Below are positions 1 through 64,000 of a DNA stretch of 64,000 nucleotides, piece after piece; positions within the stretch are counted from its first letter, which is position 1; every line of letters starts with the position of its first letter. The notes under the pieces are model-generated. The model had not been told where the DNA came from and did no database searches. It was given only the letters and a program-made list of their open reading frames with translations. Location: positions 434,001 through 498,000 of the forward strand of contig RSEE01000038.1 in NCBI GenBank assembly GCA_003971905.1, read 5' to 3'. Source of the stretch: Moniliella sp. 'wahieum'. Lineage: Eukaryota > Basidiomycota > Moniliellomycetes > Moniliellales > Moniliellaceae. The translations under genes were made by a program, and so were the position numbers.

Positions 1-765
1 ACGTTCATCTCCCTATCCAGTCAGCATTCGATTAGCTATATCTAGAGAGGCTCGGGTCCCCCCCGGCCTGCTACTATTGGACGGTGAGTGTGCGAGAGTT
101 GCTCAGAAAATGCCGATGCGCGCTGAGCGATCCAAGTACTAGACGAAACATTTCCCCTGCTCATGCGCTCATGCCTAGTCTTGCACCTGACGTGAATTTG
201 AGCAGGAGTAACACTTGATGCTCGTGTATTCTGAACCGCATCGAGGTGGTTAAAGAGGTATTTTGTGTTGGATACAGGTTTCGCTTGCTTGAACAAGACG
301 CGGATATACTTCTCTCGCCGTCGTCTCGAAGAAGGGGAAAACGAATACAGGGCATTGGTATTCGTTCGTTGGTGGGGGCAGAATCAAGTCGCGCCCCGCA
401 ACCGTCGGAGTGTTCCAACACCCTTGGGCCCCCCTGCCCCTTCAAATCGGGGCTGGGCCTTGCATTACTTAGAGCCTTGGTACGTCCGCTTCCGCCGGTT
501 TACGCGACACTGCAATTGACAATCGCCCACAGGCCGCACAAATTTGGAAGCACACCAAGGTGCCCGGGTGCTAGGGTTATATTTTCCTCCTGCCTCGTTG
601 GCTGGCGTGGCGCCTGGTGCCTGGCCGCACTAGGCAAGTGTCTGTCGGGGCCAGGAAAGAAAAATTGGCGCGAGGCAGCCTAGGGCAGCCGGCTCTGCCA
701 GAGCTGTCTGGGTCGTCGTCGCCGCGCTCCCGGCAAGCGCTGCTCTGCTCGCCATCACCACCACC
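1..765. other. Left-edge intergenic and eIF4B 5' region
   Basis: No gene is supported here. The open frames are short and lack recognisable protein features. The last ~200 bases are GC-rich and pyrimidine-rich and presumably contain the promoter and 5' leader of the eIF4B gene, whose start lies at 766 in a good context (CCACC before ATG). Confidence 0.5.
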
Positions 766-2417
766 ATGGGTACGTCCGCCCCTCCTCCCCCCCAGCTCGC
801 ATGTGCGTCTCCATCTGACGCTCCCTCCCCCCAGCACCGAAGAAGGGCAACAAGAAGGTTTCTCTCAACGCATTCCTCAATGCTAACCCCAAGAACGACT
901 GGGCCGATGACGACTTTGACCTCCCCACTGCCCCGGCCGCCAAGGATCCTTCGTTCGGTGGCAGCGGCCTAGACTTTGCTCCTGACCGCAAGGACCGCGA
1001 TGCTGGTGGTTGGGGTTCGGGAGGATATGGGCGCGAGCCGCGTGAGCCCCGGCCGGATGTGCCGCTGCCGACCGAGCCTCCCTTCACTGCCTTTGTGGGC
1101 AGCATGAGCTTTGACTCGACCGATTCTGACCTCGAGGCCTTCTTCGAAGGTCTGCCCATCAAGTCGATCCGCATCGTGACGGAAGGATTCTCGGGAAAGA
1201 GCAAGGGCTTTGGCTATGTCGAATTTGACACGCTCGAGGCGCTGCAGGACGCACTTGCCCGTACCGGTGGCGTGGTTACTGGCCGTCCGGTGCGCATCTC
1301 GGTCGCTGAACCCCCGCGCCACTCTGGCGGCTTCTCCGCTGCCGACAGTGCAGACCAGTGGCGCCGTTCGGGACCGGGTAACGAGCACTCGCTCCTCTTC
1401 CCGCGGTTTCGGGCATGGCTTTGAAGATGGTCCGTCGGGCTTTGACTCGATGGATGTGTCGGGCGGTGTGCGGGCCGGGTTCGGGTCCAAGTTCAACCCG
1501 GCTGCTGCTCCCCCGCGCTCGAGCCGCTTCGGAGGCGGAGAATTTGACCCTGCGGCGGGCGATGATGCTGCGAACTGGCGTACGGGCAAGCCGGTCGAGT
1601 CCCGCACGCCGCCCACGCGGCAATTCTCGCACGGCCCAGGGGCGGGGGAGGACGTGGTGCTGGACCGCTCGGCGTTTGGGCAGAAGGTCAACCACGCGCC
1701 TGTGCCGGACCAGCGTCCGGAACGGCCTGGCCGCATGGGCTTTGGCCGTTCGACGGAGGGTGAGGTGACCCTGGACCGGTCCGCCTTTGGCTCCAAGATG
1801 CCGGCGCCGGCACCGGAGCAGCAGCCGCGCCGGGGGTTCTTTGAGCGCCGCACGAGCAGCCACCCTACCTCCCCTGGCGCTACCCCGGCCGAGGAGGCGG
1901 ACCAATGGCGTCGCTCGAGCCCTGTTGCGCCCAGTGCGCCGCGCGAGCGGCAGCACCTCAAGCTGCAGCCGCGTAGCACTGCCCTGCCCCCCGTCGGGAG
2001 TGAGGCGACCCCCCACACGGGAAGCCGTCTCCCTTTGGTTCGGCCAAACCCGTGGACAGTGCCGAGCGGGAGAAGGAGATTGCCGCCCGGATGGAAGAGC
2101 GTCGTCGTCAGGAGCAAGAGAGCGCAAGCAGCGCCAGGCTTCGGAGACCAAGCCTGCGCCCGAGGCCGAGGCGGGAGGAGGCACCGAAGCACCCCGCCAC
2201 CAACCCGTGGAAGTCTGTGTCGAGCAAGAAGTCGCCCGAGACGAGTAAGAAGACTCCTCAGGCGAGGAAGGGCTCCCCTTCCAAGGAAGCCTCCACTGAG
2301 CCGACCAAGGCCCGGGAGACGGCTCCTACCGGCGCTTGGGGTACCGGGCGTACTCCTTGGGAGGCACTGGCTACCAAGGAGGTGGAGGAGAAGCTCGAGG
2401 AGACCAAGTTGGCTTGA
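766..2417 (+). CDS. TIF3: Translation initiation factor eIF4B (Tif3-like), frame-disrupted
   Basis: RNA-binding factor that stimulates eIF4A helicase and mRNA loading on the 40S subunit in the cytoplasm. Exon 1 is only ATG plus G (766-769). An intron at 770-834 (GTACGT ... CCCCAG) gives a second exon starting M-A-P-K-K-G-N-K-K-V-S-L-N-A-F-L, the typical eIF4B N-terminus, then an acidic DDDFDLP segment. One RRM follows (about residues 80-155; RNP2-like FVGSMSF, RNP1-like KGFGYVEF). After it come Arg/Gly/Ser-rich repeats with NWR and QWRR motifs, a helical EREKEIAARMEERRRQ stretch, and the conserved NPWK and TGRTPWEALA tail ending in LEETKLA. The reading frame changes four times, near 1378 (GGG), 2010 (C6), 2122 and 2191. 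Each is repaired by a single-base (or, at 2122, alternatively a two-base) change. At 1378 a 49-nt intron would also restore frame. Family call is secure; the exact protein is not. Confidence 0.9.
770..834 (+). other. Intron 1 of eIF4B gene
   Basis: 65-nt intron directly after the first four coding bases, GTACGT donor and CCCCCAG acceptor. Removal joins ATGG to CACCG and opens the conserved MAPKKGNKK start. Confidence 0.85.
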
Positions 2418-2893
2418 CAGGTTCCAGCCCTTGCGTCCCGTACGACACTTATGCAATTCGAGCGTCTTTGGACCGCTCTCCGCTCTTGTGCCTCCTGACA
2501 CGAGAAAAAAAAACTGTTCCAGGTGAGCTGCGCCCAGTAGGTGCATGGCACAGCACTTCCCCCTCTCCCCCTCTCCCCCTCTCCACCCGTCCCCTGTCCC
2601 ATTTGACGTCCATCTCGCGCGTTGTTAGTTCACCCCTCCGCGGTTCCCAGGGCAATCAATCTATTTGGGGACATTCTGCTACCTTATTAACCCTCTTCCT
2701 TGGTATTCATTTGCCCTTCCAACCAACCTCTTGACTCTGTAGATGCCTTTTGTCGACTATCGCTGTAGGAAGAATTCGCATGGGTTTGTGTTTTTTTTTG
2801 AAACGGTAACTGTAAAGCGACATCAATTCAATGCACAGATGTGACGGGCCGAGCCTAGAAAGCAGAGGAAACCTCACAAGCAACAAAGCACGC
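2418..2893. other. Convergent 3' regions of eIF4B and the aminotransferase
   Basis: The two genes end towards each other. The stretch holds C/T-rich runs near 2555-2595 and a T-run near 2790; no gene is visible. Confidence 0.6.
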
Positions 2894-4478
2894 CTAGGGG
2901 GGCGACAAGCCCGCTGCCGCCCACGTATCCTCAATCGCGAGTTTCAGCATGGTTAGGCCTTTCTTGGCCATCGCCGCATCCGCAACCTGACTGAACGACA
3001 CACGGAGGTAAGGCGAGACGCGTTGGTCCGGGTAGAAGAGGAAACCTGGGACGGCCACCACACCACGATCCAGAGCATACTGGATGAACGCCTTGGCGTC
3101 CCCTTCTGCACTCTCCTTGGTTGGCGGTAGTTTCAACTTGAGCCAGAGAAACATACCTGCCGCGGGGGTGACCCACGAAGCCAGTTCCTTCCCACTTTTT
3201 CGCCCAGGACCTCGCTGGCCACCTGCTCAAACTCGTCCCGCTTGTTGCGGTAGAACAGAGCCGCGCGATCGCACGAACGCAAAAACCCTTCCTCGCCCCA
3301 ATACTGCAACAAGGTGGCAGTCATGGCCGCGGCGGGACCGCTGGCTTGCATGCTGGACGCGGTACCTACCGTGTCCAGCGCCTCAATCACTTCTTTCGGC
3401 CCCGTCACGTACCCCACCCGCATGCCAGCCGAGACAATCTTGCTAAACGAGTCCATCCGCACCACACGACCGTCGCCCCAAATCTCAATGTCTTCTTGCT
3501 CGAGGGAGAAATACGACTTGGTACGAGGCCGGGTCACCGGGTCGTCAACCCCCAGGCCTTGGTCAAAGGCCAGATAGTAGTACGGGTCATCTTCGATGAT
3601 AATCAACCCGTACTTGCGCGTGAGGGAGAGGATGTGGCGCTTGCGCTGGGTCGTGGCAGAGGTACCAGAAGGATTTCCACCCACGGGAACCGTGTAGATG
3701 GCTTTGGGGAAGCGCTTGTGCTTTGTTTCAGGAGCAGTGTACCAGTTGGCCAGCGTTGCCTCGAGTCCGACATGACTCAGTCCACCCGCATCGGTAGGAA
3801 CCGGGTGAGGATCGGCACCAATAGTCAGGATGCAAGGAAGAACACCGCTAAAGAAATGTTGTTAGTGGGGACCACGGAGAGGGGAAAAAAGGGGGGGACG
3901 TACGGATAGGTAGGGGCCTCCACCAAGATGGTATCCCCCTTGTTCAACAAGGTTTTGAACACCTTGTCAATCACGTCTTGGATTCCAGCCCCAAACGCAA
4001 TCCCCCAAGGGGTGTGGGGGGTGGACTTGCCGTGAGCGGGAGCGGTATAGATGGGCCGGTTGTGAGCGAGCGAGGTGTGCTTTACAACCCAGTCGTGAAG
4101 GATGGAGAGTCCGTCGGCCGGACCATATTGCAGGGCTTCCTGGAGGACCTTGTCCTCAATCGAGAGTTGGGTGAGGGTTGATCCATCCTCCCTGTCAGGG
4201 ACCGAGATGGTGAGCCCTTTGAAGGCAAACAACTCGGACGCTGGCAGCCCGCCCCCAAACGAAAGTTTGCCCTTCAGCTGGTCGGGCTTGAAGAGCCCCC
4301 GGATGGAACCGAGGGGCCAGTTCAGGGCCAGGTCGGAAATGTACTTGGTGTAGTCGAGATGCTGCGCTGGTTCGTGCTGCAGCCCTGGTCCAGCCTTATC
4401 TTCCACCACACTGGCCTTGTCGACCTCCCCAGTGGTCGCGAAAGGCAGTTTTTCGTGCACTGCACCGTCTGGGGCCAT
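2894..4478 (-). CDS. ARO8: Aromatic amino acid / 2-aminoadipate aminotransferase (Aro8-like)
   Basis: PLP-dependent class I/II aminotransferase, expected in aromatic amino acid and lysine metabolism in the cytosol. The protein starts MAPDGAVHEKLPF at 4478. It contains the fungal Aro8 N-terminal pattern (DYTKYISDLAL, FGGGLPA), the substrate and PLP region ILVEAPTYP, the GGNPSG turn, IIEDDPYYYL, and the Schiff-base lysine in MDSFSKIVSAGMRVGYV. The small domain contains ASWVTPAAGMFLWLKL and ends near AAAGLSPP. One intron (3848-3903) splits the TYP-GVLP junction. One frame break lies near 3196-3200: an A5 run on the coding strand should read A6 to give EKSGKELASWVTP. Length (~500 aa) fits the family. 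Confidence 0.92.
3848..3903 (-). other. Intron in the Aro8-like gene
   Basis: 56-nt intron, GTACGT donor, branch-like CTAAC and TTTAG acceptor. Splicing joins TATCC to CGGTGTT and continues the aminotransferase fold. Confidence 0.9.
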
Positions 4479-4940
4479 TGGGGCTGTGGTTGGGGAAGGT
4501 GAGGAAAGATGTTGCCCATGTTTGCAGGAGGGGACGCGGCGGGGGTTGCTTTAAGGAGGTGGCGGGGAAGACAAAAGGGACGAGTCAGAGGCTGGCGCTC
4601 GTCTGATGCATCTGATGGCCCACATCACGTTCATCGCTCCAGAGCTGAGCATCAAACACGAGGTCTGTAGCCGTGTACAGTGTGCCAGTTTCTTATCTCC
4701 GACGCTCGCGATAAGAGCCGTTGAAGGAGGGCATCACGTGGGTACGCCAGATACTCAAGCACTGATCATCGATCGTTGAGATCGGCTCATGCATCGTCCT
4801 TGGGCGTAGGGGCACAAGCTGCTATCAGGATCCACGTCTGCTCCACATTCACAGTGTTGGTTGCAACGAGGGGAGGACGGTATTAATGGCTCAGGCTGGT
4901 GTTCACGCGTCACAACTAAGGTGGTTTTTGTTATCGAAGA

Positions 4941-4968
4941 GGTTACCTGTTACATGTTACCGGTTATC
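4941..4968. repeat. Heptamer array, four units
   Basis: Units GGTTACC, TGTTACA, TGTTACC, GGTTATC. On the minus strand these read TAA-CCGG, TAA-CATG, TAA-CAGG: a T-A-A anchor followed by mostly self-complementary tetramers. Confidence 0.7.
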
Positions 4969-5433
4969 GCTTCTCGGCTACTTTTGTGGCATTGGCCCAA
5001 CTGATGCACTCCTACTGTGGGATGGATAAGGCCTGAGGGTCGATGAGAGATGAGAGTACCCCTGGGTATATAACTCAACAGCAGTGTGAAGGACAGGTCG
5101 GATATCTTCTGCCCGAGTATCGACTTTAGTGGGCCGGCACCGCTGGTGACCGGGTGACCTCCGAGAGCATTATGCTGGAAGAGGTTGCAACTTGAAGTTT
5201 GGGTACTAGAGTCATAAGTTTGACGGTGGTCCGTGGAAGTTCTCAGGATCTCTCAGGCCTGACCTCAGGCCTCAGGGCCACCGCTGCTGACCAACACGGT
5301 CAGGGAGATGTCCTCTGTGGTCCTGAGATGGGCTGGGCATCTGAGGTTTGTCAATGATGCATGATGGGTCCATGATCGAGGATCGAGCGTCGGGAGTTGC
5401 TGGCTGTCGGCGGGTGTCCCAGTGTAACATGCA

Positions 5434-5483
5434 AACGTTAAACGTTAAACATGCTAGGGGCCCTTAGGCCTTAGGCCTTATGG
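5434..5483. repeat. Two adjacent heptamer arrays
   Basis: AACGTTA, AACGTTA, AACATG near 5434-5450, followed by TTAGGCC, TTAGGCC, TTATGG near 5464-5483. Both have a 7-bp period and palindromic cores (ACGT, GGCC). Confidence 0.7.
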
Positions 5484-5979
5484 TAGGAACCCGACTAGGC
5501 AAGTGTGCAACTAGCCGGCGGAATCAGTCACTCATGCGCGCTTCGGGAAGGCGGAATGTGCCACGTGCAAGTTCCGATGCGCACATCCCCATTCCATCCA
5601 TCCCATTTTGCGGGGACGACGCATTGCAAGCCCATGCATGCACGGCGCGCGACGTCGCACGGGGGCAGCCACCGCTCCAGCACTAGGGTTCGGGGGGACA
5701 CAGGGCCGATCCAAGCCGATCCAGACGGCAGAAACGATCGGTTCACCAGCCCCAGCAGGGCGCCAGTGTGCCGTGGGGATGGGCCGGGCCCATGCTTCAG
5801 GCACCCCACCAGTGTCGCCTGTGCCACCCCGCCCTGTCCACTGGCTCACCGCGGGCCAACGCTGTGCCCGGCCATCTCCAGCACCACCACCGCCTTCCCA
5901 GCCTTTCCCTCGCCTGCCTCCACCGTCGCTGGCCCGCGCACGCACCGCATCCGAGTCGACGCCTTCACCTCCATCCGCC

Positions 5980-6722
5980 ATGGGCCGTGCAACTGACTTT
6001 TGCTGCTTTGTGCGTTGCTGTCTCGGCCGCTCCCGACCCGCCGACGGGACGGAAAACTGACGCGTTTTTTTTTTTTTTTTCTTTTTCCACTGCAGGCGCT
6101 GCCGCTCTTCAACAGTGGTACCTATGGCATCCTCCTCCTCAACTTCCTCATGGGCATTGCTACATGCGCGATTGCATTTGGCCCTCCTGAAATTGTAGCG
6201 CTCTCGGGCGTGTCGTTGGCCTGGACCAAGTACCTGATTGGCATCATCGCCATCTTGCTGGCAGTCTGGCAAGCGGTGGGCGTCCTTGGTATTTCGTCTG
6301 AGCGACCGAGCATCTTTCGTCTCTACCTCCAAGTCCACCGCATTTCCCTGCTTCTCCTTTTGCTCTTCTCGGTCATTCCTTATTGTGGGAGGTGCGCAAC
6401 ACCACAAGGTCACGTCCCACTGCCTTGTCAAGTTCGGCTTCAACCCCCCTGTGAATACGTCCAACGTACCCGACTTCCAGAGCTTTCACAGCGACACGTA
6501 CCGGACAGTCAGCTCCAAACTGTGCGACGAGTTCATTTGGGCCCAGGTGGGGTGCTTGTCGGGTCTGATCGTTATCCTGACTGGGTTGGAGGTACGTTTG
6601 GCTCTGCGCGACATTAGACCAGCCGTCCTGTACTAACCCGAGTTGCTCAGTTGTACTTTGTCTCCATGCTCACGCTCTACAGCCGCAAGATGTTTGACTC
6701 GGCTGAGCACTACAAGGCTTGA
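5980..6722 (+). CDS. Tetraspanin-like four-TM membrane protein
   Basis: Small integral membrane protein of ~190 aa; function not established. Exon 1 (5980-6009) encodes MGRATDFCCF. Splicing of 6010-6095 continues ALPLFNSGTYGILLLNF (TM1), then WTKYLIGIIAILLAVWQ (TM2), VHRISLLLLLLF (TM3), a ~55-residue loop with two cysteines, and CLSGLIVILTGLELYF (TM4), ending SRKMFDSAEHYKA. The second intron is 6592-6650, with GTACGT, TACTAAC and CAG. The juxtamembrane cysteines and the large second loop give tetraspanin-like topology, but the CCG motif is absent, so MARVEL-type or another four-TM family is possible. One frame break lies near 6371 (GG run in the TM3 coding sequence). Confidence 0.75.
6010..6095 (+). 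other. Intron 1 of tetraspanin-like gene
   Basis: 86 nt, GTGCGT donor, a very long T run near the 3' end and TGCAG acceptor. Retaining it would stop translation at 6058. Confidence 0.8.
6592..6650 (+). other. Intron 2 of tetraspanin-like gene
   Basis: 59 nt with canonical GTACGT, TACTAAC branch site and CTCAG acceptor; joins TTGGAG to TTGTAC in frame. Confidence 0.92.
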
Positions 6723-7474
6723 TTCGTGCGCCGAGGTTCCAGTCCCGCCCTTCCCCCCCATCCATCATGATCCTGCTCTCAGTTTTCCTCGTATCGGGAT
6801 TTTTGCCGCTATCGCCACCAGTGCCGTTCTTTTCCCCTTTCCCTTTCCCTTTTCGTGTAGCTTTGTATTCTTGTTTTTTTATCCCCCCCCCCCCACACAA
6901 GCCATCCTCTTGCGTTATCGATTATCGCTGGCCAATTCCTGTAAGGGCCGTTTGGTACCAACCAGACTATAAAGCTGATGCGTCGATACACCTGGAGTAC
7001 CTCTCATGTCAAGCGGCGCAGCAATGTTCATATCGTCCCAGCGAAGGGTTAAGATCAAGGTAGTGACAGTGGCGGTGTCAGCGTGAACGTGAACATGAAC
7101 GTGACGGCGGCCTAGTCGAAACCCCGAAACCCACTCACTACACTACTCACCACCGGCAAAAGCGCTCTGAGCTGAGGCGATCGGTACGCGAGTGCAAAAT
7201 GGAACTTTGAGACGAGCTATGAGGAACATGGTGCACCAACGTAAAATAAATTGAAGATAGCCCAAGTCATCGGGAGGCCCAAACCGGAAGAGGGTAGTCT
7301 GTCGAGGATGATCGATGAAGGCTACCAGAGGGAGGTTTGGTAATAATGGAAACAGTAACAAAAAAAGGAAGGGACCGGGGACCAACAACTGTCTATATCC
7401 GGGCGCAGAGAAGAGCAGAGAAACGTAAAGGTAGCATGCCAGCACGCGGTACGGTACGGCCCATAACGTAGAAC
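6723..7474. other. 3' regions between convergent genes
   Basis: Contains long C and T runs (6775-6900) and A-rich stretches; no gene supported. Confidence 0.55.
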
Positions 7475-9044
7475 TCAGAGCGAGTAGGCCTCTTCATCTT
7501 GAATGGTGGAAGGGGTAGGATGGGAAGGAGAATGCGATGGCGACGCGTTGCCCTCCTCCTCGTTCAGGGGGGCGAGGATCGGCGCGGGGAGCCCCTTGGC
7601 TGCTGAAGCGGGGCGGGAGCAGAGCGTGCGCTCCCTTGGCCTGGTTGCCTACCGCGGGGCGGGTGTCAAGAAGCGGAATGGCAAATGAACCAGAAGACCT
7701 GGCGGACGAACCGGATAGGGTGGACTGCATCGTTGCTCGGTGGTCGGCCCCGTGGTGCGGGGGGACAACCACGCGGATCACACCGGTTGGATCCTCGAAT
7801 GGGTTGGACACTACGGATCCTAGCTGCTGCTGCGGCTGTGGCTCCTGTTCTGAGGTTGTCTCCGCCCTCTTGGTCTCTTGGGGCTGAGACCGAGGGGCAG
7901 ACTGGTCGCGCGAAGGACGCCGAACAAGTTCGACCTTGCCGGGCTTTTGGAGTTGGACACGAGTGACGACAGCAGGAACGGCCGACATGCCCGACAGACC
8001 CGATGCACCGGAAACGTTGGACCCAATCGTGCCTGTCGAGAGACGGTGCGGATCAACACCGGGCACACCCAAGTGGGAAGGAGAAGGGGTAGGCCGGGTT
8101 GGGTGGCCGGACGGATCGGGAATCGAGGCATGGTCTCCGAACGGATCGAGTTCCTTGGAGTGGGATTGAGGCGAACCGGAATGGACGTCAAGAACGTTCC
8201 GGGGTACAGGTCCGGGCAGAGGGGGGAGATGGGACCAGTTGGGAGCACGACTGGTAGCACGGGAGCGCATCGACTGAAAGTCCTCCTCCACCTCGGTGCG
8301 TTCGCTGATGCGGGACAGGTGGGTAGCAGCCGAGGTGGAGAAACGTTTGGTGAGCGGGTTGACCTGGTCTTGCACTTCCTCTTCATCTTCCTCCTCCTCA
8401 TGACGGTAGGTAGTCAGGCCATCGGAACGTAACTCGGTGTACTCCGTCTCCTCGTCTAGATGCACCGCAGGGACAACGAGTGCCGCACTGCTCTCCCCGC
8501 CAGAGGGGGAAAACGTGACCCGGCCCGGTGCGGGGGAGACGGCGCCAACGGCATCATGGGCCGCGTCGGATTCGCTAAAGCTGATCCTCTGTTCGCCCGG
8601 GAGCGAGGCAGACGGAGGCTCCAGCGGCTCGCGGGTCCCGGGACGAAACTTTTCAGCGGCGGCGGCACGGAGACGAGCCTCATGACGTGCATGGGCAGCA
8701 GCCACTTTGCGACGATGAGATCGGGTGCGGTAGAGCCAAAAGACAAACACGCCCAAGAGAATCCCTCCCAACACACCTCCCACGGCGCCACCAATCTTGG
8801 AACCAGTGTCGCTGTGGGAGGATGCAACGCAGTAGTTATCGGGACAAGAACGGCCACAGGAAAGGGCAACAAGGCGTTGCACGCAGTTGTCGCAGCCGGC
8901 GGGGCAAACAGGGTGGTAAATGGTGGTGTCACAGGTGCACGAGTCCCGGGGCACCAGCTGGGGGGCGAGAAGAGCGAGGTGCTCGGGCGCACGGCCAAAG
9001 GCGCGGGCAGTGTGGTGAGGGTGGGGGCGGGGGGAGTGGCTCAT
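7475..9044 (-). CDS. OPY2: Opy2-like membrane anchor of the HOG pathway
   Basis: Likely plasma-membrane anchor that recruits Ste50/Ste11 in osmosensing. I start it at 9044 (MSHSPRPHPHH) because upstream sequence in the same frame is low-complexity. Next comes a short ectodomain with eight cysteines (CTCD, VCPAGCDNC, SCGRSCPDNYC), the Opy2 N-terminal signature, then one TM helix (GGAVGGVLGGILLGVFVFWLY) followed by basic residues. The long cytoplasmic tail is rich in Ser, Pro and acidic patches (a run of E/D near residue 230) and carries SNPFEDP- and DPFGD-type motifs. The unbroken frame stops at 7494. A frame switch near 7620 gives a more protein-like end (PLNEEEGN ... DEEAYSL) stopping at 7475. 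No intron seen. Confidence 0.8.
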
Positions 9045-10088
9045 GGCAGCAGGAGAGGAGGCGTGGCCAGAGCAAAAGGTGAAAGAGGGTGGGGCGGTCG
9101 GAGGAGATGGACGGTCGGGGGATGGGCAACGAAGGATCAAGTCGAGGAGGAGCGTCACGCTGTAACACTGGATTGGATGTTCACGCAGCACGGGGAGGGG
9201 GGGCCTTGCCTTGTCCAGCAAGGAGCCAGGGCGCGTGGGGGCAGGGCAGGGAGCAGGGGGCAGGGGGCGAGGAGGACGACGAGCAAGGCGAGGCAGCAGA
9301 CGGAGGAGGAGGGGAGCAGACGGGGCGAAGAGCGTGCCTGAGACGATGCGGATGCCTGATGAGCGCCTGAGCAGGCTCGCTGAATGTGGGCGGGGCGGCG
9401 GCGACGCAGAGGGGCAAGTGGTCGGAGAAAACGCTCAGGCGTGGTGCGGCGGCGGCGGCGGCGGTGGCTGCCCCCTGCCGCCCTGGCGCCCCAGACCGCA
9501 CAGGGGATGGGTGGCGCCCGGGTGGCTCCCCCCCACCGCGCCTGTGTCGTTACATCATGCATCATCCAGGGTCCATCATGTGCATCATGGGTGGTAGACA
9601 CAGGCCAGATGCCTGGCGGTGGCCGCGGGGAGCGCTCAGCGCGCTGAGAGCGGGACAGCAGGCGTGCACACCGCGGGCGGTCACCGGCACCACTCACCGG
9701 TCACCGGCCAAGCGCGCACTGGCGCAGACAGAGTGCTCGGCATATCGGCCGCGCCTGGGAGCCTGCCGCTTGCCGCAGACGCCTGCCCATCCCGTCTCTC
9801 AGCACAGCACCCACCGCGTCCCCTCGCCCGGCCCCTGACCCCCTCCCCCCGTCGGCTGCCCGCTGCCCACTACGCTTCAGCCTCACGCCGCCATCGGAGT
9901 CTGCCTTGTGCCCAGGCCGAATCGCGGGTCTTGGACGTGGTTTGCGTCGTCTCGTCTTTCATCGTCAAGGCGACAAGACAATGATTCATCCCTTTTATAT
10001 ACTTCCGCCTTGGGCTGCCTTTCCCCCACCATGCCGCACACACGGCACCGCCATGATGCATCTAGCCCTGCCGCGAGCCATAGGGCTA
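9045..10088. other. Upstream region of the Opy2-like gene and downstream of Bre2
   Basis: GC-rich with GGC/GCG triplet runs (9380-9470) and heptamer motifs at 9555-9564 (TGA-TGCA-TGA, minus strand) and 9694-9703 (TGA-CCGG-TGA, minus strand). No coding region supported. Confidence 0.55.
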
Positions 10089-12436
10089 CTACGATGCCTC
10101 CTTCTGGACAGCGGAGACTAGGAAGCAGAGTGGGACAGGGTAGAAAGAATATTCATCACCCAGCCCTGCTGGAACATGCCACGGAATCCCCTCGTAGCAG
10201 CATTCCGTGCCCCTATGTCGCGTCCTTTCCCGACACCCCCCCGTCGGTGGATCTGGCACGACGAGCGCGTCCCCGACTGGAGTGCCCTCCCGGGGCCCAG
10301 CCAGGAGTTCTTTGGCCAGACGGGAAGCCACCTCGAAAGACCAGCCGTCGCCCGCGGCCGCCGGCGCCCCTTTCCCTTCGCCGCCGCCGCCTTGGCCGCC
10401 AATTCTTGAGCCTTCTTCTCATCGAGCAGATCGAGGTGCAGCTGCTCCTCCAACCATTCATCCCCCCTTTCGCAAAGGGGGCGCCACAGCCTCTCGCCCT
10501 CTGGTCCCGAAGGCGCGACATCCCTCACGAGCAAGTTGTTGACCACCGCGTTGACCTTGGCAGCGATCGAGCCGGGCGGGACGTCCTGGGCCTGGGCCTG
10601 GGCCCGGGCGGCAAGTTCGAGTGGGGAGAGGGAGGTGGAAGGGTCGGTGCCTCGCTGCGCATCAACCGCCGCGAGCGCTGCGTCAATATCGGCGGGCGGT
10701 GGGAAGCGGAAATGGGGACCCGGGTTGATCCGTGCCTGAGCGCCACCAAAAGAGAAACAAAGGCAAAGTAACCAGTCGCGCCATCGTCAAAATGGTTCTC
10801 TCGCGCTTTGAGCACATCCGCCTGGGAAGCCCAGTGGGACAACTCGGGTTGCAATCCCTCCTCTTCCTCGCCCGAGGCCAAGCCACGGTTGCCGCCCTTG
10901 CGGAACGCACTTCCTCGCCCCGAGCTCTGGCCTTTCCCCTTGGGAACGTTGACGCGGCGCAAAGGACGGTAGTCCAGTAGGTCGCGGAATGCCACCCCTG
11001 CGGCTGACCATTGAAAGAATCCCACCCGACTGCCCTCAAGACGCGGCAGCGGTCTCAGTCCCGAAATGAGTTTCTCGCGTGCGATGGCCACTTGGTCCAC
11101 CTGGCCTGGTTGGGTACGCGACTTGCGTTTGGCATTTTCACCCTCGACGGGGTGGACAGGCAACAGGTTGCCCAACGCGTCCAATTTCATCCGGCCCGAC
11201 TTGGATTCCGACAGGAGAAAGTCCATCTCTTTGCTTTGGGCATACTCGAGCGACTCAAAGTAGAGCCCACCGCGGTACCGAATCGGGACCCGTTTCCGCT
11301 GGATCCGCGCCGGATCATACGCGTCGCCCGGGACAGGCTCCCGCTCTTGCGGAAGAAAAATGTACATGCCCACCACATCGCCGGGGCCAAACGCTTGGCC
11401 ATAGGGAACGGGGCGGGCAATCGTCACCCGTTCCCCGCCTTGGTCGCGGAAGCCATAGGAATACGCATCGAATCCCACCGGTGCATTCAGCGTTGACTCG
11501 TGCCGGCCCCATCCGAGCCGAACATGTGGACCGTCCTTCATTTTGCTCCACTCTGGGCCGGGCGTACGAGCTTCGCCCGGTAGGCCAGGTGCGATGGGGC
11601 GGTGCGGGTGAGGACTGTGGGGCATGGGAGAGTTGGTCCCGGAAAGATCAGTGACGGGTGGGCCGGGGGGAAGGATTTCGACCACAACATACACCCTCCC
11701 TGGCGGACGGGCACGTTGGCTCTGGCAGAACGGAAGCCGCGGTCGGTCGAGACCACATCCGCCGTCTCGGAGATGGAGGTGTACACCGAACGGCCCTGCC
11801 ACGACCAATGCACCCCACTGGGCGCCATAGGCAGGGTACGATAGACGGTCAAGGGAAGAATGTCGGCCGCCGGGCCGGCCGTCTCGTACTGCCACCCGTT
11901 GCGACACATGGGACAGGTGGTCGTTTGGCCCAAGGGGCCATCGGGGCCAAGCGTAGTGCCTTCCGCCCACTGCGGTGCAGGGTGGATCCAAGTCGCGTCG
12001 CCCAGCTCGGGAATGGGACCGCGAAAGTCGCTGGGGGTGCGAAGGTGGGGCGGGCAATCTTTCGCATTCTCTGTGGAGGTGGGGCGGGGAGGCTTGGGTG
12101 TGCTGGAGCGGCGGGAAGAGCGGCCAGAGCGGCGGCGGGAGGGAGCCGCGCGATGGTCCTCCTCCTGGTCGGGAGAGCGCCGGCCAATCTCGTCGAGGAG
12201 GTGAGGCGCAGCCTTGTACAGAAACTCGTGCACGTCGCCTGCCTTGCGCTTTTGGCCATGGGGCGGAGTCGGGGCCGAGGAGGTGGGGGCGGAGGCAAGC
12301 GACGGCGCGTCCGACTCGATGGCGGGGCTGGCGACGGGCTCCATCCCACGCCTTGCTCCGACTCTGGCTCAGACGGGGGCGGCACAGCAGGCGCGTCGGC
12401 CGCCGAGGCGAGAGGGGCTGGTGAAGCGCTGGCCAT
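10089..12436 (-). CDS. BRE2: COMPASS subunit Bre2/Ash2 (SPRY domain), frame-disrupted
   Basis: Subunit of the Set1/COMPASS histone H3K4 methyltransferase in the nucleus. Starts MASASPAPLASAADAP at 12436. The N-terminal ~110 residues are Ser/Pro-rich with a basic KRKAGDVHEFLY segment. A Cys-containing TTCPMCRNGW follows, then the SPRY domain: GRVYVVVEILPP, DGPHVRLGWGRHES, VGFDAYSYGFRD, FGPGDVVGMYIFLP. The Ash2-specific C-terminal part follows (GVAFRDLL, a basic insert, GATGYFAFVSLL, ARINPGPHFRFPPP, then a helical DEWLEEQLHLDLLDEKKAQEL). Frame breaks occur near 12345, 11700, 10734 and 10370, all fixable by one base at a homopolymer. The true stop is uncertain between 10089 and 10213. The SPRY assignment is strong. 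Confidence 0.87.
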
Positions 12437-12501
12437 CCACGCGTACCGGCGGTCGTGGTGGGTTGGCGACGCCCTCGCCTTCTTCTACGCCCTGGGGGCA
12501 C

Positions 12502-12536
12502 GGACGCGCGACGCGTGACGCGCGACGCTTGACGCG
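12502..12536. repeat. Heptamer array of five units (ACGCGT cores)
   Basis: GGACGCG, CGACGCG, TGACGCG, CGACGCT, TGACGCG in register, 70-100 bp upstream of the Bre2 start codon. Confidence 0.8.
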
Positions 12537-12599
12537 ACGGCGTTTTGCACATTTCAATCCCAAGTCCGCCTCACGCCGTGGTGGCGCTCGCAAACCGAG

Positions 12600-12627
12600 T
12601 AACTAGCAACGAGTAGCTAGTAGCTGG
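12600..12627. repeat. Heptamer array of four units (CTAG cores)
   Basis: TAACTAG, CAACGAG, TAGCTAG, TAGCTGG in register, about 165 bp upstream of the Bre2 start. The 12437-12914 interval otherwise shows nothing recognisable. Confidence 0.7.
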
Positions 12628-12914
12628 CCACTAGCTTACTTACCAGGGAGCCATAACTTTGTACGTGTCTGGCGCTGCCCGACTTGGCTTACAGTAGACT
12701 CTCATCACTTTTCCCCCGCCTACTGGAATTCAGATGATGGGAAGGTATGCCAACAATGTTGAGGTCTGCATAATGGGGTCCGAAACCAGGTTGAGCTCGA
12801 CAAAAAGAATCAAAAGGGGCGTTTGTACAGTATCGTGGGTCGCGTGAAGGCAGGCGATTTGAGGGGGAGCGGCGAGACGAGGCCGCGGGCACAGATGGGT
12901 AGTATGTGCATCGG

Positions 12915-14229
12915 TTACGCCTTGCCGCGGTAGAACTTGTTCGGCACAAAGGGCATCTTGGTCACCTTGCCCGGGCGCAGCTTACCGCGGACCTCAAAGA
13001 AGAGCGCGTGTCGCGTTGTGGTACCGTTCTTGATCAGGCCCATCGACACGTTCTTGCCCAACGTAGGAGAGGGGATCCCCGACGTGACCACCCCCACCAC
13101 CGTCGCTTGGTCTTCCGCAAAGATCTTGGCGCCCTCACGAGCTGGCGGTCCCTCAACAAAGAAACCGACGCGGCGACGCGCAGGCGCATATTGGATTTCA
13201 TTGAGAATCCTCTGGGCACCGGGGAAGTCCGCGCGCGCGCGACGGGACTTGGCTACGGTCCATGTGAGCGCGCCCTCAACAGGAGAAGTCGTCTCGTTCA
13301 AGTCGTGTCCGTAGAGACACATACCAGCTTCAAGGCGCAGCGAATCACGGGCGGCCAAGCCGGCGAGGGCGACGGGCTCAGCAGCAAGCAAAGCCTCGGT
13401 CACCTTGACCGTGTTCGGCCCACCCGGAATGGAGATTTCGAATCCATCCTCGCCCGTGTACCCACTACGGGCAATGTGGCAGCCCTCAACACCGGCCACA
13501 GGCGCAAAGATGGAGCGGCCAAAAGCCAGATTATCCAGCTCGGCCGGCGGCGTGAGCGCTTGAAGCACCTCGGCGGCCTTGGGGCCTTGCAGAGCAACCA
13601 ACCCTTGGTCTTCCAACACGGAATGCTTCACCTCGGGCTTACCCGCCGCAGCCAGGCGGAGAGGTGCTGTGAAAGGTAAGCCAAGTCCCCCTCACGGCAA
13701 CCAGCATTGGTCACAACATAAAACTCGGCGTCCGATCCATGCTTGGTGATGTGTCGTCCAAGGATGCCCCCATCGGGCCAGGAGAGAACACTGAGGGTAG
13801 ACTGGAACGGCTCCAGGGCCTTCAAGTCGCTGGGGGTCAGACTCGAGGAAGTCGGCGGCACCAGGCCCAGTGAAGGTGTGTTGGACATATGGCCAACATC
13901 AAACAGCCGGCCTCAGAGCGCACATGCTTGTGAGACACAAGCGGGCTCTGGTCCTTGTACTGCAGCGGCATGGAAAATCCTCCAAAGGGAACCATCTTGC
14001 CGCCATTCTTGACATGGAAGTCGTACAGCGACGTGTGGGAAAGGGTGGAGGCATCGCCGGCACGAACCGCCGAGGTGGCCAGTCCCGCATGGGTCCGAGC
14101 GAGGTGCGCGAGGCCCGGGCGACGGCGGCCGAGGAGGAACAAGGACCGCACGGTGAGCGCAAGACAGCGCGCCCGCAACAGGGGCGGCCGTGCGGCACGG
14201 CGGGCAATGGCAAGGGACGGGCGCAGCAT
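12915..14229 (-). CDS. GCV1: Mitochondrial aminomethyltransferase (glycine cleavage T protein)
   Basis: T protein of the glycine cleavage system, transferring the methylene unit to tetrahydrofolate in the mitochondrial matrix. The start at 14229 gives an Arg/Ala/Leu-rich presequence ([16 protein letters not shown]), then [27 protein letters not shown], the conserved T-protein start. FDVGHMS follows after a frame repair near 13910, then the central domain with [28 protein letters not shown] and the C-terminal barrel with [10 protein letters not shown] and [21 protein letters not shown], ending NKFYRGKA. The second frame break is near 13655 ([11 protein letters not shown] needs one more G). Length ~435 aa is normal. 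No intron. Confidence 0.95.
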
Positions 14230-15899
14230 TGGTGGGGAGGAGGGATGGAGGGGGTTGGTGGAGAAGAAGGTAGCAGCCTACACCTTGGTGCTGCGAAGAT
14301 CGTTGACAGCGACGTGGACACGGCGACAAAGCATCTTTTCCGGCTGAAGCGGGAATAGCCGTATCGGTTGCGAAGCAGAACCCTGCTGGGGCGGAGGCGG
14401 CCGAGGGACAGAGGGGGGGCAGCGGTGTGGTGCTTGATTAATTTGAACTTGCATCAGCTGGTTTCTGCCCTCCTGCCTGGCGGCTGGTGCGGGCATGGGG
14501 CCACGCCTCGACGCGTGATGGCCTAACCCTACTCAGGGTACTCTGGCCGCTCGGGCCTTGGTCTGAGGGACTGGGAGATCAATTGGGCCAGTCAGGCCTC
14601 AGGGCGGGGATCCTTCGATGCTACGATGGACGTGTCGTCCGGTGGTCTTTTTTCTTTCCTGTGTGACATGTGATGTCTAATGCGACTTCTCTCTGATAGC
14701 TCTTGTTTTACAGCCAAAGAGATAGAAATCCTCCGTGCCCCACTTGTCCCATGTTTCTTACGCCGTGCATATTAAGGCCTCAAGCTACTATACACTCCAT
14801 CTCACCATTAGTATACACTGCAGTGGAATCACCATGCAGCGTTGATAATCATGATCAACTAGTACTAACCGTCTCCCGTTCTATATGTCAGTAGGCATAA
14901 AAACACTGAGGTTCCCAACCTTTGTCACAAGTGTCGAACAGAGATTACACGCGATGAGTAAGCGAGAAAGGGATCGGGGGGGGGGGGTCTTGATAATGTC
15001 GGCTTCTTTGTGGAAGGAATCCTCTTCAATGAAGAACAGAGTGTGAACCTTCTTGCGAGGACAATCGATCATATTTCACGAAGCACAACACAACCTGTGT
15101 CGGGACTGACACGGTAGTGCAGTATGCCGAAAGCATCCTAGCCAGACTCTAGCACTCCCAGCCACTTCCACCCCGGTCGCTAGTACCTGCGTGCCCAGCT
15201 TGGGCGCAAGTCTGGAAGCTGACACCCCCCTTTCTATAATAAGACTCGGCTCGGAGAGCGCAGTCTATCCTCTCTTCTCACCACCTTCCATTCCCTCCCC
15301 CCCTCTTTTCAGCTACTCTGTAGTTTCACTCGCCCAATCAATCAATGCCAATTGGCCATCTGACCTGTTTTATACTCTTATCCTCCGTGTCTCCTGGGAT
15401 CGCGATCTGTGGTCGTAACAAATGCCTGCAACAGATACAAGTCCTTCGAGACCAAAGTGTTGTTTTGATTGAAACATAAAGGTGTGAAGGATATACTATA
15501 GATAGGCTGTATATAGTGGAAGCTGTTGGCCTAGGGAGCCGGATGGACAGAAGGATGTGAGGAGAAGGTGATGGATTGGAGCTAGCTTTGGGTCTGGGTC
15601 CAGAGGCATATCTATGTAGGAGGCCAGACTAGGAGCCAGTGAAGCACACAGAAGAGAATGCAGGGCACGAGGAACAGTACCACACGCCAGGACCATACCC
15701 GTAGTGTGGGGAAGCCGACCGAACCGAGGCGAGCTTGGTCTACCGACTGTTGGGAGCCGAAGGATCACAGTCAACAGAGGGTTTGTCTTCATGAGGCGTT
15801 CTCTTCGTCATTGGAAACAGGTTGGGATGACCGATATTAGATGAGCGATCGGGATTTGCGTAAAAATACGGTCAAGTACTAGTATATATACCAGAAATC

Positions 15900-15962
15900 C
15901 TCGCAAAATCTCTGTTCCACCTCGCAAAATCTCTGTTCCACCTCGCAAAATCTCTGTTCCAC
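15900..15962. repeat. Tandem repeat, 3 x 21 bp
   Basis: Three identical consecutive copies of a 21-bp unit beginning CTCGCAAAATCTCTG and ending TTCCAC. No heptamer relation; function unknown. Confidence 0.95.
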
Positions 15963-16600
15963 CCCTCCGTCTCTCTGCCAATGACAAATGGCAAAAGGGG
16001 TACTCTATTAGGTACCAAATTTGTCGATTTTTGACCGTGGGAAATAGCAGGTTATTTTGAAGAGGAAGGCTGAAAGCATCTCAGATCTCACTCATCGTTC
16101 AAGTGTACTATTCATTACGCTCATTCGCACACATCCTCTCGCTACATCCGCATGCATCCTCTCGCTACATCTGATGCGATTCTTCAGACCACAATGGAGA
16201 CGGCCACAAAACACATAGTTTTTGACTTCTTGTTAGCAACCCCATTCGCCGACTCCTGTAATACCTTTGGTGAAGGTGTCATGGGAGCTGCCAGAGAAGC
16301 AAACGCCTATAGTATTGAGCGGGCTCAGGGAGCATAGCGTTTTCCCCCTGATCCCGCCTAAGGCATATAAAGGAGCAATGGGATCTCTTCAGATCTTAAT
16401 CTCAGCTCTCTACAGATAGAATATCAATGAGCTGATGGCTGTCTGTGATGTGTAATCACAGAAGTGCTGTAGTATTAATAGGCGCGTGAAATATGAGGCT
16501 AGGATATGACACAGCTGCGCGCTGTTTGTTGGTGCAGGTGCGGGCCGAAGGCCCACGGCACAATGTGTGGCGAAGAGGATCACACACTCATCCTCTCCCG

Positions 16601-16627
16601 TAACGCGTAACGCGTAATGCGTAATAG
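16601..16627. repeat. Heptamer array (TAACGCG type)
   Basis: TAACGCG, TAACGCG, TAATGCG, TAATAG in 7-bp register. Confidence 0.75.
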
Positions 16628-17383
16628 TTCCGTCGTTAGTTGCCTCAGCTTCCCCCGCGAGCTATTTAGCGATCTTCTACACCACACCTTTATCTTCATT
16701 TTCGCGCCTCGCCTGAGTGCCTGTTGGTGACTATGATATGGTCAGTTACACTCGACGCAATCAGACTTTGCCCCACTGATAGCGCTGAGGGTGAGGTCGA
16801 TGAGGCGCGGCTTTGACACTGCCGTCCGTTTTTTTCTAGCCTTTCCATAACCGGCATCGTTGCCGACCACAGAGACTGAGTCCCGACCCCGAGCAGAACA
16901 GCAAGCAATACTAGCGGCACCTCTATAATATGCAAGAGAAGCAAAAAGTCACTATTAAAAGAATGTTCTACTGTTCATGAAGTGTTTTTGGTAAGTGACT
17001 CAGTGCTGAGCCCCTAATACTTCGTCAATGGCGTATAGAAGAGCACGTGTGTAGATACTCTTCTTCCTTAGTGGCCGCGCGCCTTCCTTGTGTGCCTGTG
17101 TACTCACCGGGAGGTACCATATTCCCAAACGGACGAGTGCAACAGTAGACATGAAATAGTATGCGGGGGGGGTATACGTGGTAGCAGTGTTGCGCTGCGC
17201 ATTCTGCCGCGAATAGCTATGCAGACAAGAGTCTCTCACATAGACGCTAGTCTTAGTTGCCCGGCGTGCTTAGACTTTGTTATCCTCTTCATTGCACATC
17301 TGAGCTCCTCTTCTCCCTCTCTTTTGCCTCCTCAAGTTACCCCCTCTCATCAGACGACCATTACCGCCATATCCGATCGCTTA

Positions 17384-18359
17384 ATGATGGGGGTGGGCAC
17401 ATCGTATCTCTCCGCTCCTCAGGAAGCCGACAAGCAACACGCGACTCCCCCTTATGACGAGGAAAAGGCTGCTGGAAAGCAAGGATCGCATGCACCTTTT
17501 GGAGGCATACTCTGCCTACCACAAAGGTATGCCCAGCCTCGTTTTCCTGGATCCCTCTAATGCCCTCTAGCAACAATTGAACTGACTCCCCCCTGGATCT
17601 TCACAGGCTCCTCTTCGATCTGAATTCTGGGTTCTAATCCTCCAAGTTATCATTTCCCTTGTCGTGACATATGCGCTGCTGCCCTCGCTGGGTTCCAAGG
17701 TCACTGGCTTGGCAATCCGAGTGGACTCAGTGGCTTTCTTATCTTCATCGCATTGTTTAGCCTACTGACGACCGCCATACTTCTTCTCCCATCTCTTTTG
17801 TCCGGAAAGCTGCCCTGTCTTCTCCCTGCCGCCCATTTTCTCAGGGAATGGCGAGCCGGGTGGATTGTAAGGGCAAGTGCCATCATTTTTGTCTTGATCG
17901 GATCCATTGCTCAAACGGTCTCGACGGTAACGGCAAAAGAATGCAACCTTCCCTCGGGAGTCGACGTGTCCCACCTCAAACAAGGAAAACGTCCGGACGA
18001 CTATCTTCATGCGTTGAGCGGGTTTTGTGCGTCCAAAGTGGCGGCCACCGTCTTTATCTGGATGCTCCTATTTGCATGGGTGTTGAGCTTGATACTCTTC
18101 TTTTGGGCGGCACGAGTCTTCCACGCTGGGGAAAGTAAGGAGGAGGATGCGTATACCCCATTACTCCAAAAGTTGTCCCCCTCACGGAGAAGTTGGCCAA
18201 GTTTCTAGCGAGTGGAACGAAGGCTACGTATCAGACTGGACGGAAAGCTTGAAATACGACCCCGATGATGATCTCGACGAGGAGGAGAGAGAGTACAGGT
18301 ACTTTGAATCTCGTTACGGATCCCAAGCAGGGACAAGACCTTACCAGTACAAGCAATAG
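17384..18359 (+). CDS. Four-TM MARVEL-like membrane protein
   Basis: Predicted plasma-membrane protein; role unknown. A polar N-terminus (MMGVGTSYLSAPQEADKQH, PPYDEEKAAGKQG) precedes an intron (17527-17606, GTATGC donor, CACAG acceptor). Then four hydrophobic segments: FWVLILQVIISLVVTYALL, FLIFIALFSLLTTAILLL, WIVRASAIIFVLIGSIAQ and VAATVFIWMLLFAWVLSLIL. The loop before TM4 carries two cysteines (KECN, GFCAS). The acidic tail (DPDDDLDEEEREYRYFESRYG) ends in YQYKQ. The order of TMs and the acidic tail suit the MARVEL group. Frame breaks near 17503 (T4), 17731 and 18179 (C5) must be repaired. The alternative is a SUR7-like protein. Confidence 0.65.
17527..17606 (+). other. Intron of MARVEL-like gene
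   Basis: 80 nt, GTATGC donor, internal stops if retained, TTCACAG acceptor leading into APLRSEFWVL. Confidence 0.7.
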
Positions 18360-19156
18360 GCCTCATTCGGGCCAAAAAGTCATGCTCTGTCATTCGCAAC
18401 ACTCTACTGTCTTATGGTGAATGAGCACAATCATATCCTTTTCTCATGTTTCGTCGCCCCTAACCTGGTCCATCCGTTCCAGTCACAGACTCTTGTCGTT
18501 GATCAAGAACATTTAGGCGAAACTATGTTGTACAGCGCAGTACCAATCTCTCGTCTGTATACCCTGCTCTCTACTATAGTATGTGGATTGCTTTGCAAAT
18601 ATTGTAGAATGCGTTCTGTTGCTTCATTGAAAGGTACGCTATTGTAGTCATATATTGACGAAGCTTGTTATGGTTGTGGAGGAAGAAATGTCTGTGCCCA
18701 AACCGACCTGCTCATCCGGCGTGTCCTCAGTGTGCTTGTTGGCGACAAACCCATGTATAGGGTTAGTATGGCACCAACCATACTAATTTTCGTAGTGCCA
18801 TTGAGTGGGACTTTCCATGTATCATTTCCTCTCCTATTCCAATAGCAGGCCATGCCGATACCACACTGCAGCCCGTCCTCTCGTCCTGTAGACCTTATCG
18901 ACCCCGGGGGCCGCCCCCACAGTCCCAACATCCCCAGCTTTCCCACAGTCTACTACCGTGCCACCTACTCTACTGCCGGGTATCCCAACTTGTCCCACCT
19001 TCTCGCACCTCGCCTGTGTTGGACAACTAAGTAAGCCCTTCGCCTGCCCCAGCCCGCACACACGGCACAGGTGACGCCATTTGCAGCAATTCGGGAAGGT
19101 AAACATACAGTACAAACATTCACGCAACACAGATAGATCTAGAGTTAGATCTGCGA
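18360..19156. other. Convergent intergenic stretch
   Basis: Between the MARVEL-like gene and the end of Snt1. Direct inspection shows no gene, RNA or repeat. Confidence 0.55.
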
Positions 19157-22100
19157 TCAACGGTCTGGGGCCTCTTCGTACGGAGGACGGTAGTGGTAGC
19201 CCTCTAGTCCAGATGGCGTGCCAGCGGGACGGTCCAGAGGGGGCAAAACAGGGTTCGGTGAAGGGGTGGCAGAGGAACCGCCGCCTCGCGCAGCAGACAG
19301 ATGCGGTGCAAGAGGATTGTACCGCCCCTGATAGCGGGAAGAACGGAAAGAGTCGACCCCGGGCAGGGTGGACGACAGTTGGGGCGACACTGCTCCCGAA
19401 CCAGGCTCCCGTCCATTGCGCGGCAGAGTATATACCGGGCTCAATGGGTGACCTGACCCGGTGCGCACAATGGCCGAGGCCGACGAGGAAGGGATCCGAC
19501 CAGGTGCATACGGCTCATACTCGCCCTGCGAAGCTGATGGGGCGGCGCGTACTCGTGGCTCCGTTCCCGCGACTCGGCCGAGCGATCGGCGCACGCTCAT
19601 ATGGCTCGTACCGTCCCCCAGGGCCGGGGGGAGACCCCCACCCCGCAGGTGTGGAGGAAGGGGAGGTGGCTGGGTGCGACACATTGCTGGCTGTGCGGGC
19701 ATGGAACATACCTCCAGGCGATGGCGCCGAGGAGGTTCGGGACGTATAACCGGATCGGCCTACACTTGGCCTACGCAGTCCCAGCGACAAGAGCGGCGGC
19801 GAGCCAGATGCTTTGGCCCCCGGTTGACCACCATACGTGGCGGCCAAGCTGGGAAGGGGAAAGCTACGCCCGTACGAATGGGAGTGCGAATGAGACGGAA
19901 GCGTCCTCCCGCCCAGTGGCATCAACGCTTGCATCGGCGACCGTTCGTTCCCACCAACTGTCGAGGCAGCCGCAGACGGAGGGTGGTCAGCAGAGCTACG
20001 CCCACCGGACTTTGGTCCTGTCTCTTCCCCTGCTCCGGCTGCCAGCAGCGAGCCGGCACCGGGAGCAGACCGTGGGCGATCATCGGGCTGCCGCGTCCCC
20101 TCCGAGTCCCCATGCCACGATAGTCTCTCATCTGAGTTGCAGCTGGCAACGACCCCTTGCTTTCCAGAGGCTTGGTCTCCTCCTCGTCCGTCTCATCCCC
20201 CCCTGGCGCCGGACGGCGAGGGTCGGAGCCTGCATCGGAGGAAACGGAGCGGGATGCCTCCTGCGGGGGTTGGTTGGAATGGCTCGGACCGCGCCCCATA
20301 GGAACTGACACTGGGCTTGGCCCCCTTGAAGGGCGTGTGCTTGCCGGCGGCATAGAGTGGGAGGGGTGCATGGTTGCTGCCGCAGGGGAGGTGGGGTTGG
20401 ACGGGTGAGACGCCGATCTGGCTCGTACAGGTGGATCAGAGTTAAGCAAGTTGCTAATCCCCAACGACCGAGTCGGTCCCGACGGACGCACAGGCGAAGC
20501 AGGCTGGATGTGCATCTGCGGGCCTTGGGACCTTCCCGTTGCAGGAGGCGAAGTCGGCGGTGGTGACGCGTTTGCCCCTGTTGGAGCTGAACGTGCCATA
20601 AGAGGGCTCATAGATCGGGAGGGAATGCGGGCATCGGGCGCGACCGATGCACCCGCGGGTGCCGACGACGGCGCAGATGGTGCGGGGGCGGCTGCGGAGG
20701 CAGAAGCTGGAGCAGGTGCGGGGGCAGGTGCGGGAGCGGGAGCGGGAGCAGGTGCAGCACCTGGAGCAGCACCTGGAGCGGGAGCTTGAGCGGGGCCTGA
20801 GGCCGAGGCAGAGACCGGGGCAGAGGCGTGGATCAGATCGTGGAACCGACGCATCTCGGGCTGCGGATGGACGGGGGTAAGCCCAGGAGCAGGCGAGGGG
20901 GCGTACTGCTGGCCAGGTGGGGCTGAGGCGGTGCGGAGTTGGGGGGGCAGGTAGTGGGACGAAAGGGGCGCGCCCTGGTATTGTCCCGTGTAGGTAGGCA
21001 GGGCAATGTGAGGGTACTGCGACGTTGCTAGCTGAGCCGGAAGGTGAGAATAGGGGCCCTGTACCCGCTTTGGCGTAGCTCCCACTACCCGAACCGGTCG
21101 ACGTTGAGCCCGAGCCCGATCCCGATCCCGCACCCGAACCCGAACCGGAGCCAGACCCCGAAGGGGTGCTCCCGTGCCGCTTGCCGGGGGAGGGGGGTAA
21201 CTGCCACGGGGCCCGGACGGGGCATGCAAGTCGGGGGTAAACGCTCCCATTCGAGGCCCCATGGGCTTGGGAGGGGCCGTGGGATGCTGCCCATAGACCA
21301 GCACGTGGGCCGCATTGACCGCCGCAGTGGTAGACGTGGTAGACGTGGCAGCCGTGCCCTGCCCCGCCGAGCCCGGCTTGGCTGGAGCCGGGGCCGCGGG
21401 CCCACTTCCTGCGCTCCCGCTGCGCTGCATTTCCATCGCCGGGGCCGGAGCAGGCTCTTCGACCTCAGGAAACATCGTCTCCGCATCCGCCCGACGCGCC
21501 TCCACAGGCCGAGGCTTGTTGGCATCCGCAAAGGTCAGCGCCGCACGGACCTCCTCGTCATTCTCATGCCGGCGTAGTAGTTGCGTGCCTGGGCTGCGCT
21601 CTTGGAAGCAAGTGTGCTACACATTGTTGTCCACGCCTTGCCGTACACAGCCAAGGAACGGAGAAACTCGGTACGCTCTGCTTGGGACCAGAAGGAGGTG
21701 GTGTTGCCTTTTGCCCGTTTCTTTTTGTCCCCTGCCGGTGTAGGCTTGGGAGGCGCGCCCGCGCCCGCAGTGCTTCAAGTGCAGCGGCGGCAGCAAGATC
21801 CCCAAACACGTCGCCGCCTCCCTCCCGCGTGGAAGCAGAAGGCGTCTCACCGCTCGTGTCGCCCACACCAGACGCAGGAGGGGCGTCTCCGTCCCAGGGT
21901 TCGTCGCCGGGCCAGAACGAGACTTCTTTCGCCCATTCGCCGGCGGTTTACGCGCACGCTTCTTGGAGCCTTTCGTCTCATCATCTCCCACGGCCGTGTC
22001 CGGGGCCGAGCGTTTGCGCCCTAGCGTGGGTGCTGTGATCGTGGGAGAGGGTGCGTCTGAATCGCCAGCGCCTGAATGTGGGTGGGGCGCAGAGCCAAGA

Positions 22101-25100
22101 ACAGGACTTGGGCCAGTCGAATTGAGAGATTTCCGTTTATCCCCACCTGCAGTGTGCTCTCCTCTGCGCCATCGGCCACGTCCGCCTTGTTGGAAGCGGA
22201 AGCGACATCTACCATGAGCGCGTTGCCTCGCGCCTTCTTGGTCTTACGCGTCGTTTTCTTCTTCTTTCCTCCCCCGACCGACCGGCGGCAAGAGCGCGGT
22301 AGTCCCAACCCGGCAGTTTCTTGGTTGCATAGTAAAACCGAACGCAGTCCTCGGGGGTCTTGTATGGCAACGCAGCAGCGATCTTGCCAAACTGCTTGGG
22401 ATACAGACTGAAGCGACGCTTGAACGTGCTCTCCTCTTCCTCGGTCCACAGCGGGGGCGCAAAGTCATCCAGGTAAACGCCACGGGATCATGCACTTGGT
22501 GGTTGGAGTCGTCATACGTCTCCATCAACACCTTTGTGTCCGAGTCGGGGTTAAGAACTTGGTCGGGCAACTTGGCTGTAGTCCGGGCCGCCCGCATCGT
22601 CGGGTCCTGCATATCGGCGCTTTCCAACGACGCAAGAATCTCGAGAAACTCCGCTTCGGATCGGACCGCATCGGCGGCAAAGCCCCCCGGTCCCATCCCC
22701 TGGGAAGCATGGTGATTGTTCCTCCGATTCGCCCTGCCAGGAATGGGAGTGACCGACACAGAGCCCACAGGCTCTGGCTCGTTGTGGGCAGATGTGGCCT
22801 CGGCGGCTGCTTCGGCACGTTCCTTACGCTCGTTCCACTCGTCCAGCATGCGGCAATGGATCAGCCACTTGCGATTCAAGTCGCGGTACTCTTCCTTGAG
22901 CTTCCTCACCTTGTCGAGCAGTCGCTGCTGTGTCGCAGCCTCACGCTCCATGATGGCCAATTCGGTCGCTTTCAGCTCGGCCGATTTCATGTCCAACCAC
23001 AGTGGACCCGCTTCAAAGTAGACTTGATCAGGAAAGGCTCGTGGGGCAATCAGGGTGCCATGCATCGACTCTGCCACCTTCCGATTGACACGGTAAATCT
23101 CAGACTCCTCTCTCCGTTCCTCTACTGGATCCGAGAGCCGATGCATAATGTTGCGCTCCAGCAGGGTCCGTTTTCGTTCCACCTCCGACTCTGAGGGAGA
23201 AACGTCACCCTCGTCAGGGTGATCCGCTTCGGCCTCGCCCATCTCCACATCGTTGGTCGAACTTTTTCTCTCTTGGACGGGGAGGTCAGCGGGTTCACTT
23301 TCCGGTGCGTGCTCGACGACAGGACGGTCAACCTCCATCGCCTCCGGCTCGGCCAGTTCAGGCTGAACAGACGCATCAGTACTCAGGGCATGAGAGGGAG
23401 TAGTTGGCTCCTCTTTGCGTGGCGCCTGAGGTGCAACGGGCCTGGCCCTAGTTCGGAATTGGGAGGGGGAACTTCCAAAGGGATGGTGGCATCCGCATCC
23501 AACGGCACAGGAGCCGGAGCCGAGAGCGCAGTCGAGGGAGGTGGCTCTTTGAATTCTGTGATGGGCGGGACTTCCTTGGGTGATATCGACCCATCCACAT
23601 GTGCTCCCAGACCATTGATGCCGCCGTTCTCCGTCGGGGGTTCCTCGACCGGTTCGTTTGATCCAGTAATGGAGCTACGCGGGACAGACTCGGCTGAGGG
23701 GTTGGTCACCAAAGGCGGGGGGAACACACCTGAAGGGAGTGTAGGCGACTGAGCCGCCAGGTTGGCCAACGTGACGAGGGGAGATATACTGTCCGGTGCA
23801 GCATCCCCTGCGTCCAGTTTGGGTGAGGAAGACGAACGAGTAGCGGCCAAAGAAACTGCTCCCACAGGCGCAGGTTCAGCAGGATGAGCAAGACCTTCTA
23901 GGACGGGCGTAGCCTGATCCGAGCGGACGGTTTCTGGAACAAGAGCTGGCGCAGCCGATGGCTCAGGCTCAAGCGACGAAGTAGACATTGCGGGAGCAGG
24001 TGCGACCGGAACAGAATGTGATGGCACCAAAGCAGGCGACGCAACCGAAGATGGAACGATGGCCGAGGCTGGAGGCACATCAGGGAAAGGAGGCGTGTGT
24101 GTCCTTGTCTCCAGGATGTCAGCCTCTTGTGCCCCTTCCCTTGGGGGAAGAGATGGTTCCTGGACGACCTCGGTGGAGGCTGCAGCCTCGACTTTTTCCA
24201 TGCCTGCGTTTTCCTTAGGTTGGGGCGCATCTGATGAGAAGTGAATGGTCAGTTTCCTTGCCACAGTATGGAGAGGAGAAGGCACGTACCCATGGATTCG
24301 GTATTGGTCTCGATGGCGGTCTGGGCGGAAGGCTCAGAGATGTGCTCCGACAAATGGGGATTCGTAGGGAGGGAGAGCTCCGTATGACGAGGAGCTGAAT
24401 CCTGGGGAAGGCCCTCGGCGTCAAGAGAGGGAGCAAGATTGGTGGTTTTGCATGCAGTCTCAATCTCGACTGAAGACACAGGCTCGGCGGGTGGGACGAG
24501 CGTGGCTTCGGTGGTGGACGCTGTAGAACCAGCAACCTCCCGCGGTACCCGTTTCCATCCACAAAAGGAGGGGCGGGCGCTGTAGGTGCAAGAGGTGTGG
24601 CCACAATTGGGGGAGACGATTCCCTCGTTTCCAGAGGGGGGGCGTCAATAGAAGGACCCGCAGATTCAGGATTGGACGGAGGCACATGCGCAGCCTGGGA
24701 AGATAGATCAGGCGCAGGGACAGCTGAAGGCGCAGGCCGAGGCGTGCTTGCTGGACGAGCCTCGGCAGGCTCGGGAGGTGCATCGACCATATCTACATTG
24801 GGCGCAGCCTCCATTGGAACAACTGACGAGGTCTGTCCTGGTTCGAGCAAAGGCTCAGGCTGCTCCACAGCGGGCTCGACCTTGATTGCCACGTCAGCTA
24901 CCGGGACAGTTGGGGTAGGACCGGGTTCCTCCACGCCACCAGACAGGGCGTCCCCAGTGTCTTCCTGCTTGATGTGCACCGGTGCAGCTCGCCGGGGAGA
25001 AGAGGCGATAGAGTCCCGCTCGCCTCGCAGGGAAGAGTCCTCTTCTGCCTGCCCCTCCTCGACTGATGATTGCGACGACCACGAGCGGCGCGGGCAGTGT

Positions 25101-25625
25101 GGCGTGTCGTGGTGGCGGGCTGGAGAGGGAGGGAGAGGCAGGCTGTGGCGGGGGGGCGGAAGGGGCGTCCCCACGGCCGTGGCTCGCGCACTTCGCCGCC
25201 CCAAGGACGGAATGCGGGCTGGGATCCGTTGGAGAGAATTGGCGCCCGAGACGGGGGGGCCACGCCCCCTGCCGGCGCCAGAGCGCCTGCGAGGAGGGGG
25301 CGGGGGGGCGCGCCGAGGGTACTCGCTGCCGCTGGGGGCGGCGGGAGGCACGGTGCCGGGGGAGAAGAGCGGGATGCCGAGGGAGGGGGCATGCCGAGCG
25401 GGACGGAGCGGCCGCGGGCATACAGCGGTGGTGGGCTGGCGCGTGGCGGCGACGGGCGCTCGCCCCAGTAGCGGACGTACTCGGGGGGAGGCGCTCGTGG
25501 GAGACGGAGCGGGGCGGGTGCGCGCCCACTCGAGCGCGCGCTCGCGGTCGCGCTCGCGGTTGCGGCCGCCACGGCGCTTGCGCTGCCGCCCGGGCGGGCC
25601 GGGGGGTGGTGCTGTGGGTCGACAT
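19157..25625 (-). CDS. SNT1: Snt1/NCoR-like corepressor with two SANT domains
   Basis: Scaffold subunit expected in the Set3C/Rpd3-type histone deacetylase complex in the nucleus. Roughly 2,100 aa. I start it at 25625 (MSTHSTTPRPARAAA). The N-terminal ~1,000 residues are Ser/Pro/acidic disordered sequence. A conserved helical block follows (ERNIMHRLSDPVEERREESE; RKLKEEYRDLNRKWL, coiled-coil-like). SANT 1 (about 22480-22300) reads APPLWTEEEESTFKRRFSLY then PKQFGKIAAALPYKTPEDCV and RFYYATKKLPG. A basic linker follows, then SANT 2 (about 21715-21560): TSFWSQAERTEFLRSL, VYGKAWTTMC, SAAQARNYYA. The C-terminal third is Ala/Pro/Ser-rich and stops at 19157. One clear intron is 24231-24289. At least eight frame changes are needed, for example near 25380, 23440, 22465, 22260 and 21720. 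The double-SANT architecture makes the family call strong; boundaries of the disordered parts are uncertain. Confidence 0.88.
24231..24289 (-). other. Intron in the Snt1-like gene
   Basis: 59 nt, GTACGT donor and ATCAG acceptor. Joins ESM to DAPQPKENAG in frame. Confidence 0.88.
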
Positions 25626-27087
25626 TGGTGGGCAGCAGGAAAAGGAAAAGAGACGCGGCGGCGGCGAAGCTGCTGGGCTGGGCGGCCGCCTGCTGCCTGG
25701 ACGGCGGATTAGGTCAGCAGAAGCACGGGGCGCAGGCCCAGTCACCGTCTCGTCACGCGCCCGTCACATCTCCGGCGCCCTCACGCGTGCCCCGTCACAT
25801 GTCACACCATCGGCAGCCAGCCGCAGCCGCCCGCCCCCAGCGCCAGTGTCCCGCGCCGCTCTGCGCACCACCCGCCCTCGGCCTCACTCAGTACTCACCC
25901 CAGCCAGCGCGCCTCAGGCCACCTTCGGGCCATCCTCAGGCCTCATCGACCATCCGCCTCGTGCGTCGCCCCCCCGCCCGCCCGCGCATCCGCTTGTCTT
26001 GTAGCCTGCCCCAGCAAAGCGCCCCATCCAGGCGTTCTTGCCTTCCGCGTCTTCCGTCGCCAGGCCACGTGGTTCGAACGGCGGCCCGGCAGGTGGGGAG
26101 GGGAAGCCAGTCCCAGCTTGGTCCCGTGGTGAGCGGGGCAGTGGGTATCGGCCATAATGCATAACAGGTAACAGGTAGGTCAACGATGGCAATGTCCGGG
26201 TTCGCCGCAATGGATAGCGGAGGATAGCGAGGGCAGAGGTACATGGCGCGGGACGGGACAGATGGCCACCGTATGCGCACGTTGCCACAGCATCCCGTGT
26301 GCATTGGCTTGCCGGCACGGCGCAGACGGGGGAGATCTTGTGCGTTCAGAGATAAGAGGAACGCAAGTCTCATCTCGTGGTGGTAGGTGGGTGGGTAGGT
26401 GAATTGCTGACCAGGACAAAACGAACCGCAACAAAAGCTCGCTCCACCTCCACATCTGGTCCGTCCATTTGTCGTCACCGAAAGGCGCCCGTCTCAACGA
26501 CAGCGGGGGTTCTGTTGCGTACCGGGAGAGCCAGTGTTGTTTCCCATTCTCAATGTAAAAACGCAACCTGTGCTGGAAAGTGAAGGAGGCGGGAAAAAGG
26601 ATCGTACTCCGCCTTGTGTTGATGAGACACCCTTTTCGCCCACATGATGTGACCACAGGCGACTATCCGCACATATGGGGATGCCCGGGTGTTGTTTTAT
26701 CCCTGGTGCGCTCATCGAGTTCATCCACCTAACCAATCTTTTCTTCGCCGTTTGCGCGCGCTTAAGGGTCGGCTCTGATCGAATGGGGAAAGGGTTGCGG
26801 GCCACCCACGTCCCCCATGGGATCAGCATTGGATCACACTTGCTTGGAAGGCTGATTTGGGGGAGGGTGTTCCTCTGCCGTTGTGGTGGATTAGTTTCCT
26901 TGCTGCTCACATCAAGCGGTTGGAATTACGATGTGGCACCTTGTGAGGGGGGAGACGTACATTTGGGTTGGTTGGAGAAAGAAGAGGGAAGGTGCCAGGA
27001 GGGTTCCTAGCCTCGGCTGACCGGCCCCCCCCCCCCCCCTCCCCCCCGAGGAATAAAGCATGCCCTTTTTGTGGGGAGGAGCTCGTG
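25626..27087. other. Snt1 upstream region
   Basis: Contains heptamer motifs at 25795-25804 and 25936-25945 (both read TGA-pal-TGA on the minus strand) and TAACAGG x2 at 26162-26175. A C15-T-C7 run lies at 27025-27047. No convincing gene. Confidence 0.55.
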
Positions 27088-27379
27088 TTACGAACCCCCG
27101 TTGCGCTCGGACGACTTGGTGGAGAAGCTGGGCCGAGAAGCGCACGGCATCGACTGTTTCTGGCGATCGTGGGGGAGAAGAAGTGACTAGTGACGAGGGG
27201 CTGGATTGATTGATTAGATTGAGGGAGCTGAACATTTCACCGCTTACCACAAAGTTGTTTTCGTAGCCGCCAACGCGCGGGTGGTCGTCAGCCGTGGGCG
27301 CTCCCCCGGCCGTCTTATTTGGCAACGGCTCGGCAGAGGCTGCAGCCGATCGATCACCGCGATCACCTGCTCGCGACAT
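27088..27379 (-). CDS. Possible small spliced protein of unknown function
   Basis: Exon 1 (27379-27248) encodes a polar start MSRAGDRGDRSAAASAEPLP followed by HPRVGGYENNF and meets a GTAAGC donor. Using the acceptor at 27154, exon 2 (27153-27088) encodes SMPCASRPSFSTKSSERNGG and a stop, for ~65 aa. No family recognised. The exon-1 sequence looks protein-like and the donor is good, but the acceptor choice is a guess. Confidence 0.3.
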
Positions 27380-27865
27380 CCGCTCCTGGCTTTAATGATC
27401 GGCCGAAAAGTCCTTGTATAAAGCGCAAGACTGGCCGAAACTGAAGATCTGAAGGCATACTGCGTTTTTGGCATCAAAACCCAAAAGGCAATATAAAAGA
27501 CGAGAAAGACAAGTCGGACGTAATGCACTCGTTTCTATATGCGCCCCTCCAAGCCATCAGGTCTCAGAATCTTATGGATCGAGACACGAAGAGCTAGCGC
27601 ATGGTGTCTCATGGTTACGCTAGGTCACAGCATCCAACGGATTCAGGGAATAAGTTTGCGCATTAGGACACAAGGCGTTAAACAGCAGCACAGCACAGAT
27701 ATAGGTAGAGCGTAGAGCGTAGAGCGATCCAAGGGGACCAAAGAGAGTGGAAACGAGGGTACTTGGCCACGAAAGAACGAGTGTCAAAGGGTAGGTCGGG
27801 TCAAGTGGGAGATAACGGTATAGTGGAGTGGAGGAGAAGCCGGGCACTCAGTCTCAGTCGATTAG

Positions 27866-28944
27866 CTAGGCAAACCAGTGCTGGACGTTGCCCAGGCCAC
27901 TTTGGACGACGGCCAACGCACCACCCAACCCCGAAGGAAGCAAACCAGACACGATCCCAGCCGCCGTAGCAGCCAGACCGGCGCCGGCCACCCCGGCAAC
28001 GGAAGCGACCGGGTGAGCATGCACCAGGGCCCGCACCCGGGCAGGCGTGATGATCTTCCTTCCTGACACAGGAGAGGGTGAGAAGGCGGCAGCGGGAGAG
28101 ACGGATTCGACGTCCATTGCATCCGCCCGACGCTTGGCGTGGCTCGAGGCAGGGGCAGAGGATTGGATGGCCTTGGCTTGCTCCTGAGCAGCAACAAGAG
28201 CCTCCTGAGCGTTGCCAAGTACATGCACCGTCTCCGTTTCTGCCTTGGCAGTGGTGGGGATAGTGACGCGAGTTGCATCGTCCTCGGACAAGGGCTTGCC
28301 GTTGGCAGTAAAAGTGGGCTTCCCTCGTGGTCCACAAAATACGCAGAGCCGCGCAGGATCGTGGCCTGCGCCTGGATCAAGGGGCGAAGCAAGTGCCCAA
28401 TGCCGTAGTCGTCGGCCAAAGTCTGTGCGTCAGAGACGACGATCCAGGTTCCGGGAAAGAGGTAGAAGCGTCTACGGTAGAAAAAGTAGAGACAACGTGC
28501 ATCCTCTCCCTCTCCTTCTCCTCCTCGCTTGCCGAGGGGAAGGCAAGGTCAAACATCGTGGTTGCCATAATAGCCGGGACGTCAAAGCGCTTCAAGAGAA
28601 ACACATGTCCTTTGCCCTGAGGAACAGGAAGCTTCATTCGTCCACTAGAATGTCTCGCTCTTCCCCATCCACCTGGCGTTGGAGATTTGCAACTTGACTT
28701 CTGCCTGGGCTTGGGACAGAAGGGGGTTCTTGCCCTCTGGAAGCGGAGGGCGAAGCTCAGTAACATCCGGGGTGGGCGGTTGGGAAGAGACAGACGCAAG
28801 CGTAGGAGAAAGTAAGGTGGGGGAGGGAACTTCCTTGTCCTTGTGCGCTTCAAGAGTGGGTGTGGGGCTAGGAACCTCAGCGGAGCGGGTTCGTGGTGGG
28901 TGACCGAGTAGGATGCGTAAGGACCACGCATTCCTCCGGCTCGG

Positions 28945-28980
<36 letters not shown>

Positions 28981-29198
28981 TTTCCTCTACTCGTGTCCAC
29001 CTTCCTTGGTTTCCGCTTTGGGAAGGAGTGTGTGGGCTTCCTCGCTCTGTTCCTCCGTCGTAGTCGCGCCCTGATCAGGAAGGACAGAGTGCTGTTCTTG
29101 GGGCACGGAGGCCTCCGCAGGCGCTTGGAGGGTGCGGTTGGCACTGCGAGCGGCCCGGGTGCGGTGGTGGCAGGGCGCTTGCGGGGCGGCATGGACAT
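27866..29198 (-). CDS. BQT4: Bqt4-like inner nuclear membrane protein (KilA-N/APSES-type domain)
   Basis: Bqt4 of fission yeast tethers telomeres to the inner nuclear membrane; this protein has the same plan. Basic N-terminus MSMPPRKRPATTAPGP, then an acidic, Glu/Gln-rich segment (EEAHTLLPKAETKEGG, EQEQEQEQEPEPEE) and a Ser/Pro linker. The globular domain contains VKLQISNARWMG, GRMKLPVPQGKGHVFLLKRF, DVPAIMATTMFDLAFPSASE, WIVVSDAQTLADDYGIG and LLRPLIQAQ. The tail is Ser/Thr-rich with a KRR signal. The last ~45 residues are hydrophobic Ala/Gly/Val (VASVAGVAGAGLAATAAGIV), consistent with a tail anchor, ending VQHWFA. Frame changes occur near 29115, 28990, 28905, 28650, 28445 and 28320, so the translation is a composite. 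Confidence 0.82.
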
Positions 29199-30111
29199 GG
29201 CAGAGGAAGGAACCGGCGGCTGAAGGGGGACGAGGAGAGCGCTTCAAGCTGAATGCGGGGAAGCGGTTCCAACGGTGCAGATGGTGGGCAAGAACAGACG
29301 CAAGCCAGCGCTGGGAGTATACTGGGCGCCTGGGTTGGCCTGCCTGTGTGCCCAGACAGACTGCTGTAGCGCCTGGGCCCAAGTGCGCGAAATACGGCAA
29401 GGCGGAGAGGAAGAATGGCGCCCGCTGCATGGATGGGATGGGCAGCCGGCCGCCACAGCAGCAGTGCTGCGCACGCGCGTGTGATTAGGTCAGCGTTTGT
29501 GGAGCAGCTGCCAGAACGTCTTGGCTGCTGCACTGAGGCCAGCAGAATTTTTGTGTTGGGTCCCCAATGGCATGAATCACCGCGCGCGCCGCTCCCGCCT
29601 GCAGCCCCCCAACAGCCCCACGTCGGAAACGACAGCTTCGCCTTGCCATGGCCGTGCCTCAAGCTCAAGTCAGCCCATCGGTCATGCTATATATGAATCC
29701 ACTACACTATCGGCCTCCTCACTCGCGTCCTGCATCCACCCACCAAAAGCACTCTGGTAGCAGGCACGCCAGCGCACGGGTCGGAAACAGAGGGATTCAT
29801 CCGAGAGACACAAGAGAGAGCGAGAAACAGAGAAAGAGACTGGAGAGGACGGATCATAGAAGCCCTGGAACCAGCGGACGAGCAGGCAACCAATGGGCGC
29901 GGTTCAGATGTATGCTTACGTTGAGATGGTGAGTTGGGAGGTAGGATGGGGATGATGACAGAGACGAGACTAGTACGATGGGAATGGTCCAGGCGGAAAG
30001 AAATGATCAAAGCTTGAGAAGATGGAGGACAATTCCGGGTCGAAGGCATAGTGGGATTGATGAGAGAAGAGGTAGGCAATGGGAAGAAGTGAAGGATGCC
30101 ATGTTTGATGC
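29199..30111. other. Bqt4 upstream region
   Basis: No gene supported. Mixed composition with a short purine-rich run (29800-29860). Confidence 0.5.
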
Positions 30112-31299
30112 TTAGCGCTTAGCCTCGCAGACGGCTGCACTGACCAGCGCAAAGCCCAGACCTGCAATCACTTGCAAATCATCACGCCGAGAGGAGGTAG
30201 AGGCGCCTCAATCCAAGCGCCCGGAACGGATGTGGTCATGGCCAGCGACGGATCCACTTGGTTCACCTGAGTGTCGCCTTGCAGCAGATTTTCCTCGCCC
30301 GCCGTCTTGGGTGACGCAACCACTTGATCGATCTGATGGCTAGATGGCTCGATAGATTTGACAAGTAGATCCGAGTCGGACGCGCGCCGTGTGCCCTCCT
30401 CCGCGGCGGAAGGGAAGTGGCTTCCTTGGCGGGAAGCAAGTCGGGACTCGAAGTACCCGAAATGGCACTGAGCACGCTCGTTTCTGTGCTCGAGAAGGTT
30501 CGTCCAACGAGGGCTGGGTATCAAATGTGTCGACGCTAGACGCGGGCGTAGAGCCATGGAGGGGCGCCGCGGGAGGCAGAACCGGGAAGAGCCATCGGAG
30601 TGGGCTCTTGTTTTGTGTCGGCGCAAAGGTTAGGTTCAGGACGAGCGGGAGGCGGTGATAGGATGACGAGAGGGACGGGAGTGGCGGGAGAGGTGGGACG
30701 GGTGGGACATTCTCTCGTTCTTTGGGCATGTGGAAGTTGCTCCAGCTGCGAACACGGGAAGAACGGTTTGTCGGGCGAAGGACGCGGACGATCGACCAAG
30801 GAGCCGACTGGGGCGGACCATCGCTCTCACCAATGTACGGGGTGCTTACCCTCCTGGGCGCCGGCGGTTGTGCCTGCTCAAAAGCCTGGACGTAGAGCGG
30901 ACATGACAGAGGACTTTGACTGCCTGGAGGAGTGGTCGCTTGGGCAGATACGTGCCGCGATGGCGCACGGCTGTAGCCGGCCAAACGCGGGTCTTGCGCC
31001 GTGAATGCGCCACTGGGGCGGCGGTCCAAATGGAAAGGCGGCATGTCGCTGGTGGGAGAGGAAGTGGAGGACTGGGACTTGGCTCGACCACGTCCATTGA
31101 GGGTGGGGCCAAGGGCCGAGGTGGGGAGTTGCATGCGGGTGGAGGTGAGGATGCTGTTGCTGTGGGCCAGGTAGCTGAAGCCTTGGGGCACAGGGACGCC
31201 ACCTGGGGTGAGAGCACGCTCCGAGGAAGGGAAACGCGGGGTGGATGCACTGGCTGGGAGCAGGGGGGGCGAGCCCATGCCGAAGCTCTGGTCCGCCAT
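30112..31299 (-). CDS. Pro/Ser-rich protein of unknown function with hydrophobic C-terminus
   Basis: I do not recognise the family. Starts MADQSFGMGSPPLLPASAS at 31299 and is largely disordered (SSTSSPTSDMPPFHLDRRPS, ENVPPVPPLPPLPSLSSSYH). The C-terminal quarter changes frame twice (near 30470 and 30410), giving EGTRRASDSDLLVKSIEPS, then NQVDPSLAMTTSVPGAWIEAPLP. A last switch near 30190 gives DDLQVIAGLGFALVSAAVCEAKR and a stop at 30112. A short hydrophobic C-terminal segment could be a tail anchor. The TTA stop overlaps a TTA-GCGC heptamer pair at 30112-30124. No intron seen. Confidence 0.6.
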
Positions 31300-32165
31300 G
31301 GCCACGCAGGTGGGTGGTGGGGTGCTGCGTCTCAGCCCTGAGTACCGGGTGGCGAGTGCTGAGGGGGGACGAGCCTTGAGGAGGGGAGATGGAGGGGAAG
31401 GCAAGGCTCGGCGGGGGGGGCAGCACTGGGCCAGCACTGGGCCAGCCCGACTCTGACGCGTGACGACTCAATGCGGCAATATCAAAAGACGCAGAATGCA
31501 GTAGGATGGGCGCTGGGTGGGCAAGGTGTCGTGCTGTGCCGGGGTGCTCTAGGGTGCGCTGTGCTCTCGCCTCTCCGGCGGCCAGGTGGAGGGGGCCGCA
31601 CAGAGGCAGTGGCCACTGGCAGGCAAGGCGCCAGAGCAGTGTGGTGTTGGGGGCGGCGGCTGAGTCGGGATTGTGACGCATGGGACGAGCCACAGTGGCC
31701 AGCGCAGATTGCATGCACGCCCTTGCATGCCCTGGCGGGCCCTTGCATATCAGCGCTTCTGAAATGGGCCTGCTCTGAGATCTGACTAGTGACTGTTGGC
31801 ACATGCGCTGATCGATCTGATCACCCGCTGATCACCTGCTGATGCATGCTTGTGTCACCCGCATTTGGGCCAGAAAGACAGCCCACAGCATATCATCCAG
31901 TCTGAGATCTGACGCGGCTGGACCCAAGTCCATCCAGACAATGGACATTCCCCTCCCGGAAATGTTGATGACGTTGATGGAGAAGAATGATTAATGACTG
32001 CCTCATTCAGGGCCGTGCCCAGGACCGACGAGCGTGCCGGGATTGGAGACGCTTTCGATAACAGGCAAGACCCGTATCGCGCTCGTACATTGTGGACAAT
32101 ACGGTGAGGCACGACCAGTATGGGTATGAGTACACTGAGTACCGAATGCCAATTCTTCTTTGCCT
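31300..32165. other. Intergenic region with several heptamer arrays
   Basis: TGA-CGCG-TGA at 31454-31463; TGA-GATC-TGA-CTAG-TGA at 31776-31792; the 19-mer GCTGATCGATCTGATCACC at 31807-31825; TGA-GATC-TGA-CGCG at 31913-31926. No gene. Confidence 0.65.
31776..31792. repeat. Heptamer pair TGAGATC-TGACTAG-TGA
   Basis: Two different self-complementary tetramers (GATC, CTAG) follow successive TGA anchors in exact 7-bp register. Confidence 0.85.
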
Positions 32166-33624
32166 TCAGTCCCCTGAAGGTTCGGGGAAATGCATGGATA
32201 GATAGATTCTACTCGATGAAGACAAGATTCTAGTGCAGGACGTACGACAAGCCAGAGGCCAGGAGGCGCCTGTGGCAGAGGACATAAGAGTTAAGAATGG
32301 AACTGGGTGCAGAGTCGATCGGAGGGGGGTATGCCATCCTGAGTTTGTATCACTGACGGTCATTGCATCGCTCTCGTCCCCTATCCCTGTCCAGGGTACA
32401 TAGAGTGGGACGGCTCGTTGGGTTTCGGTCTCCAGGATGCCGAGGACTTTGGTTTCCCGCTCACGAAGCAACGTGTCCGAGTCCACCTCGCCGGTCATGG
32501 CTTCCCGACTGGTTGAGGCAGATTGCGATGGGACACTGGGGCGTTCCCCAAATGGGAGAGAAATTGCAGCCAGGTTGAGCGAGGAAGGGCCCCGTGAGCG
32601 TTGGGGTGTACTGGGGCTGGAAGAGACTGGATCAGGAGGGGTGCGCCTCTCGGTAAAGAGGGAAGACGGGCGCTTCCCTTCGGCCGATGACGCTTTTGGT
32701 GAGCTAGAAGTAGGCGTTAGCTGAGGGTAGGGTCAGAATGCCGGCGGGGGGAGGAGGGGTGGTAGAGCAATCAGGTGGGGGGGATGTGGGGCGAAGAAAG
32801 CAGGCTGTGGGGTCGACGGTTGGATGGGAAAGATGGTAAAATGGACAGGATCGACTCCTGTGTCGGGGGACCATAGGCATCGAAAGGATCAGGAATACTG
32901 TTCACTACTTTCTCCAGCATCGGTTCCGATGTGGCCTTGGATGAAAGTCGTTCCCACATCTCCACCTCAGATCGAGTTAACACGGAGACCTGCACTTGGC
33001 GTCAGTACGATGTTGAAACAAAGAGGGGACAACATACTTTACTCTGTACAAGGTCCCACATCTCATCTTCACCTTGAACCAGATGTTGGGTATGCATCGC
33101 TTTCGCTTGATCCATCTCATGTACTTGTTTCTGCATCTCGGCCAGCACAAGTTTTGAACGTGGCCAGGTCGCGTTTCCCCTTAAACGAACCCTGACCCTC
33201 GGTTTTCTTCAGCTGTTTGCCCGATTGACCATATCGCGTTCATGTGCACCCGCGCTGCCTGCACTCGGGCACGATACGCACGCTGTCGCTCCTGCAGCAG
33301 CTCACCTCGTGGAGTAGTGTGCGAGAGCACGTGCGCCCAGTTTACTCTGAAGAAACTGGAGTCCGGCACACGCTTGTAGAGGCTGGCTTGGGCCTGGGCA
33401 CCGTTCAGACGGCTGCATCGCTCCAACGTTTGGGCATATCCCCCGGTTGCTGTGCTGAGTTGGGCCAGCGCTTGGCCCACCGCCACACTCGCCAGCAGCA
33501 GCTCCTCCTGCGCCCGCAGGCTGGCAACCAAATCTACCGACGACAAGTAGGCCTGGGAGTTGGATCCCGTAGCAGAAGTGGCGGAGGAGGCGGTAGAGCC
33601 CTCCTGGCTGCGCAAGTTGGCCAT
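32166..33624 (-). CDS. Ivy1-like BAR-domain protein
   Basis: Predicted phospholipid-binding, curvature-associated protein; yeast Ivy1 acts at the vacuole with Ypt7 and TORC1. Starts MANLRSQEGSTASSATSAT at 33624. The helical domain contains LRAQEELLLASVAVGQALAQ, LSTATGGYAQTLERCSRLNG, and a second half KRDLATFKKLVLAEMQKQVH then QHLVQGEDEMWDLVQSK. An intron (32990-33037) follows, then VSVLTRSEVEMWERLSSKAT, IPDPFDAYGPP and SILSILP. The C-terminus is Ser/Pro-rich (SSPKASSAEGKRPSSLF) and ends in MTVSDTNSG or slightly later. Frame breaks lie near 33200, 33155, 32780 and 32735. The family assignment rests on the remembered pattern of fungal Ivy1-type helices, not on a search. Confidence 0.68.
32990..33037 (-). 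other. Intron in Ivy1-like gene
   Basis: 48 nt, GTATGT donor, GTGCAG acceptor; phase 0 between SK and VSVLTRS. The shortest clear intron in the window. Confidence 0.82.
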
Positions 33625-34923
33625 GTTGGATGGGCAGAGTGGGTAGCAGAAGGCGGGAGGCTCCCTCGCGAATTGGAAACACTAGATAATGACCCGGAGT
33701 GTACGTAAGCTCATCCCTACACGTCAGATAAAATGACCACCTGACTTGAAATGTGTTTTTTTTTGTTTAGGCGATCACCGGTCGGGTCACCGGTCACCGT
33801 CACTATTGAAGGCTTGAGGAGCTTGAGCAGCTTTGGAAGAGGCGCTTATCCAGATCGACCTCTCAACTGGCCCCTCTCCTCCCTCCCGGCACCCCACATT
33901 CTGAGAACTGAACCTCAACCCCTCTGTCCGACACAGCGCATGCGGACCGCGCTTGCAGGGCACCTCTGCGGACTGGTGATAGGGCGAGACGCGGTGGCCT
34001 CTGTGTCGAATGGCCACTGTGAGAAGAGCACAGAGAAGAGGATAATATTATCCAAAAGGTGTTTAATTGGAACATCACATCGCAGTGTATCCCGATCCCC
34101 TGATGGCCGGAGCGAAGCACAAGACAACCAACTGAAGCAGTGTTTAATCGTCTGCTCCATCTTTTCAGGTCCGTATAGTATTGGCGTCGTTTCGCCCTCT
34201 TTATTCTCGAAGGAGTGTCCTGGACACTACACACGCATTTGTTTCTTTGTAAGCTCCCTTTTCTTTGGGCCATGAGCACCCCCGTTGTGTTTACCCTTCA
34301 GATGGGACTCGTGCGCTATAAGAAAGGGTCACTGGGTCCAACAACAGCTGTTTGTAAGTATGTAGTGCAACAAAAGAAAACACAGAAAGAAGCAAGGAAA
34401 CGTCAAAACGGCTCCTGAACACATAATGCAGCACATATAGAGGTCGGAAGGGCCTTTTGGCCAAATGAACCAAACCTTCATTGATTCATGATACACATTG
34501 GCGGCCAATGTCGACGATGTGGGGGGATCTTCGTTTCCTTTTCACCACTACATCTCTACAGTAGTCACCGCCTCATCGTGTGGGGGCGACAACGAACACG
34601 CGGAGTTGCGTAAGTGTTGTATTGGGAGAGGGGAGGACCCCACGAATCCTTGCGCGCTGCCAACAATAACGACGGTGAAAGAGCCGAGGGGGCTATTCGT
34701 TACGAGTGACGGCAGAGGTGGCCGAGTGCTGCGGGTGCACACCAAAGAAAAACGGAATGTATCAACCATCGACAGTGGATCGACTCTCGATCGACACCGG
34801 CGTGGATAAAAAAAGGGTACCATGTGCAAGAGTCGGGCGATACGAGTGAGACCAAGTACCAAGGGAAGCAAAGGAAGCACTGGTAGGAGAAGAGCCTAAT
34901 AGGCGCGTTGGCCTGATGATCAA

Positions 34924-34949
34924 TGATTAATGATTAATGATCGATGATC
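34924..34949. repeat. Heptamer array TGATTAA x2, TGATCGA, TGATC
   Basis: TGA anchor every 7 bp with TTAA, TTAA and TCGA, all self-complementary. Confidence 0.85.
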
Positions 34950-35523
34950 TGAGGCGCAGGAGCGGCAGGAGCCGACGGCATGCTGAGGTAAGCGAGCGCC
35001 AAGTAGTGGTCACTCGAAAAAGAAGTTCTGGATTCGGAGGACTCAAGTACTCAATGGAGGGGCAGGAGAGGATGTGCGGCAGGGGTGGGCCAAGTATGCC
35101 AACGCCAAGTGCGCCCTGGGCCGCCCAACGCGCCACGCGCCTGCATGGGCCCTGGGTGATATGCGTACCCACTTCGTCCTTCGTAGTCCTTGTACTTCGG
35201 CAGGCATGCTGAGCTTAGCGGCAGAGCGCTGACCAAGTTGCACGAGCGGTACTACGCACCACAGCCTTGTTGTGTTGAACATTTTGAGTACGTTGAGTAC
35301 CCCCAACCTCCGTCTGGTGCACGCGCAGCTGCAGCCGCAACAGGCCGCCGATGCACCTGTGGCTACGCAAAATGGCGCCGATGACCCTGGCAGGCCCTGG
35401 CAGGCCAGGGTGCGAGCCATCGCACCGCCACCGCCACCTCGCGAGCACGCCGGCCCAAGCCCAGTGTCGCACCAGTGTCGCACCCCGTCTTCATCCCCCA
35501 CCCGCACCACGCCCCGCGCAGCG

Positions 35524-35608
35524 TCACCGGTCACTAGTCACTAGTCACTAGTCACCTGCATGCGCCTGCATCATGCATCATGCATCACGCGTCATGCGTC
35601 ACGCGTCC
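35524..35608. repeat. Compound heptamer array, the best example in the window
   Basis: Read on the minus strand: TGACGCA, TGACGCG, TGATGCA, TGATGCA, TGATGCA, a 12-bp spacer, then TGACTAG three times, TGACCGG, TGACGC. Four different self-complementary tetramers sit behind the same TGA anchor in strict 7-bp register. Confidence 0.9.
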
Positions 35609-36413
35609 CCACCTGCCACTGGTGGATCGCGGGAGTGAAAGGGGGCACGGAGATGTGAGACTGATGACGCGGTGATGACGCAGGAGGAAGGCAGCTCGAA
35701 TCTTGGTCATCTCGTGCTGGGCGTTGAGTAACAGTGTGAGAGTTGAGGTGAGGGGTGCTGGCGCTGACTCAATGCGGCGTGGCGTGCCCCAGCGAGGGGC
35801 GCGGGGGCGGTGGTGGTGGATGGCTGGGGGCAGGTGCAAGGTGGTCTGGTCGAGTGCAGTGCATTGTGCTGGCCATGCAAGGTGCAAATCCAAGCCGCAT
35901 GCATGCAGCAGAGGTGGCACATGTAGCCTGGGTGGGCCTTGGATTTGCGCCTGCAGAGGCAACGCCAGCAGAAGCACAGACGGTCCTTGGTCACAGGTCA
36001 GCGATCATCCGATGACGCCCATCGATCACCGACCATCGCCACCAGTCTCTCGTCCCTCGTGCTGATCGATCTGATCACCGATCGCGGCCGGAGAAGACCA
36101 GGCACTGTCGCAGTGGCAGCCCCCCGCAATCGACAGTGACGCGGTGCGGGGCACCACCTGCCGCACCCTCCTTTGCCGATCGAAGCCCACGCAGAGACGA
36201 TGAGCGTCACGCGGTGGGACGCGTGAGCGCGGAGCCGCTGGGCTGCGCACCGACAGCTGCCGCACGGGGGCAGTGGGCGGGCGGTGTGGGACGGGGCCGG
36301 GGGCACCACCCGCAGCGCAGCCCTGCGCCGAATAACGCCGAGGCGCTGCTGGGTGCGAAGGGGCAAGGGGCAGCTGCGTGCGACGGCCTGTGCGCTACCA
36401 CCACCCCGTGTGC

Positions 36414-38153
36414 ATGTCCGCCATGTCCCCGTCCATGTCCATGTCCATGCCGTCGCCCTCGCTCGCCGTGCCTACCGAGCTGCCCCTCCGCTCCGCATCG
36501 TCTCCTCCTCCGCCCCTGCTCGTGCCCCACTCGCCCTACACCTCGCCCTCCGTCCACACCTGCTCTCTCTCCTCTCCCGAGACCCTCGCCCCGCCCCCCG
36601 TCCCCCTCTCCACAGCATCGATCCCAACCCAACCCTCAGCAGCGGCCCCCTAGACGCGCCCTCCGACTCGGTCCTGACCAGCGTGCTGCAAACCCAGGCC
36701 CTTGCCCTTGCCGAGCAGACGCTCGGCTACGTGGAGGACCTTACCCAAGCCATGCAAACCGCCGCCACCGCCGTGTCGGCCACCCCCGCCCCCGACATGC
36801 CAGGTCAAGTGCTGTCGTTCAAGCCGGCCAACCCGACCGACTTGCTCAACCAGCGCGTCCACACCATCTCTGTCGCGCTCCGCTCCAACAATCGGCAGCT
36901 GCAACAACTCACCCAGTCCGCCTTCCCGAAACCGGCTGCACCCCTGCCGGAAGCAGAGCTGTCGCCCAAGCAGGTGGGGGAACCTCCCGTGCGGCCCACA
37001 GGCCAAGGACCTGGTGCGCTTGACGTCAACTTTCTTCCCACCTTTAGCCCGTCCGAATTGACGCTCGAGCCTCGCTCCGTGTCGGACTCGGGGGTCCTCT
37101 CCACACCTTGGATGGATGGCCAAGTCCATGCGCCTTCGTACCATCTGTCTACCCAAGCGCCCAGGCACCACAGCCTCATCATGCGTCCTACACCTGAAGC
37201 GCCGTGCCTGTCAGTCACGGACCCATCGCCACAGGGCTCCTTGACGTCCTTGGGTTCGGCCCCATCCATGGCCCTGCCCCAAATATGGTCCGCTGCCGCC
37301 CCGTCCATTTCTTCCGCAGATGGAGACATGTGGTTGCACTCGCAATCGACCGCAGGTCTGTCCGCCGCTCCGGTGCCTGCTACGTCCAGGGAATGGAACG
37401 AGCTGGTACAGTCTTTCCCTTCTCCCCCCGGAGGGGTGCAGTCGATCGCTGCACCACAGGGAATGCAGGAGGTACCCCAACCGCATCCCATGCTCTCTCT
37501 CGCGCCCCAACGACTCTACGCGACGCCCATGGGGACCTTGGCGCCGGTGCGTGCGGGCCAAATGAACCAGATGGCGGCCCTGGCTGCGTTGGCACCGCGG
37601 CCGTCGATGCCCGAACCCCAGCTGTCTACCGATCCTTCCTCTCTTTCCCACCCACCCCCCCACGTTCCAGGCCTACTGAACAAAGACGGTTTGATGACCT
37701 TTATTCCCGAGACGGACAAGCGCTTCCGCAACCGCAAGTTGTTGCTGGACTTGCGCGTGCACCTGTACCGGTACCTCGGCGTGCGCGAGTTTCGGCAGTT
37801 GCGGGATTGCAAGCCGCTGGGGTGGGTGGAAAAGCTGGTTCCCAAGGCGCCAAGGACACTACGCTGGAACGAAGACAAGTGTTCCACCTCGACTTTGGCT
37901 CGCGGAACTTTTATTCGTCCAACGCTGGCTTGATGGATAAGTTGATGGCGCATGGGCTGGACTTGGTGGGCGGCACCCCGAGATGTATGGCGTCTGCCAG
38001 GGCGTGCTTCAGCCGGAACATGTGCAACACGTATGCAAAGATCTCCTCGACTCGGCCCGATCGGGATTTCGGCTGGCACGACGGATTCGGGCACAACAAG
38101 CAGCTGCCAAAGGCCCGCGCCGCCGCCGACAGCCGCTTCGTCAGTGCCATTAA
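36414..38153 (+). CDS. Unknown protein with conserved-looking C-terminal block
   Basis: Family not recognised. I start at 36414 (MSAMSPSMSMSMPSPSL); the context upstream is low-complexity. The N-terminal part is Ser/Pro-rich. After a frame change near 36650 comes a helical stretch (VLQTQALALAEQTLGYVEDL, RVHTISVALRSNNRQLQQL) and a long disordered part. The compact C-terminal block reads LNKDGLMTFIPETDKRFRNR, LLDLRVHLYRYLGVREFRQL, then after a break near 37845 FHLDFGSRNFYSSNAGLMDK, HGLDLVGGTPEMYGVCQGVL, HVCKDLLDSARSGFRLARR, with a stop at 38153 after a break near 37978. The block looks like a folded domain. No intron found. Confidence 0.55.
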
Positions 38154-39757
38154 TCCGACCGCACTGCCCCCCGCACTGCCCCTTCCTCTCCTCTCCTTTC
38201 CTCTCCTCCCCCCTTTCTTCCTCCCCTTCTCTCATCCTGGCCTGATGCCGACATCCCTCATGGACCTCATTTCGTAGCCAGGGGTCGCTCGCCTACACCC
38301 TACGTCACTGGACACTGTGGACTTTTTCATTGTTTCGCTTTTTGGCTCCCTGTTCCCCTCTTCGCATTCCTATCTACGTTCGTTCGCGCTTGGCTCGACG
38401 CTATCCATTCGAACCCCTTGTTTGTTGACTTTGGTCACCTTTGGTCCATATAGATTCGTTCCCGCGAAGTATTGGGGGCAAGCTTACGCCCTGTCCATCT
38501 TGCGAGGATGCGGGTGGGATGTTGGTAGGTGGCATTGATGGTGGATCCGAGCAGAGCTAATAGGGACAAAAGAAGAGGCATCTGGGCGTCTTCTATGTAC
38601 TAAAAAAAGCAGAGGTGGCGGTTTTGGGTAGCAAGATTGCCAGGTATAGTAGGCACCCGTCGGGCAATAGTAACTAGTAACATGGCTCCAGTCGTTCGGA
38701 CTCGGGGACGGGAAAAGAGACAGCGGGGAAGTGCTGCTCTGATTGAGATTGTGGAGCGGGGGGTGGGACTGAGGCTGGGACTAGGGGCTCCAGAGACTGG
38801 GTGGTCGAAGGGAAGGTCGGGACTGAGCGAGACGACAAGTGAAAGAAAGAAAACGGGAGCTGAGAAGACACGTACATCAACCTCACTGAGCCGGGATTCC
38901 CACATGTATTCCGCGGTAATTCTGTGCCCCCTCCGTGGTATTCCGTAGACATAGATTCCGTGGCATACCGTGTTCATACCGTGGTCATACCGTGCTCATA
39001 CCGTGCCTATACCGTAAAATGCCGCAGAATACCACGGAATCCTAGGTCAGTGAGCGTGAGCGGGACCACGGTACTAAGAACATACGGGCAAAATGACTCA
39101 TCTGAGTCCCAAAATAGGATCTCAGCCTGGTGGGAGAACCACAAAAGGCAACGGACCCAGGGGCTGGTGAGCTTGATAGTAGTTGTTCTCCACTCCTGGT
39201 TAAGCTTCAACTAACAGCTTCCGCGTATACCCTCTGCCGCGCCATTTTCCTCACCACACAGTTGGATGTACTGAGCCCCACATGACTGCGTAGATAATGT
39301 ACATCGGGCAATAGGGCAGAGACGTGCCTTGCATATGATATAAGAGGCCGCAGGGGCTATGAGATGGGCCAAGTGAGCGTCGGAACGGGGCAGAGCAGGC
39401 TAGCCATCGACACAAGAGGATATAAAGACGTTGCCCGGCGTTTCCTCGCCGGATCGTTTATGCACAGGCGCGGGGCACCGACGACTGTCCCCCCCGGCGT
39501 GGGAACAGTGTTCCCGGGTGGGACGTTGGGGCGGCCACTGCGCCACACTGGTACTGCCACTGCACCGGCTCTCATCGGTCATGACGCGTGAGTGCTGGGT
39601 TATGGAGCGGCCCCAGACCCGATCCATGCACCACACCACCGTATTTTAACCTGGGCCCACGCGGTCCGCCCCCACCCCACGACCCCTGGTCCACCACCAC
39701 CACCACCACCACCACCGCTATTGCTACTGCGACTGCTATCGCCACAGCACGCTAGCC
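38154..39757. other. Intergenic region carrying a foldback element
   Basis: 3' region of the preceding gene, then the inverted-repeat element at 38882-39054, then the DUF2828 promoter with TGA-CGCG-TGA at 39582-39591 and a CCA/CCG triplet run at 39690-39715. Confidence 0.6.
38882..39054. repeat. 173-bp imperfect foldback / MITE-like element with internal TACCGTG repeats
   Basis: The left end 38882-38900 (CTCACTGAGCCGGGATTCC) and the reverse complement of the right end 39036-39054 (CTCACTGACCTAGGATTCC) match at 16 of 19 positions. The similarity continues inward for ~20 bp (GTATTCCGCGG against GTATTCTGCGG). A nested pair TAGATTCCGTGGCAT (38952-38966) and ATACCACGGAATCCTA (39029-39044) encloses about five copies of ATACCGTG-N4. 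No target-site duplication or ORF seen. Confidence 0.7.
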
Positions 39758-41575
39758 ATGGCCACCGCACCCAACGCTCTCATTCAGGCCTTGTCCGTCA
39801 CGTACACCGAAAACGGCGGCCTGACTCAGGCTTCGTCCCGGGATGCCCGTGTGGACTTGTTCTACGGTCAGAAGGACACCACTCGACGTCCAGCCGCGCG
39901 GGAACTCACGTTGGCCTCTTGGCAGGTGTCCCCCCTGGACACGCTCAAGCTCATTTTCTACGCATTGGACGTACGCGAGGGCAAGGCGATCAACAGGGTG
40001 GCGCTCTACGCTTTGCAAGCATTGTGGCCAGCCCATGCCAGTACGGTTCTGACGGCACTCAAGTGGGTGCCCAAATTTGGATGCTGGCGGGACCTGGCTA
40101 CGTTCCTTTCCTTGTTTCGACTGACGAGACCAGGTCGAAATGGACGGTATCGCCTCGACGAACAAGGCCAAGTTTGGGCGCAGGCGCCATCGGGATCCAC
40201 ACCGACGTGCGCGCCCTTATAACCCCAAATTGGTCGTCAAGTATAAGAAGATGTATGCTCAGATGCGCCTCAAGCCTATCCCACCCCCCGTGATGGAGGC
40301 GGTGGTGAACTTGTTTGCCACCCAGTTGGCCGAGGATTTGGCCTGTATGGTCGCTCAGTCGGCCAAGTCAGCTTAGCGGCCAAGTGGATGCCTTCGCAGG
40401 ACAAAAGCTTGGATAAGCAAACGGGGCTGTACGATGCGGTGGCCCTTAAGCTCTACAACCAAGTGGTGGAGAAAGACGACAAGGGGGATGTACTGCCTTC
40501 TTGTTTAATCAAGGCACGCAATCATCTCCGCCGAACGTATCTCAAGCCCCTCCGCGATCACCTGCACGTCGTCGAGGTCAGCATGTCCTCCCAAAAATGG
40601 GGGTCCATCAAGTACAATGCCGTTCCCTCAGTCTCGATGCAGCGTAATTTCGATTCGTTTATGACGCACGACCCCAAGCGGCTTGAGACCTATCTATTCG
40701 ATGTTGCTGGCGGGAAAGCCAAGGTGAATGTGCCGTGCTCAAGCCCCATACCATTGTCGAGGAGGCTGACCGCAGCTCTGATGATAAAACCCGCTAAGGA
40801 GGATGGTGTGCAACCTGCAATGGGACGCCCTGGTTCAGCACATCAAGTCAGCGGGCACACTCCCTTCGGCACTGGCTGTGGTGGATGTTTCGGGGAGCAT
40901 GATCGGGAGCCTATGGATGTCGCTTGTGCGCTCGGGCTTCTCTTGCTGAGATCACCGCCGAGCCATGGCACGGCCACGTTATCACCTTCAGTGAACGCCC
41001 CCAGTTCTTCCACATTGAGGGCAAGAATCTGACGGAACGATTAACCTCCATCCAAGACATGGACTGGGCCAGGTACACTGATTTTATCGCCGTGTTCACT
41101 ACCATTCTTGGCCGGGCTATCGCAAACAAGGTGCCTGCGGCAGACATGCCCAAGACTCTATTTGTCTTTAGCGACATGCAGTTTGACGAAGCTGGGGACG
41201 ACAACGTTCTGACTCATTTTGAAAAGATCGAGGAGATGTACAAACAGGCTGGGTACGAGCGGCCTCAACTCGTCTTTTGGAATTTGAACAACGATTCGGA
41301 ACTGGACAAGCAGGCACCCGTGACGATCAACGACGATGGCACAGCTCTGGTTTCGGGCTTCAGTGCCAACATGCTCAAACTGTTTCTCGAGGGTAAATCG
41401 CCCAAGGATTGGGTAATGGTCGAGACTGTGTCCGACGATGCCAAGGTGGATGCTGGGCAGAGAAAGAAGAGGGAACGAAGGTGGACAAGCCCCAGAAGCC
41501 CAAGATGGACCCGATGGCTATTGTGCGCAAAGCGATTGACGCTGAGCGGTTTGACGTACTCAAGGTCTTGGACTA
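39758..41575 (+). CDS. DUF2828-family protein with VWA-like domain, frame-disrupted
   Basis: Uncharacterised family found in fungi and plants, TROVE/VWA-like. Starts MATAPNALIQALSVTYTENG. Conserved N-terminal features: DARVDLFYG, SPLDTLKLIFYALDVREGKA, VPKFGCWRDLATF. The middle contains YNPKLVVKYKKMYAQMRLKP, AKWMPSQDKSLDKQTGLYDA, LRRTYLKPLRDHLHVVEVSM and SIKYNAVPSVSMQRNFDSF. The VWA part follows with NLQWDALVQHIKSAGTLPSA, the MIDAS-like VVDVSGSM, VITFSERPQFFHIEG, MPKTLFVFSDMQFDEA and PQLVFWNLNN, ending RKAIDAERFDVLKVLD. Frame changes occur near 40210, 40375, 40740, 40935 and 41455. Length ~600 aa after repair. No intron needed. Function unknown. Confidence 0.83.
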
Positions 41576-42048
41576 GATACATGTGCCTGTCTTTGGCGCC
41601 GATACCCTACCACAGTTCATATCCCGCCGCCTTTCGCCTCTGCCACACGGCATCCCCTGACTAAATACTTACGTGTTTGACTCTTCCAAATTTAAGCCGG
41701 GGAACATACTTAGAGAACGCACTTGTACCACCTTAGCAAGCTAATCCGGCTTTTCCGCAGCTCACCCTCCCCAAATCATGAATAGGAGGCCAATGGCGCA
41801 GGATGTAGCGCGAATGGATACGGATTAACACGAGAACTGTGTTCCGGGGCGCTCCGGTTATCTCTGAGCCCCGCATGTTGTACACATCTCATCCAAACAC
41901 GCGTCAGTCCTGTTAGACTAGCAAAAGAGAGCCAGCGGACACCTTATCCTCGCTGCGGATACCATCCGCGGCCCGCCATGGTCGCATGGCTTAGAAATGA
42001 AGAAACGCAGGAGAAGCGGAAACGTGAAAATAATTGGCCAAAAAAGAT
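41576..42048. other. Intergenic between DUF2828 gene and tRNA
   Basis: AT-richer, no recognisable element. Confidence 0.5.
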
Positions 42049-42141
42049 CGACAATGACAGGACTCGAACCTGTGCAGCAAGCCTAATTGATGTTTCGAAA
42101 CTCATTCGAATCAATCCCCTTAACCGCTCGGGCACATTGCC
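42049..42141 (-). tRNA. tRNA-Ser(CGA) with a 13-nt intron
   Basis: Minus-strand gene beginning GGCAATGTGCCCGAGCGG (acceptor 5' strand and D arm) and ending ACAGGTTCGAGTCCTGT (T arm) plus CATTGTC and discriminator G. The acceptor helix GGCAATG/CATTGTC pairs with one G-U. The anticodon stem ATTGA/TCAAT encloses loop TTCGAA plus a 13-nt intron (TGAGTTTCGAAAC) placed after position 37, then A38. The extended variable arm is as expected for class II serine tRNA. CCA is not encoded. Confidence 0.93.
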
Positions 42142-43216
42142 TTGTGTCACCGACTTGGGGTTGTGTATACCAACAGAGAAAGCGTTAAACGTACTAGGGA
42201 CGATGGCACGGCCAGCCGCAACGCTGAAATAGCGTTCCTACTAATAGGCACAAGGGACTACCGGGCCGTCTGCTAGGTGTTCGCCCCAGCCTGCTCGCCA
42301 CCTTACTCACCGTGCCACCGTTCCACCGTTCCGCCGTTCCACGCTGGAGATGCAAATCTTATCATCGACGAGGGGGCCACCAGGTCTACGGCTAGTATTA
42401 CTGGCGAGATTTTCCCCTGATAATTGGCCCTCTCGCCTCGTGTTTCGCCTCGTGTTTCTTGTGCATGGTCCTCACTTCAAGTCTTCCCTTTGATTCGTTT
42501 CCTCCCCTTTATGCTGTTAGAACTGTTGGTCTTTCCTTTGTTCCCCTTCTCTTCTGCATCCATATCTTTGATAGAGCTTTTAAGGCTGGGACAGGGGGGC
42601 CGCTACGTCTAAACCGAACCGTTCATCTTGCGGGGGTTACTTGGAATATATCAAATCTGCCTGTTCTTAGATCCAATTGTGATCGCCCAAGCCGTCCACC
42701 GTTATATTCCCCTTCACCCTCATCTTCTAAACGAACACCACTCTCGAAGCACCACCTTTCCGATCAGTTCTCCGTGTCATTGTTTGGCTGATCTCACTCC
42801 CATTTCCAATTTCTTCGTCTCGAGGGTCTCGCTCTTTCCCTGTTTCTTCCACTTCGCACTATGTCATCTGTTCTTGCTTCTTCAGTCTGCACTAACAATT
42901 GCTACACCCCCTTGGCCTAGTCCAACTCTGGTCTGCCTCGCCTTAGCCCCGACTGTGACATTATCGTTCGTGGGGAAGAACAAGCAAGAACATAGGACAT
43001 GGTGCGAAGTGGAAGTAATCTGAGGGAAGGAGCGAGATCCCCAACTATGACACTCCGTGAGTCTTGTATCTGCCTGGGAAGCCGGCTACCCCGTTATATT
43101 AGCCAAGGATGCGGTTAACTACTGCACTATATTGAGAGTCTGGATGGGAGCATCAGTCAAATTTAGCTCCAGTACCCACACTGCCGCAAACGGGCCCGAC
43201 GCGGGCCTATAATAGA
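42142..43216. other. Intergenic region with one copy of the 80-bp dispersed repeat
   Basis: Copy at about 42556-42647, otherwise T/C-rich sequence (42440-42920) without a supported gene. Confidence 0.55.
42556..42647 (+). repeat. Dispersed ~80-bp repeat, copy 1
   Basis: Contains the invariant blocks AAGGCTGGGACAG and CGCTACGTCTAAACCGAACC followed by GTTCATCTTG, then CGGGGGTTACTTGGAA. Flanks CATCCATAT-CTTTGATAGAGCTT are shared with copy 2. Confidence 0.85.
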
Positions 43217-45394
43217 CTATCCGCCCACATCATCGCCGTATTCCCTCCCACCACATGTACCTGCGGCTATAGTGGCACCACATGTTCCAGGTATGCACGC
43301 GCCAACGTTGCCGCTACCCAGGGTCTCGCACGCAGGGTTACCGGGGTACATGCCCGAGCCTGATCCTGCGGTGATGCATGGGTCCGGGTAGTACGGAGCG
43401 TAGTAAGGCTTGTAGATTGGATAGATGCCCCACGCCAACGGAGGCGCTTCCGTCAACCCGCCCCGTTCCCGATTCTCGTCCGGTGAGGAGGTTAGCAGGC
43501 CGCGCTTGTGCAGTCTGCGTTGGGCCGCCTCTGCCTTGGACACAAGATGACGGTGGCGCATGGCTTCCTTGGAAACCCACTTCTTACCCCCCTCGCCCGG
43601 TACGGCGTCGTGGGCGGAGATGTGAGCGTTGCGGCCGGGATTGTCGTGGTGGATGGCAGGATTGGCATGGAGGGCGTCCGAATTTCTTCGCGCTATGGAC
43701 GCAGAAGACGAGGAAAACAAGAAGGCAGGGGAGATACGGGCATTCTCCCCTTCCCGCACCGCCTCGCATTACCAACAGGTGCACTCGGAGTAGGGTTGGC
43801 CATTGGTGATCTACTGTACTGTACTTCGAGGTGAACTCGAACGCATCGCTCAGATGACCCGAGGGTACCTTGTCCTTATGATTGATCATCTTACCCACAT
43901 GGTGATCATGTAGGAATCGTACCGCGCTGGCATGAGCTGGTGGGTGTGCCAAGCCAAGTCCACGTCCAGCGTCGGCACCGCCATATCCCCACGGTACATC
44001 TTGATGATTTGGAGAAAAATGGCGTACTTGTCAATCAACCGGGTCATTGTCTGCTCCAACGCGGGTGAATGCAGCCAATCAATTCGTCCATCTTGCGGAT
44101 AAAGGTACCTTGACGCAATACTGCTCCAACCAAATCCAGTCCAAACGGAGACGAATTTTCCCAGTAGCGCGACAGCATCGACCGAATACTGGTGCGTCGA
44201 ATTTCAGCCACTAGGTGGCTAACATATTGCTTGTTCCCTACACTCCAGAAACGGCAACGAGGCAAAGCTCCTTCCGATCGCGTTGCGCACATCGAGGATG
44301 GCAGTCTGGGGATTGGTCTTCAAGTCGAGTTGTTTCTCGACCCATGAGTTCTTCAGCAACATACGGCTTCCATACGTCTGGTAAATGGTCGTGCCCATGT
44401 CTTCACTAAAGGCCGGGCGACGGCCGTTAGACGGAATGATTGTGCCCGGCATCGCAACCCTTCCTGCGTGAGGTCCTGGTAATCCGCACGGAATTTGGCG
44501 ACACGCAGATTACCATGGGTGATGCGAAAGGAGCAGGTGCGGCAGGTGGTAACCCAGTTGGAATCTGTAAACCCTTCCTTCGCGTTGAACCACGGCTTTT
44601 CCAACTCGCCCAGTCGGCCGCCTGTGACCCACGGAACCTCTCTCAGGCGCTACAGCGGGGACACTTGATTCTCTTCCTTTCTTCTCTTCTTGGTTGCGCC
44701 ATGCACGGCCGGTGCGCGATTGAAAGTGCTCAGCCGCCTTGGCAGAGGGCAAGTAGTCGAGCGAGTCGTTGATGCAATTGTCAATCAGGGCCCATGGGAA
44801 CCCGGCGTACCAAACCTGCATGTGTCGCGTGCGGAGACAGTCTTCGAGGTAGTTGAGCGGATTGAGACAAAATGTGTGCCAAACCATCAAAACATCCAGC
44901 GGCGGCAACTTGTCCGGATGCCACACGGCGGGTCCGATGGCAACTTTGGGTTCTTCATCATTTCCGACATACCTGTACGGGATTCGATCAGGTCCAGAGT
45001 GATCAATGGCCCCGAAGAGCTAGGTAGGCAGTCAAACCAAAACCGCTCGAATCGATCCACGCTCGTACCAGATACACCGCCCAGCGCTTCTCCCTTACCA
45101 GCGCCAGCGCCTTGTTCCGATCGTCTTCGGTTTCAAAGTCGGCCAGCACGTCTTTATCCCACAGGCCAAACATGCCATCGGTATGGCCGATCGAATCGCG
45201 CAAATCGGCAAAAACAGCGAGCAGACGTAGATGGGCGACGCACTCGTCTGGTGTGACGGTTTGAGTAGTGTCGTCGTCAGAGATGGGGGGAAGGTGCGGG
45301 GTTTTATCGGCGAGTAGGCCGGTGGGGCCTCTCCCTCATCGGAGTCAGGCTGCGTGAACAGCGCCTTGGACTCTTTCTTGGTGTCGGACGACAT
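43217..45394 (-). CDS. Glycine-rich-domain-containing protein (GRDP/DUF1399 family)
   Basis: Function in fungi unknown. Starts MSSDTKKESKALFTQPDSDE at 45394, followed by PPAYS and an N-terminal helical part (LFGLWDKDV, VYLVRAWIDS). Hallmarks of the family: LPPLDVLMVWHTFCLNPLNY, LEDCLR, AGFPWALIDNCI, and after frame changes RLGELEKPWFNAKEGF, THGNLRVAKFRADYQDL, GTIIPSNGRRP and MTRLIDKYAIFLQIIKMYRG, then VPTLDVDLAWHTHQLMPARY, INHKDKVPSGHLSDAFEFTS. The C-terminus is Tyr/Pro- then Gly/Cys-rich (YPIYKPYYAPYYPDP, GACIPGTCGATIAAGTCGG), typical for the family. Frame changes occur near 45330, 45040, 44690, 44450, 44290, 43905 and 43760. The paired WHT motifs make the call good. Confidence 0.78.
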
Positions 45395-45700
45395 TGCCGC
45401 AGTAAAGAGATGTGGACAGGATCGATGGGGTTGAAGGTGTTGCGAGGGAGCTGTTGCTCTGGCCACAACAATGGCGATGAAGGCGGTGAGAGAGAGAAGA
45501 GCGCGGGAAAGTGGTGGGGACGGTGGCTGACTTCAAAGCCATATGTTTTCTTTTGGGCTGGAGTCTTGTAAAGGAAGCGGCGCAGGGCAACGGAGTGCCG
45601 CAGTTGTGGTGCCGGAGAATGCTGGTGCTCCCGATAGCGGCAGATTGCAGATGCGGTGAGCGAGCCAATAGGAGACAGGGTGAACGTACGCCTTCGACGA

Positions 45701-45762
45701 GGGGAGGAGGGCAGTGTAAGACCTTGTTGGTGGGAGGAGGGCAGTGTAAGACTTTGTGGGTG
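45701..45762. repeat. Tandem duplication of a ~31-bp unit
   Basis: Two adjacent copies of GGGAGGAGGGCAGTGTAAGA followed by C/T, TTGT, and GGT, differing at three positions. Confidence 0.85.
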
Positions 45763-46122
45763 GAGGATGGGAGAGTGAGACCCGCTATTTAATTATAGTA
45801 GCACGCGAAGGCGAGGAGGCTGTTGCGCTGAAGACGGAACGGAATTGGCCACTGGCCCGATGACTAGTAACTGATCACATTCACATGAATACTTGAGGCA
45901 AAAGATTGGGGAGAGATTGGGGTAGAGTGCGCAGGGTGTGCTGAGGGATGTCGATGCGGAGGGATGCGGAGGATGCGGAGGATCGCGGGAGATGCAGTGC
46001 CAGCAGCACACAGTGAGTATACCTGTGACTCGTTCCTATTCTACTACTAGGAACAACTGCGAGACTGTGCACAGCTCCTCGTTCGATATATAGATAGTTT
46101 TGTGCCCGCATTTTCCGCAACC

Positions 46123-46160
46123 TCAGGCCTCACAGGCCTCAGGTGAGGTCTCAGGCCTCA
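46123..46160. repeat. GGCC-core heptamer cluster
   Basis: TCAGGCCTCA occurs at 46123-46132 and 46151-46160 with a third AGGCCTCAGG between them. On the minus strand these read TGA-GGCC-TGA. Confidence 0.8.
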
Positions 46161-46273
46161 AGCTAGCGAGTGACGGCTTACTTTTGTAACATCGGTATAC
46201 CACTGAGTGAAGCATGATGCACACGATGCCCCATATCATAGTGGCTGCGATTGATGATCGAGATAAGCACGAC

Positions 46274-46365
46274 TTCGAATCCATATCATTGACAGAGCTT
46301 AAGGCTGGGACAGAGGGAACGCTACGTCTAAACCGAACCGTTCATCTTGCGGGGGTACGTAAGTT
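46274..46365 (+). repeat. Dispersed ~80-bp repeat, copy 2
   Basis: Same invariant blocks as copy 1. It is followed by GTACGTAAGT, and a CTAAT and CTCTAG lie before copy 3, so the interval 46356-46427 has the form of an intron. Confidence 0.85.
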
Positions 46366-46429
46366 CCGAGGGAGGTGGGGTATATTCTGGCATGATAGTC
46401 TGCTAATATGCTCCGGTATATCTCTAGAT

Positions 46430-46517
46430 CGCGTCCATTTCATTGGCAGAACTAAGGCTGGGACAGGGGAAACGCTACGTCTAAACCGAACCGTTCATCT
46501 TGTCCGGGTTACTTGGA
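46430..46517 (+). repeat. Dispersed ~80-bp repeat, copy 3
   Basis: Same invariant blocks, 155 bp downstream of copy 2, and ending GGGTTACTTGGAA like copy 1. Confidence 0.85.
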
Positions 46518-46789
46518 AGCGCCACCACTTAAAGGTCAGGGAACCAGGGGGATCGCCAGGATATCAGGGCCCTCCGGTGGTCGCCATCCGGTCCCGTACC
46601 CTAGTAGGAAGCGCGTGTGGACACGGATGAACGTCGCTGACATCCGAGCGAGGAGAACCATTTCCATTGAGACTTATAGTAGCCAAAAGCTCCCACAATG
46701 CGCAAGCAGCTTGCCCGCTGTCTTAGTGCCGTAGCATCCTCGCGTCGTCAAAACCAGGGGGAAAAACGGCTGTTGAGTGCGTCCCTGCG

Positions 46790-47194
46790 CTACTTGGCGT
46801 TCTTGTCGCATTCTGCTTGTTCAAGCAGCCGAAGCAGCTCCTTCTCCCGGCGTTCCAAGGGCGTCGCGGTGCTCTCATGCCCCCCCTCCCCTCGGGTACA
46901 CGCTCTGCGCCTCCTGCGATCCCGTGTCGCGCAGCGTGTTGTCTACCTCCATTCCTGATCCTCCGAGTGCTCCGGGCCCCATCATGCGATAATTGGTGCG
47001 CTGTCCCTCCGTCCGTGCCTCGTCCCATCCTCTTCCTCCACCATAGGTTTGTTGCGGACGTGGGTGTCGGGGATGGAGCGTATGAGCTGGAGAATGGGCT
47101 GCCCATGCTTCGTGCAACGCACCAGACTTGGCCTGGGTGAGGGTGCAAGACATGATGTGCTCCAGCGAGGACATGACATCGCACTTGCACACAT
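46790..47194 (-). CDS. Small protein of unknown function, frame-disrupted
   Basis: No family recognised. A plausible composite begins MSSLEHIMSCTLTQ near 47170, continues LVRCTKHGQPILQLIRSIPD, THVRNKPMVEEEDGTRHG, then NYRMMGPGALGGSGMEVDNT, LRDTGSQEAQSVYPRGGG and HESTATPLERREKELLRLLE, ending QAECDKNAK at 46790. The G7 run at 46893-46899 and two other sites require one-base repairs. The C-terminal helix-like end is convincing as protein. Coding sequence may extend upstream to ~47460. Confidence 0.45.
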
Positions 47195-47710
47195 GCTGCG
47201 CGTGGTGCGGCACAGCGTACGGAGCTGTGGAGACCAACCTGGACCTGCTGGTCAGAGAGCTTGAGGCACGGGCCTCTCTTTTATGAAGTGTAGATTCTCC
47301 ACAGAGAGAGCCGTAATGTGCGGGGACGCCTTTCCTCTCGTGGCTCTGCCATGCGCGGTCTGTCCTAACATATCTCTGCCTCCTCCGTCCCCAAGTTCCT
47401 CCTCAAGCAAGGTGTGCTGCACTGGTGTGGTCCGCCTCCACCTCTGAAGGTGGATCAAACGCACCTGATCCTATACCACATGTGGTATACAGTTGCACAC
47501 GCTCGAGTTTCCTCATCTTTCTCTCCGCTCTTCCTGCTGAGTTTTCCTGGGCCCTTTCTTCCTCCACGAGCGGGTTGTGGAGAGGCTGCGGGGAACATGT
47601 GAGCGTCCTGGATTGAATGTGCTGTGCAGAGTACCTCTTCGGACTGCTGCCACATTTTTCCGGGCTGACGCCATCGGCTTTTCCTAATAGGATATAGCGT
47701 CTGGGATTAT

Positions 47711-47748
47711 CGATTACGTTCGATTAACGATTAACGATAATCGATTCC
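47711..47748. repeat. Heptamer array CGATTAC / CGATTAA x2 / CGATAAT / CGATTCC
   Basis: A 3-bp insertion separates the first unit; the remaining four are in exact 7-bp register. Confidence 0.75.
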
Positions 47749-47780
47749 TTTTCCTCAAGGCACCAGGCGTAGTAGCCGTG

Positions 47781-47845
47781 CTCACTACCGTACCCACTGC
47801 CGTGCTCACTACCGTGTCAACTACCGTGTCAACTACCGTGTAAAA
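47781..47845. repeat. TACCGTG tandem array, second locus
   Basis: About six degenerate ACTACCGTG-TCA units of 11-12 bp ending in CCGTGTAAAAT. The same motif fills the loop of the foldback element at 38967-39016, which ends in CCGTAAAAT. Confidence 0.75.
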
Positions 47846-48322
47846 TTAGTGCCATCATGCATGCATCATGCATCCTTCATCACCATCACCTGTGGCCTCG
47901 GGGCAATCGCTAAAACAGGATGTGAAGCCGTGGGACGTGTGAGGCCTGAGGGCAGGTGTGACATTGTGTGGACCTGGACAGTGTGACTTGTACTACTGGG
48001 AGACTGCCGCACTGCGGCTTAGTATGTTCATCCCTCGCCGTGCTCGGCCAAAGACTCTGGTGCGTCCAGCTTCCTGGGGAGTCGGGCGGCTATACTTCGG
48101 CCTTGTCGCCATGTCCACACCGAGCAAGGCTACCAGAGCACTGGGCAGGCAGCAGGCGTGACTGGTGACCCGGCGAGGACCGCACTGGGACCGATGATCG
48201 ATTCGATGAGGACGCTGGCCAGCCGCGTGGCTGTCAAATCGATCAGAGATGCATATTGCATGGCGCACTTAAAAGAAACGCCCAAAGCCTGCTGGAGCAG
48301 GCCAGGTGGCTGGGGCGCCGCG

Positions 48323-48341
48323 TGACGCGTGACGCGTGACG
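48323..48341. repeat. TGACGCG heptamer array
   Basis: TGACGCG, TGACGCG, TGACGG, about 360 bp upstream of the MFS start codon. Confidence 0.85.
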
Positions 48342-48691
48342 GCTGAGTGACTGGGCGAGTGGGCCTTAAATTATTGCGCGAGGGGGATGGTGCTGTACTG
48401 CGATGCAGTGCCCGGCAAAAATTTCCCCGCGTCTGCCGTGGCCCTCCGCTGCCGTTCGCTTCGTCTGGCCTGCTCTACCTCGCCTCTTCTCATCTCATCT
48501 CATCTTGTCGCCGTGTGCATTTTCATTTGCGTTGCTTGCTCGTCGGATCGGCGGTCCTGCGCATCGCACATGGCCATCGCAGACGCAGGCCCAGCGATGG
48601 TGGGGGAGTATAAGCCCTCCACGCCCCACCGCATCCGCCCACTGGATCCCGCACCAACACACTTCTCATCTTGTGCGCTAGCAGGTCAGCC

Positions 48692-50738
48692 ATGGCCCCG
48701 CCCTCCCACTCTATCGAGCTCGCCCCGTGGCCCCAGCTCGAGCAGCCTGCTGGATCGCCCACCTCGCCCCCCCTCTCTGCCACGGATCTGCGCCCCCCCT
48801 CGCCGGCGCTGCTGAGCCCGCCTGCAAGCTGCCACCCAGCGAGTCGGACTGGGACGCAGGTTCGGTCTCGACCCTGGCCAGCACCAAGCGCAGCCGCACC
48901 TCTTCGCCCGAGCGCGGCCGGCGCAGCCTTCCCCGCGGCCGTGCCCTCCGCCCCGGATCGAGCACACTGGCTTCGTCCGCGACTCTGTCCGTGTCGCGCT
49001 CGCGCTCGCAGTCGCGGTCGGCCTCGCGGGCTTCGTCTGCCTCCCAGGCGAGGCGGTACGCGTACCCCCCTCTTGCTTCCTCTGGCGCGCGCTCTGCCTC
49101 GACGGTGCGCAAGGAGGATGAACTTCTTTCGCGCCTGTCGGTGGCTGATGACGACGCGTCTCTGCCGCCGATGGATGGGGCTGGGGCGCATGGCAGTTCG
49201 TCGGGGCGGCCGTGTTGTTGGAACTGGCTGTGTTTGGTCCCGTGTTTTGCGTCGGGGTATGGCAACCGTTCTTGGTCAGCACGTTCCCCACTGCATCCCA
49301 AGTCTCGCTCTCGGCCATCTCGACCGTGCTGACCTGCGTCACCTACCTCACTGGCCCGGCGACCCAACCGCTCTTTGCGCGCTGGCCCTGGTACACCAAA
49401 CACATCTGCACCCTCGGCCTCGTCCTGGGCGGCATCTCGTTGCTCGTGGCCAGCTGGACGTTATCGCCCGGCGCGCTGGTGGGGTTGATGGGCGCTGCCC
49501 GGGGTGGCGGGCGGACTGCTGAGCAACCCGCTGTGCATGTGGTTCCCAGGCTGGTGGTCCGCCCGACGACGCAGCATGGCCGGATCAGTCATCTTTAGTG
49601 GTGGCTGTTTGGGCGCCACCGCCTTGCCCAGCTTGCTCTTGCTCGCGCTGGACCGCTGGGGGCTGGCAGGCACACTGCGCTGCTGGGCCGCCTTCTTGGT
49701 CCTGGTCGGAGGACTGGGACTGGGCCTGATGCACCCGCGTGTCCCGCTCCGGCCTCGGTCATCGCAAGACGAGCTCCCACACGCCCACCGCGACACTGAG
49801 ACCCCGTCCGACCCGCAGACTCAACAGGAGCAGGAGCAGGAGGAGCAGGTGCAGGTGCAGCAGATGCACGAGGAGGATGACGACGCCAACGATAAAAAGA
49901 AAAAGAACCGCACGCGCTGGTCCCAGTGGCGCCCGGCAAGTTGGCTTTGGTGCCCGCTGTACTTGGTCAATGTACGTCCGATCGTTCCTTTCCCTTTGCA
50001 TCTTCCTTTCCCTCTTCCTCTTTCCCATTCTCTGCCCCTGAGGTTGCTGGGCCGTTGTACTAACCCAGCGCGCTCACTTGGCTGGCATGGGTGGCACGCG
50101 TACGCGTAGGCGCTGGCCAACTTGTTCGTCAGTGCGGCCTACCTGTCCTTGACGCTGTACGTGTCGGAACTGATTGAGGCCAACGGCGGTAGCCGGGCGG
50201 CCGGTACGGCCGGGGTGGCCGTGGTCAACGCCTCGGCGCTGGTGGGCCAGGTAGGACTGGGACTGGGCATCGACGTGTGGTTGCACGGCGACTATGCCTG
50301 GGCGACAGTCGGGGTGGGTCTGAGCTCCGTGCTGGCCGTGACGATCTTATTGGGCGTACTAGCTTCGCATTTGGTCGCCATCATGCTCGGCATGGCCATT
50401 GTCGGTGCCTCGGCCGGCGCGTACACCGCCACATGGGGCGCGTCGTGTGGCGAAGTAGGCCGCTGGAACGCGTCGCCAGCAGGCAAAATACTCTTATCCT
50501 ACAATGCCATCAAAGCGCTCGCTGCCATCCTCGGGCCCATGACCGCCGCCGCGCTGCTGCAGCGCGGCCAAGCGCCCGCCCATCCCGCTCCTCCTTTGGC
50601 GTGCCGGGCTACGCGCCCGTACTGATCTGGAGCCTGGCCTGCCTCGGTGCGACTGTCGTTGCGGGTCTGGCTATCCCCCTGGCGCGACGCCGCGCCCAGA
50701 CCCGTTCCCAGCTCGCCAGCTCGCGTTCTTACTCCTAG
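48692..50738 (+). CDS. MFS transporter, monocarboxylate-permease-like, with long N-terminal cytosolic region
   Basis: Twelve-TM-type transporter at the plasma membrane; substrate unknown. Starts MAPPSHSIELAPWPQLEQPA. About 165 residues of Ser/Arg-rich sequence (SRSRSQSRSASRASSASQAR) precede TM1 (VLLELAVFGPVFCVGVWQPF). Further helices: VSLSAISTVLTCVTYL, HICTLGLVLGGISLLVASW, VAGGLLSNPLCMWFPGWWS (an MCT-like segment), SVIFSGGCLGATALPSLLLL, CWAAFLVLVGGLGLGLMHP. A hydrophilic Glu/Gln/Lys loop follows. An intron (49972-50109) precedes LFVSAAYLSLTLYVSELIEA, VAVVNASALVGQVGLGLGID, WATVGVGLSSVLAVTILLGV, VAIMLGMAIVGASAGAYTA and APVLIWSLACLGATVVAGL. Frame changes occur near 48830, 49195, 49500 and 50590. 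The loop between halves and SWTLSPGAL-type spacing resemble fungal Mch/MCT proteins. Confidence 0.82.
49972..50109 (+). other. Intron in MFS gene
   Basis: 138 nt, GTACGT donor, TACTAAC branch site at ~50059, acceptor TAG at 50107-50109; joins LVN to ALANLFVSAAYL. Confidence 0.88.
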
Positions 50739-51589
50739 CCATGCTCGTTTCGTCCGGCTGGGAGGGCGTCTGCTTCCCGCGCCGACGCTGCCTCACCCTC
50801 GCGTGGGAGAACCATCGATGCATGCATTGCGTTCAGGGTCGGGCTTGGTTGCTCTCGCACAGCCAAAGGCCAGGAAGGGGATACATAGGGCTGCGTCATG
50901 TAGTCATGCACATGCATCATGGGGCGTTGCGCGTCAAGCGTTCACTAGGCCACATTCAATCGGCCCTGCCAACGTATTCACACTGAACACACAGGGCGCA
51001 GAGCGGGGGGGGGGGGATGAGCACGCGGTGACAGGGGGCGAAACAAAGTCACCTACCTATGTAGGGGGAGATCGGGAGGGCAGATATATATAAAGGCAAG
51101 AACTTAAGCACTTCAAGTAGGAATGATGGATGAAAAAAAGGAAGGGTCAAGCGTCGGCTCGGCGCCGCAGGAGGCAGCGCACGCGATAGGCAACAGCGGT
51201 AGGCAAGAGATGAAGGCGAGGTAGTCAGCCCGATGGGAGCGGGGGGAAGGGATGAAGCGGACGGAGGGGAGAGACGTGGGAAGAGGGGAGGGAATAAAAA
51301 AAGACAATGGGCCCGGGGGGGAAGGAGAGAGGGGAAAAAAAGGCGCAAGGAGGCCCGGAGCCCATACCAGCCAAAGCAGACAGGTAGGATTTGGTAGATT
51401 GCATGTATGTAGCAGCTTGACGCTGGAAGCTAGACGAGAAAAAGCGCATGGTGGAAAAGGAAACAAAGAAAAGCAGCATAGGACAGAAGCACATATCCGT
51501 CATAAAGCCACTCGCGCTCGTGGGCTAAACGAGACAACGGGGAGGGGGGCCAGTGGCAGGCACCCGCCCAACCCCAACGCAAGCGTCCC
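50739..51589. other. Convergent intergenic region
   Basis: G-runs (51005-51016) and A-rich tracts; nothing recognisable. Confidence 0.55.
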
Positions 51590-54500
51590 TTAGACAATCG
51601 GTTCCTCGTGCGCGCCCGTGATGGGGGCCACAACGGGAGTTTGCAGCGTAGCTTGCCACTGGACAATATCCTCGTGCTCGTACCCGATCCGTTGTCTTCG
51701 GCGCCACTTTTTTCGTCTTGACGCGGTATCGAGCCGAGTGGGAGCCGAGTGGCCCTCGGACGGGCCATTGGAGTGGTTCTCGGCCCCGCTGCGCTCCCGA
51801 TCCCCGCGCTTGGCGCGCACTCGCGGCGGCGGGAAGGAGGCAGCATGCGCAGGCGGCCAGCAGCGGTTGGTTGTCTTGCTTGAGGCGGAACCGGGAATGG
51901 GTGCGCCAGTGCCGCGTACCCAGTGGGGCGCCGCACGCGACGAGCCCAGCGGAGGCTTGACCACCAGCGCATCCAACCGTTCTACCAGCGATCCCAGTGG
52001 ATCTCCCGACGGACCCGATTCCGCATCGGCCAGCCGACCCGTATCGGGACCAGAGGAATCGGTAGAAGGACGGTACGGCGCGGGGCGCTGCGACGAGGGC
52101 GCCCACGGAGGAAGCAGAAACAGTTCGGGCGAACTGTCCCTGGGCAAGGAAGGGCTCTCTTCTTCCTGCTCCTGCGCCCGCTCGCGACGGGACGAAGAGG
52201 AGGATTCCAGCTCGCCCGTTCGGTCCCGAGCCGCCGACGAAGTCAGCAGTACCTCCTCCTCCAACGACGAGGGCGGGCGCTTGGACCGAGGTGCACGACG
52301 GTGCGACTTGGTTGCCTTCGAAGCGGTCGCGCGCTGTTTTTGTCGCTTGCTGCGCCGATACGACAAAAGCGCTCAAAGAGCGCCGTCACCTCCTCCAACT
52401 CGGTGGTGGAAAAGGTTCCGACATCAATCGTGACCGAGATGCCGTGGGCCAACGGTTTGGACGGAACCACCCGTCCCGCTTCGTTGCCAGTCGCGGTCGA
52501 GGCGACAGAGCGACCCGACCGCTTGGAGCGGCACGAGCGGCTGGTCGAGCTGGTCCAGCGATCCTGCCGTCGGGCGCGATCCAACGTGTAAGGGGCGGCA
52601 CGCTGGCGCGCCGGCGGCGAGCGAGCCGATCGGAGCGGTGGAGCGACGGAGGATGGCCCATCAACCGTTCAAACGCACCGACATGACTCAGGTCGTCGTT
52701 GCTCATCTGCAGTGCTCGGAGCGCCACGAGCGAGGCTTGCATCGCGCCCTCCGCTAACGGTACCTCGGACCGCTCGCTCATCATGCTCTTCCGCGCAGGA
52801 CTGAGCGGGGACAGCGCGGGATCCAGCGCACGGTCAAACAGAATGTCCGTGTGGCCACTCGATTACCTCCACCTCTTTGCTCGGGCCAAAGGTGGGACTG
52901 GCTTGGTCTGCCAGACCCAGAGCGATCGCCAGACTTTGGCTAGCAGGAGTGGGGGCGTGCGCGTGCGCACGCAGTTGAGTCGGCACCGATGCGCGCTGAA
53001 GTCCTGAAGCAGCGAGGGATGCAGGACGGAGGCCGGCTGGGACGGAGGATGAGCATGGCTGTGATGATAGGATGAGACTTGGTATGCCGCGTCCGAGACG
53101 GCGACGTGGGGGATCGCGAGTTGGTACTGCTCTCGGGGCTGCTCGCGCTGCAAGACCAACCGGTCGCTTGGTGCGGCACTACCGGTAAAGGTCCTCCCGG
53201 AGGAGGGGTAAGCGGGGACAGATCAGGAGGCAACGGGCTGGACCGGGGTGGGTTTCCATGTCCATGTCCATCTTGGTCTCCCGGCGGGACGGTTGGGTTC
53301 AACAGGGAAGGCATGGGAGCCGTGTGAGAAGGATGGGCAGGACGAGGGGCGGGGTTGACACCAATAACGATGCCTTCTTTCCCGTCCGCTTGGGAGGTGG
53401 GGAACATTGTTGTCCCAGCCAGGCACGCCATGGTCGGAAGCGCGTCGGGTCCGTCGCGGGCCGCCTCGGATGGCCTGCACGTACATTTCGTACGCAGCGT
53501 GCGTACGCGCTCGGTCATACGGACCCGCCGCCAGGTCCTTGCCAGCGTGCGAGAACGAGTGTTCGCTACCAAAGGGAGGAAGCAGCCCTGGCTCCAGACG
53601 GGGGGCGATGGAAGCGTGACGTCTTCCGTCGCATGGACCGCGCCGTAAGAGGAACCACTGAAACTGAACGTGGGCATGTCTCCCGAGTTGGTGTGGAGCT
53701 CGGTCCCCTCCACTCTGGCTGTGGCTAGGCCACCGCTGTGGCCCTCCGAGTTTGGCGAGACAAGGTGAAGAGCCGGTTTCCTCTCTGTCCTTTCCAGATA
53801 GAGCTGGTGCGGGTGCGGAACGGGAACTGAAGCTGGAGGGGAGCTGAACCGGGAGCGGAGAGGGCGCGGGGCTGGGACTGGCGCGGGGGAGGGGTGGGAG
53901 GGCCCGGGGCGGGGTATGAGAAGAAATTGGATGCAAGCGAGGTGACCATGGGATCCGGAGACGAAGCGATGGGTCCAACGCGCCTTGTAGTGCATCCCAC
54001 CCGGGTTCTCCTCCTCCTCCTCCATGCACTTTCCAATTGGGCCATGGCAAGGCTCGTGGGGGCACCCGTGGGGCCACCCGTGCTACCCCCGAGTCGGCAC
54101 GGGGACGCGATGGGGACTATGCTGGGGCTGCGATGCGGGCTGCCACGAGGACTGCTGCCGCCAGGACTGTTGCGACGATGGCGGCGCGGACTGCCCACGG
54201 CTTCCCCCACGGAAGCTGCCGCGCGGACTGTAGCTGGGCTGGTATGGCTCGAGTGCGCCGTGCGCGCGCGTTCCCTTGCCCGCCCCGGCACCTGACAGAC
54301 ACAGGACGAACATGGTAGAGCGAACGCGAGCGTCGGACCGGTGACCCGGTCCCGTTCGGCACGGAGGACGCGTCGGGCTGCGTCTGGGGTGGTTGCTCCG
54401 TGAGGCAGGCGGGGTGAGAGGCAAGGATGGGTTCCTGTGCTTCTACGCCCAAAGATGGGGGTGAGGAGGCCTGTCAGCCTGCGCTGACGAACGCGGGCAG

Positions 54501-55171
54501 TCTGGGCGTGGCGAAAAGTGGGGTGGCAACGGGTTAGTACGACCACGCCATTCTCGTTACGCGTTATCTCGGTCCCCAACAACGTACCTTGGGTGTCGAG
54601 GTTGGTCCAATGGGCTGATGGTGGTGGCGCATGGGCGAAGCAAGCAATTGGTGCGGAGGGGAGGGGGAGCGAGTGGGCACCGTGGCGGGGTAGGAGGCGG
54701 AGGTGGGCGGCGGGGGGAGACCGGTGCGGAAGCGAGGTGGGGGCGGGGTGGGCGAGGGAGGGAAGGGAGCGGAGGTGGCACGGAGACCGGGGTGTGGCCG
54801 CTGTCTTCCCCGTCGAGTTCGCGATGGGGGAGACGCGGTGGTCTCTGTGGGTTAGGGGAGGGCGGCATGGGGACTGGGATTGGAACGAGGGGTGGAGGGA
54901 GCGGCGGAGGCGGAGGCGGAGGTGGGGCGGAGCGGGGGGCGGGGGTGGTGGCGGCGGGTGCGGATGGGGCCGATGTTGCCGGGGCGGGCGGGCGGCGGGC
55001 GGCGGGCAAAGCCGCCGATGGGGACGGCGGGGGGCGTGGCAGGCGTGGGCGGAAGCACGGTGGGGGGGCGAGGCTGAGGGAGAGGGGCGGGAGACGCGGC
55101 GGAGGGGCGTGTGTGTTTGGGCGGCGGCGGCTGGGCAGCGGGCAGCTGGGCGCGGGAGGCGCCTGGCCCAT
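51590..55171 (-). CDS. Large Pro/Ser-rich protein of unknown function, frame-disrupted
   Basis: No family recognised. Suggested start MGQAPPAPSCPLPSRRRPN at 55171, then ~190 residues dominated by proline. Exon 1 appears to end near 54590 at a GTACGT donor with TACTAAC inside the intron. Exon 2 begins ASSPPSLGVEAQEPILASHP. Later readable blocks are SYSPRGSFRGGSRGQSAP, DLAAGPYDRARTHAAYEMYV, MPSLLNPTVPPGDQDGHGHG, VLQREQPREQYQLAIPHVAV, ASQSLAIALGLADQASPTFG, MSERSEVPLAEGAMQASLVA, LRALQMSNDDLSHVGAFERL and HGISVTIDVGTFSTTELEEV. The basic and acidic tail (YRRSKRQKQRATASKATKSH, RRERAQEQEEESPSLP) ends EEPIV at 51590. At least six frame changes. The KRQKQR-type clusters suggest a nuclear protein. It could be two adjacent genes. 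Confidence 0.5.
54476..54590 (-). other. Probable intron in the Pro-rich gene
   Basis: Donor GTACGT after the HQPIGPTSTPK codons, branch site TACTAAC near 54541, acceptor CAG before GCCTCCTCACC. Phase 0 joins STPK to ASSPPSLG. Confidence 0.65.
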
Positions 55172-55417
55172 CGTGGGCGCGCAGGCAGGCGGACGGGATG
55201 GGAGGGGGGGCGCAACGAAGGTGGTGGTGGTGGTGGGGGGGGGGGGGGGGGGAGGAGGTGTGCCGGCCTACTGACAGCGCGTTGGGGAGCCCAAGCGTGT
55301 CTGCTGTGCATCTACATGCTCCCTGCAGCTGCAAGCGCCCCCCTGCAGGCAGCGTTGGCCTGGGCTGCACTGTGCTGTGCTGTGCTGCGATGCCCCATCC
55401 CGTGCAGCACCTCCACA

Positions 55418-55447
55418 AGCTTCACGCTAAGCTTCACGCTCAAGCTT
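55418..55447. repeat. AAGCTT-core repeat cluster
   Basis: Three AAGCTT sites with TCACGC spacers, two of them reading TGA-AGCT on the minus strand. Confidence 0.7.
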
Positions 55448-55730
55448 TTTCGACCCACACAAACCGCTCGGCGGCCCGAGCGTCGATCTGGCAGCTGGGC
55501 GCGAGACTGGCCGTGTGCGGTGTGCTTCGCGTCGTGCGTGCGGCCGCCCGCGCCCCGTGCAGCGCGGGATTACCGGGTCCCGATTCCCACTGCCTGGCCG
55601 CTGCGGCAGCTCCCGTCGAGCAGACGCGCTAAGCTTTGCTGCCCACGGGTATAAGCTTTGGCCTGCCAACGGCAGCAGGCAGGGCGCCAGTGTGGCTCTT
55701 GTGCCGCCGTTTTGATGTACGGGGGGGCGG

Positions 55731-55758
55731 TAACCGGTAAACTGTAAGCGCTAAGCTG
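55731..55758. repeat. Heptamer array of four TAA units
   Basis: TAA-CCGG, TAA-ACTG, TAA-GCGC, TAA-GCTG in strict 7-bp register. Confidence 0.85.
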
Positions 55759-56025
55759 CAGGGGGGCTCCAACTCAACCGAACCGCAACCGCACGTCGCC
55801 GCTGCGGGCCGCTGCAGCTGCGTACTGACGGACTAGTACGCAGGCCTAGTCCCGAGTAAGCAAGCACACCCACAAATCCCTCACCGCCATGCAGCGCACA
55901 TGCCTAGTCACTTGCACGTCCCCCCCCTGGCCTGCCTCAGCATCGCCCATCAGCAGCTCACATGCCTCCCGCATTGGCCGATCTGTGTCTTGCCACATGC
56001 CACGTGTCACAGTCGCAGGCCATTG

Positions 56026-56046
56026 TCACATGTCATGCATCATGCA
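56026..56046. repeat. Heptamer array with CATG and TGCA cores
   Basis: TCACATG, TCATGCA, TCATGCA; on the minus strand TGA-TGCA-TGA-CATG-TGA. Confidence 0.85.
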
Positions 56047-56173
56047 CACCATGCATCATGCATTGCATCAGGCTCAGCGCGAGACGGGCGCACCGCCTGC
56101 AGCGCTTCGCCTCCGGCCTCCTCGACCATCTCCGGCGCGCTGAACAGTGGAACGTACTGAATACACTCGCCGT

Positions 56174-56194
56174 TCAACGTTCAACGTTCAACGT
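56174..56194. repeat. Heptamer array TCAACGT x3
   Basis: Three consecutive units; minus strand TGA-ACGT repeated. Confidence 0.88.
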
Positions 56195-57057
56195 ACCCCA
56201 CGTCAACGTCCCCAACTCAGTACTCCGAACTCAGACGTGCCTGTGCCCAGTGCCCCCATTTCGCCCCCGTTTTCACCAGTGACCAAACATTGAAACGTGC
56301 CATTCCATCTGCCTGCCCCCCTCCACCCCAGCTATTGCTATTGCCCCGCCGTGTCAGGCACGGCACTGGGCCCACGCAGCGTCCCCGCCACGCCCCGGCG
56401 GATCGCACGCAGCAAGTCCTAGTAACCCCTCTCTGTCTGGCCCATCGTGCCCCCGCCCACCTAGCCCGCGTGGTCCCAGCGGTCCCTGCGTTCCGTCGCA
56501 TCGGCTGCCACGGGTAGAATATATAGCGCGCCGGCCCCTGCAAGGCCGGGGCTCGAGCATCGATTCCATGGCCACGGTCCACCCTCTATATTGCCTCTCC
56601 GTGGGCGCTGACGAGAATTCTGGGTCCAAGCTTCAAGCTTTACGAAGCAGATCGACCACCAGCCTAATAAACAGCCCAGGGAGGCAGATGCATGGTGGAA
56701 AGGAGCGAGCGTACTAGCACCGCACCGTACCGTACCACTGACCCAGCAGCTACGTACGATGGGCTTGGAGGTGCGAGCAAGGGGTAACGCTATGTATTGC
56801 TACTGCTGTTGCCGGGTGGCAAGGACGCTCGGGTCGGCTGGGACCAAGCCTGCGTCCGACAGGGCGGCGCACTGGAGGCGGGGGTGCGTGTCGCCCAGGA
56901 AAACGGCCGCCAGACAGACGCAGCATCTCTCTCGCCGCCAGGGTGCGCAGCCACGTGGGGCACGATGATGGGCGCGAGCGAGCTGAGCGCGACACGCGGC
57001 ACGCGTCACGCGAACCAAGACCGAACCGCCGAGGCAGAGGTAGTGCGACCCACCCAT

Positions 57058-57516
57058 CTACGCCAGCGCACCAACCACGCCCAGCGTATCCAGTCCCGCC
57101 CGCGCCAGCCCCGTACGCCCGACAGCCACCGGGCACAGGACCGCCGCTTGCGATATGCGTTGGACAGCGTGCAGCACGCAAGCTTGGACACTGAGCCAGG
57201 TGGCACCGTATGCACCCGCCCCATCCCGCCCATCGACGCTGCCAAACCCGCACCCACCCGCCCACGACTTGATCAGCACCAGACGGAACGCAAAGCCCGA
57301 CCCGGCGTGGTCAGGTTCACCGTCCCGGCCACCGTGACGGCCAAGCCAGCGGCCAACCACGTACACGTGCTGACAGGTACGCCTTGACGTACGCCCCGAA
57401 AAGGCAAAGGCGTCCTGCCGCTGGCCACGGGTCAAGAACCGCTGCGCAACCAGCGCGGTACCGGCCACCAAGCCCACCTTGGCCGTCCCCGTGCCCCATC
57501 CGCCCGCCGCGTCCAA
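57058..57516 (-). CDS. Doubtful small ORF, possibly membrane protein
   Basis: An open frame starting MDAAGGWGTGTAKVGLVAGT with a hydrophobic N-terminal segment. A better composite may be MDAAGGWGTGTAKVGLVAGT ... FSG then a second hydrophobic stretch TWLAAGLAVTVAGTVNLTTP read in another frame. No family recognised. Reported because the first 45 residues look protein-like and the region is otherwise long and empty. Confidence 0.3.
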   Translation of the reverse strand: MDAAGGWGTGTAKVGLVAGTALVAQRFLTRGQRQDAFAFSGRTSRRTCQHVYVVGRWLGRHGGRDGEPDHAGSGFAFRLVLIKSWAGGCGFGSVDGRDGAGAYGATWLSVQACVLHAVQRISQAAVLCPVAVGRTGLARAGLDTLGVVGALA

Positions 57517-57964
57517 GCTCGACGGACGCGCACCGTACGAGGAGCCCTACGAGCCCCTCCCAGAGCTCGGGCGCCGAGAGGCGGTACGACCGACCGGCGC
57601 GGCTGGCATGTGCGGAAGAACTGGTGGGCGCGGGGTGCGAGGGCCGAGTGGCGCGCACGGCGACGGGCAGTGCGACAGCCGTGCGCGTGCAAGTGGCACA
57701 GGACGCTGCGGAGAGGAGCAGCAAGACCCAGCATGGGCGAGGGAGGGGTGCGCGGCGCAGGCCAGCAGGCAAATGGCAGATGGAAAAAGGCAGATGGCAA
57801 ACGGCAGACGAGAAGAAGGATAGGGGCGTGGCGAAGAGGCGGGCGTATAAGAGTCGCTCGTTGCGGCGCGTGACGTACTCGTGCACAGGCGCTTGCCTGG
57901 CTGGCCACGGGGACAAGGTCCACCCGCCTCCGACGGACCAGCGTAGGGTTAGCGCATGGGGGCT

Positions 57965-58005
57965 TGAAGCTTGAACGTTGACGTTGAAACGTTCAACGTT
58001 GATTG
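57965..58005. repeat. Mixed heptamer array TGAAGCT / TGAACGT
   Basis: TGA-AGCT-TGA-ACGT-TGA in register, followed by degenerate and inverted AACGTT units. Two different self-complementary cores behind one anchor. Confidence 0.85.
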
Positions 58006-58020
58006 AGGAGCGCTGAGGCT

Positions 58021-58071
58021 GACATGTGGCATGCGACATGGGCCACTGAAGACTGACGTGACATGTGACAG
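58021..58071. repeat. TGACATG heptamer cluster
   Basis: TGACATG, TGGCATG, CGACATG at 58020-58040 and TGACATG, TGACAGG at 58059-58072. Confidence 0.8.
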
Positions 58072-58792
58072 GGGCCGATGGGATCTGGGATTGCATCACA
58101 TTAGAGCGTGCGAGGGGAGCGTTCCACCCCATCCCACATCTACCTCCCAGATCTCACCCACCAGCCCCGGCGCACATGCACATGCACATCCTCAGTCGTC
58201 TCCCGGGCGTGGCGAGGGCGTGGGCGCAGGAAGCGAGGCGCGGGGCTGGCAGGCGCGGGGGGCAGAGCAACCTCCTGCACCTCCTGGCCCCTAAACTCTT
58301 TATCTCCTCGTCCGCCCGCCCGCCCCGGCGGCGAGACAGTACCAGCCTGGACCGGCGCCGAGGGTGGCGACACAGGCGCCGGTGGCCTTGCTGCGGTTCC
58401 ATCGGGCCCAGGACTGCGCTCTGCGTGTGACCGGTCGCGCTCCCCCCCCTCTTGCAGCGGGGAGCTTGGTGCGGGACGGGTCGCGTGACGTACCACCTCG
58501 CACGGCGGCAGATCTCGCTCCGGGCTGCGCGGTAAACTGCGCGAACGGGACAAGGGACGGAGCAAGGCGGAAACGGGTGGGACGGGGGCGAATGTTCCCC
58601 CCTTCGTGGGCCGGTACCGGTGTCGGTGCCGGTGGCTAGCACATCGTGTGCCCCTGGGAGGCCCTTGGCCTCGTCCGGCGGCGCGATCCAATCCCCGCAA
58701 AGGGGGAGGGGAAGATAAGGGCGAGGAGCGTGCGTTGGCGTGCGGAACGGGATCAGCAGGCGGGCGAGCGGGTGCTGGTTCTTCGTCGGACC

Positions 58793-60620
58793 TCAGTTCG
58801 TGCGCCAAGGGGTGAATCGGGGGCAGGGGCGGGTCGCGGTCCTAGCGCGCGCAGCGGGCGAAAGGGAGCGCAGCTTATCTTGATCTTTATCTTTATCTTT
58901 GTCCATCTGATCTGTGCAGTTCCCGGGGGGGTAGATGACCTGGCCCGGTAAGTTGCGATCATACGGATCTCGCGCCGTCCAGTCCCACGTGTAGACCAGC
59001 GTACCTCGCTGCGGGGAGGTGAACTCGGCGCCCGGATGGCTTGCCTGCCACGTGCTGCGTAACTCGTTGATGGCTGGCGCGAGCGATCCGTAGGCCAATC
59101 CTAACAGATGCCGCGGCGCAGGTTTGCCATGGAACACGCGCTCGGTGCCCTTGTCGTCCAACAGCGGCGCTGGATCGCTCAGCCGCGACACGCGCCGTCG
59201 CACATCGTGTCTGCCACGGCCATGGCTGCGCTGGCCACTTGCGCGGGCCAGCGGTATCCCAGCGCGGGCTGCAGCGCGCCCGACGGCGGGAAAAGGGCGA
59301 CACTCTGCCCGTGCGGGTGGGTGCGGGACAAAAGCGGCGCCAGGTTCGCAGGTGGGTCCCCGGGTTGCATGCGCACCGCCGGGGGCGCAGTAACCAAGAT
59401 CGAGGGAGCCGGTACGAAGGGCGCGCCGGCCGGAACAGCCACGCCAGCATACAGCGTGTCGGCGGGCGAAAACTGGCCCACATCCGCTACCGTCGCTGCA
59501 ATCCGCCGTCGCTTGGCCCGTGCTAACCGCATGGCAGGATCGGGCAGAGCCGAATCGGTATCGTCCATCTTGTAGTTGGCCGTGGCGGAAGAGGAAGGCT
59601 CGGCCTGCAAGGCGTGCAAGTTGGCGGCATAGGCGTAGAGAGCCGTATCGTCCTCCGGCACCGGCGTCCGTTTGCGCACGTGAGAAGAGTCGAATCGTGG
59701 CAGGTCATGAACGGCATTGGTACCATGCTCCTGAGCAAACCGCGAAGAGGAGAAGGGTACGTAGGAACCCCACCCGTTTTCCTCGAATGACAGCTGCTTG
59801 GGTCCATCTGGGGGTACTTCTTCCCCCATCGGGGAGGGGGAGGTCATCCTCGACAGCGCCAGGGACGTGGGGGATGCGCCCGTCTCATTTCCTATCTCCT
59901 TGGATTCAGGAAGAGGAGGAAGATGACAAGGGATGAACTCATGGGTGGGGAGATACTGAGCTTGAGCTTCTTGCTCGGGAGGAAAGGAAGTGCAGCTGCT
60001 CGTGTCTGATAGGGACGACAACAAGTCGCCTCCCGTGTCGCTGCAAGAAGAGTCGAGATCCATCGCTTCGTCCGCAACAGACCCGTTTGCCTCCGTCCCA
60101 CACACAGCCGCCCCAGCGGCGAGAGCATCGCGACGGTCGACAGGATCAATGGGGAGGTACTCGAGCACGGGCCGGGCCGGGGAGGGCAGTACCTCTTCGG
60201 GCCGCACGAGGGCGGCGGCGGCACGAAGTCGCCAGTTGGTCAGTGCGGACGCGTCGGTGGATGTGCCAGCGGCGGCACCTGGGGTGGATGTGGGCGGCAG
60301 CCACTCCAGCAGCTCCTCCAGGTCGACCCCAACTTGCTCCAGGGATGCACACACGTCCCCTCCGTCGGTACGGTGCGGTTGGAGAGCTCGGCATTGCCCT
60401 GGGCACGCTGCCCAAGGAGAGATATGTACCTCTGCAGCACTTCGCCCAGCATCCCAACGGCGCGACTGGAGGAGCGGCGGAAGCCGGCCGAGTGGAGAGC
60501 GAGCACGATGGCCGAGTCGACGAGGGCGCCTGCGGCCAGCGCTTGGCGGCTACGCCCTGCCCCGCCCGAGGGCGCAGCGCTGCGCCGATCTGGCACGTCA
60601 GGGCCAGGCGAACGCGCCAT
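58793..60620 (-). CDS. Histone-fold (BTP-type) protein, TAF8/TAF3-like
   Basis: Probable general transcription factor TFIID subunit in the nucleus. Starts MARSPGPDVPDRRSAAPSGG at 60620. A bromodomain-associated histone fold follows (about residues 25-95): ALVDSAIVLALHSAGFRRSS, AVGMLGEVLQRYISLLGQRA, then after a frame repair near 60350 VCASLEQVGVDLEELLEWLP. A Ser/Asp-rich linker (DLDSSCSDTGGDLLSSLSDT) leads to YLPTHEFIPCHLPPLPE, which resembles the short TAF8 C-terminal motif. The rest (SSSRFAQEHGTNAVHDLPRF, AMRLARAKRRRIAATVADVG, LLGLAYGSLAPAINELRSTW, LVYTWDWTARDPYDRNLPG) is not recognised. The stop at 58793 is provisional. It shares a 360-bp divergent promoter with Pab2. Alternative: TAF3 or Spt7-type fold. 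Confidence 0.62.
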
Positions 60621-60980
60621 GGGGGTGGGGGAGAAGGTGGCGGCCGAGCTGCCGGGCACGTGGGGGGCGACGATGGCGACGATGGGATGGAATGGGATGG
60701 TGGATGGCGTACGGGCGTTCAAGCGCCCGCAGCGCAAAACGCAAACCCCGCGACTTGGGCCAGCTGCTCCGTCGCGCTGCCTCGGCTCGGGCGAGACGCA
60801 GCCCAGCAATTCCGCCTGCCATTCCGCCCGGCGTCACGCGTCGTCTCACCGTCACCGGGTCACATGTCATGCATGTCACGCCGCCTGGCCAAACATCCAT
60901 CGCCCATCGACCCTCGACGCTCCCTCTCCAACCACCTGGGGAGGAAACTTTGGTTCCGGCCCACCACAGTCCCAGCCGCC
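60621..60980. promoter_or_regulatory. Divergent promoter between TAF8-like gene and PAB2
   Basis: 360 bp between two start codons. At 60831-60880 it carries TCACGCGTC, two GTCACCG, and TCACATGTCATGCATGTCA, the heptamer motif in its TGA-CATG form. Confidence 0.65.
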
Positions 60981-61833
60981 ATGTCCGACCCGCTCGCCGC
61001 CGCCGCCGTCGCCCCCGTTGCTGCACCAGCTCCCGAGCACCCGAGTGGTCCTGCTGCTGCTGCTGGTGCCGCTGGAGTGGGGGCCGAGATGGATGCGCTC
61101 GACGAGGATGCCGAGATTGAGGCGATGAAGGCGCGCATGGCCGAGATGGAGGCCGAGGCGGCCAAGCTGCGCGAAATGACTGCTCAGTCCGACGCTGCCC
61201 CCGCTGCACCATCCACGTCGGCCCCACAAGGTCCCAGGCCTCCTGGTTCCGGCCCCACCGAGGAGGAGAAGGAGGAGGTGGATGCACGCAGTATCTATGT
61301 CGGCAACGTATGTTTTTTTTTTTTCTTTTTTCGTTCTGATGATGTAGCGCAGCGTATACGTTCCGAAGTGCTCAACTGCGTACGGAGTACTGACCCCCCC
61401 ATTCCCGCCTTCGCCCCCTTCTGTCAACCAGGTGGACTATGGTGCGTCGCCTGAGGAAATCCAACAACATTTCAGCGGGTGCGGTAGCATCAACCGCGTC
61501 ACCATTTTGTGTGACAAGTTCACTGGCCATCCGAAAGGGTACGTTGGCACGTTGGCACGTTGTGCCTCCCATTCCCCGCAACGAGACGAGACGAGACGCA
61601 TCGCGCTGACGCTGGACCAGGTTTGCCTATGTTGAATTTTCCGACCCCTCCTTGGTGGCGAGCGCCATGTTGCTCAACGAATCTCTCTTCCGCGGCCGTC
61701 TTCTCAAGGTGACGGCGAAACGGACCAACATCCCGGCATGGCACGCGGACGCGGACGCGGACGGGGAAGGGGACGCGGCTACTATCCCCGTCGCGGCTTC
61801 TACCGCGGCCGAGGCAGGGGATCGTGGCACTAA
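60981..61833 (+). CDS. PAB2: Poly(A)-binding protein 2 (Pab2/PABPN1)
   Basis: Nuclear poly(A)-binding protein with roles in polyadenylation and RNA surveillance. Exon 1 (60981-61307) encodes [20 protein letters not shown], an Ala/Pro-rich head, the acidic coiled-coil [20 protein letters not shown], and [11 protein letters not shown]. Introns at 61308-61431 and 61539-61620 join [36 protein letters not shown] and [20 protein letters not shown], completing a single RRM (RNP2 IYVGNV, RNP1 KGFAYVEF). [19 protein letters not shown] follows. A missing G near 61734 shifts the frame; repaired, the tail reads [31 protein letters not shown] and stops at 61831-61833. The unrepaired frame runs on to 61888 with an atypical ADADADGEG sequence. 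Near-perfect match to the family layout. Confidence 0.95.
61308..61431 (+). other. Intron 1 of PAB2
   Basis: 124 nt, GTATGT followed by a long T run, acceptor AACCAG; phase 0 between VGN and VDYGA. Confidence 0.93.
61539..61620 (+). other. Intron 2 of PAB2
   Basis: 82 nt, GTACGT donor, acceptor GACCAG; joins HPKG to FAYVEF inside RNP1, a common intron position in this gene family. Confidence 0.93.
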
Positions 61834-62416
61834 GTCCTGGCTCCCCACACGGCTGTCCTCGTGGGGCAGTGGGGCAGCTCGGCTCTAGAGACACGCACTT
61901 CCTGCCCTCTGGTGCCAACGCCGCGTGTCGGCTTGTGGTGCGTCTGAATTGTAAACATCCGAATGGGATCGGGATCGGGGGCGCCCAACGCGCTCAGGGC
62001 ACAGTGCCACGCTACGGAGCGAGAGGGGAGAGAGGGATGCTGCTGGGGTCGGCCAGATGACCAGCGGGGCCAAGGAACAGGGGCCATCTGTAGCTACCTT
62101 CGACAACGCATGGGGCGGGAATGGGTGCCATCCGGGCGGGCCGCCCGTGATGGTGCACGAGAAAGATAGGTATAGATAGGTAGGCACCGCCCGCCCGCCT
62201 AGGCGGAACCAACTCGGAGTGGGGGCGGGTGAGCGGTGAGCGGGAGTGGGATGGGTGATGGCCGTGCGGCGTGGACGCAGGGGGTGAGTGTCCACCATGC
62301 ACCCTTGGCCCGACGGGGGCGGGCGAGGGCGCGGCGGCGGGGCCAGGCCGAGTAGGCCGAGGGGCCAAGCCGAGGGGCCCGTGACCGCAGCTGGTGACCG
62401 CCGCCACCACCTCGGC
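61834..62416. other. Intergenic between PAB2 and CUE gene
   Basis: Nothing recognisable; GATAGGTATAGATAGGTAGG purine repeat near 62165-62185. Confidence 0.5.
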
Positions 62417-64000
62417 ATGGCAACCCAGCAGGTCGATCTGGCTGCTCTGGGCGACGCCCTGAGTGAGGCCCACATCGGGTCTCCTGTCAACACGTTTGCT
62501 GCCCAGCAGGCCCTGGCTCCCGACCCTCAGCTCGAATTCGACGCGCCCGCTCCGGCCCAGCAGGCCCCCGAGACTCCGACCGAGCCCATTCAGGAGACTA
62601 CGGAGACCCAGGAGACAAAGGAGACCACGGGAACCAAGGAGGCCAAGGAGACAACAGAGACAACGGAGACAACGGAGACGAAGGAGGCCCACGAAGCCAA
62701 CGAACCGCCGCAACAAGAGGCGCCTTCACCAGGTCCGCCTCTCCTAAGGATGCATCTCGCTCTTCCCCCGTCCAGTCATCCCACGCAGTGGAGCTGCATG
62801 CCGAGCCGCCGCCCCATCTCGCCACCATGCCCGCGGAGGAAGCGCCGCCTCTTCCCAAGAACCACCCCAGGGCTGCCGCTCCCTCTGCGGATGCAGGAGA
62901 AGCACCGCCGCTGCCTAAGAACCATCCGGGTGACCACGATCCGCTGCGCAGTCTGTGCGCCATGTTTCCCGACCTGCCAAGAGAGACGGTGAAGGATGTC
63001 TTGACGGCGGTCGGAGACCCGGAACGGGCGGTACAGGTCCTGCTCTCCTTCAACTCGGACACGCCGAGCCTGCCGCCTCGGCATCCCAGTATTCCACCCC
63101 CTACCCTGTGGGCGGCCCCAAGGGGGTGCACGATACCCTGCCCTCGGCGGCGCCTGATTCCCAACGGCTCTACGACCCAACCCGATTGGCCTATCAGCCG
63201 CGCGTGCGCAAGCCGAGTACAAAGGGACCGCCTCCGCCGCGCCATCGCGAAAGCCGTACCAGGCGTACCAGTCCCGTTCCCACCCTCCACCTCGGCTCCG
63301 CGCGCAGCAACCCCAGCACCAAGCACAGTCACCTGCCTACCAAGCGCCGTACCAAGTGCGCCAAGAAGAAGCCCCGGTGTGGGCTGGGGAGCTGGATCGA
63401 TTTGCCGGCAATGCCAGTCGCGCTGCAGAAGGTACGTTGGCCATCCTCCTCTTTGGTGCTCAGACTAACCATTGGAACACTTGTCCAGCTGGTATGGCCC
63501 GTGCGGCATCGACCTTCTCCATGTTCAAGGCGCGTGCTCAGGCTCTGGTAGAGCAGGGCAAGGAGCAACAACCGGGCGGATGGCTCCCGCGTCAAGGGGG
63601 CGGCAATAAGTTTTCGTTTCGCCCTTCTGCTGCACAAGCGGATCCAGCGGCGCCCACGGCAGGCGGCCAAGCGCCCGAGTCGGAACCAATCAAGGAGCTG
63701 CGTTCGGGCCCACCGCATTGGCAGGTAAACGAAAGTTCCGATGCCGATGCGCACCCCGTGGGAGAAGGAGACTTGATCGCGCTTTCGAGAGCGTCCAGTG
63801 CCAGTTCCACCAAGAAGGAAAAAGAGAATCCGAGATCGGCTCTTGCCCGCCTCGCTGAGGCTGCACCCTCGTCCAAAATGCAGTCGTTTGTGAGTGGAGA
63901 AGCGGGGCCAAAGCACGCTCGCTCTTCCACCAAGGACGGGGAGACCCCTCCCGCCGTAGCGGACTCTGCCTCTGCCTCTGCCCCTACCGGTACATCTGCT
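62417..64000 (+). CDS. CUE-domain protein (Cue5-like), incomplete at right edge
   Basis: Ubiquitin-binding CUE protein, possibly an autophagy or trafficking adaptor. Starts MATQQVDLAALGDALSEAHI. A Thr/Glu repeat segment (TQETKETTGTKEAKETTETT) follows. After a frame change near 62730 comes SASPKDASRSSPVQSSHAVE and a duplicated motif EEAPPLPKNHP / GEAPPLPKNHPG. The CUE domain reads DPLRSLCAMFPDLPRETVKD then VLTAVGDPERAVQVLLSFN, with the MFP and LL signature positions. Further frame changes occur near 63090 and 63260. An intron (63432-63488) joins RAAE to AGMARAASTFSMFKARAQAL. The last readable part is Ser/Ala-rich and the gene continues beyond 64000. Naming as Cue5 is inference; only the CUE domain is firm. 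Confidence 0.8.
63432..63488 (+). other. Intron in CUE-domain gene
   Basis: 57 nt, GTACGT donor, CTAACC branch site and GTCCAG acceptor; phase 1 across GAA-G|CT. Confidence 0.92.

Follow-up and report, generated by a model that had tools for sequence, protein, structure and literature searches.

Seven-base-pair units in the window

The window, i.e. the whole stretch of 64,000 nucleotides that was analyzed, contains ten large open reading frames without a Pfam match at E 0.01 and numerous short units in which a TNA triplet recurs after four bases (N4) that are frequently self-complementary (Table 1). In total, 59 palindromic units were detected, grouped in 44 arrays, and 13 of the 16 possible palindromes are present in the window alone. 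On both strands, N4 is self-complementary in 44 of 67 TGA-N4-TGA sequences, where a count by eye had arrived at about 35, and in 15 of 25 TAA-N4-TAA sequences. Of the 27 positions listed in the original prediction, 26 are exact; 31913 should read 31903. TNA anchors thus enclose palindromes in 59 of 92 cases vs 96 of 1714 for the remaining triplets (Fisher p ~1e-44), and dinucleotide-Markov shuffles of the window gave a mean of 1.8 and a maximum of 6 in 100, in line with the one or two units expected earlier by chance. The excess at TNA is large in comparison with shuffled sequence, which had been suggested as a check, and with other anchors.

Table 1. Units, arrays and empty sites in the window; template assignments refer to the flanking dinucleotide, and C9 denotes the homologous copy
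Structure	Position	Remark
TCA-CGCG-TCA, single	4903..4912	matches no flank; chance or aged
TTA-CATG-TTA-CCGG-TTA, mixed array	4950..4966	upstream-templated
TCA-GGCC-TCA	5265..5274	matches both flanks
TGA-TGCA-TGA	5355..5364	downstream-templated
TAA-ACGT-TAA	5439..5448	matches both flanks
TTA-GGCC x2, array	5464..5480	
TTA-TCGA-TTA	6915..6924	downstream-templated
TGA-TCGA-TGA	7309..7318	upstream-templated
TCA-TGCA-TCA	9555..9564	upstream-templated
TCA-CCGG-TCA	9694..9703	downstream-templated
TCA-GGCC-TCA	14592..14601	downstream-templated
TGA-CATG-TGA	14664..14673	upstream-templated
TCA-GATC-TCA	16081..16090	upstream-templated
TAA-CGCG x2, array	16601..16617	
TCA-GTAC-TCA	23376..23385	matches no flank
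TCA-CATG-TCA	25795..25804	downstream-templated
TCA-GTAC-TCA	25888..25897	upstream-templated
TCA-GGCC-TCA	25936..25945	upstream-templated
TAA-TGCA-TAA	26155..26164	upstream-templated
TGA-CTAG-TGA	27184..27193	upstream-templated
TTA-GCGC-TTA	30112..30121	matches both flanks
TGA-CGCG-TGA	31454..31463	downstream-templated
TGA-GATC-TGA-CTAG-TGA, mixed array	31776..31792	first from upstream TC, second from downstream CT
TGA-GATC-TGA	31903..31912	upstream-templated
TGA-TTAA-TGA	31988..31997	upstream-templated
TCA-CCGG-TCA	33787..33796	matches both flanks
TGA-TTAA-TGA-TTAA-TGA-TCGA-TGA, mixed array	34924..34947	
TCA-CCGG-TCA-(CTAG-TCA)x3, mixed array	35524..35554	matches no outer flank; shorter in C9
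TCA-(TGCA-TCA)x2-CGCG-TCA, mixed array	35571..35594	
TAA-CTAG-TAA	38671..38680	upstream-templated
TGA-CGCG-TGA	39582..39591	matches no flank
TCA-GGCC-TCA	46123..46132	upstream-templated
TCA-GGCC-TCA	46151..46160	matches no flank
Empty, single TTA	46299..46301	homologous L038:9061 (reverse strand) has GCGC unit; other repeat-family places also empty
TTA-TCGA-TTA	47707..47716	upstream-templated
TGA-GGCC-TGA	47940..47949	downstream-templated
TGA-CGCG x2, array	48323..48339	
TTA-CGCG-TTA	54557..54566	upstream-templated; shared with C9
Empty, single TTA	55570..55572	C9: TTA-TCGA-TTA, copy of upstream GA
TAA-CCGG-TAA	55731..55740	upstream-templated
TAA-GCGC-TAA	55745..55754	downstream-templated
TCA-CATG-TCA-TGCA-TCA, mixed array	56026..56042	first from upstream TG, second from downstream TG
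TCA-ACGT x2, array	56174..56190	
Empty, single TCA	56354..56356	C9: TCA-GGCC-TCA, copy of downstream GG
TGA-AGCT-TGA-ACGT-TGA, mixed array	57965..57981	C9 without first unit
TGA-CATG-TGA	58059..58068	downstream-templated; shared with C9
TCA-CATG-TCA	60860..60869	matches no flank

Distribution across the genome

The pattern is confirmed as real and genome-wide. At least one unit was present in 19 of 20 further 10-kb stretches picked by round coordinates, so that a restriction to one contig, which had been named as a possible refutation, was not seen. In 264 kb, four-base gaps are palindromic at 229 of 419 TNA anchors vs 387 of 7171 other anchors. Slight TNA excesses at gaps of 6, 8, and 9 bases (10/218, 3/135, and 6/193) indicate that the length is not absolute, and 39 of the 41 cases behind the excess at gap 11 (41/243) overlap 7-bp units. 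Among non-TNA anchors, a clear rise is confined to ATG/CAT (49/358), while ANT, GNC, and CNG anchors are 1-7% palindromic. ATG/CAT occurs within TGCA arrays. The sequence TNACGCGTNACGCGTNA has 773 copies in the 69.5-Mb genome and its letter-reversed control none. Extrapolation of the unit counts gives a genome-wide number of about 58,000 units. A small sample from E. coli showed a weak excess (7/49 TNA sites vs 40/719 others). The genome carrying the units is fungus-like, the best PDB matches of its ribosomal protein uL3 being fungal. A photosynthetic origin was rejected, as the light-harvesting family PF00504 gave no match. For the rhodopsin-cyclase fusion that marks Blastocladiomycota, 8 rhodopsin-domain and 7 cyclase-domain matches were obtained, but no two of different kind lie less than 100 kb apart.

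Units are clustered beyond chance, with a median spacing of 288 bp and a mean of 997 bp. That none lies in a recognizable gene, as proposed beforehand, agrees with their avoidance of coding-like DNA, the support coming from a reading-frame proxy and not from annotation: by reading-frame GC plot (third-position substitutions yielded too little, 6 segments with 962 bp), a unit occurs at 1 of 1178 TNA sites where frame periodicity is strong and at 202 of 6058 where it is weak.

The anchor and template rule

The anchor was initially described as TRA and N4 as changing; both descriptions have to be replaced. Any N and either strand are used, without a preferred strand and with 5.67, 5.31, 5.20, and 5.67 units per 1000 TNA sites for N = A, C, G, and T, respectively, and N4 copies the dinucleotide adjoining the anchor. 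The sequence abTNAcd is converted to abTNA-b'a'-abTNAcd, where b'a' is the reverse complement of ab, or to the mirror form abTNAcd-d'c'-TNAcd. This one-sided rule is well supported and fits 123 of the 144 single units in 264 kb. The other 21 match neither flank; as chance predicts only about 8 palindromic units, some decay or a different origin is needed. A 333-kb set that takes in homologous loci and loci selected for arrays has 36 singles, out of 205, without a match to either flank. Both expected adjacent bases are absent at 104 of 2862 genomic sites of TGACTAGTGA (letter-reversed control 27/77) and at 52 of 1359 sites of TAACCGGTAA (control 42/146).

A scan of anchor lengths 1-6 combined with copied lengths 1-5 located the TNA enrichment at anchor length 3 and copied length 2, where TNA accounts for 274 of 443 such structures across the 64 triplets; copied lengths 1 and 3 show no TNA enrichment. 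Among 365 repeats of the form TNAcd-xx-TNAcd, the two bases xx reproduce the reverse complement of cd exactly in 274, compared with 169 of 3189 for other 5-mers. A conserved C..G around TNA is absent at the units. Neighboring units copy the same side in 45 cases and different sides in 44, i.e. without regional bias. At single loci the copied side can be skewed, with 23 upstream and 9 downstream copies in the window and 2 and 9, respectively, at L016.

Of 15 mixed arrays, 13 begin with a palindrome copied from the upstream flank and 9 end with one copied from the downstream flank. The palindrome changes within an array because the array ends each copy their own outer flank. Homogeneous arrays, e.g. 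(TGA-AGCT)7, also exist.

Empty and filled homologous sites

Two copies of the window region are about 96% identical over aligned bases. Seven clean presence/absence pairs were recovered, in which the empty copy carries one TNA and the filled copy a duplicated abTNA or TNAcd, and all seven obey the rule. Pairs were taken as clean if they lay outside homogeneous arrays, agreed at 22 or more of the 27 junction bases, and retained an intact TNA, weak junctions and array rows being left out; window position 57965 is among them as the leading unit of a mixed array with two units. Altogether, 597 empty-site comparisons gave 516 filled, 53 empty, and 28 tied sites. For L038:9061, the site is empty at five further locations of the repeat family, whose junctions agree at 25-26 of 27 bases, and the filled state is therefore the derived one. 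Of the less secure empty sites, L005:2774, L020:6487, and L028:2822 conform to the rule, and L002:991 departs from it. The 12 gaps of exactly 7 bp in the homologous alignment comprise three clean single units, two changes within arrays, two near-misses, and five unrelated cases. Only 4 bp separate the TNA copies of a unit, leaving no element with terminal inverted repeats, and no occupied site, i.e. a transposon between TNA copies, was found in the alignments examined.

Origin of the units

The units are best read as scars of a site-specific templated insertion at TNA, in which a 3' end folds back and copies two bases; we give this account an even chance. On either strand, a nick, a break, or a pause would expose a DNA 3' end just after the A of TNA. 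Its terminal five bases, abTNA, would leave the template and fold back, with A pairing to T and N forming the turn, whereupon b'a' would be copied off the strand itself. After the end rejoined the real template, abTNA would be copied a second time, and the extra 7-base mini-hairpin abTNAb'a' would be fixed as an insertion by the next replication. Repeated events build arrays, and events in coding DNA, causing a +1 frameshift, would be purged by selection. As expected of fold-back, the insert is an inverted copy of adjacent sequence with a direct duplication beside it. Ordinary fold-back errors are variable in length and have no fixed motif. Here, TNA is enriched at copied length 2 rather than over a range of lengths dictated by nearby inverted repeats, and the TNA restriction together with the low ANT/GNC/CNG rates goes beyond what fold-back alone explains. 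A one-base loop closed by a T-A pair would also be a strained primer. That TNA is required and two bases are copied implies a putative protein which fixes both the site and the length, in the simplest case a nuclease specific for TNA. In a broader form, to which we assign slightly less than an even chance, a dedicated enzyme (a TNA-specific nuclease or recombinase, possibly domesticated or forming a minimal mobile system) would continually write 7-bp hairpin-templated insertions, programmed or parasitic, leaving no element; tens of thousands would have been made, with activity since the ~96%-identical copies parted.

A protein could also act by breakage. A transposase-like TNA-specific enzyme might make a staggered break (giving the 5-bp duplication TNAcd), with one flank end sealed as a hairpin, reopened two bases from its tip to yield two P nucleotides d'c', and rejoined; elements might since have been lost or the enzyme domesticated. 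We consider this rather unlikely. The form of the two-base inserts is compatible with P nucleotides from a hairpin end, the even distribution of copied sides among neighbors fits a symmetric cutter, and TNA is a known target, since NuwaII of the PHIS superfamily uses C|TNA|G with a probable 3-bp TNA duplication (PMC4482050, in excerpt). P nucleotides in V(D)J joining are mainly two bases long, single ones being very rare (PMC3528771, in excerpt), and two is the main copied length here as well. However, six-frame searches of the genome gave no matches to PF13359 (PHIS/Harbinger, DDE_Tnp_4) or PF01609, from which degenerate or intron-split copies could escape, the alignments examined hold no occupied site, and P nucleotides would need to derive from just one of the two ends every time. 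Excision footprints are, moreover, usually variable. Elements of the mPing type mostly excise precisely according to an excerpted report (PMC4561436). Classical footprints of many TNA-duplicating transposon families, each leaving two bases of both inverted ends, are the least probable source considered. They formally yield TNA-XYxy-TNA, and Stowaway/Mariner elements leave a small duplication plus short end sequences (same excerpt of PMC4561436); yet fixed transposon ends would not match the target's flanking dinucleotide, as XY does in 123 of 144 singles, and the 13 of 16 palindromes in the window and the lack of a PHIS transposase match (PF13359) also speak against them.

Ordinary slippage of existing 7-bp odd palindromes is improbable as a general account. 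Homogeneous arrays probably grow partly in this way, and odd palindromes make up 88 of the 163 exact tandem duplications of 7 bp, but palindromic units are few or lacking at other periods (10/264 at period 6, 0/31 at 8, and 0/28 at 9). The clean empty sites, where one TNA and one flanking dinucleotide that matches are present but neither a pre-existing repeat unit nor a palindromic 7-mer, refute slippage for the first insertions; for later array growth it is likely. Selection of binding sites, with a protein recognizing TNA-palindrome arrays in regulatory DNA, is very improbable. Clustering and the position outside coding-like DNA would suit it, but any frameshifting insertion is expected to be depleted from coding DNA, the window shows every N and 13 of the 16 palindromes, the flank predicts N4, and exactly one 7-bp unit is present or absent in otherwise matching copies. 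From the original prediction, the fixed anchor and period with a changing palindrome, and a shared process beyond slippage, are upheld; its alternative of a binding constraint is not needed, as N4 is set by the flank and arises by 7-bp insertion at sites with TNA only.

Comparison with known systems

The reports cited here are drawn on in excerpt. In rad27-deleted yeast, a stalled nascent strand folds back and then returns to the template (PMC5677150). The likeness to fold-back insertion at TNA lies in self-copying, template return, and an insertion with an inverted copy; unlike here, lengths in the yeast repair mutant are set by inverted repeats and stalling, in 21 events (PMC5677150). The present units are 7 bp long with two bases copied, lie densely at TNA, and occur in a genome that is not a known mutant. 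Small inverted triplications share the order of duplicated abTNA, inverted b'a', and duplicated abTNA, T..A corresponding to the complementary junction and N to the spacer, but have medians of 148/160/148 bp, a 30-bp spacer, and 6-bp junctions and are linked to FEN1/Rad27 loss; the searched text does not contain the word 'motif' (PMC13334657). Their inverted fragment is about 20 bp or more, as against 2 bp here. P nucleotides of V(D)J joining likewise copy the adjacent end in inverted form over a short stretch, mainly of two bases, in a programmed recombination with random additions (PMC3528771), whereas the units have a fixed 5-bp duplication. PHIS transposons (NuwaII) similarly use TNA with any N, probably duplicated at insertion (PMC4482050); in the units, too, TNA is duplicated irrespective of N. 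Unlike them, the units come without an element, without a conserved C..G, and in a genome without a PF13359 match.

Among the matches listed in the open-licence PMC literature, no description of this rule was found. To our knowledge, known indel processes are less strict about where they act and how long their products are. A mutational process that combines a target of three bases, a product of 7 bp, and templated inserts is unusual; it has reshaped non-coding DNA genome-wide and leaves a signature open to counting and dating. Whether small templated insertions are driven by a sequence-specific nuclease or by polymerase fold-back becomes directly testable, and TNA-cd-d'c'-TNA-cd is a simple text signature that can be searched in other eukaryote genomes and mutation catalogs. 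If driven by an enzyme, the process would represent a new way of writing short DNA.

Abundance and specificity of the unit

The genome comprises 69.5 Mb in 223 contigs, the window being positions 434001-498000 of C38. When every triplet-N4-triplet form in the window was tallied, N4 was self-complementary in 44/67 cases at TGA/TCA anchors, 15/25 at TAA/TTA anchors, and 96/1714 at the remaining anchors pooled. Unequal anchors (e.g. TGA-N4-TCA) enclosed such an N4 in only 8/47 cases; the second TNA thus generally repeats the first exactly and in the same orientation, rather than as its inverse. The excess over chance put forward in the original prediction was borne out, with 59 units in the window vs a mean of 1.8 and a maximum of 6 in 100 Markov shuffles. 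Nor is the pattern confined to one contig: pooling the window with twenty 10-kb stretches, picked by round coordinates on contigs C1-C9 (264-kb set), gave 229/419 self-complementary N4 at TNA vs 387/7171 at other anchors. Shuffles of this set held a mean of 8.4 units; the 229 observed minus ~8 expected extrapolate to ~58,000 units genome-wide. The outside control, 50 kb of E. coli, yielded 7/49 at TNA vs 40/719 at other anchors.

At other spacings in the 264-kb set, TNA vs other anchors gave 10/218 vs 119/7529 (gap 6), 3/135 vs 24/5462 (gap 8), and 6/193 vs 21/7679 (gap 9). These slight excesses are far below that at gap 4 and mostly do not coincide with 7-bp units; they could reflect a less frequent outcome of the process behind those units.

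The absence from genes noted in the original prediction was supported by a coding proxy, a reading-frame GC plot that flags both ribosomal protein L3 genes tried: in DNA of the lowest periodicity class units occupied 143/3945 TNA sites, vs 1/1178 in strongly periodic DNA. Since a 7-bp insertion shifts the frame, selection suffices to account for this scarcity.

Template of the insertion

A match to the flank was scored if the palindrome began with the dinucleotide found 3' of the second TNA, or ended with the one found 5' of the first TNA. Such a match was present in 123/144 single units (downstream only 51, upstream only 46, both 26, neither 21). When anchors of 1-6 bases and copies of 1-5 bases were searched without constraint, TNA was prominent at anchor 3, copy 2, with TGA 121, TCA 108, TAA 23, and TTA 22 among 443 structures over all triplets. 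Genome-wide pattern counts, checking one base per side against the letter-reversed pattern, reproduce the flank rule: TGACTAGTGA occurs 2862 times vs 77, falling to 104 vs 27 without G before and without C after, and TAACCGGTAA 1359 times vs 146, falling to 52 vs 42 without either expected neighbour base. Units per TNA site are independent of N (A 19/3349, C 48/9047, G 47/9042, T 19/3350) in a 333,528-base set that takes in array-selected loci and homologous copies and is not fully independent, loci L004, L029, L037, and part of L030 having been dropped as duplicates.

Empty and filled sites

Most of window 33591-59813 has a second copy on C9 (loci L030, L038, L039), differing by 3.7% substitutions over 23,480 aligned positions; dispersed repeats supplied further homologous pairs. 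One unit was deleted in silico and a better fit to the homologous sequence sought, which gave seven clean cases (see table). In all seven, the empty copy has one TNA and N4 is copied from one flank. Within the repeat family of L038:9061, the site is empty in the window and at four more places (25-26 of 27 junction bases), as it is at one further place (16 of 27); because these are empty, the filled state is derived. The 12 exact 7-bp gaps in the window/C9 alignment comprise three clean units, two array changes, two near-misses (33806, 58150), and five unrelated gaps.

Positions of empty/filled cases, mixed arrays, and repeats
Feature	Position	Remark
Clean empty/filled case	L011:3887	
Clean empty/filled case	L020:6214	
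Clean empty/filled case	L038:9061	
Clean empty/filled case	L030:3555	
Clean empty/filled case	L030:4342	
Clean empty/filled case	L035:887	
Clean empty/filled case	window 57965	
Mixed array, textbook case	window 31776	tc-TGA-GATC-TGA-CTAG-TGA-ct
Mixed array, counter-example	window 35524	neither outer flank matches
Short dispersed repeat	window 46273-46356	
Short dispersed repeat	window 42551-42637	
Short dispersed repeat	window 46434-46512	
Short dispersed repeat	L016:4656-4725	
Short dispersed repeat	L020:8531-8570	
94-bp repeat	L010:9285-9378 and L017:4518-4611	

Genome context

The genome seems duplicated or haplotype-split. Ribosomal protein L3 (uL3, whose best solved relatives are presumably fungal entries) has matches in at least seven places (C95, C27, C9, C109, C5, C97, C18), of which the C109 copy has internal stops and three are in pieces; four loci compared in gene-length alignments are 92-94% identical across the gene. 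Window 38464-41179 (~2.7 kb) corresponds to ~0.2 kb on C9, and opposite window 51527 the C9 copy has a 29-bp insertion resembling a near-perfect hairpin, of a length unrelated to the 7-bp units. A short dispersed repeat (~40-87 bp), with at least five copies in the 264-kb set, is useful for presence/absence tests. ARAGORN called a tRNA-Arg (TCT anticodon) at 9294-9378 of L010, within the 94-bp repeat, and made no such call for the L017 copy. The light-harvesting family had no match in the genome, and no rhodopsin-cyclase fusion, a marker of Blastocladiomycota, was seen there.

Growth of arrays

Were each event to copy the flank of the TNA it uses, an array would grow with its existing palindrome in the middle, and a new palindrome could begin at its outermost TNA on either side. 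Of 15 mixed arrays, 13 have a first palindrome that matches the upstream flank and nine a last palindrome that matches the downstream flank, with chance set at 1/16 each. Odd palindromes make up 88/163 exact tandem duplications at 7 bp and 0/31 at period 8. Later growth via slippage is also likely.

Mechanism and known systems

A site abTNAcd becomes abTNA-b'a'-abTNAcd or the mirror form, b'a' being the reverse complement of ab. Target, product, and template are observed, and the mode of insertion may be read from the form of the product: rewritten as [abTNAb'a'] + abTNAcd, it opens with a 7-base mini-hairpin, after which abTNA comes a second time. A 3' end terminating in TNA would fold back on itself, copy two bases of its own strand, and go back to the template, yielding the second abTNA. 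We give this fold-back model roughly even chances. In the chief rival model, which appears rather less likely, a TNA-specific cutter would make a break whose end forms a hairpin, reopened at two bases' distance from the tip in the manner of V(D)J joining. V(D)J P nucleotides are mostly two long (PMC3528771), and PHIS transposases exemplify such a cutter (PMC4482050). A six-frame search of the genome gave no match to the PHIS transposase family. Fold-back and hairpin break alike would need a putative TNA-specific factor.

Events in yeast lacking rad27 have been explained by a proposed fold-back and return (PMC5677150). Unlike the units here, neither those events nor small inverted triplications (PMC13334657) have a triplet target or fixed length in the portions of these sources considered; the triplications share the copy order found here, at a larger scale.
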